This document shows, one piece after another, positions 1 through 63,401 of a DNA stretch of 63,401 bases. The DNA comes from Chrysochromulina tobinii (Eukaryota; Haptophyta; Prymnesiales; Chrysochromulinaceae), in contig JWZX01003321.1 in NCBI GenBank assembly GCA_001275005.1, positions 1 through 63,401 on the forward strand, read 5' to 3'. The translations under genes were made by a program, and so were the position numbers. A model generated the notes under the pieces. That model made no database searches and was not told the origin of the DNA. It saw only the letters and a list, made by a program, of their open reading frames with translations. How positions within the stretch are numbered: the first letter of the stretch is position 1; each line of letters starts with the position of its first letter.

Positions 1-407
1 TCTCGAAGCGCAATGTCGCGCATGTCGTCGAATCCTACGATGAGAGTTAAGTGTCCCGCCCACCCACCGCGATGTAAGCCTGGTCTAGGACACACAGCAC
101 ATTCACTTGTGAATGAGAGGAGAGGTGTTCACTCGGCAGGTCCGGACTTGACTTGACTTGGGGTCTAGGGCAGAACTCGTAATGCCGAGCCTCCCGACCC
201 CACTCCCCAGCAAGGCTGGCGCGCACCCTGAGGCGGTCTGCTGGCTGCACGGGCACGCTCAGGGGAATCCGAGCGCGACCCACATGGGCCTCTTGTAGCT
301 GTGTGTCCGGAGTATTGACTGACTGACCAACACCTATGCGCGCCTGACTTGTACCCCCCTGACTTGTACCCCCTCGCGCCCGTTTTGTATTTAGGGAGCT
401 CGCAACA
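1..407. other. 5' flank of the cathepsin gene, no gene seen
   Basis: I find no convincing coding region here. The open frames on either strand lack family motifs and overlap the protease gene in antisense. A C-rich stretch at 346-375 contains two nearly identical copies of a GACTTGTACCCCC motif, about 30 bp before the start codon; it may be part of the core promoter or 5' UTR. Confidence 0.4.
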
Positions 408-1322
408 ATGCTGTATTGCATCGCCACTGCCGCGCTCTCTATCTTCCAGCTCAACCCGGTGGTCCGCAATGACGCCCGCTGGGCCGCCATGGACGCCGGC
501 CTCACAGGCAACGCGACCATCCGCATGCGCTCATCCGAGTCGCTGCCCGCATCCTTCACGTGGGCGAACAAGGATGGCGTGAACTACCTCTCGACCGTCC
601 GCAACCAGCACATCCCAGTGTACTGCGGTTCGTGCTGGGCGATGGGCTCGACGTCCGCCCTCACCGACCGCTGGAACATCCTCAACGGCGTGGGCGCCCT
701 GCCGCAGCACATGCTCTCGGTGCAGATGGTCGTCTCGTGCGGCAATGACAAGGTGGGCTGTGGCTCCTGCCACGGCGGCGACGACTCGGGCGTGTACGAG
801 CTTGCAAAACAGTACGGCATCCCGCACGAGTCGTGCTCCAACTACATGGCCACCAACACCCAGTGCAATGAGGACGCTGCCGTGACCACCACCAACAAGC
901 CTTCGTGCTACACGTGCTCGCCGGGCTCGGGCTGCACCAAGATCGAGAATTACAACAAGATGTTCATCTCCGCGTACGGCTCGGCGCGCGGGTACGACGC
1001 GATGAAGTCCGAGATCTACGATCGTGGGCCGATCTCGTGCGGCGTCGACGCGACGGACAAGATGGAGAAGTACACGGGCGGTGTCTTTTCGGAGGATGGC
1101 GCGCACGCCACCAACCACATCATCTCGGTCGTGGGCTGGGGCGTAGACAACTCGACCAAGGATGAGTACTGGTGGGTGCGCAACTCGTGGGGCGAACCCT
1201 GGGGCGAGCACGGCTACATGCGCATCGTCACCTCGAAGAACACTGGCCCCGCTGGAACCGGCAACAACAACATCGAGAAGCAATGCGGCTACGGCGTCGT
1301 CGACCGTTTCGCTCCCCAATAA
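408..1322 (+). CDS. Cathepsin Z/X-like papain-family cysteine peptidase (C1A)
   Basis: A 304-residue papain-fold cysteine protease, probably lysosomal/vacuolar or secreted. Cathepsin Z-type enzymes act mainly as carboxypeptidases. The active-site block reads NQHIPVYCGSCWA, with the HIP mini-loop at residues 68-70 that marks cathepsin Z, just before catalytic Cys76. Catalytic His237 lies in HATNHIISVVGWG and Asn259 in RNSWGEPWGE. Several cysteines suit a disulfide-bonded secreted enzyme. Only about 45 residues precede the mature domain, in keeping with the short prosegment of this family. The N-terminal hydrophobic stretch (MLYCIATAALSIF) could be a weak signal peptide. The ATG at 408 is the first in frame. 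No intron is needed. The family assignment is secure; localization is inferred. Confidence 0.92.
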   Translation: MLYCIATAALSIFQLNPVVRNDARWAAMDAGLTGNATIRMRSSESLPASFTWANKDGVNYLSTVRNQHIPVYCGSCWAMGSTSALTDRWNILNGVGALPQHMLSVQMVVSCGNDKVGCGSCHGGDDSGVYELAKQYGIPHESCSNYMATNTQCNEDAAVTTTNKPSCYTCSPGSGCTKIENYNKMFISAYGSARGYDAMKSEIYDRGPISCGVDATDKMEKYTGGVFSEDGAHATNHIISVVGWGVDNSTKDEYWWVRNSWGEPWGEHGYMRIVTSKNTGPAGTGNNNIEKQCGYGVVDRFAPQ

Positions 1323-1905
1323 GCAAGCACGCTGACATCTCACACGCATCGCTGCGGCAACACGCGGGCGAGAGAGCACATGCTGTGCGCTCTTCGCCGC
1401 CGACTGGCCCGGTTGCATCCATTACCATCCCTCTCTCCGGATTGAGGCGCGCTCCGATTCCGGGGATGTTGTGGGACCGTTTAACGGTTGAGAGCTGGGG
1501 TCTGTGCCAGGCGCGAGTTCGGGTTGGCCCGCGGCAGAGTCCACGAGGCCGTAGGAGTGCCTGCATACGGCCTCTGCCATGTGTTCGGCCGGCAGAGCCG
1601 CCGCCGGCAGAGCCCGCAAGGTCTGATCCGATCGTCGCGTGTGATGCGTCTGTTTGATTCTCGTACCCTACTATCCGAGGGGCGGGACCTCCGCGTCGTA
1701 CAGCTGTACGTCGTAGGGACGTAAGCCAATGCCCCCCCGTTCCTGTCCCGTCCGGTTTCGGCTTTCGCCGTTAACACACACCGCTCCGACACGCGCACAT
1801 TGTCCCGGCTCCCCCGCAGCCTCCAGCCAGTTTTTCGCGCCGCACCACGGAACGGGCGGGAGAAACGGCGACACATGCAGACGTGTTTCGATGTACAATC
1901 ACGAT
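1323..1905. other. Intergenic, between convergent genes
   Basis: This 583-bp stretch separates the 3' ends of the cathepsin gene (+) and the hypothetical gene on the minus strand. The frames that cross it have no recognisable motif and an arginine/proline-rich composition typical of GC-rich non-coding DNA. I see no gene. Confidence 0.4.
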
Positions 1906-3723
1906 TCAACGGCTCGGTTCCCACGTCCGGTCGGGGTCGGCCCGCCTCGCCCCGCCCCCCCGCCCCAGGTGTACGCTCAAGAGAGCGAGTGTACTGAGCG
2001 GCGACAGGTCGTCGAGGGCGGAGGCCGCGAGTGTACTGAGCGGCGACAGGTCGTCGAGGGCGGAGGCCGCGAGCGACACCGAGCGACATCGAGCGCCGAC
2101 GAGCGACAAGGAGCGAGACCGAGCGACACCGCCGATGGAGCTGGGGCCGCCAGCGTCCTCCGTCCACACCCCATCAACAAACAAGTGTTCCGCCTGCTGC
2201 GGCTGCTGCGGCTGCTGCGGCTGCTGCGGCTGCTGCGGCTGCCGCGCCTGCTGCGGCTGCCGCGCCTGCTGCGCCTGCCGCGCCTGCTGCGCCTGCTGCG
2301 CCTGCTGCGCCTGCTGCGCCTGCTGCCGCCTCCATGGGTGGGTTTTCCCGGCGGTGACGAGCGGCACAGCGGGCACGAGCGGCCTGGCTGGCACGAGCGG
2401 CATGGCGGCCACGAGCGGCATGGCTGGCACGAGCGACCCAAACGGAACCACCGGCGTGAGGGACGCGCCATCGATGGGGGACGCGCCCACCATGGCGCCC
2501 AAACTGGAAGAGGGTGCGCCCACCACGGCGCCCAAGCCAGCGTGGGACGCGCCCGCGCTTGAGCACGGCTCGGACGCGCCCGCGCATTCCGCGGCCTCCA
2601 GGCATTGGCGCTTGCTAAGATCTCGGGTCGATCTCGCCGAGTCGGAGCTCGATCCGAGATCGCCGAGTCGGAGCTCGGAGCTCGCTTTCCGAGATCTCGG
2701 GTCGGAGCTCGATCCGAGATCGCCGAGTCGGAGCTCGGAGCTCGGTTTCCGAGATCTCGGGTCGGAGCTTCGTGCGTGCGCCCTCGCAACTTCTGCTGCA
2801 GCCATGGCATGCGTCACAGCGCTCGTCGCGCCAGCTGCATCCTCGCACTGGAGGAGGGCTTGCGCTTCTCTGCTATCCGCTGCTCTGTCAGCCGCGTCGT
2901 GGCACTTCTTTGCCAGCCGCCGGAGGACCAAAACGACCTCCGGGGTATATGCGTTAGGGTTGAATCCATCGATGAGGTTCTCCAAGGCCTGAATGTGGCA
3001 AATGAATTCTTTCGCTCGCCACGCCCTAGGGTCCGGCTTCTCTATCTTGTCCCACTTCTTGGTTAAGATCGTCCGCGCATACTTCATCACCTTAGTGAGC
3101 TTGCTTCCTACCGGGTCTGGCTTCTCCTGCTCCGAGAAGCCGCACTGCACTGCGGTGTGACGCCACAGCGCCTGGACTGTTGAGTTGCTATCGTGAGCCC
3201 TCGACCTGCCGCCGCCAATGATGTGAGGGTTCTCTTTCGCGTACACCAATGCGACTGCCACTTCGAAACGAACCTCGTCTCGAACCTTGTCGTCTATCAC
3301 GGATGTCATGTCGCCGGCCTTGATCACCTTCATACATAGCTCATCAAAGTCAGACGGCTCAGCCGAGAGGGATTCGGGGGTGGGTTCCGCTCTTTCCATC
3401 GGCACGAATACAGCACCGTCTTCTTCTGACGCAGGAAAGGACATCGCATCATCAGCCGCCGCATCGAGGACAGGATCCGGGTGCAAGGATCCGGGGACGA
3501 TGAATTCAGCTGCAGAATTCAGCATCCCAGCGGACGCGGTCGGCGCAGGCCTTTCCTCTTTCTTGTTCGTCGTCTTGTTTGACCCCGGAATCCCCCTGAT
3601 GAGGGATGTAATCGCGCCAGAAGTATTCTCATTCTCGCCGGATGCCCGGTAGCACTTACAGAAGTACGTAGCTCCGTCACCAGAGGGATCGGCATCCTCG
3701 CGCTGGCACCACACAACGGTCAT
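1906..3723 (-). CDS. Hypothetical protein with low-complexity, repeat-rich C-terminal half
   Basis: A 605-residue frame starting with ATG at 3723. The N-terminal ~290 residues look genuinely protein-like: a Cys-containing segment (WCQRED...YFCKCYRA, residues 5-25) faintly recalls a degenerate BED-type finger, and a helical block around residues 125-290 has evenly spaced aromatic and charged residues. The C-terminal half is simple sequence: a 20-residue repeat (SSELRLGDLGSSSDPRSRK), a Val/Pro/Leu tract, a long Gln-Gln-Ala tract, and a 14-residue repeat (TLAASALDDLSPLS). The tracts match exact DNA repeats, so they arose by recent expansion. No family is recognised. The true stop could lie upstream if the repeat region is 3' UTR or an intron. 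Confidence 0.55.
   Translation of the reverse strand: MTVVWCQREDADPSGDGATYFCKCYRASGENENTSGAITSLIRGIPGSNKTTNKKEERPAPTASAGMLNSAAEFIVPGSLHPDPVLDAAADDAMSFPASEEDGAVFVPMERAEPTPESLSAEPSDFDELCMKVIKAGDMTSVIDDKVRDEVRFEVAVALVYAKENPHIIGGGRSRAHDSNSTVQALWRHTAVQCGFSEQEKPDPVGSKLTKVMKYARTILTKKWDKIEKPDPRAWRAKEFICHIQALENLIDGFNPNAYTPEVVLVLRRLAKKCHDAADRAADSREAQALLQCEDAAGATSAVTHAMAAAEVARAHARSSDPRSRKPSSELRLGDLGSSSDPRSRKASSELRLGDLGSSSDSARSTRDLSKRQCLEAAECAGASEPCSSAGASHAGLGAVVGAPSSSLGAMVGASPIDGASLTPVVPFGSLVPAMPLVAAMPLVPARPLVPAVPLVTAGKTHPWRRQQAQQAQQAQQAQQARQAQQARQPQQARQPQQPQQPQQPQQPQQAEHLFVDGVWTEDAGGPSSIGGVARSRSLSLVGARCRSVSLAASALDDLSPLSTLAASALDDLSPLSTLALLSVHLGRGGGARRADPDRTWEPSR
1987..2070. repeat. 42-bp tandem repeat, two copies
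   Basis: Two essentially identical 42-bp copies (1987-2028 and 2029-2070). They encode a 14-residue repeat near the C terminus of the minus-strand hypothetical protein. The unit length is a multiple of three, so the frame is kept. Confidence 0.85.
2197..2331. repeat. CTG/CCG-rich trinucleotide-like tract (Gln/Ala)
   Basis: Roughly 135 bp of CTGCGGCTG / CTGCGCCTG units. In the minus-strand gene it encodes a Gln-Gln-Ala and Gln-Pro tract; on the plus strand it reads as Leu-Arg or Cys-Gly repeats, which are spurious. It is probably unstable in length. Confidence 0.9.
2641..2760. repeat. 60-bp tandem repeat, two copies
   Basis: Copies 2641-2700 and 2701-2760 differ at a single base. They encode the 20-residue repeat in the middle of the minus-strand hypothetical protein. 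The unit carries internal GAGCTCGGAGCTCG palindromic pieces. Confidence 0.9.
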
Positions 3724-3985
3724 CCTTCGCGATCAACGGGTCGGAGGGCGACGTACGCGTGGTCGGATCCATTGGTCGGATCCCCCCAGCACACTAGCCA
3801 ACACACAGGGTACGGACGCTGTGACGGACAGCTGGGAGGAACGGACCGGCTGGAAGTAAATGTGCATCGTACTGAACAAGAACGACTCGCACAGTACACT
3901 CGCTCTCAGGTGCGTACCCCTTGGTGCGTACGCTAAAAATCTCGCTAGTCGAGCAGCTATCGTCCTATCCAGCTAATCATGTCAA

Positions 3986-4975
3986 TCAGTCCGCCGCGTT
4001 CGGTGCCTCGCTGCGCTGTACAATACAGCGGCCATGCGGGTGGTGAACACGCAGATTCGTCAAGTCCAGCGCGTTGAGGATTTGTGCTGCGGCCCGGAGA
4101 GAGCGGTCGCGAAGCTCGTCTTCATCGTCGGCGGCGCATGGGTCCGTTGTCAGCTGTGGCTCCTCGATGGTGGCGCTCCGTCGGGTGTAGACAAATGCCC
4201 TGGCGTGGCCCCACGTCACACTCAGCGCGGGCTCCACGGCCGTAAGCGCAAATGAGGGCAGCGCACCCTTGGGGATCGCGAGAAGCGTCACGAACATGCG
4301 CAGGCGCGGGGCCTGCGCCTCGAACCGCGAGCAGAGCTGGCGGATGAAGCGGGCGTCAAAGAGCAGGCTGGCAAAGTAGACCAGGGTCGCATCCTCGCAA
4401 GGCGAGGTGAGCATGTCGCCATGTATCACGTGCAGGTTGCTCAGTGCAGCCCGCTTGCTCGCGGCGAACGCCACCGAGTGCCGCACGCTCGAGAGCTCGA
4501 CGCCGACGACGCGCACGTGCGGCAGCGCGAGGGCGGCGTGCACAACAAAGCGCCCCGCCCCCGAGCCCATGTCGTAGAGCACATCGCCATGGGCGGGACG
4601 CATCATCCGAAGCACGGTCTCCGTGCCCTCGTGAGTGAGCTCGCCGTACACATGGCCGCACGACGAGGTTTCAGACAGTTGCGCGACCTCGGCCTGGGGA
4701 ATCGTGTGCACGCTCTCCGATGTGTCATCGCCAAGGTATGCAGCTTCGAGCTTCTTGAAGATCGCCCGCTCTAGCCGCAACGCTCGCCCACGAAAAACAC
4801 GTTGCAGCACCACCGCGGAGGCGTGGCGGGCATTCACCTGTCGGCGTCTGCGCCACTGACCTTGGATGAGCGTCGAACTAGTCGCACGATGAGAGCGCTC
4901 CTGTTGATACCTCAGGCGTACGAGGAAGCCGCGAGCGGCTGCGTGGAGACGAGTATCGGATCGATCGGCCAGCAT
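3986..4975 (-). CDS. IQ-motif protein with DOT1-like SAM-dependent methyltransferase domain
   Basis: A 329-residue protein starting at ATG 4975. Residues ~8-75 hold three basic, hydrophobic IQ-like segments (around LHAAARGFLVRLR, LIQGQWRRRRQ and AVVLQRVFRGRAL), suggesting calmodulin binding. A class I methyltransferase domain follows: VYGELTHEGTETVL (109-122) recalls the D1 loop of DOT1 lysine methyltransferases, DMGSGAGR (135-142) is the SAM-binding glycine loop, and VVGVEL ends at the acidic ribose-binding Glu160. The order YGE-loop, DxGSGxG, GxE is that of DOT1-like enzymes. Histone H3 methylation is therefore possible, but the IQ fusion and small size leave the substrate open. It is head to head with the phosphoesterase gene, 187 bp away. 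Confidence 0.75.
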   Translation of the reverse strand: MLADRSDTRLHAAARGFLVRLRYQQERSHRATSSTLIQGQWRRRRQVNARHASAVVLQRVFRGRALRLERAIFKKLEAAYLGDDTSESVHTIPQAEVAQLSETSSCGHVYGELTHEGTETVLRMMRPAHGDVLYDMGSGAGRFVVHAALALPHVRVVGVELSSVRHSVAFAASKRAALSNLHVIHGDMLTSPCEDATLVYFASLLFDARFIRQLCSRFEAQAPRLRMFVTLLAIPKGALPSFALTAVEPALSVTWGHARAFVYTRRSATIEEPQLTTDPCAADDEDELRDRSLRAAAQILNALDLTNLRVHHPHGRCIVQRSEAPNAAD

Positions 4976-5162
4976 GCCTTCGGGGGATTCCTCAGGTGAG
5001 AGGCTTTCGTCATTTTTAGCTGTTCTGTCACCGTTGTAGCCGCCCCTGTGTGTCTTCCACTTGTAGCTAGACTAATTTTGCCCCGCACCTACGCTAAACG
5101 AAACGGAATTATGTTTCGTCATCGCGGGGTATGCCACAGCGGGTTTTGCGGTGTGCTCGGCC
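4976..5162. promoter_or_regulatory. Putative bidirectional promoter
   Basis: Only 187 bp separate the start codons of two divergent genes, the methyltransferase and the phosphoesterase, so both promoters must lie here or inside the genes. No TATA box is clear. Confidence 0.4.
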
Positions 5163-6708
5163 ATGCAGCGACTTCTCGTCGCCGCCGCGCTGGCTGCGAC
5201 GCCACCTGCGAAAGAAGTTGCGTCGTTTGGAATCATCACCGACGTGCACTACGCCGATGCCGACACCAGCGGCACGCGCTACTATCGCGACTCGCTGCCC
5301 AAAGTGCGAGCGTCAATCGCTGACCTCGCCAGCCGCAGCACCGACTTCCTCATCGAGCTAGGCGATTTCAAGGACACGGACGTGGGAAGCGGTTGTGGCA
5401 AGGGCAAGGCCACGCCTGCGTGCATCAACCTGACGCTGTCCTTTCTAGCGACGATCGAGGCGGAGATGGCCACGTTCCCGGGTCCCCGCTTCCACCTGCT
5501 CGGCAATCACGATGTGGACGTGCTCAACCAAAGCGCGGTGCTCAATGCCACCACCAACAGTCCCGTAACCGATCCAGGCGGGCCGGGCTATTACTCGTTC
5601 GACTTCCCATTCGCTCCGGAGCCCGTCGGCAACGACACAGACGGCTGCCTCGTGCGGGATGGCGTGGACGTATGGATTGTCCACGCTGATGGCACGCGTA
5701 ATTGGCTCAGCATGCCACCGGCCGGCGCAAGCGACGCCGCCCGCCCGATCGCCGATGCCTCTGCGTACCCCAAGCGGCACGGCGGCAAGGGTGCATACAA
5801 TTTGGACGCAGACCAGAGCGCGGCGGCCTTTGCCCAGAGATGTCATGGCTGCGTGTGCGATGGAGTGGGGCTTCCGGCGGCGCTGCCATCGCCTCCGCCC
5901 GAGCACGCCGCGCCGCTTCGGTTCATCGCCCTCAACGGCGACTACACCGCAGATGACGTGCCATGGGCAGACCTCGACGGCGGCGCTGTCCCGGGCGCAT
6001 CGTGGGATGACGCACACGTACCCATGGTTCAAATGGAATGGTTCGCCGAGCAGCTGCAGCAAGCACGTGCCAGCGCCCAGCGGGTTATTGTCTTCATTCA
6101 CTACCGGCTCGATGGCGGGCCGGGTGGCCCCGTAGGGACCGGCCTCGGCCCCACCTCCGTGCCCAATCGCGCCTGGGTGGACGAGTGCACGCTCAAGAAT
6201 GCGCCGGTCGCACACGCCCAATGAACGGAACCTTCCCTGCACTTCCCTGAACCTGCCCTGAACCTTCCCTGGCCCCTCGCGCTCACCCTCGCTCCCCACC
6301 GATGTTGCCCGGCACAGGTCGTTCGTGCCTTGCTTGAGGAGACGCCTGGCCTCGTCCTGGCCACTTTCTCGGGGCACGACCACGCGCCACTCCCGCCATA
6401 CACACACGAGGCCCTCGGTACGCCCTTCTCCCATCTTGCCCCCCCTCCCCCCCCCTCTCCTCACTCGCCATCCGTACACATCCCGTGGCCTTCACACCCT
6501 CTTCACACCTTTCGCCGTGCTTTCTCCCCTGGTAGGCAAGCCCGCGTACCTCACAATGGCCGCGACCGTTGAGGGGTCGTGGCCGACGCACAATGCATAC
6601 AGCCGCGTGAGCATCCTCGCCGACTGCACAGTGCGTGTGCACGGCTTCGGGAGCGGCGGGTATAATGTTAGCGTGCCGCCGCCGGACGCGACGTGCTCGC
6701 TCGAGTAG
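5163..6708 (+). CDS. ADPRM-like calcineurin-type metallophosphoesterase
   Basis: Resembles Mn-dependent ADP-ribose/CDP-alcohol diphosphatases. Proposed exons are 5163-6206, 6318-6417 and 6536-6708 (438 residues). The introns, 111 and 118 bp, are GT-AG, and both junctions restore family-like sequence (KNAP/VVRALLEETPG and HEALG/KPAYLT). Metal-binding motifs appear in family order: ITDVHY (Asp27, His29), ELGDFKD (Asp68), LLGNHDVD, a later FIHYR, and FSGHDHAPLPPY in exon 2. A short hydrophobic N terminus (MQRLLVAAALAA) may be a signal peptide. The ATG at 5163 is chosen over the upstream non-ATG extension. The substrate could be ADP-ribose or another nucleotide diphosphate; the sequence does not decide. 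Confidence 0.85.
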
Positions 6709-7331
6709 GCTGAGCGTCTCATTGCGGCACGGCGCCACCGCACTTCGCACTGGGTCGTGGCCACCCGTCAGTCACCATGTGCACGAGTCAGCATGCCAGT
6801 GCTCAGTCGTCGCGGCGCACTCGGCGGCGGCCCGCCGCGCAGACTCTCTGCCACTCCGCCACACGGATCAACAAGGGTGGCGGGCTCTGAGGCCTCAGCC
6901 CGAACATGCACCGACGCGCCCCGCCCGCGCACGGCCCCGTCAGAGCGACGGGCCGACGGCGTCGTGCGCGGTTGCTTTACCGTTTCCGTTATTGCACCGA
7001 GTGTTCGGTCCATCTCACAAAAACGGGCCCACATAGTAATCCGATAGTTAATCAACACAAAATGGTACAGGGCGCGAGGGCCAACCTGCGGCGCGCCACG
7101 CAAGCGAAGGAGCGAGAGCCGAGCCCCAAGCACAAGAAAGCGAGCACAAGAAAGCGCCTCCCGACTGAGAGGGGAGTGCGGCCTCTCTCCGCGCTCTCTC
7201 GGCGCGCGCGCTCCCTCTCTCTCTCTCTCTTGTATGTATGTGTGCTTGTGCCTCACGCGCAAGCCCCTCTCTTGTCTAGCGGCGGATTGGCGGCGAGTTC
7301 GTGGGTGGCCCGCGGCTCAGCGCATCTATTC
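6709..7331. other. Intergenic, between convergent genes
   Basis: This 623-bp stretch lies between the 3' ends of the phosphoesterase and the HAD gene. It contains a CT microsatellite around 7205-7231 (CTCTCTCTCT) and no frame with family motifs. I see no gene. Confidence 0.4.
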
Positions 7332-8932
7332 TCAGCGCATCTTCTCGCCCTTGAAGAGCTCGCGCAGCGACATGAGGCTCATGTCCTCAAAGGAGGAGAC
7401 GCGCTGGTCAGCGATGCGTAGATCGGCGCCATTGCGCCGCGCGCCGCCCATGACGGCGACCACCTTGGCAGTGGCATCGTGGCCAGCGAGGACGTCGTCG
7501 ACGTCATCGCTGAAGACGACGCATCGCTCAGGAGGACGCTCGAGCTGCGAACAACGGGGGAGAACGGAGGCGGTCAGTCGTGTGATCAGGGGCCGCCCAG
7601 GTCTCAATCTGGCACAATCTGGAATCAATCTGGCATCGCTCGGGCTGGCGACCCACCTTAATGCATCCGACGAGGTAGGCCTGCTCCGTAGTCTCGCATC
7701 CGTCCTCTGCTGTCACCGAGATCGGGCAGAGATCTCGCAGGCCTGCACGCTCGAGGACGCTGGCGAGCGCCCCCCGGTCCATCGTGGCGCCCGCGCACAC
7801 GCAGCACGGCACCTGATACTCGTTGAGCAGCGTCAGCCACTCCTTGGCACCGTCCGCAACTGCAAAGTCAAAGTCGCGAAGCACCGTGTTCTTCGCGTGG
7901 TAGTGCTGCAGAGAGAGTAAGGCGAGCGCCCAAATGCGTGAGAGAGGGAGAGAGGAGCGAGGGGGGGCGAGAGAGAGGCGCGAGAGAGGTGAGCGCGGGA
8001 CACAGAGGAACGCCCGAGGCGCCTCGGGGCAGGTTTCAGTTGTGTCTCTTGGGCGAGCGCACCTCAAATGCAAGCTTTTGCGTCTCGCCCCAGTCGTCGG
8101 TCCAGCGGAAGGTTTGCTGGATGGCACGCTCGGGGCGCATCCCGATGGCGCGCAGGATCTCGTCGTCGTCGGGCTCGCGCATCCCCTGCTCCGCGGCCAC
8201 GAGCGCCCACGGGCGCCGGTGCATCTCGATCGCGTTTGAGAGCATCACGTCGAGTTTGAAGATCACGCCGTACTGCTGCAGTGGAAAGTTGTTGAAGCGC
8301 AGCCGCGACATGTAGTCCGGCTGGAGGAGTTCGTTGAGATCGGAGGCGCGCAGCTGCTGGGGGTCGGCCTGGAGCGCCGCGTAATAGCCCTCGCTGCGCC
8401 CGCCGCCGGCCGCGCCATACCGGCCCTCGCGTGTGCTCGGCAACTCGCCGCCGAGCTCGCCCTCGCGGAGCGGTTGCGAGGGCAGCGGCGGCAGGAAGAG
8501 GTCGTCCTTGTCGTCGTCTGGATCCCTCCAGCTGGTGACGCGGCTTCGACGGCCGTTGCTGCTGCTGTCGTCCGGCGCGTAGAAGGAGATGGGCTCCGCG
8601 GTGGTGCGCCTGTGCCGGTTGCGCCCGGACCCTAGCCGGTCGCTGCCGTCGCCGCCGCCGATGCCGCCGCCGTCAATGCTGCTGCGACTTGCGAGGTCAG
8701 ACAGGCCGTCCGGCTCGGGCTCGGCCCAATCCGCCACGTCCGCCCTCGCCATTGGCTGCTGCCACTGCTGCCTGGACTGCCAGGCAGCATCGCAGCAGCA
8801 CTCGCCCGCACGGTGCGGGGCGCCCTCCGCGCAGCGCGGCGCGTACAGCGATGAGACCAGGCTCCCAAGCGGCTTCGCCTGGCAAAGCAACAGCACCGCC
8901 AGGCAGCGCCGAAGGACGTGCGGATGAGACAT
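7332..8932 (-). CDS. HAD-superfamily hydrolase-like protein, plastid type (At4g11570/PyrP2-like)
   Basis: Proposed exons on the minus strand are 8932-8063, 7905-7657 and 7544-7332 (443 residues). Introns of 157 and 112 bp restore FE/HYHAK and CIK/LERPPERC. The N terminus (MSHPHVLRRCLAVLLLCQAK) is signal-like; a low-complexity linker follows to about residue 215, fitting a targeted plastid protein. The HAD domain spans roughly 220-443, with RPWALVAAEQG and GMRPERAIQQTFRW in the cap, VCAGATMDR as motif II and PERCVVFSDDVDDVLAGHDA as motif IV. It aligns in order with plant At4g11570-type proteins. Motif I reads IFKLDVMLSN rather than DxDGT, so the nucleophile aspartate is missing or displaced and activity is doubtful. 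Confidence 0.78.
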
Positions 8933-9168
8933 TTTGTAGGCCGCCGTGCGATTTTCTCTGACCCTTCCAAGCGCCGCATCTTCGCCCCTCAAGGAGGAAA
9001 AATGGGATTCCGTCAAAACTCCATCCCACGCTGAGGTTTTTTTAGGTCGAAGATTCCGTGATCCGGCGGCGTGGCTGAATTCCTTCGTCCCTTCTATCGT
9101 CAAATCCCCCCGTCAAGTCCCGCCCGCAAGGCCCGCGTTCAAACTTTTCCGAAGCGCTCGGTCCAACC
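8933..9168. promoter_or_regulatory. Putative bidirectional promoter
   Basis: A 236-bp gap between head-to-head start codons (HAD gene minus, nucleotidyltransferase-like gene plus). It is more AT-rich than its flanks, with T- and A-runs near 9030-9050. No specific motif is assigned. Confidence 0.35.
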
Positions 9169-10683
9169 ATGCCGTACTTCGACTCGTCAATTGGGATGTG
9201 GGAGGCCGAAGAGTCGCCCGAGGAGGCGCTCGAGCGCGAGTATGAGGCGTACGAGCAGCACCAGCGCGCGGCCGCGGTCGCGCAGCAGGTTTCCGATGAG
9301 GTCGCCGCGCTGCAGTGGGAGGCCGCAGGGGGCCAGGTCTCGCACGATTGGCGTGGCATGGGCGCGGCTATCCTTGCCAGTCTGCGCACGACACCCTGGG
9401 GGCAGGCACGCCAGTGGGCCAGCCGCTATCCATTTTACCGTGGCTGGCCGCTGCCCGCGCCGGTCCTGTGGTTCGACCCAGGGAGCGACCCACTGATAGG
9501 GGCACCCTGGGGCGTGCTGCTTGACCCGTCGCTGCCGCTCGGTGTCGACTGGGCGCCCACCGAGATGCTCCGACTGCGCGGCGTGTGCACCGCCTTCCGC
9601 GGCGGTCTCTCGACCGCGCAATTCTTCAGCCGCGTGCTCGAAGCGCTCGGCGTTCCCAAGCTGCGCGAGCACTGCCACTCGCCGCGCCGGCTCTTCGAGT
9701 TCGCGTCGCGCGTGTTTGTCGAGCTCGCGTTCGTGCACTCGTGCCGCACCGTCGCCGCACACGCCGCCGGCCTCCTCAAGGCCGACACGTCCGCCACCGA
9801 CCTGTGCTGCGTGGCCGGAAGCTATGCGCTCCATCGTGCCCTCATGCTCGGGCACAACGACGTCGTTGGCAGTGCTCAAGGGCCCACGACGCCGTCGTGG
9901 GCGCCTGGCGACATGGACATCTTCGTGGGCACACTCGACTCGTCGCGCCGCTCCAAGGCCGCCTTTGATGCCGTCGTCGAGCACGCGCGCACCGCGTTCG
10001 CGTGCTTCTCGAGGCATGTGGACGACATCAAGTGGTGGGGAACGTGCGGGCAGCCGCTGGTCACCTACTCAAGCACTTACGAGCACGAACACGGGCTGGG
10101 CGAGATCGTGCCGGCGTCCGTCGCGGTCGCCATGGGCGCCTTCCAAGGCTACTCCTACTCGCGCGACGATGTGCTCGACTACTCACACGCATGGGACCAG
10201 CCGCTCGTTGATGCCATCAAGCGGCAGCCCGAGACGCTCGGCGTTCACCGGCCGTACCAGGTGGACCGCGTGGCAGAGGTGGAGCGCCCAGCGCGCTTCA
10301 CTCACGAGCCCGTCGCCTTCGACTCGCTCTGGCCGCTCCCGCGCAAGATCAACATCATTCAGTACTCGTGTGGCGACGCGCCCGGCGGCGCGCCTCGCCC
10401 GCCGCTGACCCCACTGGCGCTCGTGCGTGGCTTCGATGTGCTGCCAGCCATGGTGGTGATGCGCGTCGATCACAGCCTGCAGCCTCGCTTCCTCGCGGCC
10501 GACGAGGTCGCGCGCTGTGTGCGCCGTCGCGAGCTCCGCCTCTCGCCGTTTGCCTTCGGCCCCGCCGTCGCCGATGATAGGAGCGCGATGGAGGCAGCGG
10601 TGCGCCGCCAGCTCGTGCGTCTCGAGAAGTACCGGCATGCGTATGGCTTTGCGCTGCCCGAGGACGCAACGCAGGGTGCGTGA
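9169..10683 (+). CDS. Uncharacterised protein with nucleotidyltransferase-like motifs
   Basis: An intronless 504-residue protein from ATG 9169. An acidic helical N terminus (residues 10-55) leads into a body with CCVAGSYALHRAL (about 219-231) and, some 25 residues later, PGDMDIFVG. A glycine-serine helix followed by DxD on a beta strand is the signature arrangement of the nucleotidyltransferase fold. Further on, KINIIQYS and GFDVLPAMVV fit the later strands seen in uncharacterised protist and giant-virus NTase-like proteins. I infer a nucleotidyltransferase-fold enzyme or pseudo-enzyme. No substrate can be named. The gene is head to head with the HAD gene. Confidence 0.6.
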   Translation: MPYFDSSIGMWEAEESPEEALEREYEAYEQHQRAAAVAQQVSDEVAALQWEAAGGQVSHDWRGMGAAILASLRTTPWGQARQWASRYPFYRGWPLPAPVLWFDPGSDPLIGAPWGVLLDPSLPLGVDWAPTEMLRLRGVCTAFRGGLSTAQFFSRVLEALGVPKLREHCHSPRRLFEFASRVFVELAFVHSCRTVAAHAAGLLKADTSATDLCCVAGSYALHRALMLGHNDVVGSAQGPTTPSWAPGDMDIFVGTLDSSRRSKAAFDAVVEHARTAFACFSRHVDDIKWWGTCGQPLVTYSSTYEHEHGLGEIVPASVAVAMGAFQGYSYSRDDVLDYSHAWDQPLVDAIKRQPETLGVHRPYQVDRVAEVERPARFTHEPVAFDSLWPLPRKINIIQYSCGDAPGGAPRPPLTPLALVRGFDVLPAMVVMRVDHSLQPRFLAADEVARCVRRRELRLSPFAFGPAVADDRSAMEAAVRRQLVRLEKYRHAYGFALPEDATQGA

Positions 10684-10942
10684 GGTACTGTCCGTGCGTC
10701 GTATTGTTACTTCACGCGAGTACAAATCTGCATTTCTGCCCAAATTGGGAAAAGCGCCGTAGCAGGCACACAACTCTTCCTCTTTCAATCGGGTTCACGT
10801 GCGAGCGCTCGTTCGTCCGGCGATGTGGCTTGACTTACACGAGCATGCCGGGCAGCGTCGTGGCAAAGTGCAGTCGGCGATGCCAAACCACCGTTCCTTG
10901 CACGCTGGGCGTCGCAGCGCACCTCGTCGCCGGTACATATCA

Positions 10943-13919
10943 ATGGTGTTGGCACTCGTCCTCATCCCACGAGCAACTTGCGAACCGTGCCCTCCGGAGG
11001 CCTGTGGACCCAACAGTATCTGCTTGCAGCCTGATGGCTGTTGGCTGGGCTTGTGCATTGGCGGTGTTGGCTGCTCTTCCAATCCGCCACCGCCAAGCCC
11101 ACCATATCCACCTTCGCCGCCTCCGCCGCCTTCTCCCTCGCCACCGCCCCCCATTCCGCCACATTGCCCACCACTGCCACCGGCTGTGCCACCGCCCATG
11201 CAGCCCGGCGCACCGTTATCACCACCGCCCAGTCCGATATCACCTAGAGCACCGCCTTCACCACCACCTTGTCCACCATCGCCCCCCCCCCCGCCGCCAT
11301 CGCCGCCACCCGCTCCAGGAGGGTGGGCCGACAACAGTGTACTGATCCTCGTCTTCATCATCGTAGCTTCCGTGGTTGCCGTACTCGTTTGCTTGCGCAT
11401 GGCATACGTGGCTGTGCGCGAGGATGGCTCGCGCTGGGTGCGCGCGAGGATGGCCGAGCGCCGTGTCAAGATGGCCAAGCGCCGCCCCTCTGTGGCGCCG
11501 GCATCACAGGCTGAGTATGGCCCACCACGCCATTCACGCACGTATGGCCCATCTGAAGGTGGTGACGACTCTGAGGGTCACCTAGCATCAATCGCAGAAG
11601 AGGGAGCGTGGACGGCAGACCAACCAAAACCCTTTGCAATGCAGCTGGCCGAGATGACGGCCGAGATGCTGGCGAAGCAGGCCGCAGGATGGGATGAAGA
11701 ATCGCGGCCATATGCCACGTCGTCCATCGACGGCGACGACGGTGGCGACGCAAGATCTCTCGCGACGGCCGATTTCGCGTCAAGATCATCAACGAGGCCA
11801 TCCACGAGGCCATCCACGAGGCCATCGAGCGGAAGTCGGACGAGGCCATCAACAAGGCCATCAAGCGCAGGTCGGACTGTGACCTTCTCTCCATCAGACA
11901 GCCGAATTTCAAGCCCACGGTCATTGTCGAATGCCAGGCGCCTTGCCCCGCTCACCTCGAAAGGCGCCACGTCGGACAAGAACTATGCAGGGCTTTCCAA
12001 GGCGCTTCACGACATTGACAAAGCGCTCGCAACTTCAAGCGACTCGAACATACCGAGTGGTCTGACCCCACGTGAGGCCATGCAACTGATGACGCTCAAC
12101 GCCGCCATGGGCCAAAACCCGTGCGATGCGAATATGAGCTTGCCTGCAGCTTCGCCGCGCATCCCGAACATGTCGCCGCGCCCGTCACGACCGTCATCGC
12201 GACCGTCGTCGCGACCGTCATCTGCGACGTCATCTCGGAACATGTCGCCTCGCCATTCACCAAGGCACGTGTCGCCGCGCGTCATGAACTTGAGCGAAAT
12301 GCCTGTCGCCGGCACGGCCACCGAAGTCGTTCGGCGTTGCGATTTCGACGGGCATGCTCGAGAAAGAGCGCCGACCAACGTTTCGGTCCCTTCCTTCGTG
12401 AGCAGGCCCCAGAGCGCCGCCGCGCCGACGAAACGAGACCAGTCCACCTTTCTTCGACCACAGAGTGCGGGTTGCCTGAACAACATTCGCGAGCAGGAAA
12501 GCCATCGCCGAGTAGGGTGGCTGGGCGCTCAACCTGAAGGGGTCGCTGACCAGGCTCCTGACCAGCATCCGGTCGAGGAGGCGGACTGGCGCAGTGACTC
12601 GGGTTTGGGCGACGGCGCGTTTTTTCAGGACCCCGGTCCCCATCCCAAGTCATCCCAAGTCACACTTGTGGAGCGAGTCCAGTCGGACAGAAGAGGCTGC
12701 ATCGAGGCCCCCTCCAACAAAGCGCGAAATCCAACAGGCATATGAGAATGCAAGCATGGCGGCCGCGGTCGCTTCAGCCGCGGCTGAGCAAGAGGAGGCC
12801 TTGGCCGAACAACGACAGAAGGCTGACGCTGAGGCGCGCATTGCCGAGGCCTCGGAGAGGGTGAAGATTCGTGCGGAGGCGCGGAAACAACAGGCGAAGG
12901 CGGAGGAAGCGGCGAGGGCGGAGGAAGCGGCGAGCCGGCTCGCGAAGCTCGAGATGGAGAGTCAGGCGAAGGCGGATGTGGAGAAAGCGGCGAGACTCGA
13001 GAACGAGCTCAAGTCGAAACTCGTGAGACTCGAGGACGAGCTCAAGGCAAGGGCAGATGCAGAGGCAGCGGCGGCGACCCGGATCGCGCTGCTGGAGCAC
13101 GAGCTCCTTGCGAGCGTTCGTTCTCGACCTACATCTGCCGCCCCCAGATGCAATCCCGCGGCCGCAGCACGGCTCGCAGCTTCCTGCGCCACCGCGGCCG
13201 CTGCAGCGGCCGCGGTTGCGGCAGAGGCAGCCCATATGGAGGCGGATGAAAAGGCGGCGGCTGAGGCAGCCCATGCGGCAGCGGAGGCGGCTGAAAAGGC
13301 GGCGGCGGCAGAGGCGGCCGAAGCTTCTCAGCAGCCTATCAGCACCCCTGCAGAACCCGAGAAGAGTGCTGCTGACCGCCCCGTAAATCGCCGCGCTCAA
13401 GTGGTGCGACCGGCAGCAGCAGCGGCGAACAAATTGCGCAAGGCGAACAGTGTGGTCCGCGCGGCCAATGCCTTCGGCTCAGCCTCGAAACCTCTTGGCT
13501 CATGTGCCGATTCACCTGACGGGAAACGAAAGAAGAAAACCTTGACAGTGAGTGCGATACAATCGCAAGCTGGAGATGACGAGGGCGCTGATGATGTGCA
13601 CCCGAAGGAGAAGATGCAACCTGCGGAGGTTGCAGCTCGGAGCAACCTGCTCGCTCTGAGCGATGCCGAGGCGCCAGGCCCTCTCGAGCCCCAAGAATCG
13701 TTCACAACCGCCGACATGGAAGCCATTCTCGCCGAGCCAATCCGCCCCGCAGAGCCTGAGAGGGCATCGCTCAATGCTGCTAAGCGCACGGCAGAGCGCA
13801 ACGCTCAAGCGGCGCTGAAGCACGCGCAACGACTGCAAAAGGCGGGCACGGCCGTCCGCGCGATCACTGCTTGTGCCTCAAACTTGAGACCGTCGTCGGC
13901 CTCGTCGTCGCGGTCCTAA
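10943..13919 (+). CDS. Proline-rich (pherophorin-like) type I membrane protein with coiled-coil tail
   Basis: Proposed exons are 10943-12516 and 12629-13919 (954 residues); the 112-bp GT-AG intron ends in a strong TTTTTTCAG. Order: signal peptide from MVLALVLIPRATC; a Cys-rich segment (CPPEACGPNSICLQPDGC); a Ser-Pro-Pro-Pro stalk resembling algal pherophorin or extensin hinges; a membrane span (SVLILVFIIVASVVAVLVC) near residues 132-158; then a basic, Ser-rich cytosolic region with Arg-Pro-Ser-Thr repeats, and after the intron a long Ala/Glu/Lys coiled coil. The start at 10943 is preferred because it gives a signal peptide. The topology suggests a wall- or matrix-contacting receptor or anchor, but there is no kinase or other catalytic domain. 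Confidence 0.7.
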
Positions 13920-14050
13920 TAAGTATCTTTATCGTCGAGGCTGACTCTCGCAGCGCATGACGGTACGAAAGTCGTAGTTAGGGCTGTGGAGGGATCCACT
14001 CGAGTTAAGAAACTACCGGGTACCCGGTAAAAAAACCCGGTAACTAATTC

Positions 14051-16456
14051 ATGGCCAAGTTTCCAAAAAGTTCAAAAAAGTTTGACTTCGTCACGCGCGG
14101 CGAAGAGATAAGAATGGAGCTTGTCCTACCTCAGCCGACACCGGAGGAAACGGCGCCCGAGCCGCCGGAGCCGGCGCCGGAGGGCACAGAGGCGGAGCCG
14201 CGCGGCATATTGAAGACAAACGTGAAGGTGACACGGACAGTGATGGTGAGGGCCTTGATCCACCGTTTGCTGGACGTCAACCTCGTGCTTCAGCAGTTCG
14301 CAGTGAAATCACAGATTGAGGCCAGCTGGTTCGAGCCCGAGCTCAAGCCGTTGACGAGCAAGAGTACGACGACGACGATGACTTTGGCGGACGTCGAAGC
14401 GGCGCGCTCCATCGCAGTCGACAGGAGCCGCACGAACCAGTACGTGGGCCATTTGTACTGCTACCTGCCCTCTGAGAAGGAGGAGGATCTTGAAGCCGAG
14501 AAAAGCGCTAAGCGCTTTTGGGCCCCGCGGCTCTACTTTGACAACGTGCTCACGATGGAGAACGAAGAGTCGTGGTACCACTTTTATGATTCGGCACCCG
14601 GCGAGGCTTCGAATCCTCCGATGGTGTGCCTGCACTGGTCGTTCACGGGCACCTTCTCCGAGCCCATGGAACTCTCCTCATTCCCGCTCGACGCGCAGAT
14701 CCTCACGATGCGCCTCGTGAGCGGCCATGAGGAGGTGCGTGCGGCCAACCCCTCCGTCGAGAAGCGTACCATCGTCCAACGCGGCGCCAGGGTGCGCGCG
14801 AAGCAGGTGGAGCTCGTCAAGAACGCGTCGTCGAAACGCCGAAGCAATCTGCGCACGCACACCTTCCTGCAGGCGCATGAGTACACTCTGTACCCGCGCC
14901 TCAATTTCCACGCTGGAGAGACACGTGAGGAGGATTCGTCCTCAGCCAGCGTGTACGCCGCTGATGGCCTCGGAGTGCCACGGATGGCCTCCCTGATGGC
15001 CCCTCGATGACCTCCCTGATGGCCTCCCTGCATGGCCTCCCTCATTGCCTCCCTTGATTGCCTCAGGTACCCTTGATTGCCTCCCTCATTGCCTCCCTTG
15101 ATTGCCTCTCTCATCAGGTACCCCTTGATTGCCTCCCTCATTGCCTCCCTTGATTGCCTCCCTCATCAGCTACCCCTTAATTGCCTCTCTTGATTGCCTC
15201 CCTTGATTGCCTCCCTCATCAGGTACCCATTGATTGCCTCCCTCATCAGGTACCCCTTCATCGACATCCAGATGCGCGTGCGCCGCCGGCCATGGAACTG
15301 GTTCTTCAATGTCGTCTTTCCGCTCTTCATCCTGCAGGGCAGTTTGGTCACGACGTACGCCATCGACACGGGGCTTGCCGATCGCGCAGGCGTGACCATC
15401 ACGCTCTTGCTCGCCATCATCGCCTTCCGGTACGTGGTGACCGAGAAGCTGCCGCAGATCTCGTACGCCACCCTGATCGACCTGTACGTGCTGAGCAGCT
15501 TCGTACTCGCCGCCCTCATCATCGGCGATCAGACGTGCTTCGGGCTCGGGCTCTACGGCGAGAAGCGCGACCTGCGAGTCGAGATCGCCTCGCCGTTTGA
15601 TTGGGTTGAGGGTGCGGACGGAGGGTGGACGCAGCGGCAGGTGGAGATTGGTGGGCCTCTAGTTCACGTCTTCCTCGTGTGGGTGACGATCCACGGCGTG
15701 ATCGTCCTTGCCATCCTCGCGCGCGCCGCCTACTTCTATCGGGACGAGGAGTCCTGGGGATACTCGGAGACGACCCTGTGGATTGGAGCCCTCGTCCCGG
15801 GCTCGATCTCAGACGATGGTAAGAGCGACCCGCGGCTCACTGATGAGGCCACCTCCGCCCTGGGCGCCTTCCTCGCGCACGTGCTCGACGAGAGCCTGCC
15901 CAACCTGTCCAAGCGCTGCCGGTTGAGCACATGGACGCCCGATGCTGCCAACGCCGTGATCCATAACCTCAGCCGTCATGCCAACGGCCAGGAGGGCGAT
16001 GGCTATCGGGGCACGACGCCTTTTCTAGTCGCGACGTTTGCGTCGGCGAGCGACGCGCGAAAGGTGCTCGCCTTTGTGGCCGAGGTCCTACCAGACGACG
16101 AGCATGAGTACAAAGAGGAGGTGCTTGCTGAGGACGTGCGCCTCGCTAAGCCGTACTTCCGCTCGGGCGTCATCAAGGTGGAGCTCCTCGATGAGAAATA
16201 CCTTTGCCTCACTACGAGGAAGGTCCTTTCGCGCAAGGTGCTCGAGGCCAAGGGCAGGTGGAGACCCGCTCTCATAGGGGCCGACGCCATCATGCAGCGT
16301 TCGATCACCGCGATGAGCAAGAGGGTTCGCTGGGGCGGAAAGGCGGGGGGCGAGGAGTCCGACCGTTGGACTGGCAGTCCCTTAATGACTCCGACCAGCG
16401 TACCTGCCAGCGACTCCCTCAGATGGTCCTCTGTGAAGCCGTACATTGAAGATTGA
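14051..16456 (+). CDS. Pentameric ligand-gated ion channel (Cys-loop superfamily) subunit
   Basis: Proposed exons are 14051-14952 and 15250-16456 (702 residues); splicing restores SVYPFIDIQMRVRR. The N-terminal half matches the ligand-binding beta-sandwich: RFWAPRLYFDN (loop A region), then LHWSFTGTFSEPMELSSFPLDAQIL, the family's pre-FPxDxQ block. The Cys-loop cysteines are not evident. After R(Y)PF come M1 (WFFNVVFPLFILQGSLVTTY), M2 (VTITLLLAIIAFRYVVTEKLP), M3 (ATLIDLYVLSSFVLAALIIG) and M4 (VHVFLVWVTIHGVIVLAILA), in the right order and spacing. An unusual ~190-residue cytosolic C-terminal extension follows M4. No N-terminal signal peptide is seen, so an upstream exon may be missing. Ligand and ion selectivity cannot be read. 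Confidence 0.82.
14953..15249 (+). repeat. Intron of the ion-channel gene, built of tandem acceptor-like repeats
   Basis: This 297-bp intron is almost wholly made of units of the type TTGATTGCCTCCCTCA. Four internal units copy the real 3' splice junction plus the first exon bases (CAGGTACCC-like, near 15064, 15115, 15166 and 15219) before the junction I use at 15249/15250. The intron opens with GTACGCC and the exon with GTACCCC, so the two ends are also similar. Confidence 0.85.
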
Positions 16457-16949
16457 GCTTTCCGGTGGCGCGCCGCAGGCTGCACATCGCGTCGTCCTGA
16501 GACGGTCTTGTTCGGGTTTGCGAGGTCTGTTCTCTGTGTCAGCATGACTGTGGGTTTAGCTTTCGGATTGTTTGTGTACGGGTTGGGCCGACATAGGCAT
16601 AGTTCAGCTTTAGCGGTTCTCTATATGGGCCAGACTATATGGCGCTACGTAGACGAAATCAAAATCATAATATTACGCCTCTCCATCCAGTACCGGGACA
16701 GTTTGTGTGTGATGTAGAGATCGGGTGAGAGAAGGAACGTCTTTCAATATCCCGGCTCCCCCCGGTGTTTTTGAACCGGGACAGTACCTAACCACGTCTG
16801 CTAACAGCCAAGAGAGTTATTGAGACATTACTTCACTCACCCGATCTCTATACACTCAGTCTACAGTCACTCGCTCCCTCCCTCACGCACTGGTTCTGGT
16901 ACAATTGTAACGGACATCGACATGCATTCGTTTGAACTAGGTTTAGAGA
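16457..16949. other. Intergenic, upstream of the FkbM gene
   Basis: A 493-bp, relatively AT-rich gap with no supported gene. It holds a short inverted version of the dispersed CACCGGGGGAGCCGGGA motif (16751-16767, read on the minus strand) and two copies of ACCGGGACAGT-like sequence (near 16691 and 16775). Confidence 0.4.
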
Positions 16950-18044
16950 ATGGATTACTTCTTCACGAACGCGACGGTGTGCGCGGCCTCCTCTTGCACC
17001 TCGGCGTCGCTATCGCACACTCTACCGCTGGAAGCGTGGCGGTCCTCGCACACTGCGCTGGCATCGATTGCCATGCGTGACAGGTGCCATGACTGCCCTA
17101 CGATTGAGATGCACCCAGGGCTGCGCCCGTGCTCGCGCAGCCAAGAGCGGCAGGAGGTCTTTGTGCTCGCGCTGGCGACTGCGCTCGGGAAGCCGCACGA
17201 CGGCTTCTTCGTCGAGCTTGGAGGGCACGATGGGCTGCGCGCGAGCAACACGGTGTTCACAGAGAGCTGCCGAAGCTGGCGCGGGCTGCTCATTGAGCCT
17301 AACCCCAGCGCATTCGAGCTGATCCGGACGCACCGGCCGGGTGTGCTGGCAGCCCGTGGCGCGGTGTGTACCGTGCGCGGCAGGGCGACCTTTGCAGCGC
17401 GTCGCTCCGTCAGCTCAGCCAGGCATGGCGTAGCGCGCATGTCCGCGGACGAGACGGGTGGCCTCGAGACGCTCATGAATCAGAACTTTGAGCGCGCGGG
17501 CTACAAGGAGCGCGCCCCCACGGCGTGGCTCAACACGACGCGCGCTTTGCGCATCGACGTGCCGTGTGCACCTCTTCACGACTACCTTGCCCTCTTCAGT
17601 GTGCGCCGTGTCGACATCTTTTGGCTCGACGTGGAGGGGGCCGAGCTTGCGGTGAGATGCACCGAGATGCTCCGTCGAGACTGCCTCATCAACACACCGT
17701 GCCCACACTGTCCCCTCCCCAGTGCTAGCGTGTGGACTCGCACTGAGCAGCTCCGAGCGCATGCATGCACGTGTGCTGTGTTTCGTCAGGTGCTCGAAGG
17801 CTTTGATCCGACCAATCTCGGTGGGATCTCAATCGGTATTCTCGTGGTGGAGATGCGCTTCAACGACGCTCGGCGTACCTTCCGTACGCTGCGCCTTCTC
17901 AGCGGGCTGGGCTTCGAGCTGGTGCGAGCGCTGCCCGTGTGGAATTACAAGATCCTTGACCTCGTCTTCGTACGCCCCGACGCACCTTTGGGTTTTATGC
18001 CGCCGGCGACGACGGCGGCCATGGCGCCGCTGCCGTCAACATGA
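16950..18044 (+). CDS. FkbM-family methyltransferase
   Basis: Proposed exons are 16950-17651 and 17790-18044 (318 residues). The 138-bp intron (GTGAGA...CGTCAG) is a multiple of three and open, so retention would add 46 residues inside the domain; removing it restores the usual VEGAEL-A-VLEGFDP. Family motifs: DGFFVELGGHDG (SAM-binding), NTVFTE, WRGLLIEPNP, VDIFWLDVEGAEL and, after the intron, ILVVEMRFND. FkbM-type enzymes O-methylate sugars, fatty acids or other small molecules. Some protist members are Golgi or surface-glycan proteins. The N terminus is Ser/Thr/Cys-rich without a clear signal peptide. It lies between the ion channel and the Stealth gene on the same strand. Confidence 0.85.
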   Translation: MDYFFTNATVCAASSCTSASLSHTLPLEAWRSSHTALASIAMRDRCHDCPTIEMHPGLRPCSRSQERQEVFVLALATALGKPHDGFFVELGGHDGLRASNTVFTESCRSWRGLLIEPNPSAFELIRTHRPGVLAARGAVCTVRGRATFAARRSVSSARHGVARMSADETGGLETLMNQNFERAGYKERAPTAWLNTTRALRIDVPCAPLHDYLALFSVRRVDIFWLDVEGAELAVRCTEMLRRDCLINTPCPHCPLPSASVWTRTEQLRAHACTCAVFRQVLEGFDPTNLGGISIGILVVEMRFNDARRTFRTLRLLSGLGFELVRALPVWNYKILDLVFVRPDAPLGFMPPATTAAMAPLPST

Positions 18045-18838
18045 GCAGCAGCAGCAGCGAGAGTGAGGGCAAGGAGGGGCGGCGACGTGGACTCGGCTTC
18101 CCCAAAGCCGCCCTCGAGCTTCTAAATAGGCAGAGCCGTAACCGTCCGCCGGGCGCCAACGTGCGCTTGATGCAAGGGCGCGTGGGAGGCCGTTATGTCG
18201 TCCCGCCGCCCTCGTCGATCCTTGAGTGCGCAGTGTGGGCGGCGCCGAAGAGCGACCGCCAAAGTCACGGCAACGGTACGCTTGTGGCGGCGCATGGCAT
18301 GCTGCGCATGGAGCGTGTGAACGGCGCTAATCGGACCCGTGATTGGACCAGCTGGCGCGTCCATAAGAAGTTGGACCAGCTGAGCTTCGTGCGGATGAAG
18401 AGTGAGAGCGCAAGCGTATGCTGAGAGACGAGCGAGATGTAACTCAAGACGTCAAGAGAGATGGCGCACGGCTCACGCTAATCACGCGGACGAAAATAAC
18501 GAGCACGATAACCATCATCGCAGATCCGTAGCCAAGAGCCGGAAGACATGCACGTGGTCGGCTGCGCATTGCTGCCCTTGATGCGAGCCTTCGGCTTCGC
18601 CGCCGCGGGGGCGGTAGCTGTGGCTGGCATGGGTCCTGCCCGCGACCGTCGCCTGTCCTTCTCTTCCTTAGCCTGTTTGCTCGGTTTGTGTTGCGTGCTG
18701 TGTCGCGTTAATATTGGCTATGGATATATGACACATCCCAAGAAATGACAGCGTTTTCAGGGTCAACTAGCAGTTCACAGTCGGCCTTGTTTTCACACCT
18801 TGCTCCGAGACGAAAGAGCGAGCGTGCTCCGTCCGTGG
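18045..18838. other. Intergenic / 3' UTR and promoter region
   Basis: This 794-bp gap lies between two plus-strand genes. An open frame of 127 codons begins on the FkbM stop (ATG at 18041), but its composition (Ser/Arg/Gly) and lack of motifs make it more likely 3' UTR. An AT-rich patch near 18705-18735 (ATTGGCTATGGATATATGA) could be a core promoter of the Stealth gene about 110 bp downstream. Confidence 0.4.
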
Positions 18839-20747
18839 ATGTGGACTGCCATAGGTGTGCTCGCGGTGGCGCTGCTTGTGGCGCTGTCAGCGCTCGCATG
18901 GATTTCGTTTCGGCGCGAGATCGAAGTGCGGCACTGGAAGCAGGTAGCACGGCAGCAAGAACAGCACGCCAGCGAGATGCTCTTCAAACAGAGAGAAGTG
19001 CGCAGACAGCACGATGAACTCCAGAGCTGGATCGATGATTACTACGCGCTCGACTCTGCGCGGCTGCAGGCTGAAATGGGGCCTCGACGTGCTGGTCGTG
19101 CAGTCAACAACAACAACAACACTGGCAGGCACTTTGACAGTTCTCCATCTGTCGTCGACTACGTGTTCATGTGGGTGGACGCAGGTAACCCTCACGTCGA
19201 GTCGACGATGGCTTCAGCTTTGCGCAACAAGCAGCTCTCTCGCAGGCCCGACATTCAGCGGGTGAGGGATGACGGCACCTTTCAATTTGCGCTGCGGTCG
19301 GTGTTGCAGACGCCCCGGTTGGAGGCGGCGATCCGCAACGTGTACATCGTGACGAGCGGCGAGCTGCCACCGTGGCTACTCCCGTGGCTGGGAGACGTGC
19401 CGAACGACGTCCGTTCTTCACTCTTCACGCGGACACCTCTGCGCGCCCCGCTGCAGCCGCTGGTCGATGAGTGCCAAGGGCGCGCTTGGCGGGCCTCGCA
19501 TGGGCATGCTGTACGAGCGCGCAGCCTGTACGTCTACCCTCACAACGCCTTCTTCCCCGAGCCGCTGCGGGCGCTGCCGACGTACAACTCAAACGCTATT
19601 CTCGCCGCATTGCATTGGATCCCCAACATCTCGCGCTGGTGAGATTGCATGAGATTGCATGAGATTGCATCGGATCTCAAACATCTGACCGCCCCTCACC
19701 TCGGCGCACCCCTCGTCCTCCCACCACCGCAGGTTCATCTACTCTGACGATGACATCGTGGCCAGTGGGCGTGACTTCGGTCTTGAGTTTTGGTGGGAGG
19801 CGGGTGGCGCGGCGGCAGGCGGCGCGGCGGCAGGAGGCGAGGCAGCGGGCGGGGCGCAGCTAGTCTTCTTTGATGCGAGCTTGCCGGTACGGCGCAACCA
19901 GTCGACCGACGGCAACGTCGTTGAGCGGGCCATGGTCTACATGGCTGGCGTGCTCGACGAGGTAGACGATACCCGCGAGGGCGCTTGGATCCAACGTACC
20001 GGTGCTGGCGAGAGAGCGGCGGGTAGCGTGGTGGGCGGCGCGGCGGGTGGTGCGGTAGGAGGCTTCGAGCGGAGCAGTGCGCCACAGCAGAGTTCGAGTG
20101 AGTCTCGGCGCCTTCCCCCCCCTCGGCGCCTTCCCCCGCCTCGGCGCATCCCCCCCCCTCGAGAGTACGCGCCGGCGGTGCACATGCCCGTGCTCTTCAA
20201 CGTGCGCGTACTCTGGGAGATTGAGTCGAGGTGGCCGGAGCTCATGTCGCGCACTAGGGCCCACAGGAAGCGCGAGATGGACGAGATCGAGCTCAACTTC
20301 TTCTACCAGCACTACCTCGAGCTGAGCGGCTACCCGACAGCGCGCCACGCTATCAAGCGCTTTCGTGTGGGGTACCACCCGGTGCAGCTGTGCGGCACCC
20401 CGTGGGGAGGCTCCATCTGCAACAGCACGCTCAGCAGCGACCGCTACAACTTTGTGTGCTTCAACGACGGCTTCAACCACGGAGCAGATGGCGCACAATG
20501 TGAGTTATGCTACGAGCGCGGCGTACGCCACCTTCAGCACCTGCTGGGCCACCGCTTTGGCACTTTTGGCCCACCGGCCGGCGATCATGGGCGAGTCTCC
20601 ACCACTCTCTCAACCACTCCAATGGGGCTGCAAGCGAGCCTATTAAGAATGAATCGTGCGGTGCGCGGCGGAGCCGGAGCGAGGGAATCCCACGCAGAAG
20701 CGGGCCCAGTAGTACGTATCACTTTGATTAAACACGTGGACACGTAA
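18839..20747 (+). CDS. Stealth-family hexose-1-phosphate transferase (GNPTAB-like), type II membrane protein
   Basis: Proposed exons are 18839-19638 and 19733-20747 (604 residues). The 94-bp intron restores HWIPNISRWFIYSDDD, which is Stealth region 2. ATG 18839 begins a signal anchor (AIGVLAVALLVALSALAWI). Region 1 is DYVFMWVDAGNP; region 2 includes FALRSVLQTP, NVYIVTSGELPPWL, LPTYNSNAILAALHWIP and YSDDD; region 3 is the basic RTRAHRKREMDEIELNFFYQHY; region 4 is YNFVCFNDGFNH. Stealth proteins transfer GlcNAc-1-P or related sugar phosphates to glycans, for example lysosomal targeting in animals. A poly-Pro stretch near 20098-20165 could hide a 66-68-bp intron. The last ~70 residues look unlike family ends, so the 3' end is uncertain. 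Confidence 0.82.
19639..19732 (+). repeat. Stealth-gene intron with a tandem 10-bp repeat at its donor
   Basis: The intron begins GTGAGATTGCAT and then repeats the 10-mer GAGATTGCAT twice more. The repeat includes the donor-like GAGATTG and the ATTGCAT core also seen in introns of other genes here. Confidence 0.8.
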
Positions 20748-21156
20748 AGTCGTACGTCTGTCGGCGGCGATTCGCCTCGCTGGCCATAGGCCAAGCTGGC
20801 GTCGAAGCTGGCGTGGCCTGCAATGGTCCTCCGCTCTCTCCCACGGAAACAGCGCTCGAACTACAGGGTTCAGGGTTGGGCGTACCCGACACCCATAGAA
20901 ATGCGATGGGATGGATCACGTTTGACCTTACGTGAGTACGTCGCTTCCCCCCCCTCGGACCGCGCAGTCACGCAGGGCCGTTTCCTCTTCTGTGCCACCG
21001 AACACTGTCCGTCATGATGCCATGAGTGACTCCGGCTGGGTGATGCGCGATCATACGCTTTCGCTCCCAGCCACCTTCGGGCACGTCACCTGAGACCGTC
21101 TCTCAATCGAAGGTGTCGTCAATCTCGTCAATCTCGTCGATGTCGGAGACCGTCTC
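20748..21156. other. Intergenic, between convergent genes
   Basis: A 409-bp gap between the 3' ends of the Stealth (+) and beta-mannosidase (-) genes, with no supported gene. It contains one copy of the 27-bp duplication described at 21092-21172. Confidence 0.4.
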
Positions 21157-21172
21157 TCAATCGAAGGTGTCG
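21092..21172. repeat. 27-bp direct repeat spanning the beta-mannosidase stop codon
   Basis: GAGACCGTCTCTCAATCGAA plus seven more bases occurs at 21092-21118 and again at 21146-21172 (54-bp spacing). The second copy contains the beta-mannosidase stop codon on the minus strand. The spacer carries short AATCTCGTC repeats. Confidence 0.9.
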
Positions 21173-24100
21173 CAGAGTGAGCGTACACGGAGCCCAACGC
21201 CAAAGTCGTCCCACGAGCCTTGCTTCTGCGCGGTGAACGTGATGGTCTTTTCGGAGCCCGCAAGCATCATGAAGGCTCCGTCGCTAAAGGCACCCGCGAC
21301 GTGGAGCGACGCGAGGCTCACGAAGGCTGCTGTGCGCTCGGCACGCAGCCGCACGCTCGCGTTGAGACCTCCCACGGATGGTGGTGGCACATCAACTGAG
21401 AGCACAACAACGCTGGCTTTGGGAAGCGTAGCGTATTTCATCGGAGTCCAAAAATGGAACGCCTCGATGGGCCCGGTCCCGTTGCCACCGAACGAGAGAC
21501 GCACGAACGTCTCGTTGCGAGTCAACTTTGGGCCCGCGCCGCCGCTCGCGGCGGCGAGCAGATCGTCGATGTTCACCGTGTACCCCTCTTGCGTGCCGAG
21601 TGCGGGGGCGACCGCGAGGTGTGTCACCCGCCACAGGACGACTGCGGGCGAGTCGGCCCACCGATAGATCTCGAGGTCGAGATTGTCAGAGAGATCTCGC
21701 GTCAGATCGCTCGTCAGATGGACGGTCAGCATGCCGGTGCCTGCCGCCTCGGTGGCGCTGACGAGGACCGGCGCAAAAGCGCGCGCCACGCCGTGGTGCG
21801 AGAGCTTCGGAGTGCCATCGAATTCAATCGTCGACCAACTCGGCCCGGGCCAAATGTCATTGAGCTGCCAGTAGAGCACGCCCATGGTGTTCGTCGGCAT
21901 CGAGCGCTGCCGCCGCCACTGCGCGAAGGCGGTCTCGTAGCAACGCCCCTGCTGCAACTGGGTCAGCCACAGGTAGTCCGAAAACACTTTGGGCTGCATC
22001 GTCGACACGTTGGCGGGGGGCACCTTGAAGTGCGAGCTCATCATCTTCTCGACCTGATGAGGGAGACAATCATATGCAATCAGGGGGCCATCAGGGCGAT
22101 GAGGGGCACCTTGAAGTGCGAGCTCATCAACTTCTCGACCTGATGAGGGAGGGCAATCATATGCAATCATCTTCTCGACCTGCTCGTTGCCCAGCTGGTG
22201 GCGCTGCCGGTAGAAAAGGAGCCACGAGTCGCGCGAGTGGTCCTCGGGCGCCGTGACGGGCGCGTAGCTCTCAAAGGAGGGGAAGGATTGAAAGCCATGC
22301 TCCGAGATGAAGCGGGCGAGTGGGTACCTGATGAGGGAGGCAATCATAGGCAATCAATGGACCATCAGGTCAATTGGGGGCACTCAGGGAGCCGTGCTCC
22401 GAGATGAAGCGGGCGAGTGGGTACGTGGACGGATCTTCGCAGTCCGCATTGTAGTTGTAGTAGTGCCGATCTCCCCACGAGGGCGCTTGGGGATAGTCGG
22501 GTGCGTCGCCCATCGCGTCGCCCCAGCGCTTGACCAACGGAGAGCGCCCGTCGAGATCGCTCGAGATGAGCCCGTTCGAGGGCGAGCTATCTACAAACGG
22601 GCGACCCTCGGGGTCGCTCGAGAGGACCGAGGGCCGTATCGTGTCGAGATAGAGCTTCACGTAGTCTGCGACGTACAGGTCACGGTTGACGCGGCTGAGA
22701 TTGAACCATTGCATCGCGTACTCGTTCTCATTCGAGCCGCCCCAGATGACAATGGACGGGTGCGCCGCCAGTCGCGCCACCTGCTGCGTCACCTCCTTGC
22801 GCACGAGGTCGAGAAAGTGGCCGTCGCGGGGATAGAGCGCACACGCAAAGATCATCTCCTGCCAGATCGACGCAGATCGAGATTTGGCCCGAGGGCAGTG
22901 ACAATCAGTGGCAATCAGTGGCAATCAGAGGCAATCAGAGGCAATTAACGACACTCACCTGCCAGATCATGATCCCGAGCTCGTCGGCGACATCGTAGAA
23001 CCAGTCGGGCAGGTAGCGCCCGCCGCCCCACACCCGCACCATGTTCATGTTGGCGGCGGCCGCGAGGCTGAGCAGCCACCGCGCGCGCTCACGGGTCTCT
23101 CGCGGCGCGAAGACATCCAGTGGAATCAAATTGGAGCCTTTGGCGAAGATGGGCACCCCATTCACACGAAAGTAGAATGAGGTACCGCTCGGCAGCCCCT
23201 CCGCCGGCGGCAGCGCAGGCTCCTCGACCAGCTCCACGGTACGCAGCCCAACACGCTGCCGCAGCGAGGACATGGGCGCCGTCGTGGGCACGCACGCCGA
23301 CGCCTCCTCGGCGTCGCTGCCGCGCCCGTCGCCAGCAGCAGCAGCAGCAGTGGGCACGGGCGTCATCGTGGGCACGGGCGTGGCGGCAGCGCAGGGCACC
23401 AGCGAGGCACGAAGCTCGTAGAGCGGCTGCTCGCCGTAGCCGCGCGGCCACCAGAGCGTTGGTGCGTCGACGAGCAGCCTTGCAAGATAAGGCGCTGCCT
23501 CCTCCTCCTCCTCTGCCCCCTCGGCCAGCTCGACGGCGCCAGATTCAGCGACGACCGAGCGCCGCGCGTGCACGCTGGCAAAGGTCAGCGACGTTTGGTA
23601 CCGTACGGCGGCCCTGGCGGCGGCATGGGCAGCATGGGTGGCGTGGGCGGCGTGGGCGCTCGCACAATCTGGCCGGCAGAGCTCGAGCCGAAGGGCCACG
23701 CGGCTTGCATGCAACCGCGTAGCGCTCCAGCCAGGCGCGAGGTGGGCATTCACAGCGAGTACCACCGAGCCGTTCCGCTGATGCTCCTGTGCTATGGAGA
23801 GCCGACGGAGCTGCGGCCCTCCCTCCGAGGCGCTCTTGCTCGGTCGAAGCGTGACGCTGCCCGTGATGCCCGTCGGCATGAAGCTGGGGCCCCAGTCCCA
23901 GCCAAAGTCGGTCGGTGACTTGCGCACAAAGTTTCGGAACGGCAGGCCGCCGACGCACGGTCCGGTTTCGCAAGTCGCATTGTAGACCCACGTGTCGCCC
24001 GGCTCGCTCCATGTGTGGTAATAGATGGACGCGGGCACAGGGTACGGATAAGCGCTGGCGCGTGCCATCCCGGCGGCGCGTGCGTTGGTGAACGCGACGC

Positions 24101-24527
24101 TGATTGTGTTGACGCCCTGGTTGAGGACGGCCTTGGCCACAAACAGCTCCCACGTGATGAACGCGCTGTCGGTGTTCCCGGCGAAGATGCCGTTAATGCT
24201 CACCGTGGCGACCGTGTCGACGCCCACCATGGTGAGCAGCGAATCGGCCTTGAGCAGCGGGTCGTCGGCGCCAAGGGTGAAGGTGCCCTCAAACGTCCAG
24301 TTTTCGAGGGCCACCCAGCTCCAGTCGCGCTCATTGTAACGATACAGCGGATCACCCTTGAGCACTCCCGCGGCCATCAGGGCGGTGTGCGCGACGGCCG
24401 GAAGCGGTGCCGGCACGTCGATCGTGCGGTTGGAATTGCGGCAGCGCCATGAAATGATCGGGTCTGAGGCGGCGCAGCCGTATGCCGCTGCGATGAGAAG
24501 GAGGAGGGACTTGACGTTTGTGGTCAT
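21157..24527 (-). CDS. GH2-family beta-mannosidase, secretory
   Basis: Proposed minus-strand exons are 24527-22959, 22858-22425, 22327-22180 and 22053-21157 (1015 residues). A signal peptide (MTTNVKSLLLLIAAAYGCAA) fixes the start. The N-terminal sugar-binding domain has WTFEGTF, GWDWGPSFMPTGI and WWPRGYGEQPLYEL, as in beta-mannosidases. The barrel gives FRVNGVPIFAKGSNLIPLD, VRVWGGGRY, the acid/base Glu in IVIWGGSNENEY and the nucleophile Glu in FISEHGFQS; GVLYWQLNDIWPGPSW follows. It would remove terminal beta-linked mannose from glycans in a lysosome-like compartment or outside the cell. A His/Ala-rich insertion and an acidic loop lie in exon 1. All three introns carry junction duplications. 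Confidence 0.93.
22054..22179 (-). repeat. Beta-mannosidase intron 3: nested duplication, open in frame
   Basis: This 126-bp intron starts with the same 14 nt (GTCGAGAAGATGAT) as the next exon. It also contains an internal copy of the exon-4 junction region (22107-22169 repeats 22021-22083, spacing 86 bp). The length is a multiple of three with no stop codon, so retention would insert 42 residues. Confidence 0.85.
22328..22424 (-). repeat. Beta-mannosidase intron 2 with a 34-nt duplicated junction
   Basis: The first 34 nt of the intron region (22391-22424) and of exon 3 (22294-22327) match at 33 of 34 positions. The spacing is 97 bp, exactly the intron length. The copy encodes YPLARFISEHG, which contains the nucleophile motif. 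The intron ends in GATTGCCTCCCTCATCAG. Confidence 0.93.
22859..22958 (-). repeat. Beta-mannosidase intron 1 with decamer array and duplicated exon end
   Basis: This 100-bp intron opens GTGAGTGTCG, then runs through about five units of TTGCC(T/A)CTGA. It ends with GATCTGGCAG, a 10-nt copy of the end of exon 1. Confidence 0.85.
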
Positions 24528-25184
24528 GATCCGGGTCGTTGCGATCGACCGCGGCACGGGTCCAGCGATAAGGCCTTCTCGCGGCCGGCATCCGCTCGCG
24601 CGCACGCGCTCGGCACCGCTTCCACGCACCACAGCTTCCGAGGGAGCAATGCCCATTCGTGTGCTCTTTCACACTCCTCCCCGTTCTCCTCCCCGTTTTC
24701 CCCACAGGGGAGTCGGCCCTGCGCGGGCGCCGGACCTCACGCTCGGCGTGGGAGCCCCCATTCACAATGAGAAAAGAGGGGCTGTCTCTTTCAGTAGGCA
24801 GCAAGTGCCCAGGCGCCATGTTCATTCATGGCTCTCAAGCAGCTCTGGTGTGAAACGGCTGTTAGCCGAGCTTGCGGAACGTCCGCAACCGAGAAGGCAC
24901 TAACTCACAGTGGAGTTCACCGGGGGAGCCGGGACACACACGGGACACGAGACATAAGGAGGAACGGGGAGCCGGGACACACGGCACACACGGTTCAGCG
25001 CGAACCTCACAAACAACCCGACCCGCGCCACGTCCCCGGAGCCGACGGAACCCGCCATTCTATTGCGCCACGGAACTCGACAAAAACGCCATGAAACGAA
25101 ATTTGTGTCCATCTGCAGGTCGCGTGCGAAAAAACGGCGCTTTTAAAAGGGAATCGCCTTCTTCCTCGCCGCGCATCCGGTTAA
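24528..25184. promoter_or_regulatory. Divergent promoter region with dispersed motif copies
   Basis: 657 bp between the start codons of beta-mannosidase (-) and the Zn2Cys6 gene (+). It holds two copies of a CCGGGGGAGCCGGGACACAC-type motif (24918-24947 and 24966-24993), which also occurs at 41881 and 56131. A TTTTCCCCACAGGGGAGTCG stretch (from ~24696) resembles one at ~33970. Both could be regulatory or old repeat remnants. I see no gene. Confidence 0.45.
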
Positions 25185-27245
25185 ATGGATTCCTTTTCTT
25201 CCGGCTCGGACAAAGGTGGCGCGACACACGCTACGCTCGAAGGCGAGGCTTTTCTGGAGGCGGTCAGGACGCTCGACCTGATCCAGGACCAGCTTGACTG
25301 GGCTGATGTCAAGTCCTCATGGAAGTCAGCCGCAGCGCGCTGGGCCAAGCAGCTGAGAAAGTGCCGGTACCCGGCAGACCTCGATCTGCTCTGGAAGCTC
25401 GCGGGCGAGCTGATGAATGGCATCAAACCGACCAACTTTACAGGGGGATGGTTGGTCAACGCCGATGGCAGCGAGTTGACCCGCTACCGCCAATGGCTGA
25501 CCGGGACTGATGCGAGCAGAGCTTGCGCCATCCTCAAGGCAGTCCGGGTGCTGCGTGCGCACCTGGTCAGGGTCGTGGACGGGCCGCTCTACGCGCTTGA
25601 CGGCACGCCCCTCGCCGACGCGGCCCACGCCAGCGCCGCGCCGGCACCGCTTGCCACCGAGCCCGTCATGCGTAGTCAAACGATGACTCCCGTGCCGGCT
25701 GTCGGTCCAGGGATGGCTGAGGGTGAAGGATCTATGGTGCAGCCCAACCATGCTGTAACCTTGGCAAATCGCTGGTTGGTGCAGGAGATGTCCAACGAAA
25801 GGTTGGCAGAAGAAGCTGAACTTTGTGCGACGGAAGTGGAGGAGCATTCATCGGCCTCCGCACCGTGTCACGAGCGGTCAATGCGGGAGGCTCCAGCTGC
25901 AGTAGTTTTTGCGGAGGAGCTCGCCATTGTTGAGGACGATTCAGCCGCGGCTAAACTTTGTGCGACGGAAGTGGAGGAGCATTCATCGGCCTCCGCACCG
26001 TGTCACGAGCGGTCAATGCGGGAGGCTCCATATGCGGAGGTGCTCGCCATTGTTGAGGACGATTCAGCCGCGGCCGCTCAGCCGTGGTGCATCGGCGGCA
26101 GCGTCCCGGGCGAGTCAGCGCCCACGAAGATGCAGTTTGCCTTGAGCGTGTCCGACGAGGACGCGTCCGAGGAGGCGGTCGCTTTCGCCGAGGAAGCTAG
26201 CCAGCTCTCAGTAGATGGCGATGCTCATTTCGCCACCACCGAAGGCATTGCTACAGGCGCGGCGTATGGTAGCCAGGTGGAGGTGGACGCCAACGGTGTG
26301 GCAGAGTCGACGGATGGCGGTCGTTACACGACGCGCCTGGCCAAAGCGTGCGATCTGTGTCACGAGAACCGTCTGAAGTGCATCATGCTGCCCACAGGCT
26401 GGTGTGAGCAATGCACGATGCGCGGCATCGAGTGCAAGCGGAGGATGGAGAGAAAGCGCGGCCGGCCACGCGTGACGGCAGAGAACATTGTGCAGCTCGT
26501 GCAGCGCCGGACCGCCAAGCAGCAGCTGGCAAGCAGCAGCTGGCGCGTGCCAAATTCCGTGAACGCGATCGGCGCGGGGCCATCGACGGGGCCACCACAC
26601 ACGGGAGCCTTTCCCAGCTTTCATGACCCCATCCAGGCGGCTTACGCGGCGGGGGTACAGGCAGCGACGCAAGCGCAGCTGGCGGCGGCTATGATGCAGT
26701 ACCACGGGCCGGCGCACACGTTCTCGCACATGCCCCCCGTGTCATTCATGGCGCCCCACGGCGTTCAGCCTTTCGGCGCCCCTGCCCACCAGGCGCCACA
26801 GCACCCTGCCTTTGGCGGCGCGGCGCAAGCCATGTTCAACGGCGCGGCGATGGCAGCGATGGCGGGCCAGTACGGTGTGGGCGGCATGGATGGCTCGGCG
26901 GCCTATGAGCACTACGCCGCGATGTACGCCCACTTTCAGCAGCAGCAGCAGCAGCAGTCGCTGCCCCCGGGGTACTCGGGCTACGATCATCAGTCGGCGT
27001 ACAACCCGAGCGCAGTCGCAGCGGCAGCGGCAGCGGCGTATGCGGCGGCGCAGGCGTCGGGGTCGGGGGCGGCATTACTGGCGCCGGACACGCCCTCCAC
27101 GGAGGGGCCAGCAGGGCATGCTCATGCATCGAGCGACCTGCTGGCACCTCCATGCATGCCGGCGCCGGCCGTGAATGCCAGCACGCAGCCATGGGTCTTC
27201 GAGGTTCCTTTCGGGAGCCAACAAAGTGTCGACCACTCAAAGTGA
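25185..27245 (+). CDS. Zn2Cys6 binuclear-cluster protein with AT-hook, candidate transcription regulator
   Basis: An intronless 686-residue protein. ATG 25185 is followed by a helical N-terminal domain (about 20-150; ARWAKQLRKCRYPADLDLLWKL) of unknown family. A fungal-type binuclear zinc cluster sits at 389-417: Cys389-X2-Cys392-X6-Cys399-X7-Cys407-X2-Cys410-X6-Cys417 (ACDLCHENRLKC ... CEQCTMRGIEC). It is followed at once by basic KRRMERKRGRPRV, whose RGRP is an AT-hook core. The C-terminal third is Ala/Gln/Met/Tyr-rich, like an activation domain. A 135-bp in-frame duplication gives two copies of LCATEVEEHSSASAPCHERS. DNA binding is a good inference; targets are unknown. Confidence 0.8.
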   Translation: MDSFSSGSDKGGATHATLEGEAFLEAVRTLDLIQDQLDWADVKSSWKSAAARWAKQLRKCRYPADLDLLWKLAGELMNGIKPTNFTGGWLVNADGSELTRYRQWLTGTDASRACAILKAVRVLRAHLVRVVDGPLYALDGTPLADAAHASAAPAPLATEPVMRSQTMTPVPAVGPGMAEGEGSMVQPNHAVTLANRWLVQEMSNERLAEEAELCATEVEEHSSASAPCHERSMREAPAAVVFAEELAIVEDDSAAAKLCATEVEEHSSASAPCHERSMREAPYAEVLAIVEDDSAAAAQPWCIGGSVPGESAPTKMQFALSVSDEDASEEAVAFAEEASQLSVDGDAHFATTEGIATGAAYGSQVEVDANGVAESTDGGRYTTRLAKACDLCHENRLKCIMLPTGWCEQCTMRGIECKRRMERKRGRPRVTAENIVQLVQRRTAKQQLASSSWRVPNSVNAIGAGPSTGPPHTGAFPSFHDPIQAAYAAGVQAATQAQLAAAMMQYHGPAHTFSHMPPVSFMAPHGVQPFGAPAHQAPQHPAFGGAAQAMFNGAAMAAMAGQYGVGGMDGSAAYEHYAAMYAHFQQQQQQQSLPPGYSGYDHQSAYNPSAVAAAAAAAYAAAQASGSGAALLAPDTPSTEGPAGHAHASSDLLAPPCMPAPAVNASTQPWVFEVPFGSQQSVDHSK
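25821..26075. repeat. ~135-bp tandem duplication inside the Zn2Cys6 gene
   Basis: Copy 1 is 25821-25955; copy 2 starts at 25956 and is slightly shorter because of a small internal deletion. The long stretches that match are nearly identical, so the duplication is recent. Confidence 0.9.
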
Positions 27246-27551
27246 CGTCACTTCCAACGTGGCTCATCCAGGCATTCTGCCGCAGGTTTCAGCGCCAGCG
27301 GTTTCTCCTGTTCGCAGTGAATCAGGAGGCAAGGAACAGGGCGCCTCCGCGAGTCGGGACGGAAGTGGGCGAGCGAGAGGTCTGTCTTTTGTTCCGTTCA
27401 ATCGCATCTCAACTGTCACGCAAATAGTATGTTTCAGGTGCTCTATCGTCAACACGTGCATGCACCAAAAACACCTTCGCATGTTGGGTTTCGGCAATTG
27501 CTCTCTGGTGCCGCGTGCAGCACCCGCATCTCTCTGTGTCGATTCTTCCTA
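27246..27551. other. Intergenic / 5' region of the CH-domain gene
   Basis: 306 bp with an open plus-strand frame from 27429 that runs into the CH-domain gene. I see no motif in it and treat it as leader, although an N-terminal extension of 41 residues cannot be excluded. Confidence 0.4.
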
Positions 27552-30500
27552 ATGAAGGACGACGCATGGGCCTCTCGAGCCCCCATGGAGGATCACAATG
27601 ATGGAGAGGCAAAGCGTGATTTGCTCCGAGCAAACCTCGACGTACAACAGCTCAAGGTCAGGAACTCGCGCAGAGCCAAATGGCTTGTGGCAGTGCCTCG
27701 CATGAGTTGAATGAGTCCCTTGATCCCTTGCGCTGTGGCCGTGTGGCGCCGATGCTCACAGCCTATACGACTGCTCGAAACTCTCCTCTGCAGACATTCA
27801 CTCGCTGGTGGAACTCGTGGCTATCGGAGCGCCAGCTCATCACCACCGACCTTTGCGAAGACATCAAGTTGGGTGTGCTGCCCAACGTGCTCATAGAAAT
27901 TCTCTCCAGATCGCCATGCGCTCGGTACATCCAGGCGCCGCGCACGACATTTCAGAAGCTCGACAATCTCCAGATCTTCCTCAGGGAGCTCCGGGAGAAG
28001 TCCATCAAGCTCGTCAACATCGGCGCCGAAGATCTCGCGAGCGGATATCGGAAGCTCGTGCTCGGCCTCACGTGGACGCTGATCCTCGCGTTTGAGGTTC
28101 AGAGCTCCGCGCCGAGGACGGCGCTGAATTTCGACGATGGCGGCGCCGACGGCCCCCCCAAAGCCGGCATCGCCGAGCTGCTTGAGTGGGCCAAGGAGAA
28201 GGTCAAGCCGCACGGCGTCGTCCTCGAGGGCGGCTGGCAGAAGGGTTTCACGGATGGACAAGCCTTCTGCGCGCTCGGTGCGTGCGCTTGACTTCCCTGA
28301 TGTCTACATGATGTCTACCTGATGACTACCTGATGCCCCCGCCACCTACCTGCGGCCCGACGTCCCAAGCGGCCACTTTCCCCCTGTATGGAGAGGTCAG
28401 CCCCCATATTTACACGTCGCACATCTTTGCGTGCCATTGCAACGTGGCGGAGTGACCGAGATTCATTCCGAGATTCATTCCGCCGCGATCTACGACACGG
28501 CACATCTCCCCACCTCCCCACATCTCCCCACACGTTTCCTTCGCCGAGGCTTCCCGCACGCCTCTCACCCGAACCATTATGGACTACACCATGTGCTCGC
28601 TTATGCTCGCTCACCTGACCAGTCTACTCCATCGCTCGCACGCTCCATCGCGCTTGCGCGTGTGTGCTCGCAGTGCATGACTCGGAGCCCACAGCCCTCG
28701 ACTTCGAAGGCTCGAAGCGATTGTCGCCTGCCGAGAGGCTCATGACGGCCTTCGCCGCGGCCGAGAAGTCAATGGGCGTGCCGCAGCTCCTCGATAAGAG
28801 TGACTTTTCGCTGTACGGCAAACACGATGAGAAGAGTATCATCCTTTACGTGGCCAAGCTCAAGCAGGGCTGCGACTTGCTCCACACGCACAAGGCGAGG
28901 TTGGCGCGATCGCTCGACGAGCAGCGGCGACGAGTGCACGAGGGAGCGGCGGCCTCAGTGACGGAGCCCTCGCCGCGGGACTCAGCTCTCCAGTGGCTGC
29001 AGCACCAGCCACAATCGCCTCTCGACTCGCCGGATCGCGACGGCCTGCAGTCCAGCACCGCCTTCCCGAACCCTCCTCAAAGCACACCGCCGGGCGATGG
29101 ATCGGTGCACCCCATCTCAAAGGAGCGTGCTGCGGCGGTGCTGTCGTGGGCGCAAGGTCTCCTCGACGACAAGGAAGCGCGCATCGCCTATGCCAAGGAA
29201 GTCTTTGCCGAGGCGGATGCTGACGGATCGGGATCGATGGAGATCACCGAGGCGATCGCGTCCGTGCATGAGATGGCCCGTGCCGTCGATCTCAAGCTGC
29301 CATCCCCCGATGAGATCCGAAAGCTCCTCGACATCGGACACAAGAGCCGCGACGGCTCACTGCAGGAGGACGAATTCCTCACCTTCTTTAAGGCGATGCT
29401 CGAGTCCGCACTCAATCATTCCAAGGGCAGCACGCCCGAGGACGAGTCAGCACTTAATCATTCGACCCGGTGCGTACTCCCGGCCACGCCCGATCCTGCC
29501 GCACCGACCGCACCGACCGCAACGACCGCACAGCCGGAGAAGAAGTCTTCGGTGGTCGAGGCCAAGGCCAAGACGGACTTTTTCTTCAAGCGCTCCTGGA
29601 AGGATGATGTCAACACGGCCAAGAGCCCAGCCAGGAGCCCTGCGGTAGGCGGTGGGAAGGTGGATCTCTATGGGGAAGTTGAGGGCGGATACGAGCAGAC
29701 ACGCGGATATGATGAGACAGGCCGGGGCGACGAGGGCGCAGAGAGTAAGATGAGCCCCGACTCGCTGCACACATGGGCGCTCGCAGCCATCGACGCCAGC
29801 GACGACGATTTGAATCCAGACATTCCTTCGTTTCCCAAAGAGTTGGCGTTGGCATTTGCAGCAAGGATTGGGGAGAGTGTTGATGCCAAGCCAGCCCCGG
29901 ACTCGCCGTACGACCCGGAACTCGACCCCGACAGTCGGCAAGGCGAGGCGCGGCCCGCCACATCGCCCGCCAGGAGGCAAGCACGCCTCTCCCGCGAATA
30001 CGAACACGAACACACGGCCACGTGGCAGAAGCGACCGGCCACACCGCCAAGGCTGGCACGGGATGCTGCCAAGACCGCTTCGGATGCAGCCATGGCTTCG
30101 CTCTCCGCCACAACTGCCGAGGCTGCGGCTCTGGCGGCACTGGATTCCGCAAAGAACGCGGCGACGGCCGCCGAAGCCGCCCGAGGAGCGGCGTACGCGG
30201 CTGCGGCCGCCACGACCGCGCAGGAGGCGTTGGTACAGGCACAGGCGGCAGAAGCGGAAGCGCTCAAGGCGAGGGACCTCGCTTCGCAGCTGGGAGATGA
30301 CGATCTCACCATATTCATCGCGGCCTTGGCGACGGCGAGTTCCCATGCGAGGGACGCTGCCGGCGCGGCGAACTCGGCAGTAGCGGCTGCAGCGGCGGCG
30401 CACGAGGCGGCCGAGGCGGCGGCGGCTAGCGAGACGGCCCTAACGGCAGCCAAGGCGCGCCTAAAGGCATTGCGCCTCGAACTCGCCGCCGAGGCCGCCG

Positions 30501-31667
30501 CTCTCAGTAGCCTTGGAGAAGGCGGCGAGCGAGTCTTCGTACGAGACGGCGCTCGAGGCGAGATTGCGCGAGATCGAATCTCCGAGGCGTCCCCCGAGCA
30601 ATCTCGTGATTGCGGAGGCTCTCGCAGCGGCGACGAAGGACCTCGTACGTGTCACGTCAGAGCGCGACAGGGCGCGGGCGGAGGCCGACGCGGCTGCCCT
30701 TGCTCTCACGACCGTGCTTCCGCCGGACACAGTGTCCGCCGATGTCCTGCGACGCCTGGCCCGCCGTCTGCATCACCACAAGGGCGCCCGCTACGGCGCC
30801 AGAGAAACCACTGAGGAGCGCAGCGCACAGAACGCATGGCAACGGCGCGTCTTGAGTTGGCAACGGTCGGTCCTCGGCTCAGAGGCCACCAGCCCCTGCA
30901 CCAGTCCCCCCTCGAGCCCCTCGAAGCTTCCCGTGATCGAAGCCGAGCCGGAAGTCGTGCTGCGCACGGCGCCGCCACGGTCGGTCCCGCCGGTGGCGCC
31001 GATTCCGGCGGCGCCGATGCCTCAAGCCGCTGCGTCGACGTCGCAGGCGGAGGGTGCTTGGAGCTTGGTCCTTGTGGATGGCCCTCCTGTGGAGTTGCGC
31101 GATCGTCTGCCTCCCCCGGCTCCGCCAGCTGCGCTGGGGCTGCTCGCGACCTTGACGAAGCTCGTCCCGCGCTTGAGCGTGGCGATGATAGTATGGTTCG
31201 TGATGATCATCCTGCTCGAGCTCCTGTATCGTGTCTACATGGCATTCGCCGACCCGACTGCTGCGGTTGGAATTGTGGACGTGGCGCCCAAGCTCCGCAT
31301 GGTTGAGTCAGAGCTCTTCGCCCGGGCTCTCCAGCGAAGATTCGTAGGCTGGTGGAAGGTCCACATGGCGCAGATGCCGGACCAGATACAGCTCGGCGCC
31401 GCCGCCGCAGGCCAGTTGCTCGCCATCCACAAGGACCTGCTCGTCATCCAGCTTCGCGCCACGTCGGCTTCAATCGCGCACTGGGCGAAGGAGCGCTCGA
31501 AGCGTCATTTGGGGCGAGTGGAGAGTGCGTGGCGTCACGCCGTCGACGTTGCGCCCAGCCCAACGCACTGTAAGCTCCCTCACGTCATGATGCACTGGTA
31601 CTCCGTTGAGGTGCTGCGCAAGAAGGGGTGTACGGCTCCGGTGTTCCAGTGGGACGTGAGTTACTAG
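27552..31667 (+). CDS. Alpha-actinin-like CH-CH-EF-hand protein with C-terminal membrane segment
   Basis: Proposed exons are 27552-27656, 27794-28277 and 28674-31667 (about 1193 residues). The first junction restores VQQLKTFTRWWNSWL, the start of calponin-homology domain 1. CH2 begins AGIAELLEWAKEKV and crosses the second junction (AFCALVHDSEPTALDF). An EF-hand pair follows (AEADADGSGSMEITE; a weaker second loop at SRDGSLQEDEF), then an Ala-rich coiled coil. To stay open, the frame must shift by one base within 30465-30814, most naturally near 30510: either an error, a real frameshift or an unseen intron. After it come a Pro-rich stretch, a membrane span (VAMIVWFVMIILLELLY) and ~165 residues. 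CH-CH binds actin; the layout recalls nesprins, so a membrane-actin linker is likely. Confidence 0.75.
28278..28673 (+). repeat. 396-bp intron with short tandem repeats
   Basis: This is the second intron of the CH-domain gene. Near the donor it repeats CTACxTGATG units (28303-28335). It also has a doubled CGAGATTCATTC (about 28457-28481) and a CCCCACxTCxC tract. It has no exon-copy junction like the introns elsewhere. Confidence 0.6.
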
Positions 31668-32064
31668 TTACGTGTTGCGAGAGAGTCGTCTACGGGCGTA
31701 AGATGAGTGCGTCATAGCTGAGATATTTCGTCACGGTCGCCACATAAGTCATTACATGTACTACATAGGATACCTGGGAATGACTTACCCCAGGTTCTCA
31801 TACTACACTCGCGACTCTACATGTCGCGCATGTGGATGTCAGCCGTAAGCGTACTCGCTGAGTGTACACTTCCACACCTCTGGAAGGCTCTGCTCGAACC
31901 CGCCCACCGAGGCTACTCGATGCGCCGCACAATGACCGTCGACAGTGCGCCACGCCAGCGCTTAGTCACACAACAGCCGGTCTTGTGCGTGCCTGTGGAT
32001 GGCAAGCGGGCCTACAGCTGTACAGTAGCACAGCAACAAGAGGTGCAACTGCTCATCCTACTCT
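31668..32064. other. Intergenic, between convergent genes
   Basis: 397 bp, AT-richer than its flanks. It contains a second copy of CAGCCGGTCTTGTxCGTGCC (31975 region) that mirrors the 3' end of the next minus-strand gene at about 32067. This could mark a 3'-terminal intron of that gene (see its entry). No other gene is seen. Confidence 0.4.
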
Positions 32065-32922
32065 TCAGCCGGTCTTGTACGTGCCTTCGACGATGCAACC
32101 ATCGATCCAGTTTGTCTTCCTGGGGAAGGTCATATTTTGCAGAGCCTGCACGGCGGAGAAGCCCAGGATGGTGGCCTGTGACGACGAGAAGCAGCCGCTT
32201 GCCGTTGAGGCCGTCGCCAGGATGCCAATCGACGTGCCGATGAAAGGGTTGTCTGCGAAGTCCACGACAACACCCACAAAGGTGCCTGTGGCGCCGCCGA
32301 TGGCCGCTGACAGTGTGAAATCGTCACGCAGGTTTCCGAGCGTCGGGCCCTCAACGGCCGGGAAGGGGAGCAGGCTGCGTCCGCCGCGAAGCCCGACAAA
32401 GAAGGCCGAGCCGCACGCTGCGCCGACGCCACTGGCGGCCATCCAGAAGGGAGCGTCGGCGAGGGCATTGCACATCGGCTGCCAGACAAATCCAGAGAGG
32501 AAGGTGGCGCACGCGAGGAAGGTGGCCGTCTGTACCTCCTTGGCCATGCTGATGTTAGGCACGGCGAGCGATTTGAGCAAAAAGTACGCACAATGGCCTG
32601 TGAATACCGCACCAGCATCACCCAGCCCAGTTGTGACAAAGTAGCCAAGATCAGTAGCAGCAAACCCAAGAACTTGACAAGCATATGCATTGGCAGCCCA
32701 CCAGCCAGCACCCGCCGGTCCGATCTTGCTCGCGCAGACTTCAGCCGTGACGATAAAACGCATGGCGAGGGACGATGCTGCGCTATCTGCGTTCTCTCTC
32801 CGTTCCTCAGCCGTGGCGATCGGTGTGCGCAGGTGGCGTGTGGCAGACCGGAGCGTGGCGAACGAAACCTTCGATACAGGCGGCCACATCGTTCCGCGCG
32901 AACACGCGCGCATCATGATCAT
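32065..32922 (-). CDS. Uncharacterised multi-pass membrane protein
   Basis: A 285-residue frame from ATG 32922. About 50 N-terminal residues are basic and may be a targeting sequence. Then follow about four hydrophobic segments: CQVLGFAATDLGYFVTTGLG, TFLACATFLSGFVWQPM, MAASGVGAACGSAFFVGL and AIGGATGTFVGVVVDFA, plus a shorter one at the end. Conserved-looking pieces include GDAGAVFTGHCAYF and DNPFIGTSIGILATA. I do not recognise the family. At the 3' end, a possible 88-bp GT-AG intron (31993-32080) is flanked by near-identical GCAC(G)xACAAGACCGGCTG copies; using it would replace the last residues YKTG with HAQDRLLCD. Confidence 0.6.
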   Translation of the reverse strand: MIMMRACSRGTMWPPVSKVSFATLRSATRHLRTPIATAEERRENADSAASSLAMRFIVTAEVCASKIGPAGAGWWAANAYACQVLGFAATDLGYFVTTGLGDAGAVFTGHCAYFLLKSLAVPNISMAKEVQTATFLACATFLSGFVWQPMCNALADAPFWMAASGVGAACGSAFFVGLRGGRSLLPFPAVEGPTLGNLRDDFTLSAAIGGATGTFVGVVVDFADNPFIGTSIGILATASTASGCFSSSQATILGFSAVQALQNMTFPRKTNWIDGCIVEGTYKTG

Positions 32923-33299
32923 TGTTGCGGCCGAGGTGCGGGGGGTACAGAGCTCACAAGTGCATCAAAAACGCGGGGGTGCGGAATTCAGCGATTCCGA
33001 TTCTAAACATTCGCGGCAAGACGCTCAAGTCGCACAACCACCGGTCCCGTGGAGACACACCGCGTAAGGCGCAGACTATGCAATTCAGCGATGCGATGAA
33101 AGAACCTACCGGTACCGTAGAAACTGTAGAGATAAAGAACCAATCGAAATGTCCATGCTACACGAGTGTATTTCATCCTGACCTATCGTGTACCCGAGAA
33201 GTACGCGATACAGCATCTCATGGCGTGCGAGCGATAGAGCGCGAGCATTTGAGTCGGGTGTGATTGTCTTGTGGCGGGTGCCTGTGCACGATATATGAG
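32923..33299. other. Intergenic, between two minus-strand genes
   Basis: 377 bp, AT-richer than the coding flanks, with a short GGTACCGT-type palindrome near 33112. No frame here has supporting motifs. Confidence 0.35.
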
Positions 33300-33803
33300 C
33301 TAGAAGTCTCCGAAGTCTATGAGCGACGGCTGCTGGGGGCCGCCTCCAACGCTCAGCACGGCATGCGGCGGCGGCAGCGGTGGACGCGGCGGCGGCGGAG
33401 GCAGCGGGTTGTTGACGGTCCTCTGTGGCAGCGGCTGCTGCGGGTTGTCGACAGTGTACCGTGGTGGCGGTGAGCCGCTGCTCTGTGAGTCGGCATCGAC
33501 GCCCTCGGTGAGCTCTGAGAGCAGCTGCAGCATCAGCTGGCTCTGTCGCAGGAGCAGCTTGGCGTCGTCCGGGCGCAAAGAGCCTTCCTTGAGCAGCTCG
33601 CGCAGCTCGTGCTGAGCCGTGCCGAGCCTTACGATGAGAGCCTGGAAGTTGGGAGTGCTCAGCAGCTCAGCCTTGGGTAGGCTCTGCTTGCCGCACGCAC
33701 GCAGCTCGGAAATAATTGCCTGCTGCTCCGACATGTGCGCCGCGACCTGCGGCCCCGCAACGACTAGGTCTTCAGAGCCGGCGCCGTCAGGTTCATCGCG
33801 CAT
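33300..33803 (-). CDS. Small protein with helical core and Pro-rich tail ending LIDFGDF
   Basis: A 167-residue frame from ATG 33803. The middle (about 25-110) is a compact, probably three-helix segment (EQQAIISELRACGKQSLP, NFQALIVRLGTAQHELREL, DAKLLLRQSQLMLQLLSEL) that loosely recalls a GAT-type helical bundle. A Pro-rich tail follows, and the last residues LIDFGDF resemble the acidic/aromatic clathrin- or adaptor-binding peptides of endocytic proteins. I infer a trafficking adaptor fragment. An upstream exon may be missing, because the protein is short and its N terminus is loop-like. Low certainty on function, moderate that it is coding. Confidence 0.5.
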   Translation of the reverse strand: MRDEPDGAGSEDLVVAGPQVAAHMSEQQAIISELRACGKQSLPKAELLSTPNFQALIVRLGTAQHELRELLKEGSLRPDDAKLLLRQSQLMLQLLSELTEGVDADSQSSGSPPPRYTVDNPQQPLPQRTVNNPLPPPPPRPPLPPPHAVLSVGGGPQQPSLIDFGDF

Positions 33804-34281
33804 GCGCCCGCCTCCCCGCACGTGCGGCGATGCATGCGATGAGAAGCTGCCATCATCCTCCTCTATCTCATCTGGCGACAGAGGGGCGTGCTTCGGTCGG
33901 CGCGGTCCCCACGAGGGGAACGTTCATCGCCGACGAGAGCCACGCTCATCTTTGTCTCGGGCCCTCCACGTTTTCCCACAGGTCGAGTCGGCCGGCGCGG
34001 GAGCCCCCCCACTGAGGTCCAGAGCAGCTCACAGCAGACTTGAAAGTGGAAATAGCCAGACAAAATACGATTTTGGCAGGCACGTTCCGTAGGAAATGGT
34101 GAGGACTGAGGACGGTAAGTAGTACCGTACAGAAATGTCACGTCGCGTGCCAAACAGCGAGAACACCCGCTTGATTCTGTCGTACCCTGCCATACCCTCC
34201 CCATTGTGACACTGATGGCCGCGCCGCGAGACCCACGACCGCGTGGTTGAGAGATGTCACATTGTCATGAGGAGAATCGAG
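33804..34281. other. Intergenic, between two minus-strand genes
   Basis: 478 bp without a supported gene. A stretch at ~33968-34011 (CGTTTTCCCACAGG...GAGTCGGCCGGCGCGGGAGC) resembles the one about 170 bp upstream of the beta-mannosidase start, and is here about 165-210 bp upstream of the small gene's start. Confidence 0.4.
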
Positions 34282-36124
34282 TCACGGGGTCGCGTGGACA
34301 TGCCGAGCAGTGTATGCCACCTTGTCCAGCACCAGGTCCAGCCCCGCAGCCCCGTCTAGGCTCGCACCTACGGGCATCAGCAGCTTGGCACCTCGAAGGA
34401 AGCCGAGGACGCTTGCCGTTGTAGCTCGATCCATCTCGGCGCTCGTCGTGCCGAGGGAGGTCTTCAGGACAAGGTTGAGCCAATGCGGCATGGTATACGC
34501 GAGGTCACAGAGCCCTTGATGGCCAGCCCCCGCAATCGTGAGCGTGCATGCCGGGCGGGCGGCGCCGACGAGCACTCGACGAGCCCAAATTTGGTACCAG
34601 TGGAACTCGACCCATTGCTCGGACCAAATCGTCAGCAGGGGAAGGTGCTGTGTGAGAGGCGGTGCACGGCCTCCGCACGCCCGCAGCCCCTCGGCCTCGC
34701 TCGCATACCTGATGAGGGAGGCCATCGGTGGTCATCAGTGGCACTCAGAGGCAAGTAGCAGCCTCTCGGCCTCCGCTCGCACACCTCGTATCGTTGAAGA
34801 CACCATCGTAGCCTGTGGCTGTCCACACGCGGCGCGGCATCCAATCAACTGCCGGGTCGAGTGCGAAGCACGCGCCGATCCGGGCAGGCCGGATGCGATC
34901 GCTGCTGCACTCGTCCCGTGCACCGGCCACATCAGCGCCGTGTTGGGCCGCGACCGCGCCAGCGCCGTGTTGGGCAGCGACGCGGTCGGCGCAGACCGTC
35001 AGAGCGGTCGCGCCGCCAAACGAGTGGCCTCCCAGGACCAGACGGTCAATCGCGAGGCGCCCCCGCAGAGTACTGAGCAGGGTCTCCACCTGCGCGTCGG
35101 CCAGCCCGTCCATTCGCACGTGCGTCCCCCGAGCCCCACCCGACAGTACCGACCCCTCCTCGATCGCTTCCAGAAACTCGAGCGTGTCCTCGACATTCGT
35201 GGCGCGGATGAGCGTCTGTGCGCGTCGTGCTTCCTTATAAGCCTCCGTGGCCGGCTCGTAGCCGAGGTCCATGACGGACGCATCGTACGGGAGCGCTGAG
35301 GGTGCACCCGTCGAGGGATCCGCCTCGACGAAGCGCGCGAGCGAGGAGGAGCGGTCCGTGTGCTCCACAAGGAGAACCAGAGCCCCGGCGGCTGCGAGTG
35401 AGAGCGCCATCGAGCTGCTCGTCTCTCGAGTGGCCGTGAGGCCGTGGGAGAAGACGATGACAGGCAGCTTACCATCGCCGGAAGGGGTATCGGCAGCCGA
35501 GGGCAAGGCAGGGGTCGCTCCATACTTCGCGCGGATGCCGATCGCCGCCCAATGGCCGAGAATCCATCTCGGGAGATACGGCCGGAGCTCCCTTGGCGCC
35601 GCATTCTGAATGAAGGCACGGGTGAGCTTGTGCCGATCTTGCATGGCGATGTAGCCAGCGCAGTCCTGGTGCGCACTCGTTGGGTAGAGCATGCGGCCGA
35701 TGATGCGCCGCCCCTCGCCCCTCTTGTTGCAACGCACCTCATAGTCCACAACACCAACGCACCACGGGCCAGGAACCGGCTTCAAGCTCGGCAAGCGAAA
35801 GGCGGCGTCAATAGCCACCGAGATCGCACCAAACACCGCACCACACACTCCCCATCCGGCCGCGGACAGGCACAAGCCAAGACGCGGAGCAGTCAGCTGC
35901 CAGTAGTCTGGCCGTCGCCACGTGGCTATCCGATGGGCGACCATCACGCCCAGCGGCGCACAGATTGCCACGAATGATGGTGGCGTGAAACCGAGCAGGA
36001 CTCGCGCAGCTGTCCAGAGAGGGAGGGACCAGATGAGCAAACGATCTACGTTGCGGTAATAGTGCGGCCACGACATGATGATCGATCGAGCCTCTACCTC
36101 ACGGCGTTGCGCTGAGCACTTCAT
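34282..36124 (-). CDS. Platelet-activating-factor acetylhydrolase-like serine hydrolase, membrane-anchored
   Basis: Proposed minus-strand exons are 36124-34785 and 34708-34282 (588 residues), with a 76-bp intron; splicing gives FNDTRYASEAEG. Two hydrophobic segments near the N terminus (LLIWSLPLWTAARVLLGF; LGLCLSAAGWGVCGAVFGA) suggest membrane anchoring. The alpha/beta-hydrolase core shows the family signatures LPVIVFSHGLTATRETSS, nucleophile Ser in VLGGHSFGGATAL, the acid in ACFALDPAVDWMP and catalytic His in IAGAGHQGLCDL (exon 2). PAF-AH enzymes cleave short or oxidised acyl chains from the sn-2 position of phospholipids. The start is the first ATG; MSWPHYYRN, 16 codons on, is an alternative. 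Confidence 0.88.
34709..34784 (-). repeat. PAF-acetylhydrolase intron with duplicated junction
   Basis: This 76-bp intron starts GTGTGCGAGCGGAGGCCGAG; the next exon starts GTATGCGAGCGAGGCCGAGG. The two align over about 27 nt with few differences. The centre holds TTGCCTCTGAGTGCCACTGA-type units, and the intron ends in GATGGCCTCCCTCATCAG. Confidence 0.9.
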
Positions 36125-36932
36125 GCTTACAAGTGTGAACAAGAAAGTCGGTCATTTGTCTCACAGGACCATACCTAGCGAGGCGAGCGACCACCGGGCG
36201 GCTAGCACCGTCGGATTGAGTGACTTCTTGAGAAGCAGTGAGTAACCTTAGAGCTTAGACCCCTCGCGGTCATCCACTCCGCCCTGCCACTCCGTCGAGC
36301 CACACGTGAGCATAGACGCCTGGCTCATGTGCTGAGGCTGTCACATTTCCAGGTGAGCCAGCTGTCGAAATCTACACCTCGGCCTCGTCGGGGAGCCCAG
36401 GTGGTCTGGCTCTGGACGAGCTGGCTCACTCTGCAGACTGCACGCTCCCTCACCTGACCCCCCCGGCTCACGTGGCTCACGTGGGGCTGGGCGGCTCGTC
36501 TGACCACCCCCTGCTCACGTGGCTCACGTGGGGCTGGCCGGCTCATCTGACCCCCTCGCTCACGTGGCTCACGTGGTTCACCTCGCTGGTGGCGCGGCTG
36601 GCCGGCGCTCATCTGTGCTTCTGTGGTCATCTGCCCCGTAAGGGGGGCGCGGCGAAAACGAGAGTCGGACAAACGAGAGTCGGACACGCGGCACACGAAC
36701 CCCAAAATCACAGATTCACCAGCCGCCGTACAGTTACGGTTCCCGACGTCACAATCCTCTCATGCCAAACTGCTCGCCGCTCCCCGCCCAGCAAGATGCG
36801 ACATGAATACCTCTACCAAACACGATGGCCAACGATACGGACAGCGGCACATTGATAGCATACGCCGAATCTCGATACGAGTCCAACCACAGTGAAGCGG
36901 TCCACGGTGCGCGAGTAGAGCATTGATGCAGA
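36125..36932. other. Upstream region of the PAF-acetylhydrolase gene, no gene seen
   Basis: About 800 bp without convincing coding sequence. It contains the array of CACGTG palindromes listed separately, and a doubled AGAGTCGGACA (near 36660-36685). Confidence 0.4.
36461..36580. promoter_or_regulatory. Cluster of six CACGTG palindromes (G-box/E-box) in a tandem repeat
   Basis: CACGTG occurs at 36469, 36478, 36516, 36525, 36561 and 36570. Paired sites are 9 bp apart and the pairs repeat every 45-47 bp within GCTCACGTGGCTCACGTGG. The cluster is about 340-460 bp upstream of the PAF-acetylhydrolase start. CACGTG is the classic binding site of plant and algal bHLH/bZIP factors. The array also behaves as a simple repeat, so function is inferred. 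Confidence 0.55.
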
Positions 36933-37257
36933 TCACACTATGAATGATGCAAGTCGCTGTCGTCGGCTTTGGAAGAGAAAAGGGAAGCGTGAGACGATCA
37001 ACCCCTCGAGCACGCTGGCCGCTCGCAGATCTTTGTAGTGGCACTTCTCTGTCATCTCCGAGCCAAGCATTTCGATCTCCACCGTGTAGAATGCCTCCTC
37101 TGCATCGTATGCGTTCACACAGGCGAGAGTCTCCTGTCCGTTGCTGCGCTTCACGAACACGCAGCTGCCGATGGCGTAGCGCTGCTCAAGGGCGGGCACG
37201 GGTTTGGGGGCCGCCGTTTCAACCGCGGGTTAGGGCTCCGGCAACATCACTTGCTTC
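36933..37257 (-). pseudogene. Orphan SH3/Tudor-like domain, probably a detached 3' end of the SHRWE gene
   Basis: On the minus strand an open frame encodes PAVETAAPKPVPALEQRYAIG, then GSCVFVKRSNGQETLACVNAYD and YTVEIEMLGSEMTEK. This is a compact beta-rich domain of the kind found at protein ends in protist genes (G-V-V-R...A-V..YD...YTVE). It lies just after the stop of the SHRWE membrane protein, separated by a TAA and by tandem copies of that gene's end. I infer that it was once that protein's C-terminal domain. It could instead be a separately spliced exon. Confidence 0.4.
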
Positions 37258-39339
37258 TCAATGATCTTCAGGATCTTGGGCAACATTGTCAAACGTCTCA
37301 ATGACGTGCTCATTGATCTTCACTTGCTTCTCAAACGTCTCAATGACGTGCTCATTGATCTTCAGGATCTTGGGCAACATTGTCGCTTTGTCCTTTGCGT
37401 TCGTGACATTCACGTCCGGCTTCTCGAGGATACCATGCATTTCCTTGGGCGCCTTTTTGGAGACCAGATCCACAAGGCCCTTTTCTGTCGTCTCGGCTGT
37501 TGCATTGTGGATGCAACTGATCGTGTAGCGACGCTCAGCCTTCGTTGCGGGGCGGAGCCCCTCGGGCGTGGCCGTCTGCATCGAGCACCATGCCTCGGTT
37601 AGCGTCCAGAACCTCGACGCGTACGACCCGTCGAGGAGAATGAGGACGTGCGCGGTCAGGTAAAGGTCGGCGATGGCGGCCAGCATCAGCTGGAACTCGG
37701 CCTTCTCCATGACCGTCCGATCGTCCCCTTGGGGCATCGACGAGTAATCAAACCAGACCCATTCGATGTCTGGGTGCGCTTCCAGATACGCCTTGATGGC
37801 CTTGAGTTGCTCGCCGTCGACATCAGGCTGGCCAGGCTCTTCCCAGCGATGGCTCACGAAGAGGATGTGCTTGATGATGCCATCGCCGTGAAACGCGGAT
37901 GCGAGGGGCACGCTCCTCTTCTCTAGGTGGCCGTCCTTGCGCAGCGTCTGCATGCGAGGCAGCGACTTGGTGCCGCACGCGCACACCCATTTGGCGGGGA
38001 TGAAGTAGAAGGAGGGTGCGTCGTCGTCCCACCCTTGGCTTCGGAGCTCGTTGATGGCATGCTCCACCGGGAACGCATACTTTTTGAGGAAGTCGAAGTT
38101 GATTGCCAACACGATAAGAAAGTACAAAACATATCTGCTGTAAAAGAAGATGGGAATACAGTTGCCATAGCATGTCAAAGGCAGCTCGTACTTGTTCATC
38201 AAGTCCGTTCGGTCAAAGTAAGCGGCCGGACGCGGTACTGAAAGTCGTTGCACAATGATGAGGAGGCGCACGAAGGAGTAGAGCATCATGATCAGTGTCA
38301 CGAGGGTCAGCCCCATGGCAACGAGCATGTGTCGAGAGAGCAAGTGCTCATAGCCGTCGTCTGCGCTTGCACGGCCAGTGCCGAAAATGAAAAGTGAGAT
38401 GAGAAACCATATGGCAAAAATGAAGACGTTCACGTCAACTACGTCGCCCCCCAGCGCTTGCACCATCGGCGCGTACTGCACAGCCTGGCACAGGTCCTCA
38501 TAAGTCGCGTAGCCGCAATGGGGCACGGCAGGGCAGCTGGCATTGGCGGCAGATGCCTCGAACGCCGATAAAAATGCAGCCTGGTCCGCACAGGCGATGC
38601 CGTTGAGTGATAACTCAACGAAGACATCCATCTCAGTCGCTTCAATTGGCACCCGCAGCATCGCCGTCAGAGCATAGGTGGCCACGCACGCCATTATCAT
38701 GGTGATGATGCCGACCCGCACAGCTTGCGAGCGGACGAATGACTTGTACTTCTCCTTTTGGTATTTCTTGATGGAACGCAGAATACTCGTAAGAGAGTAG
38801 AACACAACAACAGCCCAGAAATTGCCAAAGAACAAAGCGAACACGTACAAATTCAATTGGTCGACATAGTAAAGCGCGAAGTATCCATAGATGGAGACGA
38901 GATACAAAGCAAGCTCCAACGACCTGGGCCACGTCCAGAAGCGCTCGGGATGGGCTTTTGGTTTATTGGCATCGTCAGTATCATTGATCTGGGCGAGGAG
39001 GAGCGATAACAAGAGAGGAGCAGTTGAAACGGCCCAGACTTGGATTCCAAGGGTCCGCCCTGCGGAGAGCTCTATAAAGGACCCGGTCCAACCTGCGACT
39101 CGATTACGTCGTGAGTATTGAGTGCCTGTGAACAATAAGAACATGGGGCCGGGCAGCGCCAGAAACAGGCGAAACAGTCCCAAGGCCCGTCGGGTCTTGT
39201 TGGGCGACTTGCCAGAGGGCGTTCGACTTTTTGTCTCCTTGGCGGCACGCATTTGCTCGGCTGCAAGAGAAACTGGGTCGATCGACGTGGGTGCGACAGA
39301 GGCTTGGGCGCGTGATGGAGCCAGTCTCGCGAATTCCAT
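37258..39339 (-). CDS. Polytopic membrane protein with cytosolic SHRWE (TIR-like) domain
   Basis: A 693-residue protein from ATG 39339. About eight hydrophobic segments lie between residues ~55 and ~440 (for example VWAVSTAPLLLSLLLAQ, YVFALFFGNFWAVVVFYSL, VFIFAIWFLISLFIFG, YVLYFLIVLAINF). The C-terminal domain (about 480-620) has ILFVSHRWEEPGQPDVDG, IEWVWFDYSSMPQGDDR and SYASRFWTLTEAWCSMQT. FVSHRWE, then a WxDYxxMPQ strand and SRFWTLxEAW, is a repeated arrangement in protist proteins and resembles TIR/HET-type signalling domains; I make that link from motifs only. A membrane sensor or signalling protein is likely. The last ~25 residues come from tandem duplication. Confidence 0.7.
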   Translation of the reverse strand: MEFARLAPSRAQASVAPTSIDPVSLAAEQMRAAKETKSRTPSGKSPNKTRRALGLFRLFLALPGPMFLLFTGTQYSRRNRVAGWTGSFIELSAGRTLGIQVWAVSTAPLLLSLLLAQINDTDDANKPKAHPERFWTWPRSLELALYLVSIYGYFALYYVDQLNLYVFALFFGNFWAVVVFYSLTSILRSIKKYQKEKYKSFVRSQAVRVGIITMIMACVATYALTAMLRVPIEATEMDVFVELSLNGIACADQAAFLSAFEASAANASCPAVPHCGYATYEDLCQAVQYAPMVQALGGDVVDVNVFIFAIWFLISLFIFGTGRASADDGYEHLLSRHMLVAMGLTLVTLIMMLYSFVRLLIIVQRLSVPRPAAYFDRTDLMNKYELPLTCYGNCIPIFFYSRYVLYFLIVLAINFDFLKKYAFPVEHAINELRSQGWDDDAPSFYFIPAKWVCACGTKSLPRMQTLRKDGHLEKRSVPLASAFHGDGIIKHILFVSHRWEEPGQPDVDGEQLKAIKAYLEAHPDIEWVWFDYSSMPQGDDRTVMEKAEFQLMLAAIADLYLTAHVLILLDGSYASRFWTLTEAWCSMQTATPEGLRPATKAERRYTISCIHNATAETTEKGLVDLVSKKAPKEMHGILEKPDVNVTNAKDKATMLPKILKINEHVIETFEKQVKINEHVIETFDNVAQDPEDH
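37260..37382. repeat. Tandem partial copies at the 3' end of the SHRWE gene
   Basis: The blocks ATCTTCAGGATCTTGGGCAA and AAACGTCTCAATGACGTGCT each occur twice, giving the doubled KINEHVIETF in the protein. A third partial copy lies at the stop codon. Copy spacing is not a multiple of three everywhere, so the frame differs between copies. Confidence 0.85.
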
Positions 39340-39692
39340 CCGGAGCCACAATCCAGGCAGGAGGGTTTTCAGCACCGCCCGAAACTCCGTAGGAACCTAC
39401 TGTACCGGTACATGTTTAAGTTTTCAGAGGAACAGCTCGCCACAGCGCTTTCATGCGATCCGACGGGGTTCGATTGACACCAGATGAGCCAACGAGGGAC
39501 CAGCAAACAATCTACGTTGCGGTACAATTGTAATTGTAGAGCGGCCACGACTGATTGTGGGGGCGGCACGCGGGTTTGCGCGATCAATAGAGCCTTTTTC
39601 TACAGTGGCGTTGCGCTGAGCACGAAGGCGAATCTCGTGTCAACACAGTGTCCACACAACACATCCAATGTTTTCTTGACGAAATTTGCGCG
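39340..39692. promoter_or_regulatory. Divergent promoter region
   Basis: 353 bp between the start codons of the SHRWE gene (-) and the PhyH gene (+). A GGTACCGGTACA-like palindromic patch at ~39400 and a GGTACAATTGTAATTGTA patch at ~39521 are candidate sites. I see no gene. Confidence 0.35.
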
Positions 39693-40430
39693 ATGCTCTT
39701 CGGCAAATCGCTGCTTGCCGTCGCCACCTCCACCGCGCTTTTACTCTTGCTGCTGAGGCGCAGGCGCCGTGCATCGACCACGGACGCATGCAAGCCGCTG
39801 CCGACCAATATCCAGCGAGCGACGACCGTGGACGAGGCCGTCGCCCTGATCCGCTCAGAGGGAGTGTGCATCATGGAGCGGGTGCTTGACGAGGCGAGGC
39901 TTGCGACGTTGCGCGCACGCCTCGCGCAGATCGAGCCGCGTAAGATGCAGAATCGACGCGCGCACCGCTGGGAGCACGTGCACTCGCCCGATGATCCGCC
40001 GCTCGCCGAGCTCGCCGCGCACGAGACGCTTGTGCCTGTGGTTCGCGCTCTTCTCGGGCCGAAGCACTACCTCGAAAAGGCCGGGCTGGTCGTCTCACAT
40101 AGCGGCGCGGACGCGCAGCGCTGGCACATGGACACGCCGCACCTCTTCGCCTGTGGCACGCACCTGCCGCCGCACTCTCTCTCAGTCTTCGTGCCGTTGT
40201 GCGAGCTGCACCCGGCCAACGGCCCGACAGAGTACCAGCTGGCGACGCACATGAAGGCGAACCTGGTGCTGAAGCCACGGTACGCGCTCGCGAGCTGCCC
40301 GCCGGGCTCGCTCGTCATGTACGATCCGCGCATCATGCATCGCGGCGGCCCGAACCAGAGCGATGCGGAACGGCCTCTCGTGTACCTGACCTTTAGCCGC
40401 ATATGGTACCGTGATACCCTGAACCCGTGA
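39693..40430 (+). CDS. Phytanoyl-CoA dioxygenase (PhyH) family oxygenase
   Basis: A 245-residue 2-oxoglutarate/Fe(II) oxygenase. The start at 39693 gives a signal anchor (MLFGKSLLAVATSTALLLLLL then RRRRR), so the enzyme is probably tethered to the ER or another membrane. The iron triad is His145 and Asp147 in RWHMDTPH and His216 in IMHRGGPNQS; Arg227 in ERPLVYLTF fits 2-oxoglutarate binding. GLVVSHSGADAQ and VPLCELHPANGPTEY are typical of the family's double-stranded beta helix. Members hydroxylate lipids, alkaloids or halogenated metabolites. The substrate is not evident. An upstream non-ATG extension was rejected. Confidence 0.9.
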   Translation: MLFGKSLLAVATSTALLLLLLRRRRRASTTDACKPLPTNIQRATTVDEAVALIRSEGVCIMERVLDEARLATLRARLAQIEPRKMQNRRAHRWEHVHSPDDPPLAELAAHETLVPVVRALLGPKHYLEKAGLVVSHSGADAQRWHMDTPHLFACGTHLPPHSLSVFVPLCELHPANGPTEYQLATHMKANLVLKPRYALASCPPGSLVMYDPRIMHRGGPNQSDAERPLVYLTFSRIWYRDTLNP

Positions 40431-40735
40431 GAAAAGTGCCACGAGCAGTGTCACAGCCATCCCGAAACCCATGTATCAATCTTATATATAACGCAAATGA
40501 GGTGAGCCCTGCTCAGCGTGCTGCCTGCTTCTCTCTGTGTGTTGATCTCTCCGTTCGGTCTTACTTCGGTCAGTTTGCTTAAAACCCGGTTCGCAGAACG
40601 GTGAATCTCAGCTATACTACTGTGTATATGTGTGTCAGCTGTTGTACATTCGGCATTGTGTCGTGTGTTGAACCGTCTCGATCGAACAGATTCGGGCACG
40701 GGGGCAGCCGCAGACCATCCGCGGATGCGACACGA
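40431..40735. other. Intergenic, between convergent genes
   Basis: 305 bp between the 3' ends of the PhyH gene and the minus-strand methyltransferase. It has an AT-rich patch (TCTTATATATAACG, 40480-40493) and no gene. Confidence 0.4.
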
Positions 40736-41794
40736 TTAGCCCGCGCGGCGCTTGGCCATGATGGCGATGTTGCCTCGGATCATCCGTGCACCGTCCATGC
40801 GCAGGTCGACCTCAGCGAGCGAGACCATCTCCATCGTCCCCCCGCGCGAGGCAACGAGCCAATGCAGGTACTCCGGGCTATGGGCGATCCTTTCCGACGG
40901 GCGCTCGACGAAACCGTCGCCATTGGGTGGCAGGCCACCAGACGCTTCCTCTAGCGTGCAGCTCTCCGTCGAGAAGGCGAGCACTCCACCCTCACACAGG
41001 GCCGCCTCGGCCGCCGCGAACATGGGCTCCAAGGACCGGAGGTACACGCACACGTCGCACCCGACGATCAGATCTGCGGAACCGGGCGAAAGCTTCCGAA
41101 GGAATGAAATCGCATCCGAGGCGACCAGCTCGTCGTACACGCCCTTATGACGCGTGGCGGCGACCTTGAGCATACCGCGGCTCAGATCGCACCCGATCAG
41201 CCGGCCGCAGCACGCGACACGCAGCTGCACGCCCATCAGGCCCGTGCCGCACCCAAAATCGACAGCGGCCATTCGGCTCAGGATGCCCTCGGCGATGTCG
41301 GTCGGTGTGCGCCCTGAACGCTCGAGGAGCATCGCGTAGAGATGGTCCGGCGTGCGATAGCGCAGCCCCTCGCACAGCGCCTGCTCAAAGTGGTCCGCAT
41401 ACTCATCGAAGAGCGCCTCGACCTGCTGCCGGTAGTGCTGCTCCAATTCAAGCTTGTCCCGAGCCGGCGTGGGATGGCGGAGGAGGGCGATGGCCGCTGC
41501 GGCTGCAGCATCCTCCAATGCGCGAGCCGCCGCGGCAGCAGCCTCGGCGACCAGCGTGGCAGCCGCCGCCTCGGACTTCGTGGCGGCGTCGCGCTCCTTC
41601 ACAGCTGCCACGTACTCATCGCCGAGCTCGAGCTTATAGATGGCCTGATTGAGCTTCTGGCGATCCCGTTTGGACTCCTTGCCGACGCCTAGCGCCGCAA
41701 TCTGTTCGCGTAGCTGCGCGAGCTGCTCGTTCACGTGGCTGATGTGGTCGGGCGCGGCATCTTCGGTGCACGTCGCTTGCGGCGATGACGACAT
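40736..41794 (-). CDS. SAM-dependent methyltransferase with N-terminal coiled coil
   Basis: A 352-residue protein from ATG 41794. Residues ~15-110 form an Ala/Glu-rich coiled coil. The methyltransferase part begins QQVEALFDEYADHFEQAL and LRYRTPDHLYAML, the lead-in seen in TPR-methyltransferase (COG4976-type) proteins. The SAM loop is AAVDFGCGTGLMG, followed by LIGCDLSRGMLKVA, ADLIVGCDVCVYL and GGVLAFSTES, all in class I order. The closing motif (SPEYLHWLVASRGG) fits the same family. A small-molecule substrate is likely but unknown. It is head to head with the triple-repeat gene. Confidence 0.82.
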   Translation of the reverse strand: MSSSPQATCTEDAAPDHISHVNEQLAQLREQIAALGVGKESKRDRQKLNQAIYKLELGDEYVAAVKERDAATKSEAAAATLVAEAAAAAARALEDAAAAAAIALLRHPTPARDKLELEQHYRQQVEALFDEYADHFEQALCEGLRYRTPDHLYAMLLERSGRTPTDIAEGILSRMAAVDFGCGTGLMGVQLRVACCGRLIGCDLSRGMLKVAATRHKGVYDELVASDAISFLRKLSPGSADLIVGCDVCVYLRSLEPMFAAAEAALCEGGVLAFSTESCTLEEASGGLPPNGDGFVERPSERIAHSPEYLHWLVASRGGTMEMVSLAEVDLRMDGARMIRGNIAIMAKRRAG

Positions 41795-42340
41795 GCAGGG
41801 CCAGAGCAACCTTGCGTCCCGTAATGATGTTTCGTCAACCCTATTCACATTGTAAGGTCAGTTTGTCAGTTGCCGGTTTTCACCGGGGGAACCGGGGCGC
41901 ACACGGGACAGTTACCGGTACTCAGGGCCTCGTCAATCCCGGAGAAGGTAGACTTGGCTAATTGAGAGTCCGGGATGACGGATATGTTCTTATGAGTTAC
42001 GTTGGCACCAGAATTGCAGAATACAGAGGAAACAGGTTGATTGGCGAGCGGATGTCCTCTCAGGAACATGTCCTCTCTAAGATGCCCAAGTTCCGCACAA
42101 GCTTCTCTCGAGCTTCTTGACGCTATCCATCGTGCATCGAAGGCATGCTGTGTGCGAGTTGTTGCTTCGACGAGGTTCCACGTCTTATTTCTCTGACACG
42201 CACACCTGGGATAGGCAGAGGCTGCTCCCTGGGTTAAGCAGAGGGCCAGAGGCTGGGTAGTACCCTCTTACACGTGATCTCTATCCTTCCTTCCAAAACA
42301 GGCAAAAATCGCGCCGACGCGCGACGAATGTCGATCTCTC
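41795..42340. promoter_or_regulatory. Divergent promoter region with a dispersed motif
   Basis: 546 bp between the methyltransferase (-) and the triple-repeat gene (+). The dispersed motif CACCGGGGGAACCGGGGCGC... lies at 41881-41910. A further GTTACCGGTACT patch follows directly. I see no gene. Confidence 0.4.
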
Positions 42341-43782
42341 ATGCGCGAGCGAGCGGAGCGATCGGCAAAGATGCCCGTCGACGACTCCAAGTTTGACAGC
42401 ATCGTCGACAGCGACGACGAGGCCGAATCTGCACGTCGGCCCGCCCCGCCGCGTGCGCCGGTACAAGCGCCCGTGCAACGAGCGCCAGCTGCACACAGTA
42501 ATCACGACGATGCTCTGAAGCTCCGCTTCAAGGTGGGCGATCGCGTTCTCTGCAATTACCAGGGCAAGTTCAGGCTCGGGGTGATCACGATGAGACACTA
42601 CGCCATGTCCCTGAGGGAGATTGCGCTGCCGTACCAGATCCGGTTGCTCGACGGTTGCAACTCGCTCGCCTTTTGCCGCTTCGACGATGACAGTGCTGTC
42701 CGCAGGGCGCCGCCCGACGCCAAGCCCCAAGCTGATGACGAGCCGCGCTTCAAATTTGGCGAGCGCGTGGAGGTGCAGTACACCCTGGGCGGCGTTCAGG
42801 GCGTCCAGGGCTGGTATCCGGCGTGGGTCACGCAGCACTGGTACACCGAGAAGGTCGCCGATGGCACGCGCTGTGGCGCGGTGCTCGTCGAGGGTGAGTG
42901 GCTCATCAAGGCACCGTACCAGGTGCGTCTCTCGATCGGGAGGTAGATGGAGGGCGCGATCTGATCTACGTGTGGCAAGACACGGACGTGTTCATACGCA
43001 AGCTGCCGCAGCAGCCGCCACGCCCCGCGCTCCGCTTCGGCGTAGGCGACGCCGTCGAGAGCTTCTTCCCGGAGGGCGGCGACTGGATGGCCGGCAAGAT
43101 CAAGAGGCATTGGTGGAGCCATCCAGCAGCTGACCTGCGGATGCCGCTGACGGAGTACCACGAGGGGCGCGTGCTGCTCGTCGCGCCGTACCAGATCGAG
43201 CTCGATGATGGTTGCCTAATTTGGGCACCGCGCGACGACGACACGTCCATACGCGCGCCGTCTCGGGCACGCGCGGCGCTGCTGACGGGCGAGGCGGAGA
43301 CGGACGAGACGAGCGCGGGTGAGACGGGCCGCGGGCCGCCTGCCGAGGCCCAGGGAGCGACGGCGCATGTGACCGATACGGTGCGGCTCTTGGACAGGGC
43401 GCGAATAGAAGAGCAGTCGGCGGCGACACAGGCCGGAGTGCGCACCCGGAAACATGCCCCGACACCGCCCGCGGAGATGGCCCTGCTCCTTGGAGAGAAT
43501 TACCACCCCACGGCCCGCCCGGTGTCCGTAGCTCGACCGGCGCCAACAGCGCCATCGCCATCGCTATTCCAACCGACGCTGGTCGCGACGCCACCGCCTC
43601 CATTGGCCTTGCCGGCGTCGGGTGGCGCGCCACGGCAGCCGCTGCCTTCTGCATGTGCGCCACTGCCGTTGCCGTCTGCACCGCCGCCGCTGCCGCTTGT
43701 GCCGCCGCAGTCATCCAAGCCGTTGCTCGATTACGACTTCCAGCCGAACTGTCACTATCTGCCGGTCACCACACGGAGCTGA
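42341..43782 (+). CDS. Triple-repeat protein (Tudor/SH3-like units) with Pro-rich tail; frame break near 42925
   Basis: About 479 residues if one frame break is bridged. Three copies of a ~75-residue unit are visible: RFKVGDRVLCNY...LPYQIRLLDGCNS...DDDSAVR, then RFKFGERVEVQY...APYQVRL, then RFGVGDAVESFF...APYQIELDDGCLIWAPRDDDTSIR. Each starts F-x-x-G-(D/E)-x-V and ends in an acidic DDD...R, like small beta-barrels. At ~42925 a TCTCTC run shifts the frame and gives a premature stop at 42944-42946. Two fewer bases would continue straight into the rest of unit two, so slippage or an assembly error is likely; a 20-bp intron is too short. The tail is Pro/Ala-rich and ends LLDYDFQPNCHYLPVTTRS. Function unknown. 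Confidence 0.6.
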
Positions 43783-44178
43783 GAGCACATTGTTTCAATC
43801 GGAGGACGCGCCGGTGCGGGTTTTGGGTTCCCTTCGGGCGATGCCCCGCCGAGGGTGGTGGAGTTCTGACTTTCGCGGTTAATGACCAAATGACGTGAGT
43901 AATGATCGTTTCCCGCTATAATTACGAACGAGATTCGCGCGCGGTCTCCGACTAGCACTACGAATTCTTCTTTATGATAAAGGCGGTACCATAAAGGCTG
44001 CGAAACGGCGTTCGGTCAGTTCGATCAGCGTTCGGTCAGCGGCAGGACCGGAGAAAAGGTAAGGTTGGGTCGGGTACTTAATACGACCACGACACGGGCG
44101 ACGATGCACGATCTGACCCGCATCGCTTGACGCTCGGGTGCGGTATACGATAAACATATGATAATGATTGTTTGATTT
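43783..44178. other. Intergenic, between convergent genes
   Basis: 396 bp, AT-richer. It contains a doubled TTCGGTCAGxTCGATCAGCG / GCGTTCGGTCAGC (44010-44042) and no gene. Confidence 0.35.
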
Positions 44179-45006
44179 TCAGTCTGAGCTGCCTAGCCTC
44201 CTCTTGGCGTCCTGTTGGCGCCCCCTCAAAGTGTCAAACAGTTGTCCGAGACTAGTCGGACACTCGGACTCCCAATGTGAACCCCTACTTGAAGTTGCCC
44301 CAGACGACTGCTGGCCACCATACTGACCACGCTCCAGCGCGCGGCGCAGCCGATGTGCGGAGATGTTGCCGGCTAGCGAGCCCATCGGAAGACCCCAGCA
44401 TGAGCGTTCTGACGCCGTCGGTTCCAGCACCTTCTGCGCAGCGGTCCTCCAAATAGCTTGCGTCGCGTTCGCAGGAGGCGTCTTAAATGTGAGTCCGGGG
44501 TCTTCCGGCGCTTGCCACAGCCGCAGTATGCTCCTCATCATCTCTGTGTTCGCGGCCGTATCAATCATATCGTGGATCACGTTTTCCATCAGGCTCGGCT
44601 CCATTCGGATGCGGTCCAGCCCGTCGAGCGCCTCTACGCACGACGGGTCGATGGTAAGCATCTTTCGATACATATCGCCGGCGGCTCGAATGTTCCCCTG
44701 GTGCATGTATGCGCCGGCCTCGTCACGAAGCGAGCGCAACTCGACGCGTGCCGCCTCACGCTTGAGTGCCTCATCCTTTCGAGCGGCCTCTTGCTCGATT
44801 GAGGGCTTGGGGACCACTGCTGCGGCAGCAGCGGGTTTCAAGCGAGTGTTGTGCGGGTTGTACGAGTTGCGGACGACGAGCGCCGTGGATCCGGGCTGCG
44901 AAAGAGTGACTGGCGGCGGCCGAGCGACAGGCTGAGCGACGGGCGGCGGCCGAACGACAGGCGGATTGCCTTTGCGAACGACGAGCGCCGTGGCCGGACG
45001 TCGCAT
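44179..45006 (-). CDS. TPR-like protein with Pro-rich N terminus
   Basis: A 275-residue protein from ATG 45006. Residues 1-50 contain a repeated ALVVRKG/ALVVRNS motif around Pro-Arg-rich spacers. A charged helix follows (AARKDEALKREAARVELRSL), then one clear TPR-like helix pair (EAGAYMHQGNIRAAGDMYRKMLTIDPSCVEALDGL, about residues 97-131). The rest is helical, without a known fold. TPR units mediate protein-protein contacts. No partner can be named. It is head to head with the AP2-like gene, 257 bp away. Confidence 0.6.
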   Translation of the reverse strand: MRRPATALVVRKGNPPVVRPPPVAQPVARPPPVTLSQPGSTALVVRNSYNPHNTRLKPAAAAAVVPKPSIEQEAARKDEALKREAARVELRSLRDEAGAYMHQGNIRAAGDMYRKMLTIDPSCVEALDGLDRIRMEPSLMENVIHDMIDTAANTEMMRSILRLWQAPEDPGLTFKTPPANATQAIWRTAAQKVLEPTASERSCWGLPMGSLAGNISAHRLRRALERGQYGGQQSSGATSSRGSHWESECPTSLGQLFDTLRGRQQDAKRRLGSSD

Positions 45007-45263
45007 CGCTCTTTACAATTGTATCGCCAAATTTAGGCGCGTTGGTTGGGTTTCCACACAAGTGCCGCTTCACATGTACATGTATCGAACACGGTAACCG
45101 CCAATGTCTAGCCCCAGGATCACCTTTGTTCGATGTTTTGGGCTCTTCACAGCTATTTTCGACTTCCTCTCACGATCGGTCGGTCGTCACTAGACGCACG
45201 AGGAGTCCTAGCTCTCTGCCGCCACACACACTGCTCGCCTCACTCGTCGGGTACCACCGAGAG

Positions 45264-45884
45264 ATGCCGAAGCGGCAGCGGCAGAACGGCCTCGCTGAGT
45301 GGGAGTACGAGATGGAGCTCCGCGACAACGAGGTTGACGATCGGCTGTGGGATGGTGCTCATGACGATGGCTGGCGCATTGTTCCGAGGGCAGTCGCCGA
45401 GGAAGGTGCCCGTGGGACCATCCGGTACACCTACGTGGCACCTTCGGGTGAGCGACTTATGTCCAGGACGGCGGCACACGCCAAACACGAGGGTGCCAGC
45501 CCGTTGCACCATGCGACAAGTGACGCGCTGGCTGCTCGTGCCTCCGCGGCCGCTGCTGTCCAAGAGGCCTACGAGGCCAATCTCGAGCTTGTACGATCAA
45601 CTCGCTCAGCGACGGGCTTTGCGAATGTGGTTCACAAGCGCGGCATGCGCAAGCCCTTCAAAGCGGAGATGATGGTCGGCACGAAGGTCATGACCCTGGG
45701 CTTCTTCTCGACGGCGGAGGAGGCAGCACTCTGTTGCGCCCGACAACGCGCAGCGGTGCCCGGTGGCAGTGAGCGTGCGCGGCCGAAGAGCAAAGCCAAG
45801 CCCAAGGTGGCCCCTGGGTCACCGTCTGAAAAACTCACTGTCGGCGAGCTGCCGCAAGGGCGGGCAAACGGCTCCAGCTTATAG
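45264..45884 (+). CDS. AP2/ERF-like DNA-binding protein with MBD-like segment
   Basis: A 206-residue protein from ATG 45264 (the frame upstream has no ATG). An N-terminal segment with DDGWRIVPRAV and YTYVAPSGERLMSRTAAHAKHEG resembles the GW...Y..PSG...S core of methyl-CpG-binding-type domains. At about residues 112-160 comes SATGFANVVHKRG, KPFKAEMMVG and MTLGFFSTAEEAALCCAR, which follows the AP2/ERF pattern (G(Y/F)xxV...F.A...LGxFxTxEEAA). The C terminus is basic (RPKSKAKPKV). I infer a small nuclear regulator. AP2-like single domains are common in algae and other protists. The MBD likeness is weak. Confidence 0.65.
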   Translation: MPKRQRQNGLAEWEYEMELRDNEVDDRLWDGAHDDGWRIVPRAVAEEGARGTIRYTYVAPSGERLMSRTAAHAKHEGASPLHHATSDALAARASAAAAVQEAYEANLELVRSTRSATGFANVVHKRGMRKPFKAEMMVGTKVMTLGFFSTAEEAALCCARQRAAVPGGSERARPKSKAKPKVAPGSPSEKLTVGELPQGRANGSSL

Positions 45885-46131
45885 CACGATGACCGGACCC
45901 TTGTCCCACCGGCACCCGCACGCGTTGGCACGATTTTCCCCCAGATTTCGTTTGGGTTGAAGACGGTTTGTATACGCGCACTTTATGTTACCACAACGCG
46001 ACTCACATCGAGAGAGAGATGCTCAGATACTACGCGGATCATCACAGAGACACAGACGAACGCGTTTGCTCGAAACTATAATGCAGTCGCCGCATGCCGC
46101 CGCCGCGCCACCGCCGCGTCCCCGTGCTCGC

Positions 46132-47685
46132 CTACTTCTTGGTCGCCTTCGCTCCCCCCTTCTTCTTCTTCTTCCCGGTCGCCTTGTCGATGAGCGTCTC
46201 ACTCTGCTTCTTGAGCGCGTCCCGGTCGACCACCTCCTCTTCTAGGTCCTCCTCGAACTCCTCCTCCGACGGCGCCTCGTCTTCCCCAACTTCCTTCACG
46301 CGGTAGTTGTTGACCACAGGCGGCTCCATAGAGTGCGACGAGGGCTTGTGCAGCGCAGCCTCTCCCAGGTCGCGCACCAGCGCCTCCTCCTCCTGCTTGA
46401 TCGCGCCCAGCACGATCTTCAGCCGTCGCTCGCACTGCAGCAGAACATCGACCATGTTGTCGTCGGTCAGCACGAGCGCAGGCTCCTCAAGCTTGACGCC
46501 CTCAAGGCGCTCCGCGAGATGCTGGATGCCCGCCTTGACGGCGACGAGCACCTTCGTCAGCCGCTCGAACTTGACACGCTGCTGCTCCGTCTTTCGATCC
46601 TCCTTCTTCTCGCCTGCTGCTGGGACCTCCGAGTCCTCCGTTGCTGTCGAGAACTTGAGCTTCTGCACGCGCTCCTGCACCTGCGCCTTCTTCTCGATGA
46701 GCTGCTCGATCTTGGCCTGGCTCTCGCGCGTCATCGCGAGCAGATTCTTGTGCGTCTCCTCCTGCGTGATGAACTTTTGGATCACCTCGTTCACGTCCGC
46801 CACTCCCGTCGCCTCCTTGATCTCGCGGAAGGCAGATTCGTAAGCCGCGATCTTCTCCTGCTCCTCCTCAATGTCCGCCTCGGTGATCGTGTGCTGCCCG
46901 CCGCTCGGCCGCGCCGCCTCACCGCCCGCCTGCTGCGAGCCCATCGCCTCGCGCCGCGCCTTTTCGCGCCGCTCGAGCTCCGCGTTGATCTCTTGCTTCT
47001 TGGCGACGAGCGTGCGACGCTCGTTGAGCTCCTTCTCGCGCAGCTTGCGCTCCTCGGAGACGAGCGACTCGAACTTGGAGAGGTCCTGCTTGGCAACCTC
47101 CTTGGCCTGGTTCGCGTCGTGCGACATGAGCAGCAGCTCCTCGTAGTCGTGCTCCTTCGCCTTGAGCGTCAGCTCTCGCGCCTCGAGCTGGTTAGCGAAC
47201 CCGATCCGCTCCTCCTTGAGCCGCTTGACGATCTGCTCGTACGTGCGGCGCACCTCGTATGCATCCTCGTACTTGGTGACCGCCTTGGCCAGCCGCGCCT
47301 CGAGCGCCTTGATCTCCTTCATCGTCCCGTTGTCGTCCGCCGACGGCATCTGCGCCTCCTTGGAAAGGTCCTGCAGCCGATCCGTCAGCTTCTCAAGCTC
47401 GCGCCGCTTCTCCATGTTCGCATGCGCCAGCTCGTCGTGCTTGCGCCGCAGCGTGGTGATCTGCTCGTCGAGCTTGCTCAGCTCGGCCTCGTTGTCCGCC
47501 TTGACCGCCGCCGCCACCGACCGCTCGCGCGCCGTGCGCAGCGTCGAGTGCGCCGAAGGATGCTGTGTGGGCGCCTTCGCCTCGTCCTCGAGCGCGGTGA
47601 AGCGCCGCTGCAGGTCGGCGAGCTCCTCGTCCTGCTCGCCCGCGCCCCTCGCCGAGCGCATCATCTTCGTGTTCCCGGACGGCAT
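46132..47685 (-). CDS. Outer-dynein-arm docking-type coiled-coil protein (ODAD3/CCDC151-like)
   Basis: A 517-residue, nearly all coiled-coil protein from ATG 47685. Coils cover about residues 15-130, 135-240 and 275-345. Segments such as YEQIVKRLKEERIGFANQLE and NEVIQKFITQEETHKNLLAM follow the order seen in CCDC151/ODAD3 (ODA10) proteins, which help dock outer dynein arms onto axonemal doublets. The related ODAD1/CCDC114 family is the main alternative. The C terminus is acidic (EEEFEEDLEEEVVD) and then Lys-rich (GKKKKKGGAK). No intron is needed. If right, the organism builds motile flagella. An antisense Leu/Arg-rich frame over the gene is a shadow. Confidence 0.65.
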   Translation of the reverse strand: MPSGNTKMMRSARGAGEQDEELADLQRRFTALEDEAKAPTQHPSAHSTLRTARERSVAAAVKADNEAELSKLDEQITTLRRKHDELAHANMEKRRELEKLTDRLQDLSKEAQMPSADDNGTMKEIKALEARLAKAVTKYEDAYEVRRTYEQIVKRLKEERIGFANQLEARELTLKAKEHDYEELLLMSHDANQAKEVAKQDLSKFESLVSEERKLREKELNERRTLVAKKQEINAELERREKARREAMGSQQAGGEAARPSGGQHTITEADIEEEQEKIAAYESAFREIKEATGVADVNEVIQKFITQEETHKNLLAMTRESQAKIEQLIEKKAQVQERVQKLKFSTATEDSEVPAAGEKKEDRKTEQQRVKFERLTKVLVAVKAGIQHLAERLEGVKLEEPALVLTDDNMVDVLLQCERRLKIVLGAIKQEEEALVRDLGEAALHKPSSHSMEPPVVNNYRVKEVGEDEAPSEEEFEEDLEEEVVDRDALKKQSETLIDKATGKKKKKGGAKATKK

Positions 47686-47995
47686 CTGGGGCTGACGACC
47701 CAAGCTGTTTGCGACCGCGCACAGTCAACACCCTTCTTGAGGTGTCGGTGAACTGTTCAGAGTCGCTGGGCGTGCCGTTACGTCAACTTCGCTCTCGCCG
47801 CCCGTCGCGTTCGACCGGTGTTCTCGCGTAGACAGGTAGATAGGTTGTAGCGTGCGGGGTGCTTTTGGTAGCCGGCGGCCCGGTGTCTCGTTTTGAATAC
47901 GGGTACGTCCGCCCGCTTGTATCGTGTCTCGCCTTGTATGGGCGGGCTAGGAGCTAGGTCTACATGTACATTTAGTTCCTGTTCAGGTGGTTTTC
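47686..47995. promoter_or_regulatory. Divergent promoter region
   Basis: 310 bp between the docking-complex gene (-) and the PSP gene (+). I see an AGGTCTACATGTACATTTAG patch at ~47956 and no gene. Confidence 0.35.
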
Positions 47996-49090
47996 ATGGG
48001 CGTCCCTCAACCTTCCTCGTCTTCGTGTGTTCCTGTGAATAAACGAACCTGCATGGACGACTCCTTGTTCGACGACTTCGTCGCGCCGCAAGCCGCGGAG
48101 CAGCAGCTCGCATCCAGCCCCGCATCCTCAGCACGTCCCGCACAGCCCATCGTTGCCCCACCCGCTGGACCTGCCCCCGCCGCCGCCGTCGCCTCCGCCA
48201 ACGAGGACGGTTCCTCCGTGCCGCCTCCTCGAGCGAGCGGTTTCGGGCACCTGCACTCTGAGTGCATCGCGTGCGTCAATTTTCATGGCATTGATGACGT
48301 CACACGCTCACAGCTCGAGCAGGTGCTGCGCGACGCCGTCCTCGCGCCAGCCAAGCGGCAGAAGCTCGTCGAGCCGACGTGCGGCGTCGCGCCTGCGGGC
48401 GTCGTCCACTTCTTCCAGGCATTTTGTGCGGACTACGCGGGCGCATCGAGCGCCGCGGCAGCAGCCATCACGGCGGCGCAGCCGCAGTACGAGCGCCTCC
48501 TCTCCGAGCCGCTGCCCCTCGCGCGCTTGCAAGCCAAGGCCATCGGTGGCGGACGCACCGTGGCAGGCGGCCGTGGCGCGGGGCGCAGTGGAGGTCGGGG
48601 CGGTGGGAACGGGGCGGGCCGCGTCGCGTCGTCGCTGACCGCATTCAACGGGCGCTACTACGACGCAGAGCCAACCGTGCGCCCCGGCGCGCTCTCGGCC
48701 GAGCTTCGAGCCCTGCTTGGCATGCGAGAGGGTGATCCGCCACCGTACTTGCGTCGCATGCAGCAGCTCGGCTACCCGCCCGGCTACCTCGGCGACCCTA
48801 GCGCGCGCGGCGAGACGCTGCTCGAGCTGATCGACGACGAGGCGCCGCCTGCCGCCGCGCCCGCCGCCGAGGCGGGAGGCCGCACCGACGAGGCGCGCGC
48901 CGCTAGTGGAGGCATGAGTTCACATCTGCATTCACAGCTCTCTATCGGGAGCTCCGGGAGCTCCGCCGCTCTGAGGCCCGCGCCGCGGCGCCACGTGCCG
49001 CTGGTCGACTTCCCGGGCGTCAACGTGCCGCCGCCGCCAGATGCGCACCTGCCCTCGTGGAACTGGCTTGGACCGGTGCGGCCGCGGTGA
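47996..49090 (+). CDS. PSP-domain protein, ZCCHC8-like
   Basis: A 364-residue protein from ATG 47996; MDDSLFDDF at 48053 is an alternative start. The PSP (proline-rich spliceosome-associated) domain is clear at about residues 216-265: FNGRYYDAEPTVRPGALSAE, ALLGMREGDPPPYLRRMQQL and GYPPGYLGD. The C terminus VDFPGVNVPPPPDAHLPSWN matches the FPGlNxPxP tail found in ZCCHC8-type proteins, scaffolds of the nuclear exosome targeting complex. A Cys/His group (HSECIACVNFHG) is a poor zinc-knuckle match. A Gly/Arg-rich stretch (GGRGAGRSGGRGGGNGAGR) suits RNA binding. A role in nuclear RNA decay or splicing is a good inference. Confidence 0.75.
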   Translation: MGVPQPSSSSCVPVNKRTCMDDSLFDDFVAPQAAEQQLASSPASSARPAQPIVAPPAGPAPAAAVASANEDGSSVPPPRASGFGHLHSECIACVNFHGIDDVTRSQLEQVLRDAVLAPAKRQKLVEPTCGVAPAGVVHFFQAFCADYAGASSAAAAAITAAQPQYERLLSEPLPLARLQAKAIGGGRTVAGGRGAGRSGGRGGGNGAGRVASSLTAFNGRYYDAEPTVRPGALSAELRALLGMREGDPPPYLRRMQQLGYPPGYLGDPSARGETLLELIDDEAPPAAAPAAEAGGRTDEARAASGGMSSHLHSQLSIGSSGSSAALRPAPRRHVPLVDFPGVNVPPPPDAHLPSWNWLGPVRPR

Positions 49091-49227
49091 CATAGTGGGG
49101 AGTTCCGAGAGTGTTCGATGGTTTGCGAAAAGGTCAGCCGCCAGCCTGACACACACGCCTGTTTCAGAACCGTTTGTTCACACCAGGCCTTTGTTTGGCG
49201 AGCCCGCCGGAAGAGCCGACCGAAAGC

Positions 49228-50812
49228 ATGCGACGATGCACGCCATCGTCTCCATTATGCGCGCTCGTGCTGCTTTTCGTGGCTGCTTCTGAAAGTGCAG
49301 CAGCACTTCTTGGCGACGCTGCGTCGTCGCAGCATCTAGGCGATGCCAAGACGGCGGCGTCTTGGCCAAGGAAAGAGAAGAAGTGCCACGGCTGGGGCGC
49401 GGTGACGACCAAGCGCGTGTACGCCTTCACCGTGTCTAGCAACTATTTCTCGGGTCTAGCGGTCGTCATGTACTCTGTCCATCGGGCACGATTGCGGCAC
49501 CGAGGAGGGCATCGTGAATCGGCCTCCTTCAACGACACCGGCTACCTTCTCCTCTGGAGTCGCCTGGAGCCCGACTCGATTCTGTCCGCCGAGCAGACCG
49601 AGCTGCTCGTCCGACTCGTAGCGCCGACCCATATCTTCTGGCGCGAGGTGCCCGCTCCGCGGCTGCTCGACTGGTCGCGTAAGCGAGGGCTCACGAGCGT
49701 CCCCGGCCAGTACTCAACCTTCTTCCGGTTAGACCTGTTCACCTCGTGGAATGACGAGACCTGCGCCGATGTGGCGGCGGGGAGCTTGCGCAGCGTCATG
49801 TACCTCGACTCGGACATGCTCGTGCTGCCGAACGCGCCCTCGCTCGACGAGCTGCACGACCGAATCTGGGACGCGCAGCGCAAGTCGGGCACGCACTATG
49901 AAAACGCCGGCACGCACCACCGATCGCCGCTGCACACGGCTGAGCGCCCGTCGTGGGTGATGCACGCGAGCGTCAACTACTTTCTCGGGCATGCCATCGC
50001 GGGCATGCTGGGCACAAAGATGCCTAGCAAGCTCGCCTCCGTCGACACGACGGGCATGGCCAACTTCCAGACCCTCAATGCCAACTTCCAACCCAATGCT
50101 GGCTTCTTAGCGTTCTGCTCGCCGGCGCCGCCTGAGTTCATGGTTGCGGTGAACGCGAGTGCGCAAGGAACGGACCAATACATGATGTGGAACGCCGTCA
50201 AACTGCTGAACGGCCATTGGAAGGTCGGCGCGCACTCCCCATTCCACCGTCCCATCTGATTGCATGCTGATTGCATGCTGATTGCATGCTGATGGAATGT
50301 TGATGGCATGCTGATGGCATACTGATTGCATTCTGATTGCATGCTGATCGACTCCCTCATCAGGTTGGCACGGACTTCCCGCCGCTACCGTCCCCGGCTC
50401 CCTTAGTACAATTTCAGCTGCACACCGACTGGTACATGAATGGCAAGCCGGTCATGGACCCGCCATGCTATGCGCCCAGCATGCACGTGCTCACCACGGC
50501 GCCCCTCCCCTTCCCCACAGGTACATGAATGGCAAGCCGGTCATGGACCCCGCCCTCCTCTCCAAGTACCGAGCGGCGCACTGGATGGGTCGCGAGAAGC
50601 CCTGGGGAGTACGGGTGCAGAACCTGCACAACCAGACCTACGGCACGCTCCGGCGAGCCCCGAGGGACGAGATGAGCCTGCCAATCATGAATCAATACTG
50701 GCTGGAGCTATGCGAGGACGCCATGCGCAGCTACGTGGTGAGCAATGGGCTATCGCCAGCGCTGATCGATTGCAGAACTTCAGGAGGTCAGGGGGAGATT
50801 TCAGGAGGTTGA
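49228..50812 (+). CDS. GT8-type nucleotide-sugar glycosyltransferase, secretory
   Basis: Proposed exons are 49228-50223, 50364-50431 and 50521-50812 (451 residues). The start at 49228 gives a signal peptide (MRRCTPSSPLCALVLLFVAA). The GT-A fold is seen in KRVYAFTVSSNYFSGLAVVM, FFRLDLF, the metal-binding DxD in VMYLDSDMLVLPNA, YENAGTHHRS, FQPNAGFLAF and TDQYMMWNAV. The last exon closes with HTDWYMNGKPVMDP and RAAHWMGREKPW, the kind of HxxG/W end seen in glycogenin-like GT8 enzymes. It would transfer a sugar from a nucleotide donor in the Golgi or ER. Both introns show junction duplication. Family class is likely, specificity unknown. Confidence 0.78.
50224..50363 (+). repeat. GT8 gene intron 1: TGATTGCATGC array and similar junctions
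   Basis: This 140-bp intron starts GTCGGCGCGCACTCCCC and the next exon starts GTTGGCACGGACTTCCC, a diverged version. The middle consists of about eight TGATTGCATGC-type units. It ends GACTCCCTCATCAG. Confidence 0.85.
50432..50520 (+). repeat. GT8 gene intron 2: exact junction duplication
   Basis: Positions 50431-50461 and 50520-50550 are identical over 31 nt (GGTACATGAATGGCAAGCCG...), spaced by the 89-bp intron length. The intron therefore begins with a complete copy of the start of the next exon (YMNGKPVMDP). It has no decamer array; the rest is a pyrimidine-rich run before CACAG. Confidence 0.95.
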
Positions 50813-51181
50813 CGACCTGACGATCACGATCACGCTGAACGCGTTCACGATCACGTGGTCTGTGTGCGGAGCTGCAGCTGGTGCGGAGGGGTCTCTGGCC
50901 CGTGTTTGATTGTGCATTGATGTGGACGATTCGCATTCGGACTCCGTCGGGTCTCTCGGCGTTCCGAATCGAATAAAATGAAGTCTCCATTAAATAAACA
51001 CACTCAAACACCTAACACGGATCGGATGTGAGTTTGACTATGTCACTTGTCAGCCGCCGCGGCCGGGCTGGAGTGCTCGGAAGTCCGGCACGGCTGATAC
51101 TGATTTGTGTTTTGTGATATGCCGTGCGTGCGCAGGCAAGCACCAAGCTGAGGCCCGGACGCCGGCTCGCGCGCAGCACGC
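50813..51181. other. Intergenic, between convergent genes
   Basis: 369 bp between the GT8 gene (+) and the five-exon protist gene (-). It contains a doubled GATCACGATCACG / TTCACGATCACG near 50820-50855 and no gene. Confidence 0.35.
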
Positions 51182-53022
51182 TCAAGCGCCAGCGCCGTCG
51201 ATCGCCTGGACCGCGTGTTGGAAGATGTCGATGGTGCACTGGACGCGGCGCTCGAAGCCATAGACGGGCACCGCACCGCACCACGTGCCCGCTCGCTCTT
51301 CGACCAGCTTGGCGTGCCGCGCTGTGTGGAGCTGCTGCAGCTGCGCCAGGTACGCACCGGCATCGGTGCGCTCGGCAGAGCCCTCCGGCATCCGGAGCAT
51401 CTCGCCCGCTGTGGGGAAAGCCTTGAGCGCACCGATGCGGATGAGCGCCTCCATGAAGCCCTCAAAGGGGAGCACCTGGATGCAATGAGGGAGGCAATCA
51501 GTGGCCATCCTCCATGAAGCCCTCAAAGGGGAGCACCTGGATGCGCCATCAGATGTGCATCTGAGGTACATCAGAGGAGGCAATCGGACGTCATCAAGGG
51601 CACTCATCCGAGGCCGAATCAAGTGCAATCATGAGTAATCGGGGGCAGTCACCGTGTCCTCGTAGTGGCCTCGCGGCGTCTGGGAGTCGCCTACGGCCAT
51701 CCGCGCCCAGCTGAAGCATCGAACCTGCATGCAATGAGGGAGGCGATCAGTGGCAATCAGTGGCAATCAGCCATCCGCGCCCAGCTGAAGCAGCGCACCG
51801 CATCTCGCTCCGAGAGATCGGGTCCGATGACGTGGAGCCTCTTGAGTGCGTGCAGCCATGGGCGGAGTGCCACTGTGGGGATTGCTCGCTCGGGTGCATA
51901 GGAGCGCTCTCGAATGGTGTGTTTCTGGCGCTCCGCTGCGTGCGACGCGGACTCGTTGCCCACGGCGCTCGTCGAGCTCACGATGCATGCAAAGATGCGC
52001 TGGAGCGCGCCCTCGTTACGCTTGAGCACCTTGCATGTTGGCTCGCAGTAGCAGTAGAGGCGACGGAAGGCATCTGGGTCGGCGGTCACGAGTGCGCCCA
52101 GCCGCGACTGCACGCACACGCCGAGCGTCGTCACGTTATCAGAGGTCATCAGAGGTCATCAGAGGTCATCAGCGGTCATCAGCGGTCATCAGCGGTCATC
52201 AGACGTCATCAGACGTCATCAGACGTCATCAGACGTCATCAGACATCATCAGCGGTCATCAGAGGTCATCAGCGGTCATCAGCGGTCATCAGCGGTCATC
52301 AGCGATCATCAGCGTACCTGCACGCACACGCCGAGCAGTTGCGAGACCGCATCGCTCACGTCAGGGATCTCGTGCGTGAGCACGAACATCGAGATCGAGA
52401 TGCGAACGAGCACGATCAGGAACTCGGGGCGTGAGAGCGCGTCACCACCGTCACCTCCTCCTCCCCCTCCCTCGGCCACAAGGTGCCCCCCGGCCCCGAG
52501 GGCGGCTGATGAGGTGTCCATCTCGTAGGTTTCGGAGAAGATGCGCTCAAAGTCCGAAAGCTTGTTGAACCTGGACGAAACGGTGGTGAGCTGGCAGTCC
52601 GTCACGAGCGCCCCCCAGGACGCGAGCGAGAGGGAGTTGAGGGAGCCGTTGAGTGAAGCATAGTTCGAAAAGAGGGAGGTGACTAGTTGGTTGTGCGCCC
52701 AGATCGCCTCCCCGACTTCCTCCACCTCATCGGGGATGCCGTCGCCGTCCTCGTCAGCTTCCTCGTCGCCGTCTCCGCGCAGGATCACGCGCACCAGCCC
52801 GAGGCTGAGCGCGTTCGTCCAGTCAGCTGAGAAGCGCGTCAAGCGCACCTGCAGGCAGACTCTCGAGGACAATTAGTGGTCAATAAGATGACAATTAGAG
52901 GTCAATTAGAGGACAATTAGAGGTCAATTAGAGGACAATTAGAGGTCATCAGGTATCATCCAGTCCGTTGAGAAGCGCATGAAGCGCACCATGACGCCGA
53001 ACATCATCATCATCACGCTCAA

Positions 53023-53061
<39 letters not shown>

Positions 53062-54085
53062 GCACAAGATTCCAATCGATGCCACTCAGAGGCAACCACA
53101 TGGGCACTCAGAGGCACTCAGAGGCAGTCTGAGGCAATCTGTAGCCATTTCGCGCACACACCTCCTCCGTGTCGTACAAGTCCTGGCTCTCTGCCCAGCT
53201 GGTCCGTGGTGCCCAAAGGCTGCGATACACGTCGAAGGGGGTCGGCGGCTTCATCTTGATGAGGCGTGCAATTGGCCGGCGCGACTTCGGCTTCGTCGGG
53301 CCTCCGAGCTCGAGCGGATCTCCGATATGACGATCTCCGAGATGGTGATCTCCGAGATGGCGAGGAGGCGCCAAGTATCTGTTTCGTCGAACCTCAGCGA
53401 TCTCGCGAACGAAGGCGCTCTGTGCGCGCTGCGTGTGCGCGTTGAGCGAGCGGCGCGCGATGGGATCTGCCGAGAAGTACGCGAGCTCAGCCACGGCCGA
53501 CCGTTGCCGATGACGTGACTCAAACTGGTCCGCCGCCACCGCACACTCAGCATCGTGGGCAGAGGTGGCAGCGAGTCGCGCCGAGAGAGTCGCCTTGACG
53601 ACCCGCGAGACCAGAGCTGCCTTAGTGCCGGCCCGAAGCCAGCGCGCGCGCACGCTCGAGACGATGCCAGCATCACAGGCAGCCTCCGTGCTTGCACCAC
53701 TGTCAAGGCCAAGGTGCTGGTGGGCTTTCGCCGCCGCCAGATCCGTCGCACGCTTCAACTGCCAAGCGCTCCTTGTCTCCACCATCTTTGGAGTTGTGTC
53801 GAAGCGCTTCGTCGCGAGAGCGCCTCCTCCGCTGCTGCTGCCTTGTGGGCCGTCGACGAGTGCGACTTTCTCCATGGGCCGCGCCGAACCGCCGCCCGGA
53901 AGGCGCTCCTTCTCGGATCGTGGTGTCCATTGCATAACGGCAGCACCGCCGCCGTACACGAAGGGGTCGCCCGTGAATGGGTCCGTCCTGAGGTCTTGCA
54001 GGCGCCGTCCAGGCTTGCGGCCACGCGACTCCACAAGTGGTCGTTGCTGCAGCAAGGCGACGATCTGGTCGTCGACGAGCGACAT
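51182..54085 (-). CDS. Conserved protist protein of unknown function, EF-hand-like repeats
   Basis: Proposed minus-strand exons are 54085-53162, 52848-52318, 52107-51799, 51724-51653 and 51475-51182 (709 residues). All four junctions are phase 0 and restore smooth sequence: DTEE/VRLTRFSADW, GVCVQ/SRLGAL, RDA/VRCFSWARMAV, YEDT/VLPFEGFMEAL. The N-terminal 300 residues are basic with little fold. Then come two related helical units: W...LFSNYASLNG, F..IFSETYE and SRPEFLIVLVRIS, and later LYCYCEPTCKVL, LQRIFACIV and LPFEGFMEALIRIGALKAFP. The helix-loop-helix spacing recalls degenerate EF-hands. I believe related proteins exist in other algae but cannot name a function. Internal repeats in four introns are listed apart. 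Confidence 0.65.
51476..51652 (-). repeat. Intron 4 of the five-exon gene: second copy of the exon-5 start
   Basis: A 31-nt stretch spanning the acceptor (51450-51480) is repeated exactly at 51511-51541 (61-bp spacing), so two equivalent acceptors exist (ATCCAG/GTGCTCCCC). The copy between them contains GATTGCCTCCCTCATTGC. Confidence 0.9.
51725..51798 (-). repeat. Intron 3 of the five-exon gene: duplicated junction plus decamers
   Basis: The first 30 nt of the intron (51769-51798) and of exon 4 (51695-51724) match at 27 positions, spaced by the 74-bp intron length. The remainder is three TGATTGCCAC units and CGCCTCCCTCATTGCATGCAG. Confidence 0.93.
52108..52317 (-). repeat. Intron 2 of the five-exon gene: 17-copy decamer array and duplicated exon end
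   Basis: Seventeen 10-bp units (plus-strand AGCGGTCATC and variants AGAGG/AGACG) run without a break from 52141 to 52310. On the coding strand the unit is GATGACCGCT. The last 18 nt of the intron (CTCGGCGTGTGCGTGCAG) exactly copy the end of exon 2, 210 bp away. Confidence 0.95.
52849..53161 (-). repeat. Intron 1 of the five-exon gene: CTAATTGxCC array, partial exon copy, (ATC)n
   Basis: This 313-bp intron holds seven decamers of CTAATTG(A/T)CCT type (52872-52945). It also has a diverged copy of the exon-2 start (52960-52990 against 52820-52848), a GATGAT microsatellite (53019-53061 on the plus strand as CATCATCAT) and TGCCTCTGAG decamers next to the donor. The exon copy, preceded by ATG on the coding strand, could also be a remnant or alternative small exon. 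Confidence 0.85.
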
Positions 54086-54698
54086 GAGCAAAACAGTTTT
54101 CGTGTGGTGTCGTTACGCGACTTGACCCCAAACTGGATTGCTTGCATGCAATTGACGTCACCTGGACGGAGTGAACGCCAACGGCGAAGGCGAAGGGGTT
54201 GTGTACCGCACCCGAAATACCGCCTAAACTCATAACACTAACGAACGTCAGCGGTTACGTGAAAAACCTCATACATGTATACTCTGCTGACCAAAAAGCA
54301 TCGAGTTTTTATCGCTCACTTCTTGTGCTGGCGCAGAGCCCGAGGCATTGACAAAGCGAGTGGCGCATGCCGAGCCTGAGCACGTCAAGCTTTGCTCGAG
54401 ACTTTGCGCTTTCGTCGATCGAATTCCGGAAACATCTTTCGCATCACGCATGGTGATCCTTCGGCTTTACGCTTCGTTAAGTTAACGCACACCGTCGCGT
54501 CAGCGTCACCGAGGAGAGGGCACACAGCCACAGCACCGACCGGAGGGAGGCGGCATGGCGCATGGGACTTGGGAGGCGCTGTTATACGAATACGTCCCGC
54601 TATGTTATCACATATCAATAACCGTTTCATGTTTGGATCGTCGGCCGCCTCTCTCGCGGCTATATATATATCTATATCCTTCTCGCCCGTCCCACTTC
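54086..54698. other. Intergenic, between two minus-strand genes
   Basis: 613 bp with no supported gene. It contains a TATATATATATCTATATCC tract (54661-54679) close to the 3' end of the TPR gene. Confidence 0.4.
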
Positions 54699-55319
54699 CT
54701 AATCCTCCGCTGGCTGCAACCGTCCAGCCGCGGCTTCCCTTAGCTCATTCAGCTTGGCAAGCAGCGCTTTGGCCTGCCGATGGTCCGGGCAGTGCTCGAG
54801 CACCTCCACAAGGTGCTCCTCCGCCTCTTCATGCCTTCTCTCCTCGATAGCGATCAAAGCCGTGTGGAAGCGGGCGCGCCAGTGGGTGCCATCGTGCTGC
54901 AGCACGCTCTCCAAGATCTCGAGCGCCTTCTCGCGCCGCCCACTCTTTTGGTAGCAGACGCCGAGCAGGAAGCCCGCCTCTCGATGCATGATGTCCTCGA
55001 AGCTTGTCGTGCCGGCAAGCTTGATAGCCTCGTCGAGCACCTCCTCCGCGTCAAGTGGGCTGCCAAGCCGGATGAAAGTCCGAGCCAAGAGATGATGCAG
55101 CTCGACGCGCCGCGCCATAGGCACACCACCCACGCGCGCTCTGTCCACTGCTTCCGTGAGGGTCAGCCGTGCTCGTTCGAGTTCCTCTGGACTCTCGAGG
55201 CGCCGAATGTCTTCGACGGTCGGTAAGGTGGATATGCATCGGTGGTGACTCTTCGCTGTGATCTTGGCGCGCGTGACGAAGCGCTGCGGCAACATCGCGC
55301 ATCGCGCAGCCATCCGCAT
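54699..55319 (-). CDS. TPR protein, possibly mitochondrial
   Basis: A 206-residue protein from ATG 55319; a second ATG lies two codons on. The N terminus (MRMAARCAMLPQRFVTRAKITAKSHHR, quoted here as a class) is Arg/Ala-rich and lacks acids, as in mitochondrial presequences. Residues ~70-195 form three or four TPR-like helix pairs: ELHHLLARTFIRLGSPLDAEEVL, AGFLLGVCYQKSGRREKALE and ARFHTALIAIEERRHEEAEEHL with EVLEHCPDHRQA. Such arrays bind partner proteins. No enzymatic motif is present. It is head to head with the repeat/TM gene, about 1 kb away. Confidence 0.7.
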   Translation of the reverse strand: MRMAARCAMLPQRFVTRAKITAKSHHRCISTLPTVEDIRRLESPEELERARLTLTEAVDRARVGGVPMARRVELHHLLARTFIRLGSPLDAEEVLDEAIKLAGTTSFEDIMHREAGFLLGVCYQKSGRREKALEILESVLQHDGTHWRARFHTALIAIEERRHEEAEEHLVEVLEHCPDHRQAKALLAKLNELREAAAGRLQPAED

Positions 55320-56322
55320 CGCGAGGACTCGCGCGAGAGACGCGTCGCGACGTCAGAGTGAATGTGTTACCTGTGAATCAGTTTCAGTTTCAGTTTCTTC
55401 GCGGTCCCCCCACGCTCACTCCACCTCCCGGCCCTAATGTGATATGAGGGGTGGGGGAGTACGTGCCCTACTGGCCCCACCGTCTCGACGGACGGCTCCG
55501 CTCCCCTCGGTCAACACAAGTACTGAGTACCACCGTCTCGACGGACGGCTCCGCTCCCCTCGGTCAACACAAGTACTTTGTGTTTTTGTGTGCACACCCG
55601 ACCATTCTGCATTCAATTCCCAAACTGGTGTAGAGGGGGGACCCGTTCCACAGTGTCTAGGGGTGGTCCCAACCCGTACATGTATCCCACCGCTCGCCCA
55701 CGTACCGGCTCGGGAGATAGGGGGACAGAGAACCAGCGGCTCCAGGAGGTCGCTGGCCTTCAACCTCCTCATCCGTTTTCAGAACCGAGGTGGAATGCGG
55801 ATCCACCGTCTCGACGGACGGCTCCGCTCCCCTCGGTCAACACAAGTACTGAGTACTCGCTCGCTCGGGCTACTCAATTTCGCTAGTGAGGTCGGTCTCA
55901 GTTACTCAGTATGACTTGACTTGTCGCTCCATTCTATCGCGATGGCCACCTCCGACCCCCCCTCTCCCCTCCCCTTGCACGGAAACGAGGAAAGAAATCC
56001 GTTGTACTTGTATAGAGGCCAACTAGCGGTGTTACAAGCGGTGTGGGGGTTGGTTGGGGGGCGCGGGGTTCAATTCTGGTTCAATTGTACTGGCCGCCGC
56101 GAAGTAGGACTTCTTCTGGTTCAAAAACTCCGGGGAGCCGGGGAGCCGGGACACACACGGGACGGAAACTAAGATGACACTGTCTTGTGTCGGCGTGTTG
56201 GGGACACAACGAAACAGCGATTTTACTGCACGATTTTGCGGCGAGCGCATCGAACTTCAAAAGGCCGGGCCGGAAGGCAGAAGCGAGAAGGCTCCAGCCC
56301 TGGTCGCCCGTTTGTCCCCATC
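55320..56322. promoter_or_regulatory. 1-kb divergent intergenic region with 47-bp repeats
   Basis: No supported gene. Three copies of a 47-bp element lie at 55478-55524, 55531-55577 and 55804-55850. The dispersed GGAGCCGGGACACACACGGG motif lies at 56131-56163, about 160-190 bp before the downstream start. CTCAGTTTCAG-type simple sequence is seen near 55378-55400. Confidence 0.45.
55478..55850. repeat. 47-bp element, three copies, with a CCGTCtcGACGG palindrome
   Basis: The identical 47-bp sequence (starts CACCGTCTCGACGGACGGCT, ends AACACAAGTACT) appears three times. Two copies are nearly adjacent (6-bp spacer GAGTAC) and one is 226 bp further on. Each has a short perfect palindrome near its start. 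Confidence 0.95.
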
Positions 56323-57681
56323 ATGGGTCGCCAAAGAGGAGCAATGGGGCGGGCTGCACGGGCGCGCCAGCAGCTAGAGAAGGCCAGCGACTCGGACGGC
56401 CCAGCCGAGACCGAAGCAGACACAGCCGCGGCGGTTGTGCACGGAAACGGAGACGAGCCATGGTGGAAGCACTTCGGCATGAACAGCAGCTCAGGGCGCA
56501 TGCCCGGCGCCATGCCCGACACGTCTGTCGGGTCAACTTCCGAAGCCACGGGGAAGTCTGATGAGGGTCTCTCTCCCGGCAGGCCCCTCCAAATGCATGT
56601 GAACGACTTCTTCAAATCGGCGGGAGACGGACTCAACGCCGCTGGTAAGAGCACGGGCGACTTTTTCAAAGACCTTGGCGAGAATACTGTCAAGATCGGC
56701 GAGAACACTGTCAAGACGATGGCTGACTTGCCGTCGAACACGGTCAAGACTCTTGAAGTATTGACAACCACCTCCCTCTCCCCCTCTGAACCAACGACGC
56801 CTACGAAAGGTACCGCTGGAGCGACGGCGCTGATCCAGCGTGCCGGCCCACCTGCTGACACGAATGGCGGCGGGACACGCATGCCGACACGCATGCCTGG
56901 GACCATGCCTGATCACGCATACGCTATCACGCGGACGCCGTCCTCCCCGGCCGACTTCTTCCCCAAGCCCGATTCCAATACTACCCCGGAGAAGCAGACT
57001 CCGTCCTCCCCGGCCGACTTCTTCCCCAAGCCCAAACCCAATACTATCACCGAGAACCCTTCAGAGCCCACTTCCCCGAGTGTAGCCACCGAGAAGCTCA
57101 ATGAAGGGCTCTCACCTGGAGGCAGGCCCCTCCAAATGCAGATGGATGACTTCTTCAAATCGGCGGGAGACGGACTCAACGCCGCTGGTAAGAGCACGGG
57201 CGACTTTCTCAAAGACCTTGGCGAGAACACCGTCAAGACGATCGCCGAGTCCGGTGAGGCGATTGGGAAGGTGGCACTCGCACCCGTCAAGCTGTTTGAC
57301 AGTAAGGTGCTCGGCCGCCGCTCGCCCAAACGGGCTCGCTCGTTTAGAAAGGCGGCGGTGGAGCAGGCGGCCCTCGAGAAGGCGACCAGGGAGGCCTTCT
57401 TGACCAGAGAGGCAGAGCGGTTGCAATCTCAAAGTGATCTGGTGGCTACAGCGAGATCGAGGAGGTCGGGCGCTATGTCGGGCGCTATGCTGATGGCGTG
57501 GCAGGCGCAGGCCGGCTTCGGTGCGCACTCGCGCGCTCGCGGTTTCGCGGCACTGCTGCTCGGGCTCATGTTGCTTGCCCTTGGCACTGTGGAGTGTGAT
57601 GGCATCACGCTGCCTGTCGTCACTTTCGAGCTGTTCACGGCCTTGCGCTGGCCGCGGATGCTGGTTATCTACCGGCTCTGA
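56323..57681 (+). CDS. Repeat-containing protein with C-terminal membrane segment
   Basis: A 452-residue protein from ATG 56323. Two related ~38-residue modules (around 90-125 and 270-300) contain RPLQM, DDFFKSAGDGLNAAGKSTGD and DLGENTVKT; such GlnAla-like amphipathic stretches can bind membranes. A 20-residue unit with TPSSPADFFPKP is repeated twice between them. After a basic region (RRSPKRARSFRKAAVE) and a charged helix (ALEKATREAFLTREAERLQSQ) comes a membrane span (FAALLLGLMLLALGTVE) followed by ~25 residues, so it is probably a tail-anchored protein. Family not recognised. The frame upstream of 56323 lacks ATG codons. Confidence 0.6.
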   Translation: MGRQRGAMGRAARARQQLEKASDSDGPAETEADTAAAVVHGNGDEPWWKHFGMNSSSGRMPGAMPDTSVGSTSEATGKSDEGLSPGRPLQMHVNDFFKSAGDGLNAAGKSTGDFFKDLGENTVKIGENTVKTMADLPSNTVKTLEVLTTTSLSPSEPTTPTKGTAGATALIQRAGPPADTNGGGTRMPTRMPGTMPDHAYAITRTPSSPADFFPKPDSNTTPEKQTPSSPADFFPKPKPNTITENPSEPTSPSVATEKLNEGLSPGGRPLQMQMDDFFKSAGDGLNAAGKSTGDFLKDLGENTVKTIAESGEAIGKVALAPVKLFDSKVLGRRSPKRARSFRKAAVEQAALEKATREAFLTREAERLQSQSDLVATARSRRSGAMSGAMLMAWQAQAGFGAHSRARGFAALLLGLMLLALGTVECDGITLPVVTFELFTALRWPRMLVIYRL

Positions 57682-58231
57682 TGGTGGGTACTACTATCTC
57701 ACACGTTTCGTGGGCGTGGCGGCGTCGCGAACTGTGAGTCGGCGCCGTCATGGGGGCCACCGTCTCTTCATTCGCTCTCCACCCTATCTCTCGGCTGGCA
57801 TGAACAGTGGAGCTGGCATGAACAGTGACTGCTGACTGGCGTGAGTCTGGATTGGCTGGCATGAATCTAGGGGTATTGGGCTGGCATGGACCGTTGCGTA
57901 GATAATTTGTATCGTGCGAGTCGAGTCGCGGTGTGTCGGAGATGAAAAATATTGAGACATTTCTTCTCAGCGTACTTCTCAGCCAGCCCGCCGCAGCCGT
58001 TCGCGCGCATCCCGGGGACGCGGCACGTCGATCCCGGCGAACGACCCGTCCCAGCACCGGGTTCTGAAAAAACAACCGATCTGTGCACTCTGCACTCTGC
58101 ACTCTGCACCGTCTGCTCAAACAATCTGTTCGTGGCCTGTGTACTCTACACGCTGTATCCAACCTCGATACCTGAGGAGCCGCGTGCCGCGTGTGCGTGC
58201 GCTCACACGGACACGCGCCACGGGGCCACGC
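57682..58231. other. Intergenic, between convergent genes
   Basis: 550 bp. Contains repeated GGCTGGCATGAAC(A/T) units (57796-57875) and a CTGCACTCTGCACTCTGCACT microsatellite (58082-58111). No gene is seen. Confidence 0.4.
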
Positions 58232-61200
58232 TCATGCGTCACGTGGCGCTGGCAGTCGCGGAGCCGCTCCCGTGAGCACCTCGACCTGCGCCCGAAGGGA
58301 GCGCTTCAGGCTGCGTGCCGCCGCCTCGTCCGACACACGCAGTGTCGGAGCCTTCTCGCTTACGTCCTGAGTGGTCACAAAGAGCGCAGTGTGCTCTTCG
58401 GGGTCTTCCTCGACGGCGACAACGTCGCGCAGCGAAAACTGCCACAGCAGGATAGGCGGCGCCTTGCGCACGAGAAGACACACGAGCCGCCCATCCGTGA
58501 GCAGGAGCACGTTGCCCGCCTGCGCCGCGCGCACGCAGCAGAGCAACGGCTCACTCGCATGCTCCGAGAGGTCCGGCATGTGGTGCAAGCAGTGCCATCC
58601 GACCGCCTCGACTTCGTCAAAGCGTCCCACAGCCCGTGCCGGGCCGATCAATGCGCGGGCCAAACGCACGCGACCCGATGGGCACGCGAGTGCAGCGCCC
58701 AGCCCATCACCCGTCTCGCGCCGACTCTCAGCCGCTGCCGCGATCGCGGCCGCGGCCAGCGGCCCTCGCAGCTTGTCGCTCTCCACGTGGCTCGATACCG
58801 CGAGAGAGCGCTGGCTGCTGGCCCTCGAGAATGCGCTCAAGACGCCGCTCACCTTGGAGCTCACGAGCGAGTCGGCCGCGAGCACGGCCACGTCCGTCTT
58901 GAGCACGATGCGCAGCAGCTGGCGGCGCGCCTCGCCCATGTAGTGCTTGCGCATCCCCTTGAGCAGCCGGTGTCGCTCGAAGAAGCTCTGACTGAGCTCA
59001 TACGCCCGGAACTGCATCGAGAGATCCGATACGTTCGGGATGAGATGCCAGGGGATCCCAGAGCTTGCGCTATGCTCGGCTGCGCCGGGGAGTCTCCGGT
59101 ACGTGAGCTGCAAGCTGATCGAGTGCAACAAGAGGCTGTCGATGTACCACAAGCGCTTGCCGCCCTTCTTCGCCACAGTCAGTTCTGAGGAGGCGGCGCG
59201 CACGAGCGCCAGCGAGGGTGTGAGGCGCGCCGGCGCCGTTGCCTCTGACGGCGCCGCTGCCGCTGCCGCTGCCGGCGATGACGCCGTTGTCGTGGGCGTA
59301 TTCTCCGCGTCGGTGAGTGCCACGGCCGAGGCATTGGGCTGGCAGCGCAGGCCAAAGGCGACGAGCGCCGCGAGCAGCGGCTCGTCAAGGGCGATGCCCA
59401 GCTGCTGCGCATTGATCGAGACGCGCTTCAGTCGCTTCTCGACGCGCCGGCGGGTGATGTTGGCCTGCAACCACGGCTGCCCGGAGCCAGGCGCGCCGAG
59501 AAGCAGCACGGGCGTCGCCGCCTGCGGCAGCATCGCATCTGCCTGGATGCAATTGATCGTCATCTGCGCCTCGTGCTCCAGTGCGGAGCTCATCATGGAC
59601 AGGCTCAGCCCATCGGCACGCAGGTGGAGCAGCTCGTGACGACGCGCGTGGTCGACGAGGGAGAGCCCGATCGACGAGAGGTGCACGAGCAGCGACGCCT
59701 GCAGCTCGTGCAGCAGCTCCTGAGGGCGTGAGGGACTCACGCTTACCAGCCTCGTCGACTTGCCCAGACATACTGTAGTCCAGAGGGCGGCCGTCTTGCC
59801 CTTGGCCGCCGCGTGCGGAGTTGGCTCGCGCAGCTCGGCGAGCTTGGTCTCGAAGACCAAGCCCAAGGCGGCCGTCTCCTGAGCGATGAGCATATCCCTC
59901 TGGAGACGAGCATCCTTATCATTGACGAGGAGCTCGCCCTCAGAGAGAAGCACCCCGACCCGCACCTCGAGCACGCGCACACCCGTCGGCTCGTCCCACG
60001 TGTAGTCGAGCGTCTGCCGCGGCGCCACCGTGTACACCAGCTCGCTGCCTTTCTGGCGGAAGGTGAGCGTGAGCGCGTGGCAGTCGTTGCACAGCCGGTA
60101 CGGCGCGGCCGTGGCCAAGTCGAAGCACACCACGAGCGAGGCCTGCACCGCCTCCACCATGACCTGGACCAGCCACGGCACGCCATTCCTTCCTGGGATG
60201 GCAACCACGAGCTCCGTCGGCGTGTCGATCGAGAAGGCGCCGCACCATTCAAAGCCGCCGCCGTCGCTGCGCCGCCGTATGAGCGGCGACGCACCACTCG
60301 TGACAGAGGTGCTGCGCTGGTTGGTGTCGCTCGGGATGGCGAGCTGGAGCAGCCGGCTGTCGGCGGGCGTGTCGCGCCAGTGAAAGGGCACCGACGGCCC
60401 TGGCTTGCCCTCCTCCAGGCCGGGGGTGAGAGTGCCGCCCAGATCGCCGCCCTTGGAGCGATACATCAGGTCGATGCCGGTGCGGTTGACCAGCCGCACG
60501 CGCGGGTGCAGCAGCACGATGCGCGAGCGAGGGCACACGTCCGGTGCGGCGAGCACCGAGATCCCTACCTCGAAGACGCCCACATCGCGCTGCGTGTGCT
60601 CACCCACAATCTCGCAGCTCAACGGTTTGCTCCATCGGTGCTTCGTGGCGCCGCCGCCCCACTTCATGCCCGCCATCGCTAGCTTGATGCGCCGACCCGA
60701 GAGCAGTAACGGGCCTAGCGCGGCGGGGCGTCCCTCTGCCAGATCTCCCTCTGCCAGATCGTCGGTTGCGCTTGGGGCGGCGTCTGCAACCAGCTCCTCG
60801 TCCTCGTCCTCGTCCTCGTCTCCGTCCTCATCGTCCTCAATCTCGCCGCCGCGACGAGCTTTGCGCGGAGAGTTTGCGAGGGATGGGCTTAGGGATGGGC
60901 CATCGCTCAGGTCCTCCACGCCCTCTGCAGTCTCGAAACCTTCGGTGACGAAACCTTCGGTGACCTTCGACCGCTTTTCCGGCGCCTCGTCCTCCTCCTC
61001 GTCCTCGCCCTCCGCGTCCTCCTCGTCCTCCTCGTCGTCCTCCTCGTCCTCCTCGTCCTCCCCGCCCGCGTCCACCTCCGCGCCCTCATCGATCGCCAAG
61101 TCGCCGCCCTCGACGCCACCAGCCTCGGCGTCACTTATCTCGGCGTCACCGACCTTTTTGTCCTCACCCTCCTGAGCTGCTGCCTGCGCATCCTCGTGCG

Positions 61201-63356
61201 CATCCCCCTCGTCCTCCGTCAGAAGGCACGACCCGTCGGCACCCTCGCCCACGACGGCCGCCGCGACGCCCCCCGAGTGCGCACGTGCGCCCGAGCAAAT
61301 AACCTCGTGGTGCGCCACGTCGTCAAAGCTGCCCGAATACTCGCAAAAGTCGCACTTCCACTTTTCCTTCGCTGCGCCCTGAGCGCCCTCGCCCGCCACA
61401 TCAGCCGAACGCGCCGCACCAGCAGCGCCCGCCGCATCCACCGCGCCCGCATCGATCGCATCGGCCACCGCCTCCGCGCCACCCTTAGCCTTACGCCCAA
61501 ACGGCAGGCGTCCTCGCAGCATCGAGATCCTCGTTGCGGCCCGCGTGGGTGCGGCGCTGGCTGGGACGTGCGTGGTCGCCTTGGCCGATTTCGACTCAGT
61601 GGCGGCCTTGCCCTGCTTGGGCCGAAAGAAGCTGCCGACCGCGCTCGACGCGGCGCTCGACGTGGCTTTGGCCTGCCGCCGCCCGGCGCCCAACGCGACG
61701 CCCTCGGCATCTCCGTTTGAATCGCCATTGGAGCGACGACGTCGGCGGAGGCGGCCGAGGCGCGAGGCGCTGCTCGTCGAGTAGAGCAAAGGCAGCTGCG
61801 ACTGGTTGAGTATCCAGAGAGGGGCGTCGAGTTGCAGCGCGAGCACGGCGCTTGCCGAGCCGCCCGGAACGCGTTGCAGCTGCACGTACGCGCTCCGCCC
61901 ATGTGGGTCCCTTAGCACGCAATGCGACGCGACTGTCGCCTGCCAGCTGCCGCCCGAGCCCCTCGCGCCAAAGTAGGCGACTGGCACGTACTCTGCCACG
62001 GGCTCGCCCCACGCGTCGCCGCCGATGCGCAAGCGCACCTTGAGCGCGGCGCCGAGGCCGGCGGGCAAGACAGCCATCGCGCTCGAGGCGCCCGCGGGCA
62101 CGCAGCCCGCGCTCACCGGCCACTCGGCCTTCGAGTCGATGGCAACGTGCACATCGTACGGGAGCGTGTTCTCGATTTGGAGCGCCGCGTTGATGGTGAG
62201 CGTGCTCTGCTGCAGCGAGGGCGCGTGCTTGCTGTGCGCCCGCCCGTGCAAGGTCACCGGGCGGCTCTGCACGCTCAAGGCAGCACGGAAGGCCGCGCGC
62301 CCATCACAGCGCTCCGACGCGAGCTCATGCACTGTCTCGACGTCCGCACCGTCGGTCGCATCGGTTGGATCGTCAGCGCCGTCGCCCTCAAAGGCGCGCA
62401 CGCTCGCGGCGGCAGGGGCAGCCACAAACTCGTCGCACTCAAGCACGCCCTCGGGCAAGACCCCTTCGAGAAGCTCGACCGCCTCGGCCACGGGGCTGAT
62501 CACCTCGAGGCTCGCCTCAAACACGCGCGTGCGCAGCCGCAGCTGCGGCGTGGGCTTGCCGCGTGGCTTGCGACCGGCGCCGCCCCCCGTCGCCTCGACA
62601 CGCACGCGCAGCACATCCGCGAGCTCGAGCAGCCAGCAGCCCGCGGCGAGGGTGTCTGCGTCGGCGCTCGCGCCGTCCGCCACGTAGGCGAGCAGCGTCG
62701 GGGTGAGGAGCAGCACCCCCCTGGCACTCTCGCTAGCCACGCTCACCTCGCCCAGGCACAGCGTGTCTGCGGGCAAGTGGAGGTGGCTCTGGAGCTTAGA
62801 GCTCGAGGGCAAGCGCCACGTGGCCGCGAGCAGTGGCACGCGAGTGATCAGTTCTCGCTGCAGGCTGCTGTACGTTCGGTTGCGGCTGCGGAAGGCGCAC
62901 AGCTGCAGGGGCGCCTCGCCCGCCTCGGCCGCCGGCTGCGCCGTAATGGCGGCTGCGCGGCCCGAGAGTAGGCCGCTCACTCGCGTCTTGTCGAGCGCCA
63001 CGAGGTGCTCGAGGCGAACGAGCCGACCCTTTGTGTCGCGCGAGCTCAGGAAGACGAGAGCAGAGGAGGTCAGGTAGAGCCGCCCTCGCACCCGCCCATT
63101 CTCAGCCGAGGCCGCGAGCGCACAGCCCCATGACGCGAGGAGCTTCTCGGTGGCCCCCAGCCCGAATGCCGCCTGCAGCCGCGCGAGCTGCCGTGCTTGG
63201 CTGCGCGTATTATTCGAGCTGCCGAGCCAAAAGGAGCGCTCCGCATCAGGCCACGGCCACGAATCCTCCGCATCGGCCGCACTCACGAGGAGCTGCGAGA
63301 TCAACGTATTGGTGCTGCTGTCCTCGCTGGCGCCGGGCGCCCCGCCACCGCTCGCT

Positions 63357-63388
<32 letters not shown>

Positions 63389-63401
63389 TGCCGCCGCCGC
63401 C
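58232..63401 (-). CDS. VPS13-family bridge-like lipid-transfer protein, C-terminal part (5' end beyond window)
   Basis: The frame is open to the right edge, so the N-terminal chorein and groove regions lie outside. About 1720 residues are visible. From the edge: a poly-Ala tract, then a GRAM/PH-like segment (GRVRGRLYLTSSALVFLSSR, RLVRLEHLVAL), the middle beta-rich region, then a C2H2-like finger (WKCDFCEYSGSFDDVAHHEVIC) and very acidic linkers. The VPS13 adaptor-binding (SHR-BD) repeats follow: WSKPLSCEIVGEHTQRDVGV, RVRLVNRTGIDLMYRSKGG, PYRLCNDCHALTLTFRQK. Next is the APT1/ATG2_C-type stretch (SLVDHARRHELLHL...MTINCIQADAMLPQAATPV) and a C-terminal PH-like domain (NVLLLTDGRLVCLLVRK). The family moves bulk lipid at membrane contact sites. 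Mid-protein Zn finger and acidic runs are unusual. Confidence 0.85.
63339..63401. repeat. GCC/GGC trinucleotide tract at the right edge
   Basis: A run of CCGCCGCC (poly-Ala in the VPS13 frame) reaches the end of the window. Such tracts often end assemblies, so the contig may have broken here. Confidence 0.8.

Follow-up and report, generated by a model that had tools for sequence, protein, structure and literature searches.

How new introns originate is a long-standing question. Numerous described families of introners resemble DNA transposons, and introns attributed to staggered breaks mostly carry untraced inserts. The question is raised by a 63,401-nt stretch of the genome of the haptophyte alga Chrysochromulina tobinii (contig JWZX01003321.1; hereafter the window), in which introns of several genes repeat the sequence of their own exon junctions. 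The obtained results identify these predicted introns as introners with long target-site duplications.

The original prediction had placed junction repeats at five sites in the window, and all five were present in the sequence, far above chance (Table 1). The predicted equality of repeat period and intron length also holds, although it is not independent evidence, because the AG|GT lies at or inside the repeat. In 313,498 bases taken from 27 stretches, namely the window and 26 fetched ones (a non-random sample, since 8 of the latter had been picked for a filler match), 115 direct repeats, some of them overlapping at one locus, passed the filters, and the shuffle control proposed with the prediction gave 0 in each of five dinucleotide shuffles, which were screened with a looser subset of those filters. 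A GT..AG phase lay within 6 nt of the repeat edge in 40 of the 115 repeats, against a median of 10 over all 256 dinucleotide pairs; the runners-up were CA|GG (35), a one-letter shift of the CAGG motif, and GA|GG (30). Many repeats with the filler here called family A showed no GT..AG at the period.

Table 1. Introns, repeat arrays and the beta-mannosidase gene of the window ("predicted" marks the five expected repeat pairs, the other pairs being additional).
Feature	Position	Strand	Details
Beta-mannosidase gene	21157..24527	-	1,015 codons after removing three introns; start codon assumed
97-nt family-A intron, beta-mannosidase gene	22328..22424	-	predicted; repeat 22293-22327 / 22390-22424, 34/35, period 97 (recounted); CCAC|GTACCC..CATCAG|GTACCC
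126-nt intron, beta-mannosidase gene, in which family A inserted twice in succession at one AG|GT	22054..22179	-	17-nt repeat 22040/22166, 17/17, period 126 (14 nt counted from GT), enclosing 49-nt repeat 22017/22103, 48/49, period 86 (37 nt counted from GT)
100-nt family-A intron, beta-mannosidase gene	22859..22958	-	10-nt junction repeat: exon end GATCTGGCAG recurs at intron end and supplies the acceptor; by eye
89-nt family-B intron	50432..50520	+	predicted; repeat 50431-50461 / 50520-50550, 31/31, period 89 (recounted); G|GTACAT..CCACAG|GTACAT
74-nt family-A intron	51725..51798	-	predicted; repeat 51696-51725 / 51770-51799, 28/30, period 74 (recounted)
177-nt intron, nested insertion at its acceptor	51476..51652	-	repeat 51448-51483 / 51509-51544, 36/36, period 61, crossing the old intron-exon junction
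210-nt family-A intron, mirror type	52108..52317	-	predicted; pair 52108/52318, 19/19, period 210 (recounted); acceptor from repeated exon end ..GTGCGTGCAG, donor from 10-nt array
141-nt intron, family-A-like filler	52849..52989	-	repeat 52818-52849 / 52959-52990, 28/32, period 141; older copy
76-nt family-A intron	34709..34784	-	predicted; diverged ~27-nt junction repeat 34708/34784, 25/27 plus 1-nt indel, period 76; borders by eye
Serial family-A array ending CTCATCAG|GTACCCCTTCATCG	14953..15249	+	repeated CAG|GTACCC(C)TT landing points; by eye, donor position assumed

The explanation offered for the repeats, that an exon segment containing AGGT had been duplicated in tandem, did not stand. 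Foreign sequence separates the copies (25, 44, 58 and 62 nt in the measured short-period cases of the window, 109 and 191 nt in two longer-period cases), and it comes from genome-wide families. Two insert types recur between repeat copies. Copies of the family-B element, usually 36–47 nt long, are dispersed and end in ..CCCCACAG. The core of this element was matched 3,114 times across the genome, compared with 44 times for its reversed control, and the complete 3' end 516 times, compared with 0; the intact ends were followed by GT in 449 cases, GC in 27 and neither in 40. In family A, 10-nt units form a tandem array that often ends in ..CTCATCAG, an end with 1,216 genome-wide matches against 0 in the control, of which 822 were followed by GT and 394 were not. 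Near-identical introns at many unrelated positions, a criterion for introners, were thus found for both families.

Among 54 sampled matches to the family-B core, the 3' end was present in 37; a junction repeat accompanied 22 of these and was not detectable in the other 15, some of which are false matches or old copies. To the right of the junction, the repeat measured 8–43 nt over the 22 copies. Eight clear pairs of 100% identity ranged from 15 to 43 nt, so the length varies even though the copies are identical, and two further identical matches, 8 and 14 nt long, are apparently fragments of longer repeats that have broken up. At one locus (L057), whole units of target copy plus element were duplicated head-to-tail, with a period of 71 twice, which is a secondary event. 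A 25-nt family-B pattern matched one of the viral contigs searched, which is probably a chimera, cyanophage-like with an algal end.

The reading frame provides insight into what these insertions do to the host genes. Excising three introns restored the beta-mannosidase frame given in Table 1, and the closest homologues run through the intron sites (by eye). A Pfam scan of two spliced pieces found no family at E≤1. Of 20 family-B copies, 16 stayed in frame on excision, among them all 10 with confident frame calls, and in a wider set, assessed by codon usage with three flank sizes, the confident calls that kept frame were 11/13, 11/16 and 10/11. The codon-usage test replaced one based on stop codons only, which over 41 junctions gave no separation between excision and frame-shifted excision (4 better, 14 worse) and was uninformative because the GC-rich exons leave several frames open. 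These intervals are predicted to be spliced, and insertion changed the coding sequence little or not at all. The predicted, apparently recent intron gain in several genes, tied to junction repeats and with shared filler, was borne out.

An empty site was found in a paralogue. The sequence C2002 matches C124 without the 79-nt intron of the latter and holds a single copy of the target; the two differ at 8 of 374 coding bases (98% identical), and the empty copy and the in silico spliced copy read identically through the site apart from substitutions. We infer that the intron was gained in C124, though the empty paralogue could also stem from precise loss between the repeats. The C124 insert is identical at 54 of 57 positions to a family-B intron of C1665, in another gene, and 16 of its matching letters are native exon in C1665. 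The additional letters at its 5' end agree with the target repeat of the C1665 intron; the C124 intron therefore has the appearance of another intron copied exactly at the 3' end and truncated at the 5' end. Of two genome-wide tries, a donor match was found for one (L054); the genome-wide search with the 24-nt extra of L030 returned only itself. Compared with the fetched loci only, the other extras gave their own or weak matches except for L054, and the neighbours L051 and L052 on one contig have a few extra letters in common, too few to count.

Retroposition by LINEs and SINEs leaves a fixed 3' end, variable 5' truncation and variable target duplications. The introns described here share the fixed 3' end and the variable duplications, and 5' truncation was traced to a donor in one of the two tries. 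Unlike LINEs and SINEs, the unit is an intron piece of ~40 nt, the duplications are longer than usual, no poly(A) or other tail was seen at the inserts and no partner enzyme was identified; the genome holds 26 matches to the reverse-transcriptase domain RVT_1, none linked to introners. Given the observed repeats, dispersed families, frame restoration, single empty paralogue and single donor-matching insert, we favour, at slightly better than even chances, target-primed, retroposition-like copying of intron RNA or cDNA over the other models; its RNA intermediate and target-primed step are inferred.

According to this model, copies of intron sequence would land in exons at G|GT sites, each landing duplicating ~15–43 nt of the target. 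The upstream duplicate would become the 5' part of the new intron, giving it the GT and its length, while the insert would provide a presumed branch point, a pyrimidine tract and the CAG of the 3' splice site. With the GT taken from the repeated target and the 3' splice site from the insert, the period would therefore equal the intron length. Splicing would take out one repeat together with the insert and leave the protein unchanged; in the mirror form, with family-A filler, the duplicate would give the AG. What moves is most probably a copy of an intron, as RNA or cDNA, with an exact 3' end and a truncated 5' end, synthesized at a staggered nick in a target-primed, LINE-like manner. The mirror form (21 of the 115 repeats) counts against the model, as it is not predicted by simple 3'-anchored priming; so do the 15 family-B matches lacking a detectable repeat, the intact ends followed by other dinucleotides and the family-A-filler repeats that show no GT..AG. 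Only tentatively, at a little under even chances, do we propose the narrower version, in which intron RNA is retroposed and spliceosomal introns thereby multiply: a copy lacking its 5' part would be primed at a nick next to G|GT, and the 15–43-nt duplication would supply the 5' half that is missing.

Staggered double-strand breaks offer another route, in which both long overhangs are filled in, forming the duplicate, a fragment of an intron (DNA or cDNA) becomes trapped between the two, and only spliceable outcomes survive. This would cover the variable repeats, the GT- and AG-giving forms, the 10-nt arrays and the repeats without GT..AG, and small tandem duplications from breaks with 3' overhangs of ~43–50 nt are described for mammalian cells in the cited part of PMC8355091. 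In the sections of PMC4202315 drawn on here, new introns of Daphnia carry staggered-break repeats and show repeated events at one site, as in the window, and the exon repeat at the opposite intron end, a staggered-break feature, was likewise found; the Daphnia repeats are only 4–12 bp, shorter than ours, and the source of most inserts is untraced. We consider this route unlikely, though worth serious weight: it leaves unexplained the dominance of two families among the inserts and the GT or GC after 476 of the 516 family-B copies that are intact, unless almost every non-spliceable copy was lost even outside genes. Replication template switching, in which synthesis quits the gene, copies a stretch of an intron at another place and comes back via microhomology at CAG|GTRCG, recopying 15–43 nt, would give both the GT- and AG-giving forms by a single mechanism, and the traced donor and target both have GTACG at the return point. 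If GTACG is just a favourable donor site, its presence in both is to be expected, since many of the 22 family-B repeats start with it anyway, and we judge template switching improbable.

A cut-and-paste (DDE/MITE-like) introner, as in Micromonas, Aureococcus and dinoflagellates, has the same overall design of dispersed non-autonomous intron families, target duplications and a splice site from the duplicate, as far as the cited sections of PMC9860276 describe it. The fit is poor, and the probability very low, because the duplications are long and variable (15–43 nt, differing among identical pairs, versus the 3–9 bp given there for earlier families, with examples of 4 and 8 bp), no terminal inverted repeats (run of 6 or more), a feature that some cut-and-paste families lack as well, were found in 30 elements and donor target letters were carried along in the traced case; the fixed short duplication and the inverted repeats of a transposase model were both absent. 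Plain tandem duplication of the exon segment with filler grown later is scarcely credible. AG|GT does lie inside some repeats and whole units are tandemly duplicated at some loci, but the filler comes from genome-wide families, the empty paralogue and the donor match reveal foreign sequence where the insert lies, and for family B the intron body does not derive from the duplicated exon segment.

Retroposition-like copying, the reading that we favour, can be placed beside systems already described. The introners in the portions of Gozashti et al. (2022; PMC9860276) cited here are short non-autonomous families that can number thousands of copies and often leave no scar in the mRNA, and some of them take one splice site from the element and the other from the target duplication; the families of C. 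tobinii resemble them in size, non-autonomy and splice-site recruitment, and differ from the duplications reported there in being variable at ~15–43 nt, without inverted repeats and with donor letters carried in one traced case. An introner from a Chrysochromulina metagenome genome has, in the same portions, a 4 bp duplication and a 5' splice site carried by the element. The Amoebophrya introners also have direct repeats at the exon-intron borders of repeated introns, described in the part of PMC7789003 consulted as 3–5 nt long and accompanied by inverted repeats of 8–20 nt and mostly non-canonical splice sites. In the potato RdRp case, as given in the cited part of PMC4974935, the period likewise equals the intron length with AG|GT in the duplicate, but the intron body is the duplicated segment, whereas here it is foreign filler.

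This one small genome combines the footprint of insertion with an empty site and a tag that matches its donor, so that the descent of introns from donor to target could be traced genome-wide and the question of RNA versus DNA tested directly. If the retroposition model is true, each new intron would be part element and part host exon, able to carry traces of its donor gene, and intron lineages would be readable from the tags that they carry. The single empty site and the single probable donor suggest the way in which this alga acquires new introns.

The direct repeats at intron junctions were recovered in the window, where all five pairs of the original prediction were found, four with highly identical copies and the fifth, 34708/34784, diverged and carrying an indel. 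Further junction repeats and the introns carrying recognisable fillers are listed in the table below. An excess over shuffled sequence was also seen. A scan for direct repeats of 15–70 nt, spaced 50–160 nt with at least 15 nt between copies, retrieved 115 repeats in a 313-kb sample compared with 0 in five dinucleotide shuffles, a density which is not a genome-wide rate because 8 of the 26 fetched stretches were selected for containing a filler match. GT..AG stood at the repeat edge in 40 of the 115 repeats, the median over all 256 dinucleotide pairs being 10. The window is contig C2162 of a eukaryotic genome (53.15 Mb, 2,253 contigs; GC ∼62%) in which the chlorophyll-binding family PF00504 is matched 58 times. 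A methylmalonyl-CoA mutase frame of this genome gave 13 matches at E ≤ 1e-300, the haptophyte Scyphosphaera apsteinii (77%) being among them though not the closest, and the source was taken to be an uncultured prymnesiophyte haptophyte.

Junction repeats and filler-bearing introns located in the window
Feature	Position	Filler	Remark
Further junction repeat	52818/52959		
Further junction repeat	51448/51509		
Further junction repeat	22040/22166		
Further junction repeat	inside intron 22859-22958		10 nt only
Intron	50432-50520	family B	
Intron	at 22328	family A	
Intron	at 22054	family A	
Intron	at 51725	family A	
Intron	at 51476	family A	
Intron	at 52108	family A	
Intron	at 52849	family A	
Intron	at 34709	family A	

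The proposed origin by tandem duplication of an exon segment was not upheld, as the copies do not lie head to tail; other sequence separates them, 25–62 nt of it in those short-period cases of the window that were measured and 109 and 191 nt in two longer cases. The common form has an exon that runs on as (G)|GT..., a target stretch of ∼15–43 nt occurs twice, and the insert between the copies ends in CAG. The intron consists of the first target copy and the insert; the target gives GT and the insert gives AG, so the period, the start-to-start spacing of the copies, automatically equals the intron length. There is also a mirror form, seen with family-A filler (e.g., 52108-52317), in which the acceptor comes from the repeat, whose last letters are CAG; 21 of the 115 sampled repeats are arranged in this way. 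Many other repeats with family-A filler have no GT..AG at the period, and these span existing junctions or stand in unassigned stretches. Two further window repeats were observed: one of 77–86 nt at 25815-26035 (period 135, GT..AG absent at the period), which may be a duplication of coding or other non-intronic sequence, and three copies of a 54-nt repeat at 55477-55856 (start spacing 53 and 273), which is not of the family-A or family-B kind.

Family B, a dispersed short element, reads GCATGCAAGTGCTCACCACGGCGCCC, a pyrimidine stretch and then TCCCCACAG in the 30 copies sampled, 27 of which measure 36–47 nt. Its 18-nt core, at up to two mismatches, has 3,114 genome-wide matches compared with 44 for the reversed pattern. 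Sampling of 54 core hits gave 22 with a repeat, 17 without a recognisable 3' end and 15 without a repeat, the last including some false hits; the 22 repeat-bearing introns are 71–94 nt long, with a single exception, an overlap hit of 36 nt. Family A consists of tandemly arrayed units of ∼10 nt (TGATTGCCTC and its variants); the array often closes with TGATTGCCTCCCTCATCAG, an end found 1,216 times genome-wide and 0 times in the control, with GT next in 822. Insertions are also stacked: one AG|GT at 22054-22179 was hit by two family-A insertions, and at 51476-51652 the insertion lies across an acceptor already there. Equally spaced family-A ends were also observed on contigs C158 and C107. A serial family-A array at 14953-15249, with several CAG|GTACCC-like landing points ahead of one exon, suggests repeated insertion at one site or unit amplification. 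Elsewhere, the end of a cyanophage-like-looking contig (L056 4320-4554, IMGVR_UViG_3300027760_000958) carries a family-B element and a repeat-flanked 10-nt array; assembly chimerism is the probable cause, and failing that, a viral contig would carry an introner.

Reading-frame analysis suggests that the junction-repeat segments behave as introns. Excising three of them from the beta-mannosidase gene yields a single 1,015-codon frame, and the closest homologue among the best 120 of 2,796 matches (72% over the searched region) is, by eye, uninterrupted at these sites. Likewise, excising three from the 51-53-kb gene gives one open frame as far as the next, nested intron. Under a codon-usage model, with one third expected by chance, the frame was kept in 16/20 family-B cases (10/10 with both flanks confidently called). 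In the wider set it was kept in 28/41, 24/40 and 22/40 at flanks of 60, 90 and 120 nt, and in 11/13, 11/16 and 10/11 of the confident calls. A cruder stop-only frame test was uninformative.

Exon flanks were joined for 12 sites, nine of which were searched in one query for an empty site. Eight matched their own locus only, in two pieces each; the ninth, on contig C124 (L054), also had one unbroken match on contig C2002 (L058), with 8 differences in 374 coding bases and a nearly identical encoded protein end. The coding ends of these paralogues are 98% identical, with divergence soon after the stop codon. C124 has a 79-nt intron where C2002 has no insert and a single target copy (one substitution). 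The simple reading is intron gain at C124; precise loss between the 20-nt repeats in C2002 is a possible alternative. The C124 insert begins with letters foreign to its own gene, matched on contig C1665 with 3 mismatches in 22. There (L057, G000:C1665:3380-3680), a family-B intron unit (31-nt target copy and 40-nt element) is duplicated head to tail at period 71 twice, with slightly unlike cores, and the foreign letters lie inside its 31-nt target repeat, whose third copy is the exon itself. The C124 insert corresponds to the C1665 intron less its first 14 nt, with 54/57 aligned letters identical and exact agreement up to the final CAG. Assuming equal base use, by our own arithmetic such a 22-mer match is expected ∼0.26 times on both genome strands, and ∼1e-5 times directly before one of the ∼3,100 family-B cores. 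The simplest reading is that the C124 intron was copied, with 5' truncation, from the C1665 intron or a close relative. For locus L030, no donor emerged from such a test.

Target-primed reverse transcription, as in LINE and SINE biology, yields a fixed 3' end and variable 5' truncation. Target-primed copying of an intron piece would leave these same marks, and it holds a modest lead over its rivals. Break repair, with overhangs filled in and intron DNA captured, accounts better for the mirror form; template switching is another rival route. A cut-and-paste transposase with fixed stagger is disfavoured because duplication length differs between sites even where both copies are identical, no inverted repeats were found in the 30 sampled family-B elements, and donor target letters were carried over. 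The intact CCCACAG end of family B (n = 516) is followed by GT in 449 and GC in 27 cases; this 92% GT/GC context argues for either G|GT-directed insertion or very efficient removal of every other copy, which the data do not separate.

Introners, including those recruiting one splice site from a target duplication, are established (PMC9860276). Earlier introner families are described with duplications of 3–9 bp (PMC9860276), Amoebophrya repeats of 3–5 nt (PMC7789003) and Daphnia repeats of 4–12 bp (PMC4202315), in contrast to ∼15–43 nt here. Duplications in the introner of a Chrysochromulina metagenome genome measure 4 bp, and its splice sites are arranged the opposite way round (PMC9860276). 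Across 213 introns of every class, a survey reported repeats of 4–30 bp close to splice sites, with a mean of 11.4; among the table entries consulted, the longest are imperfect (PMC11782384). In the open-licence literature searched, no introner with variable 15–43-nt duplications or a traced donor tag was found. In these two features the present introners appear to differ from those described, within a known introner kind.
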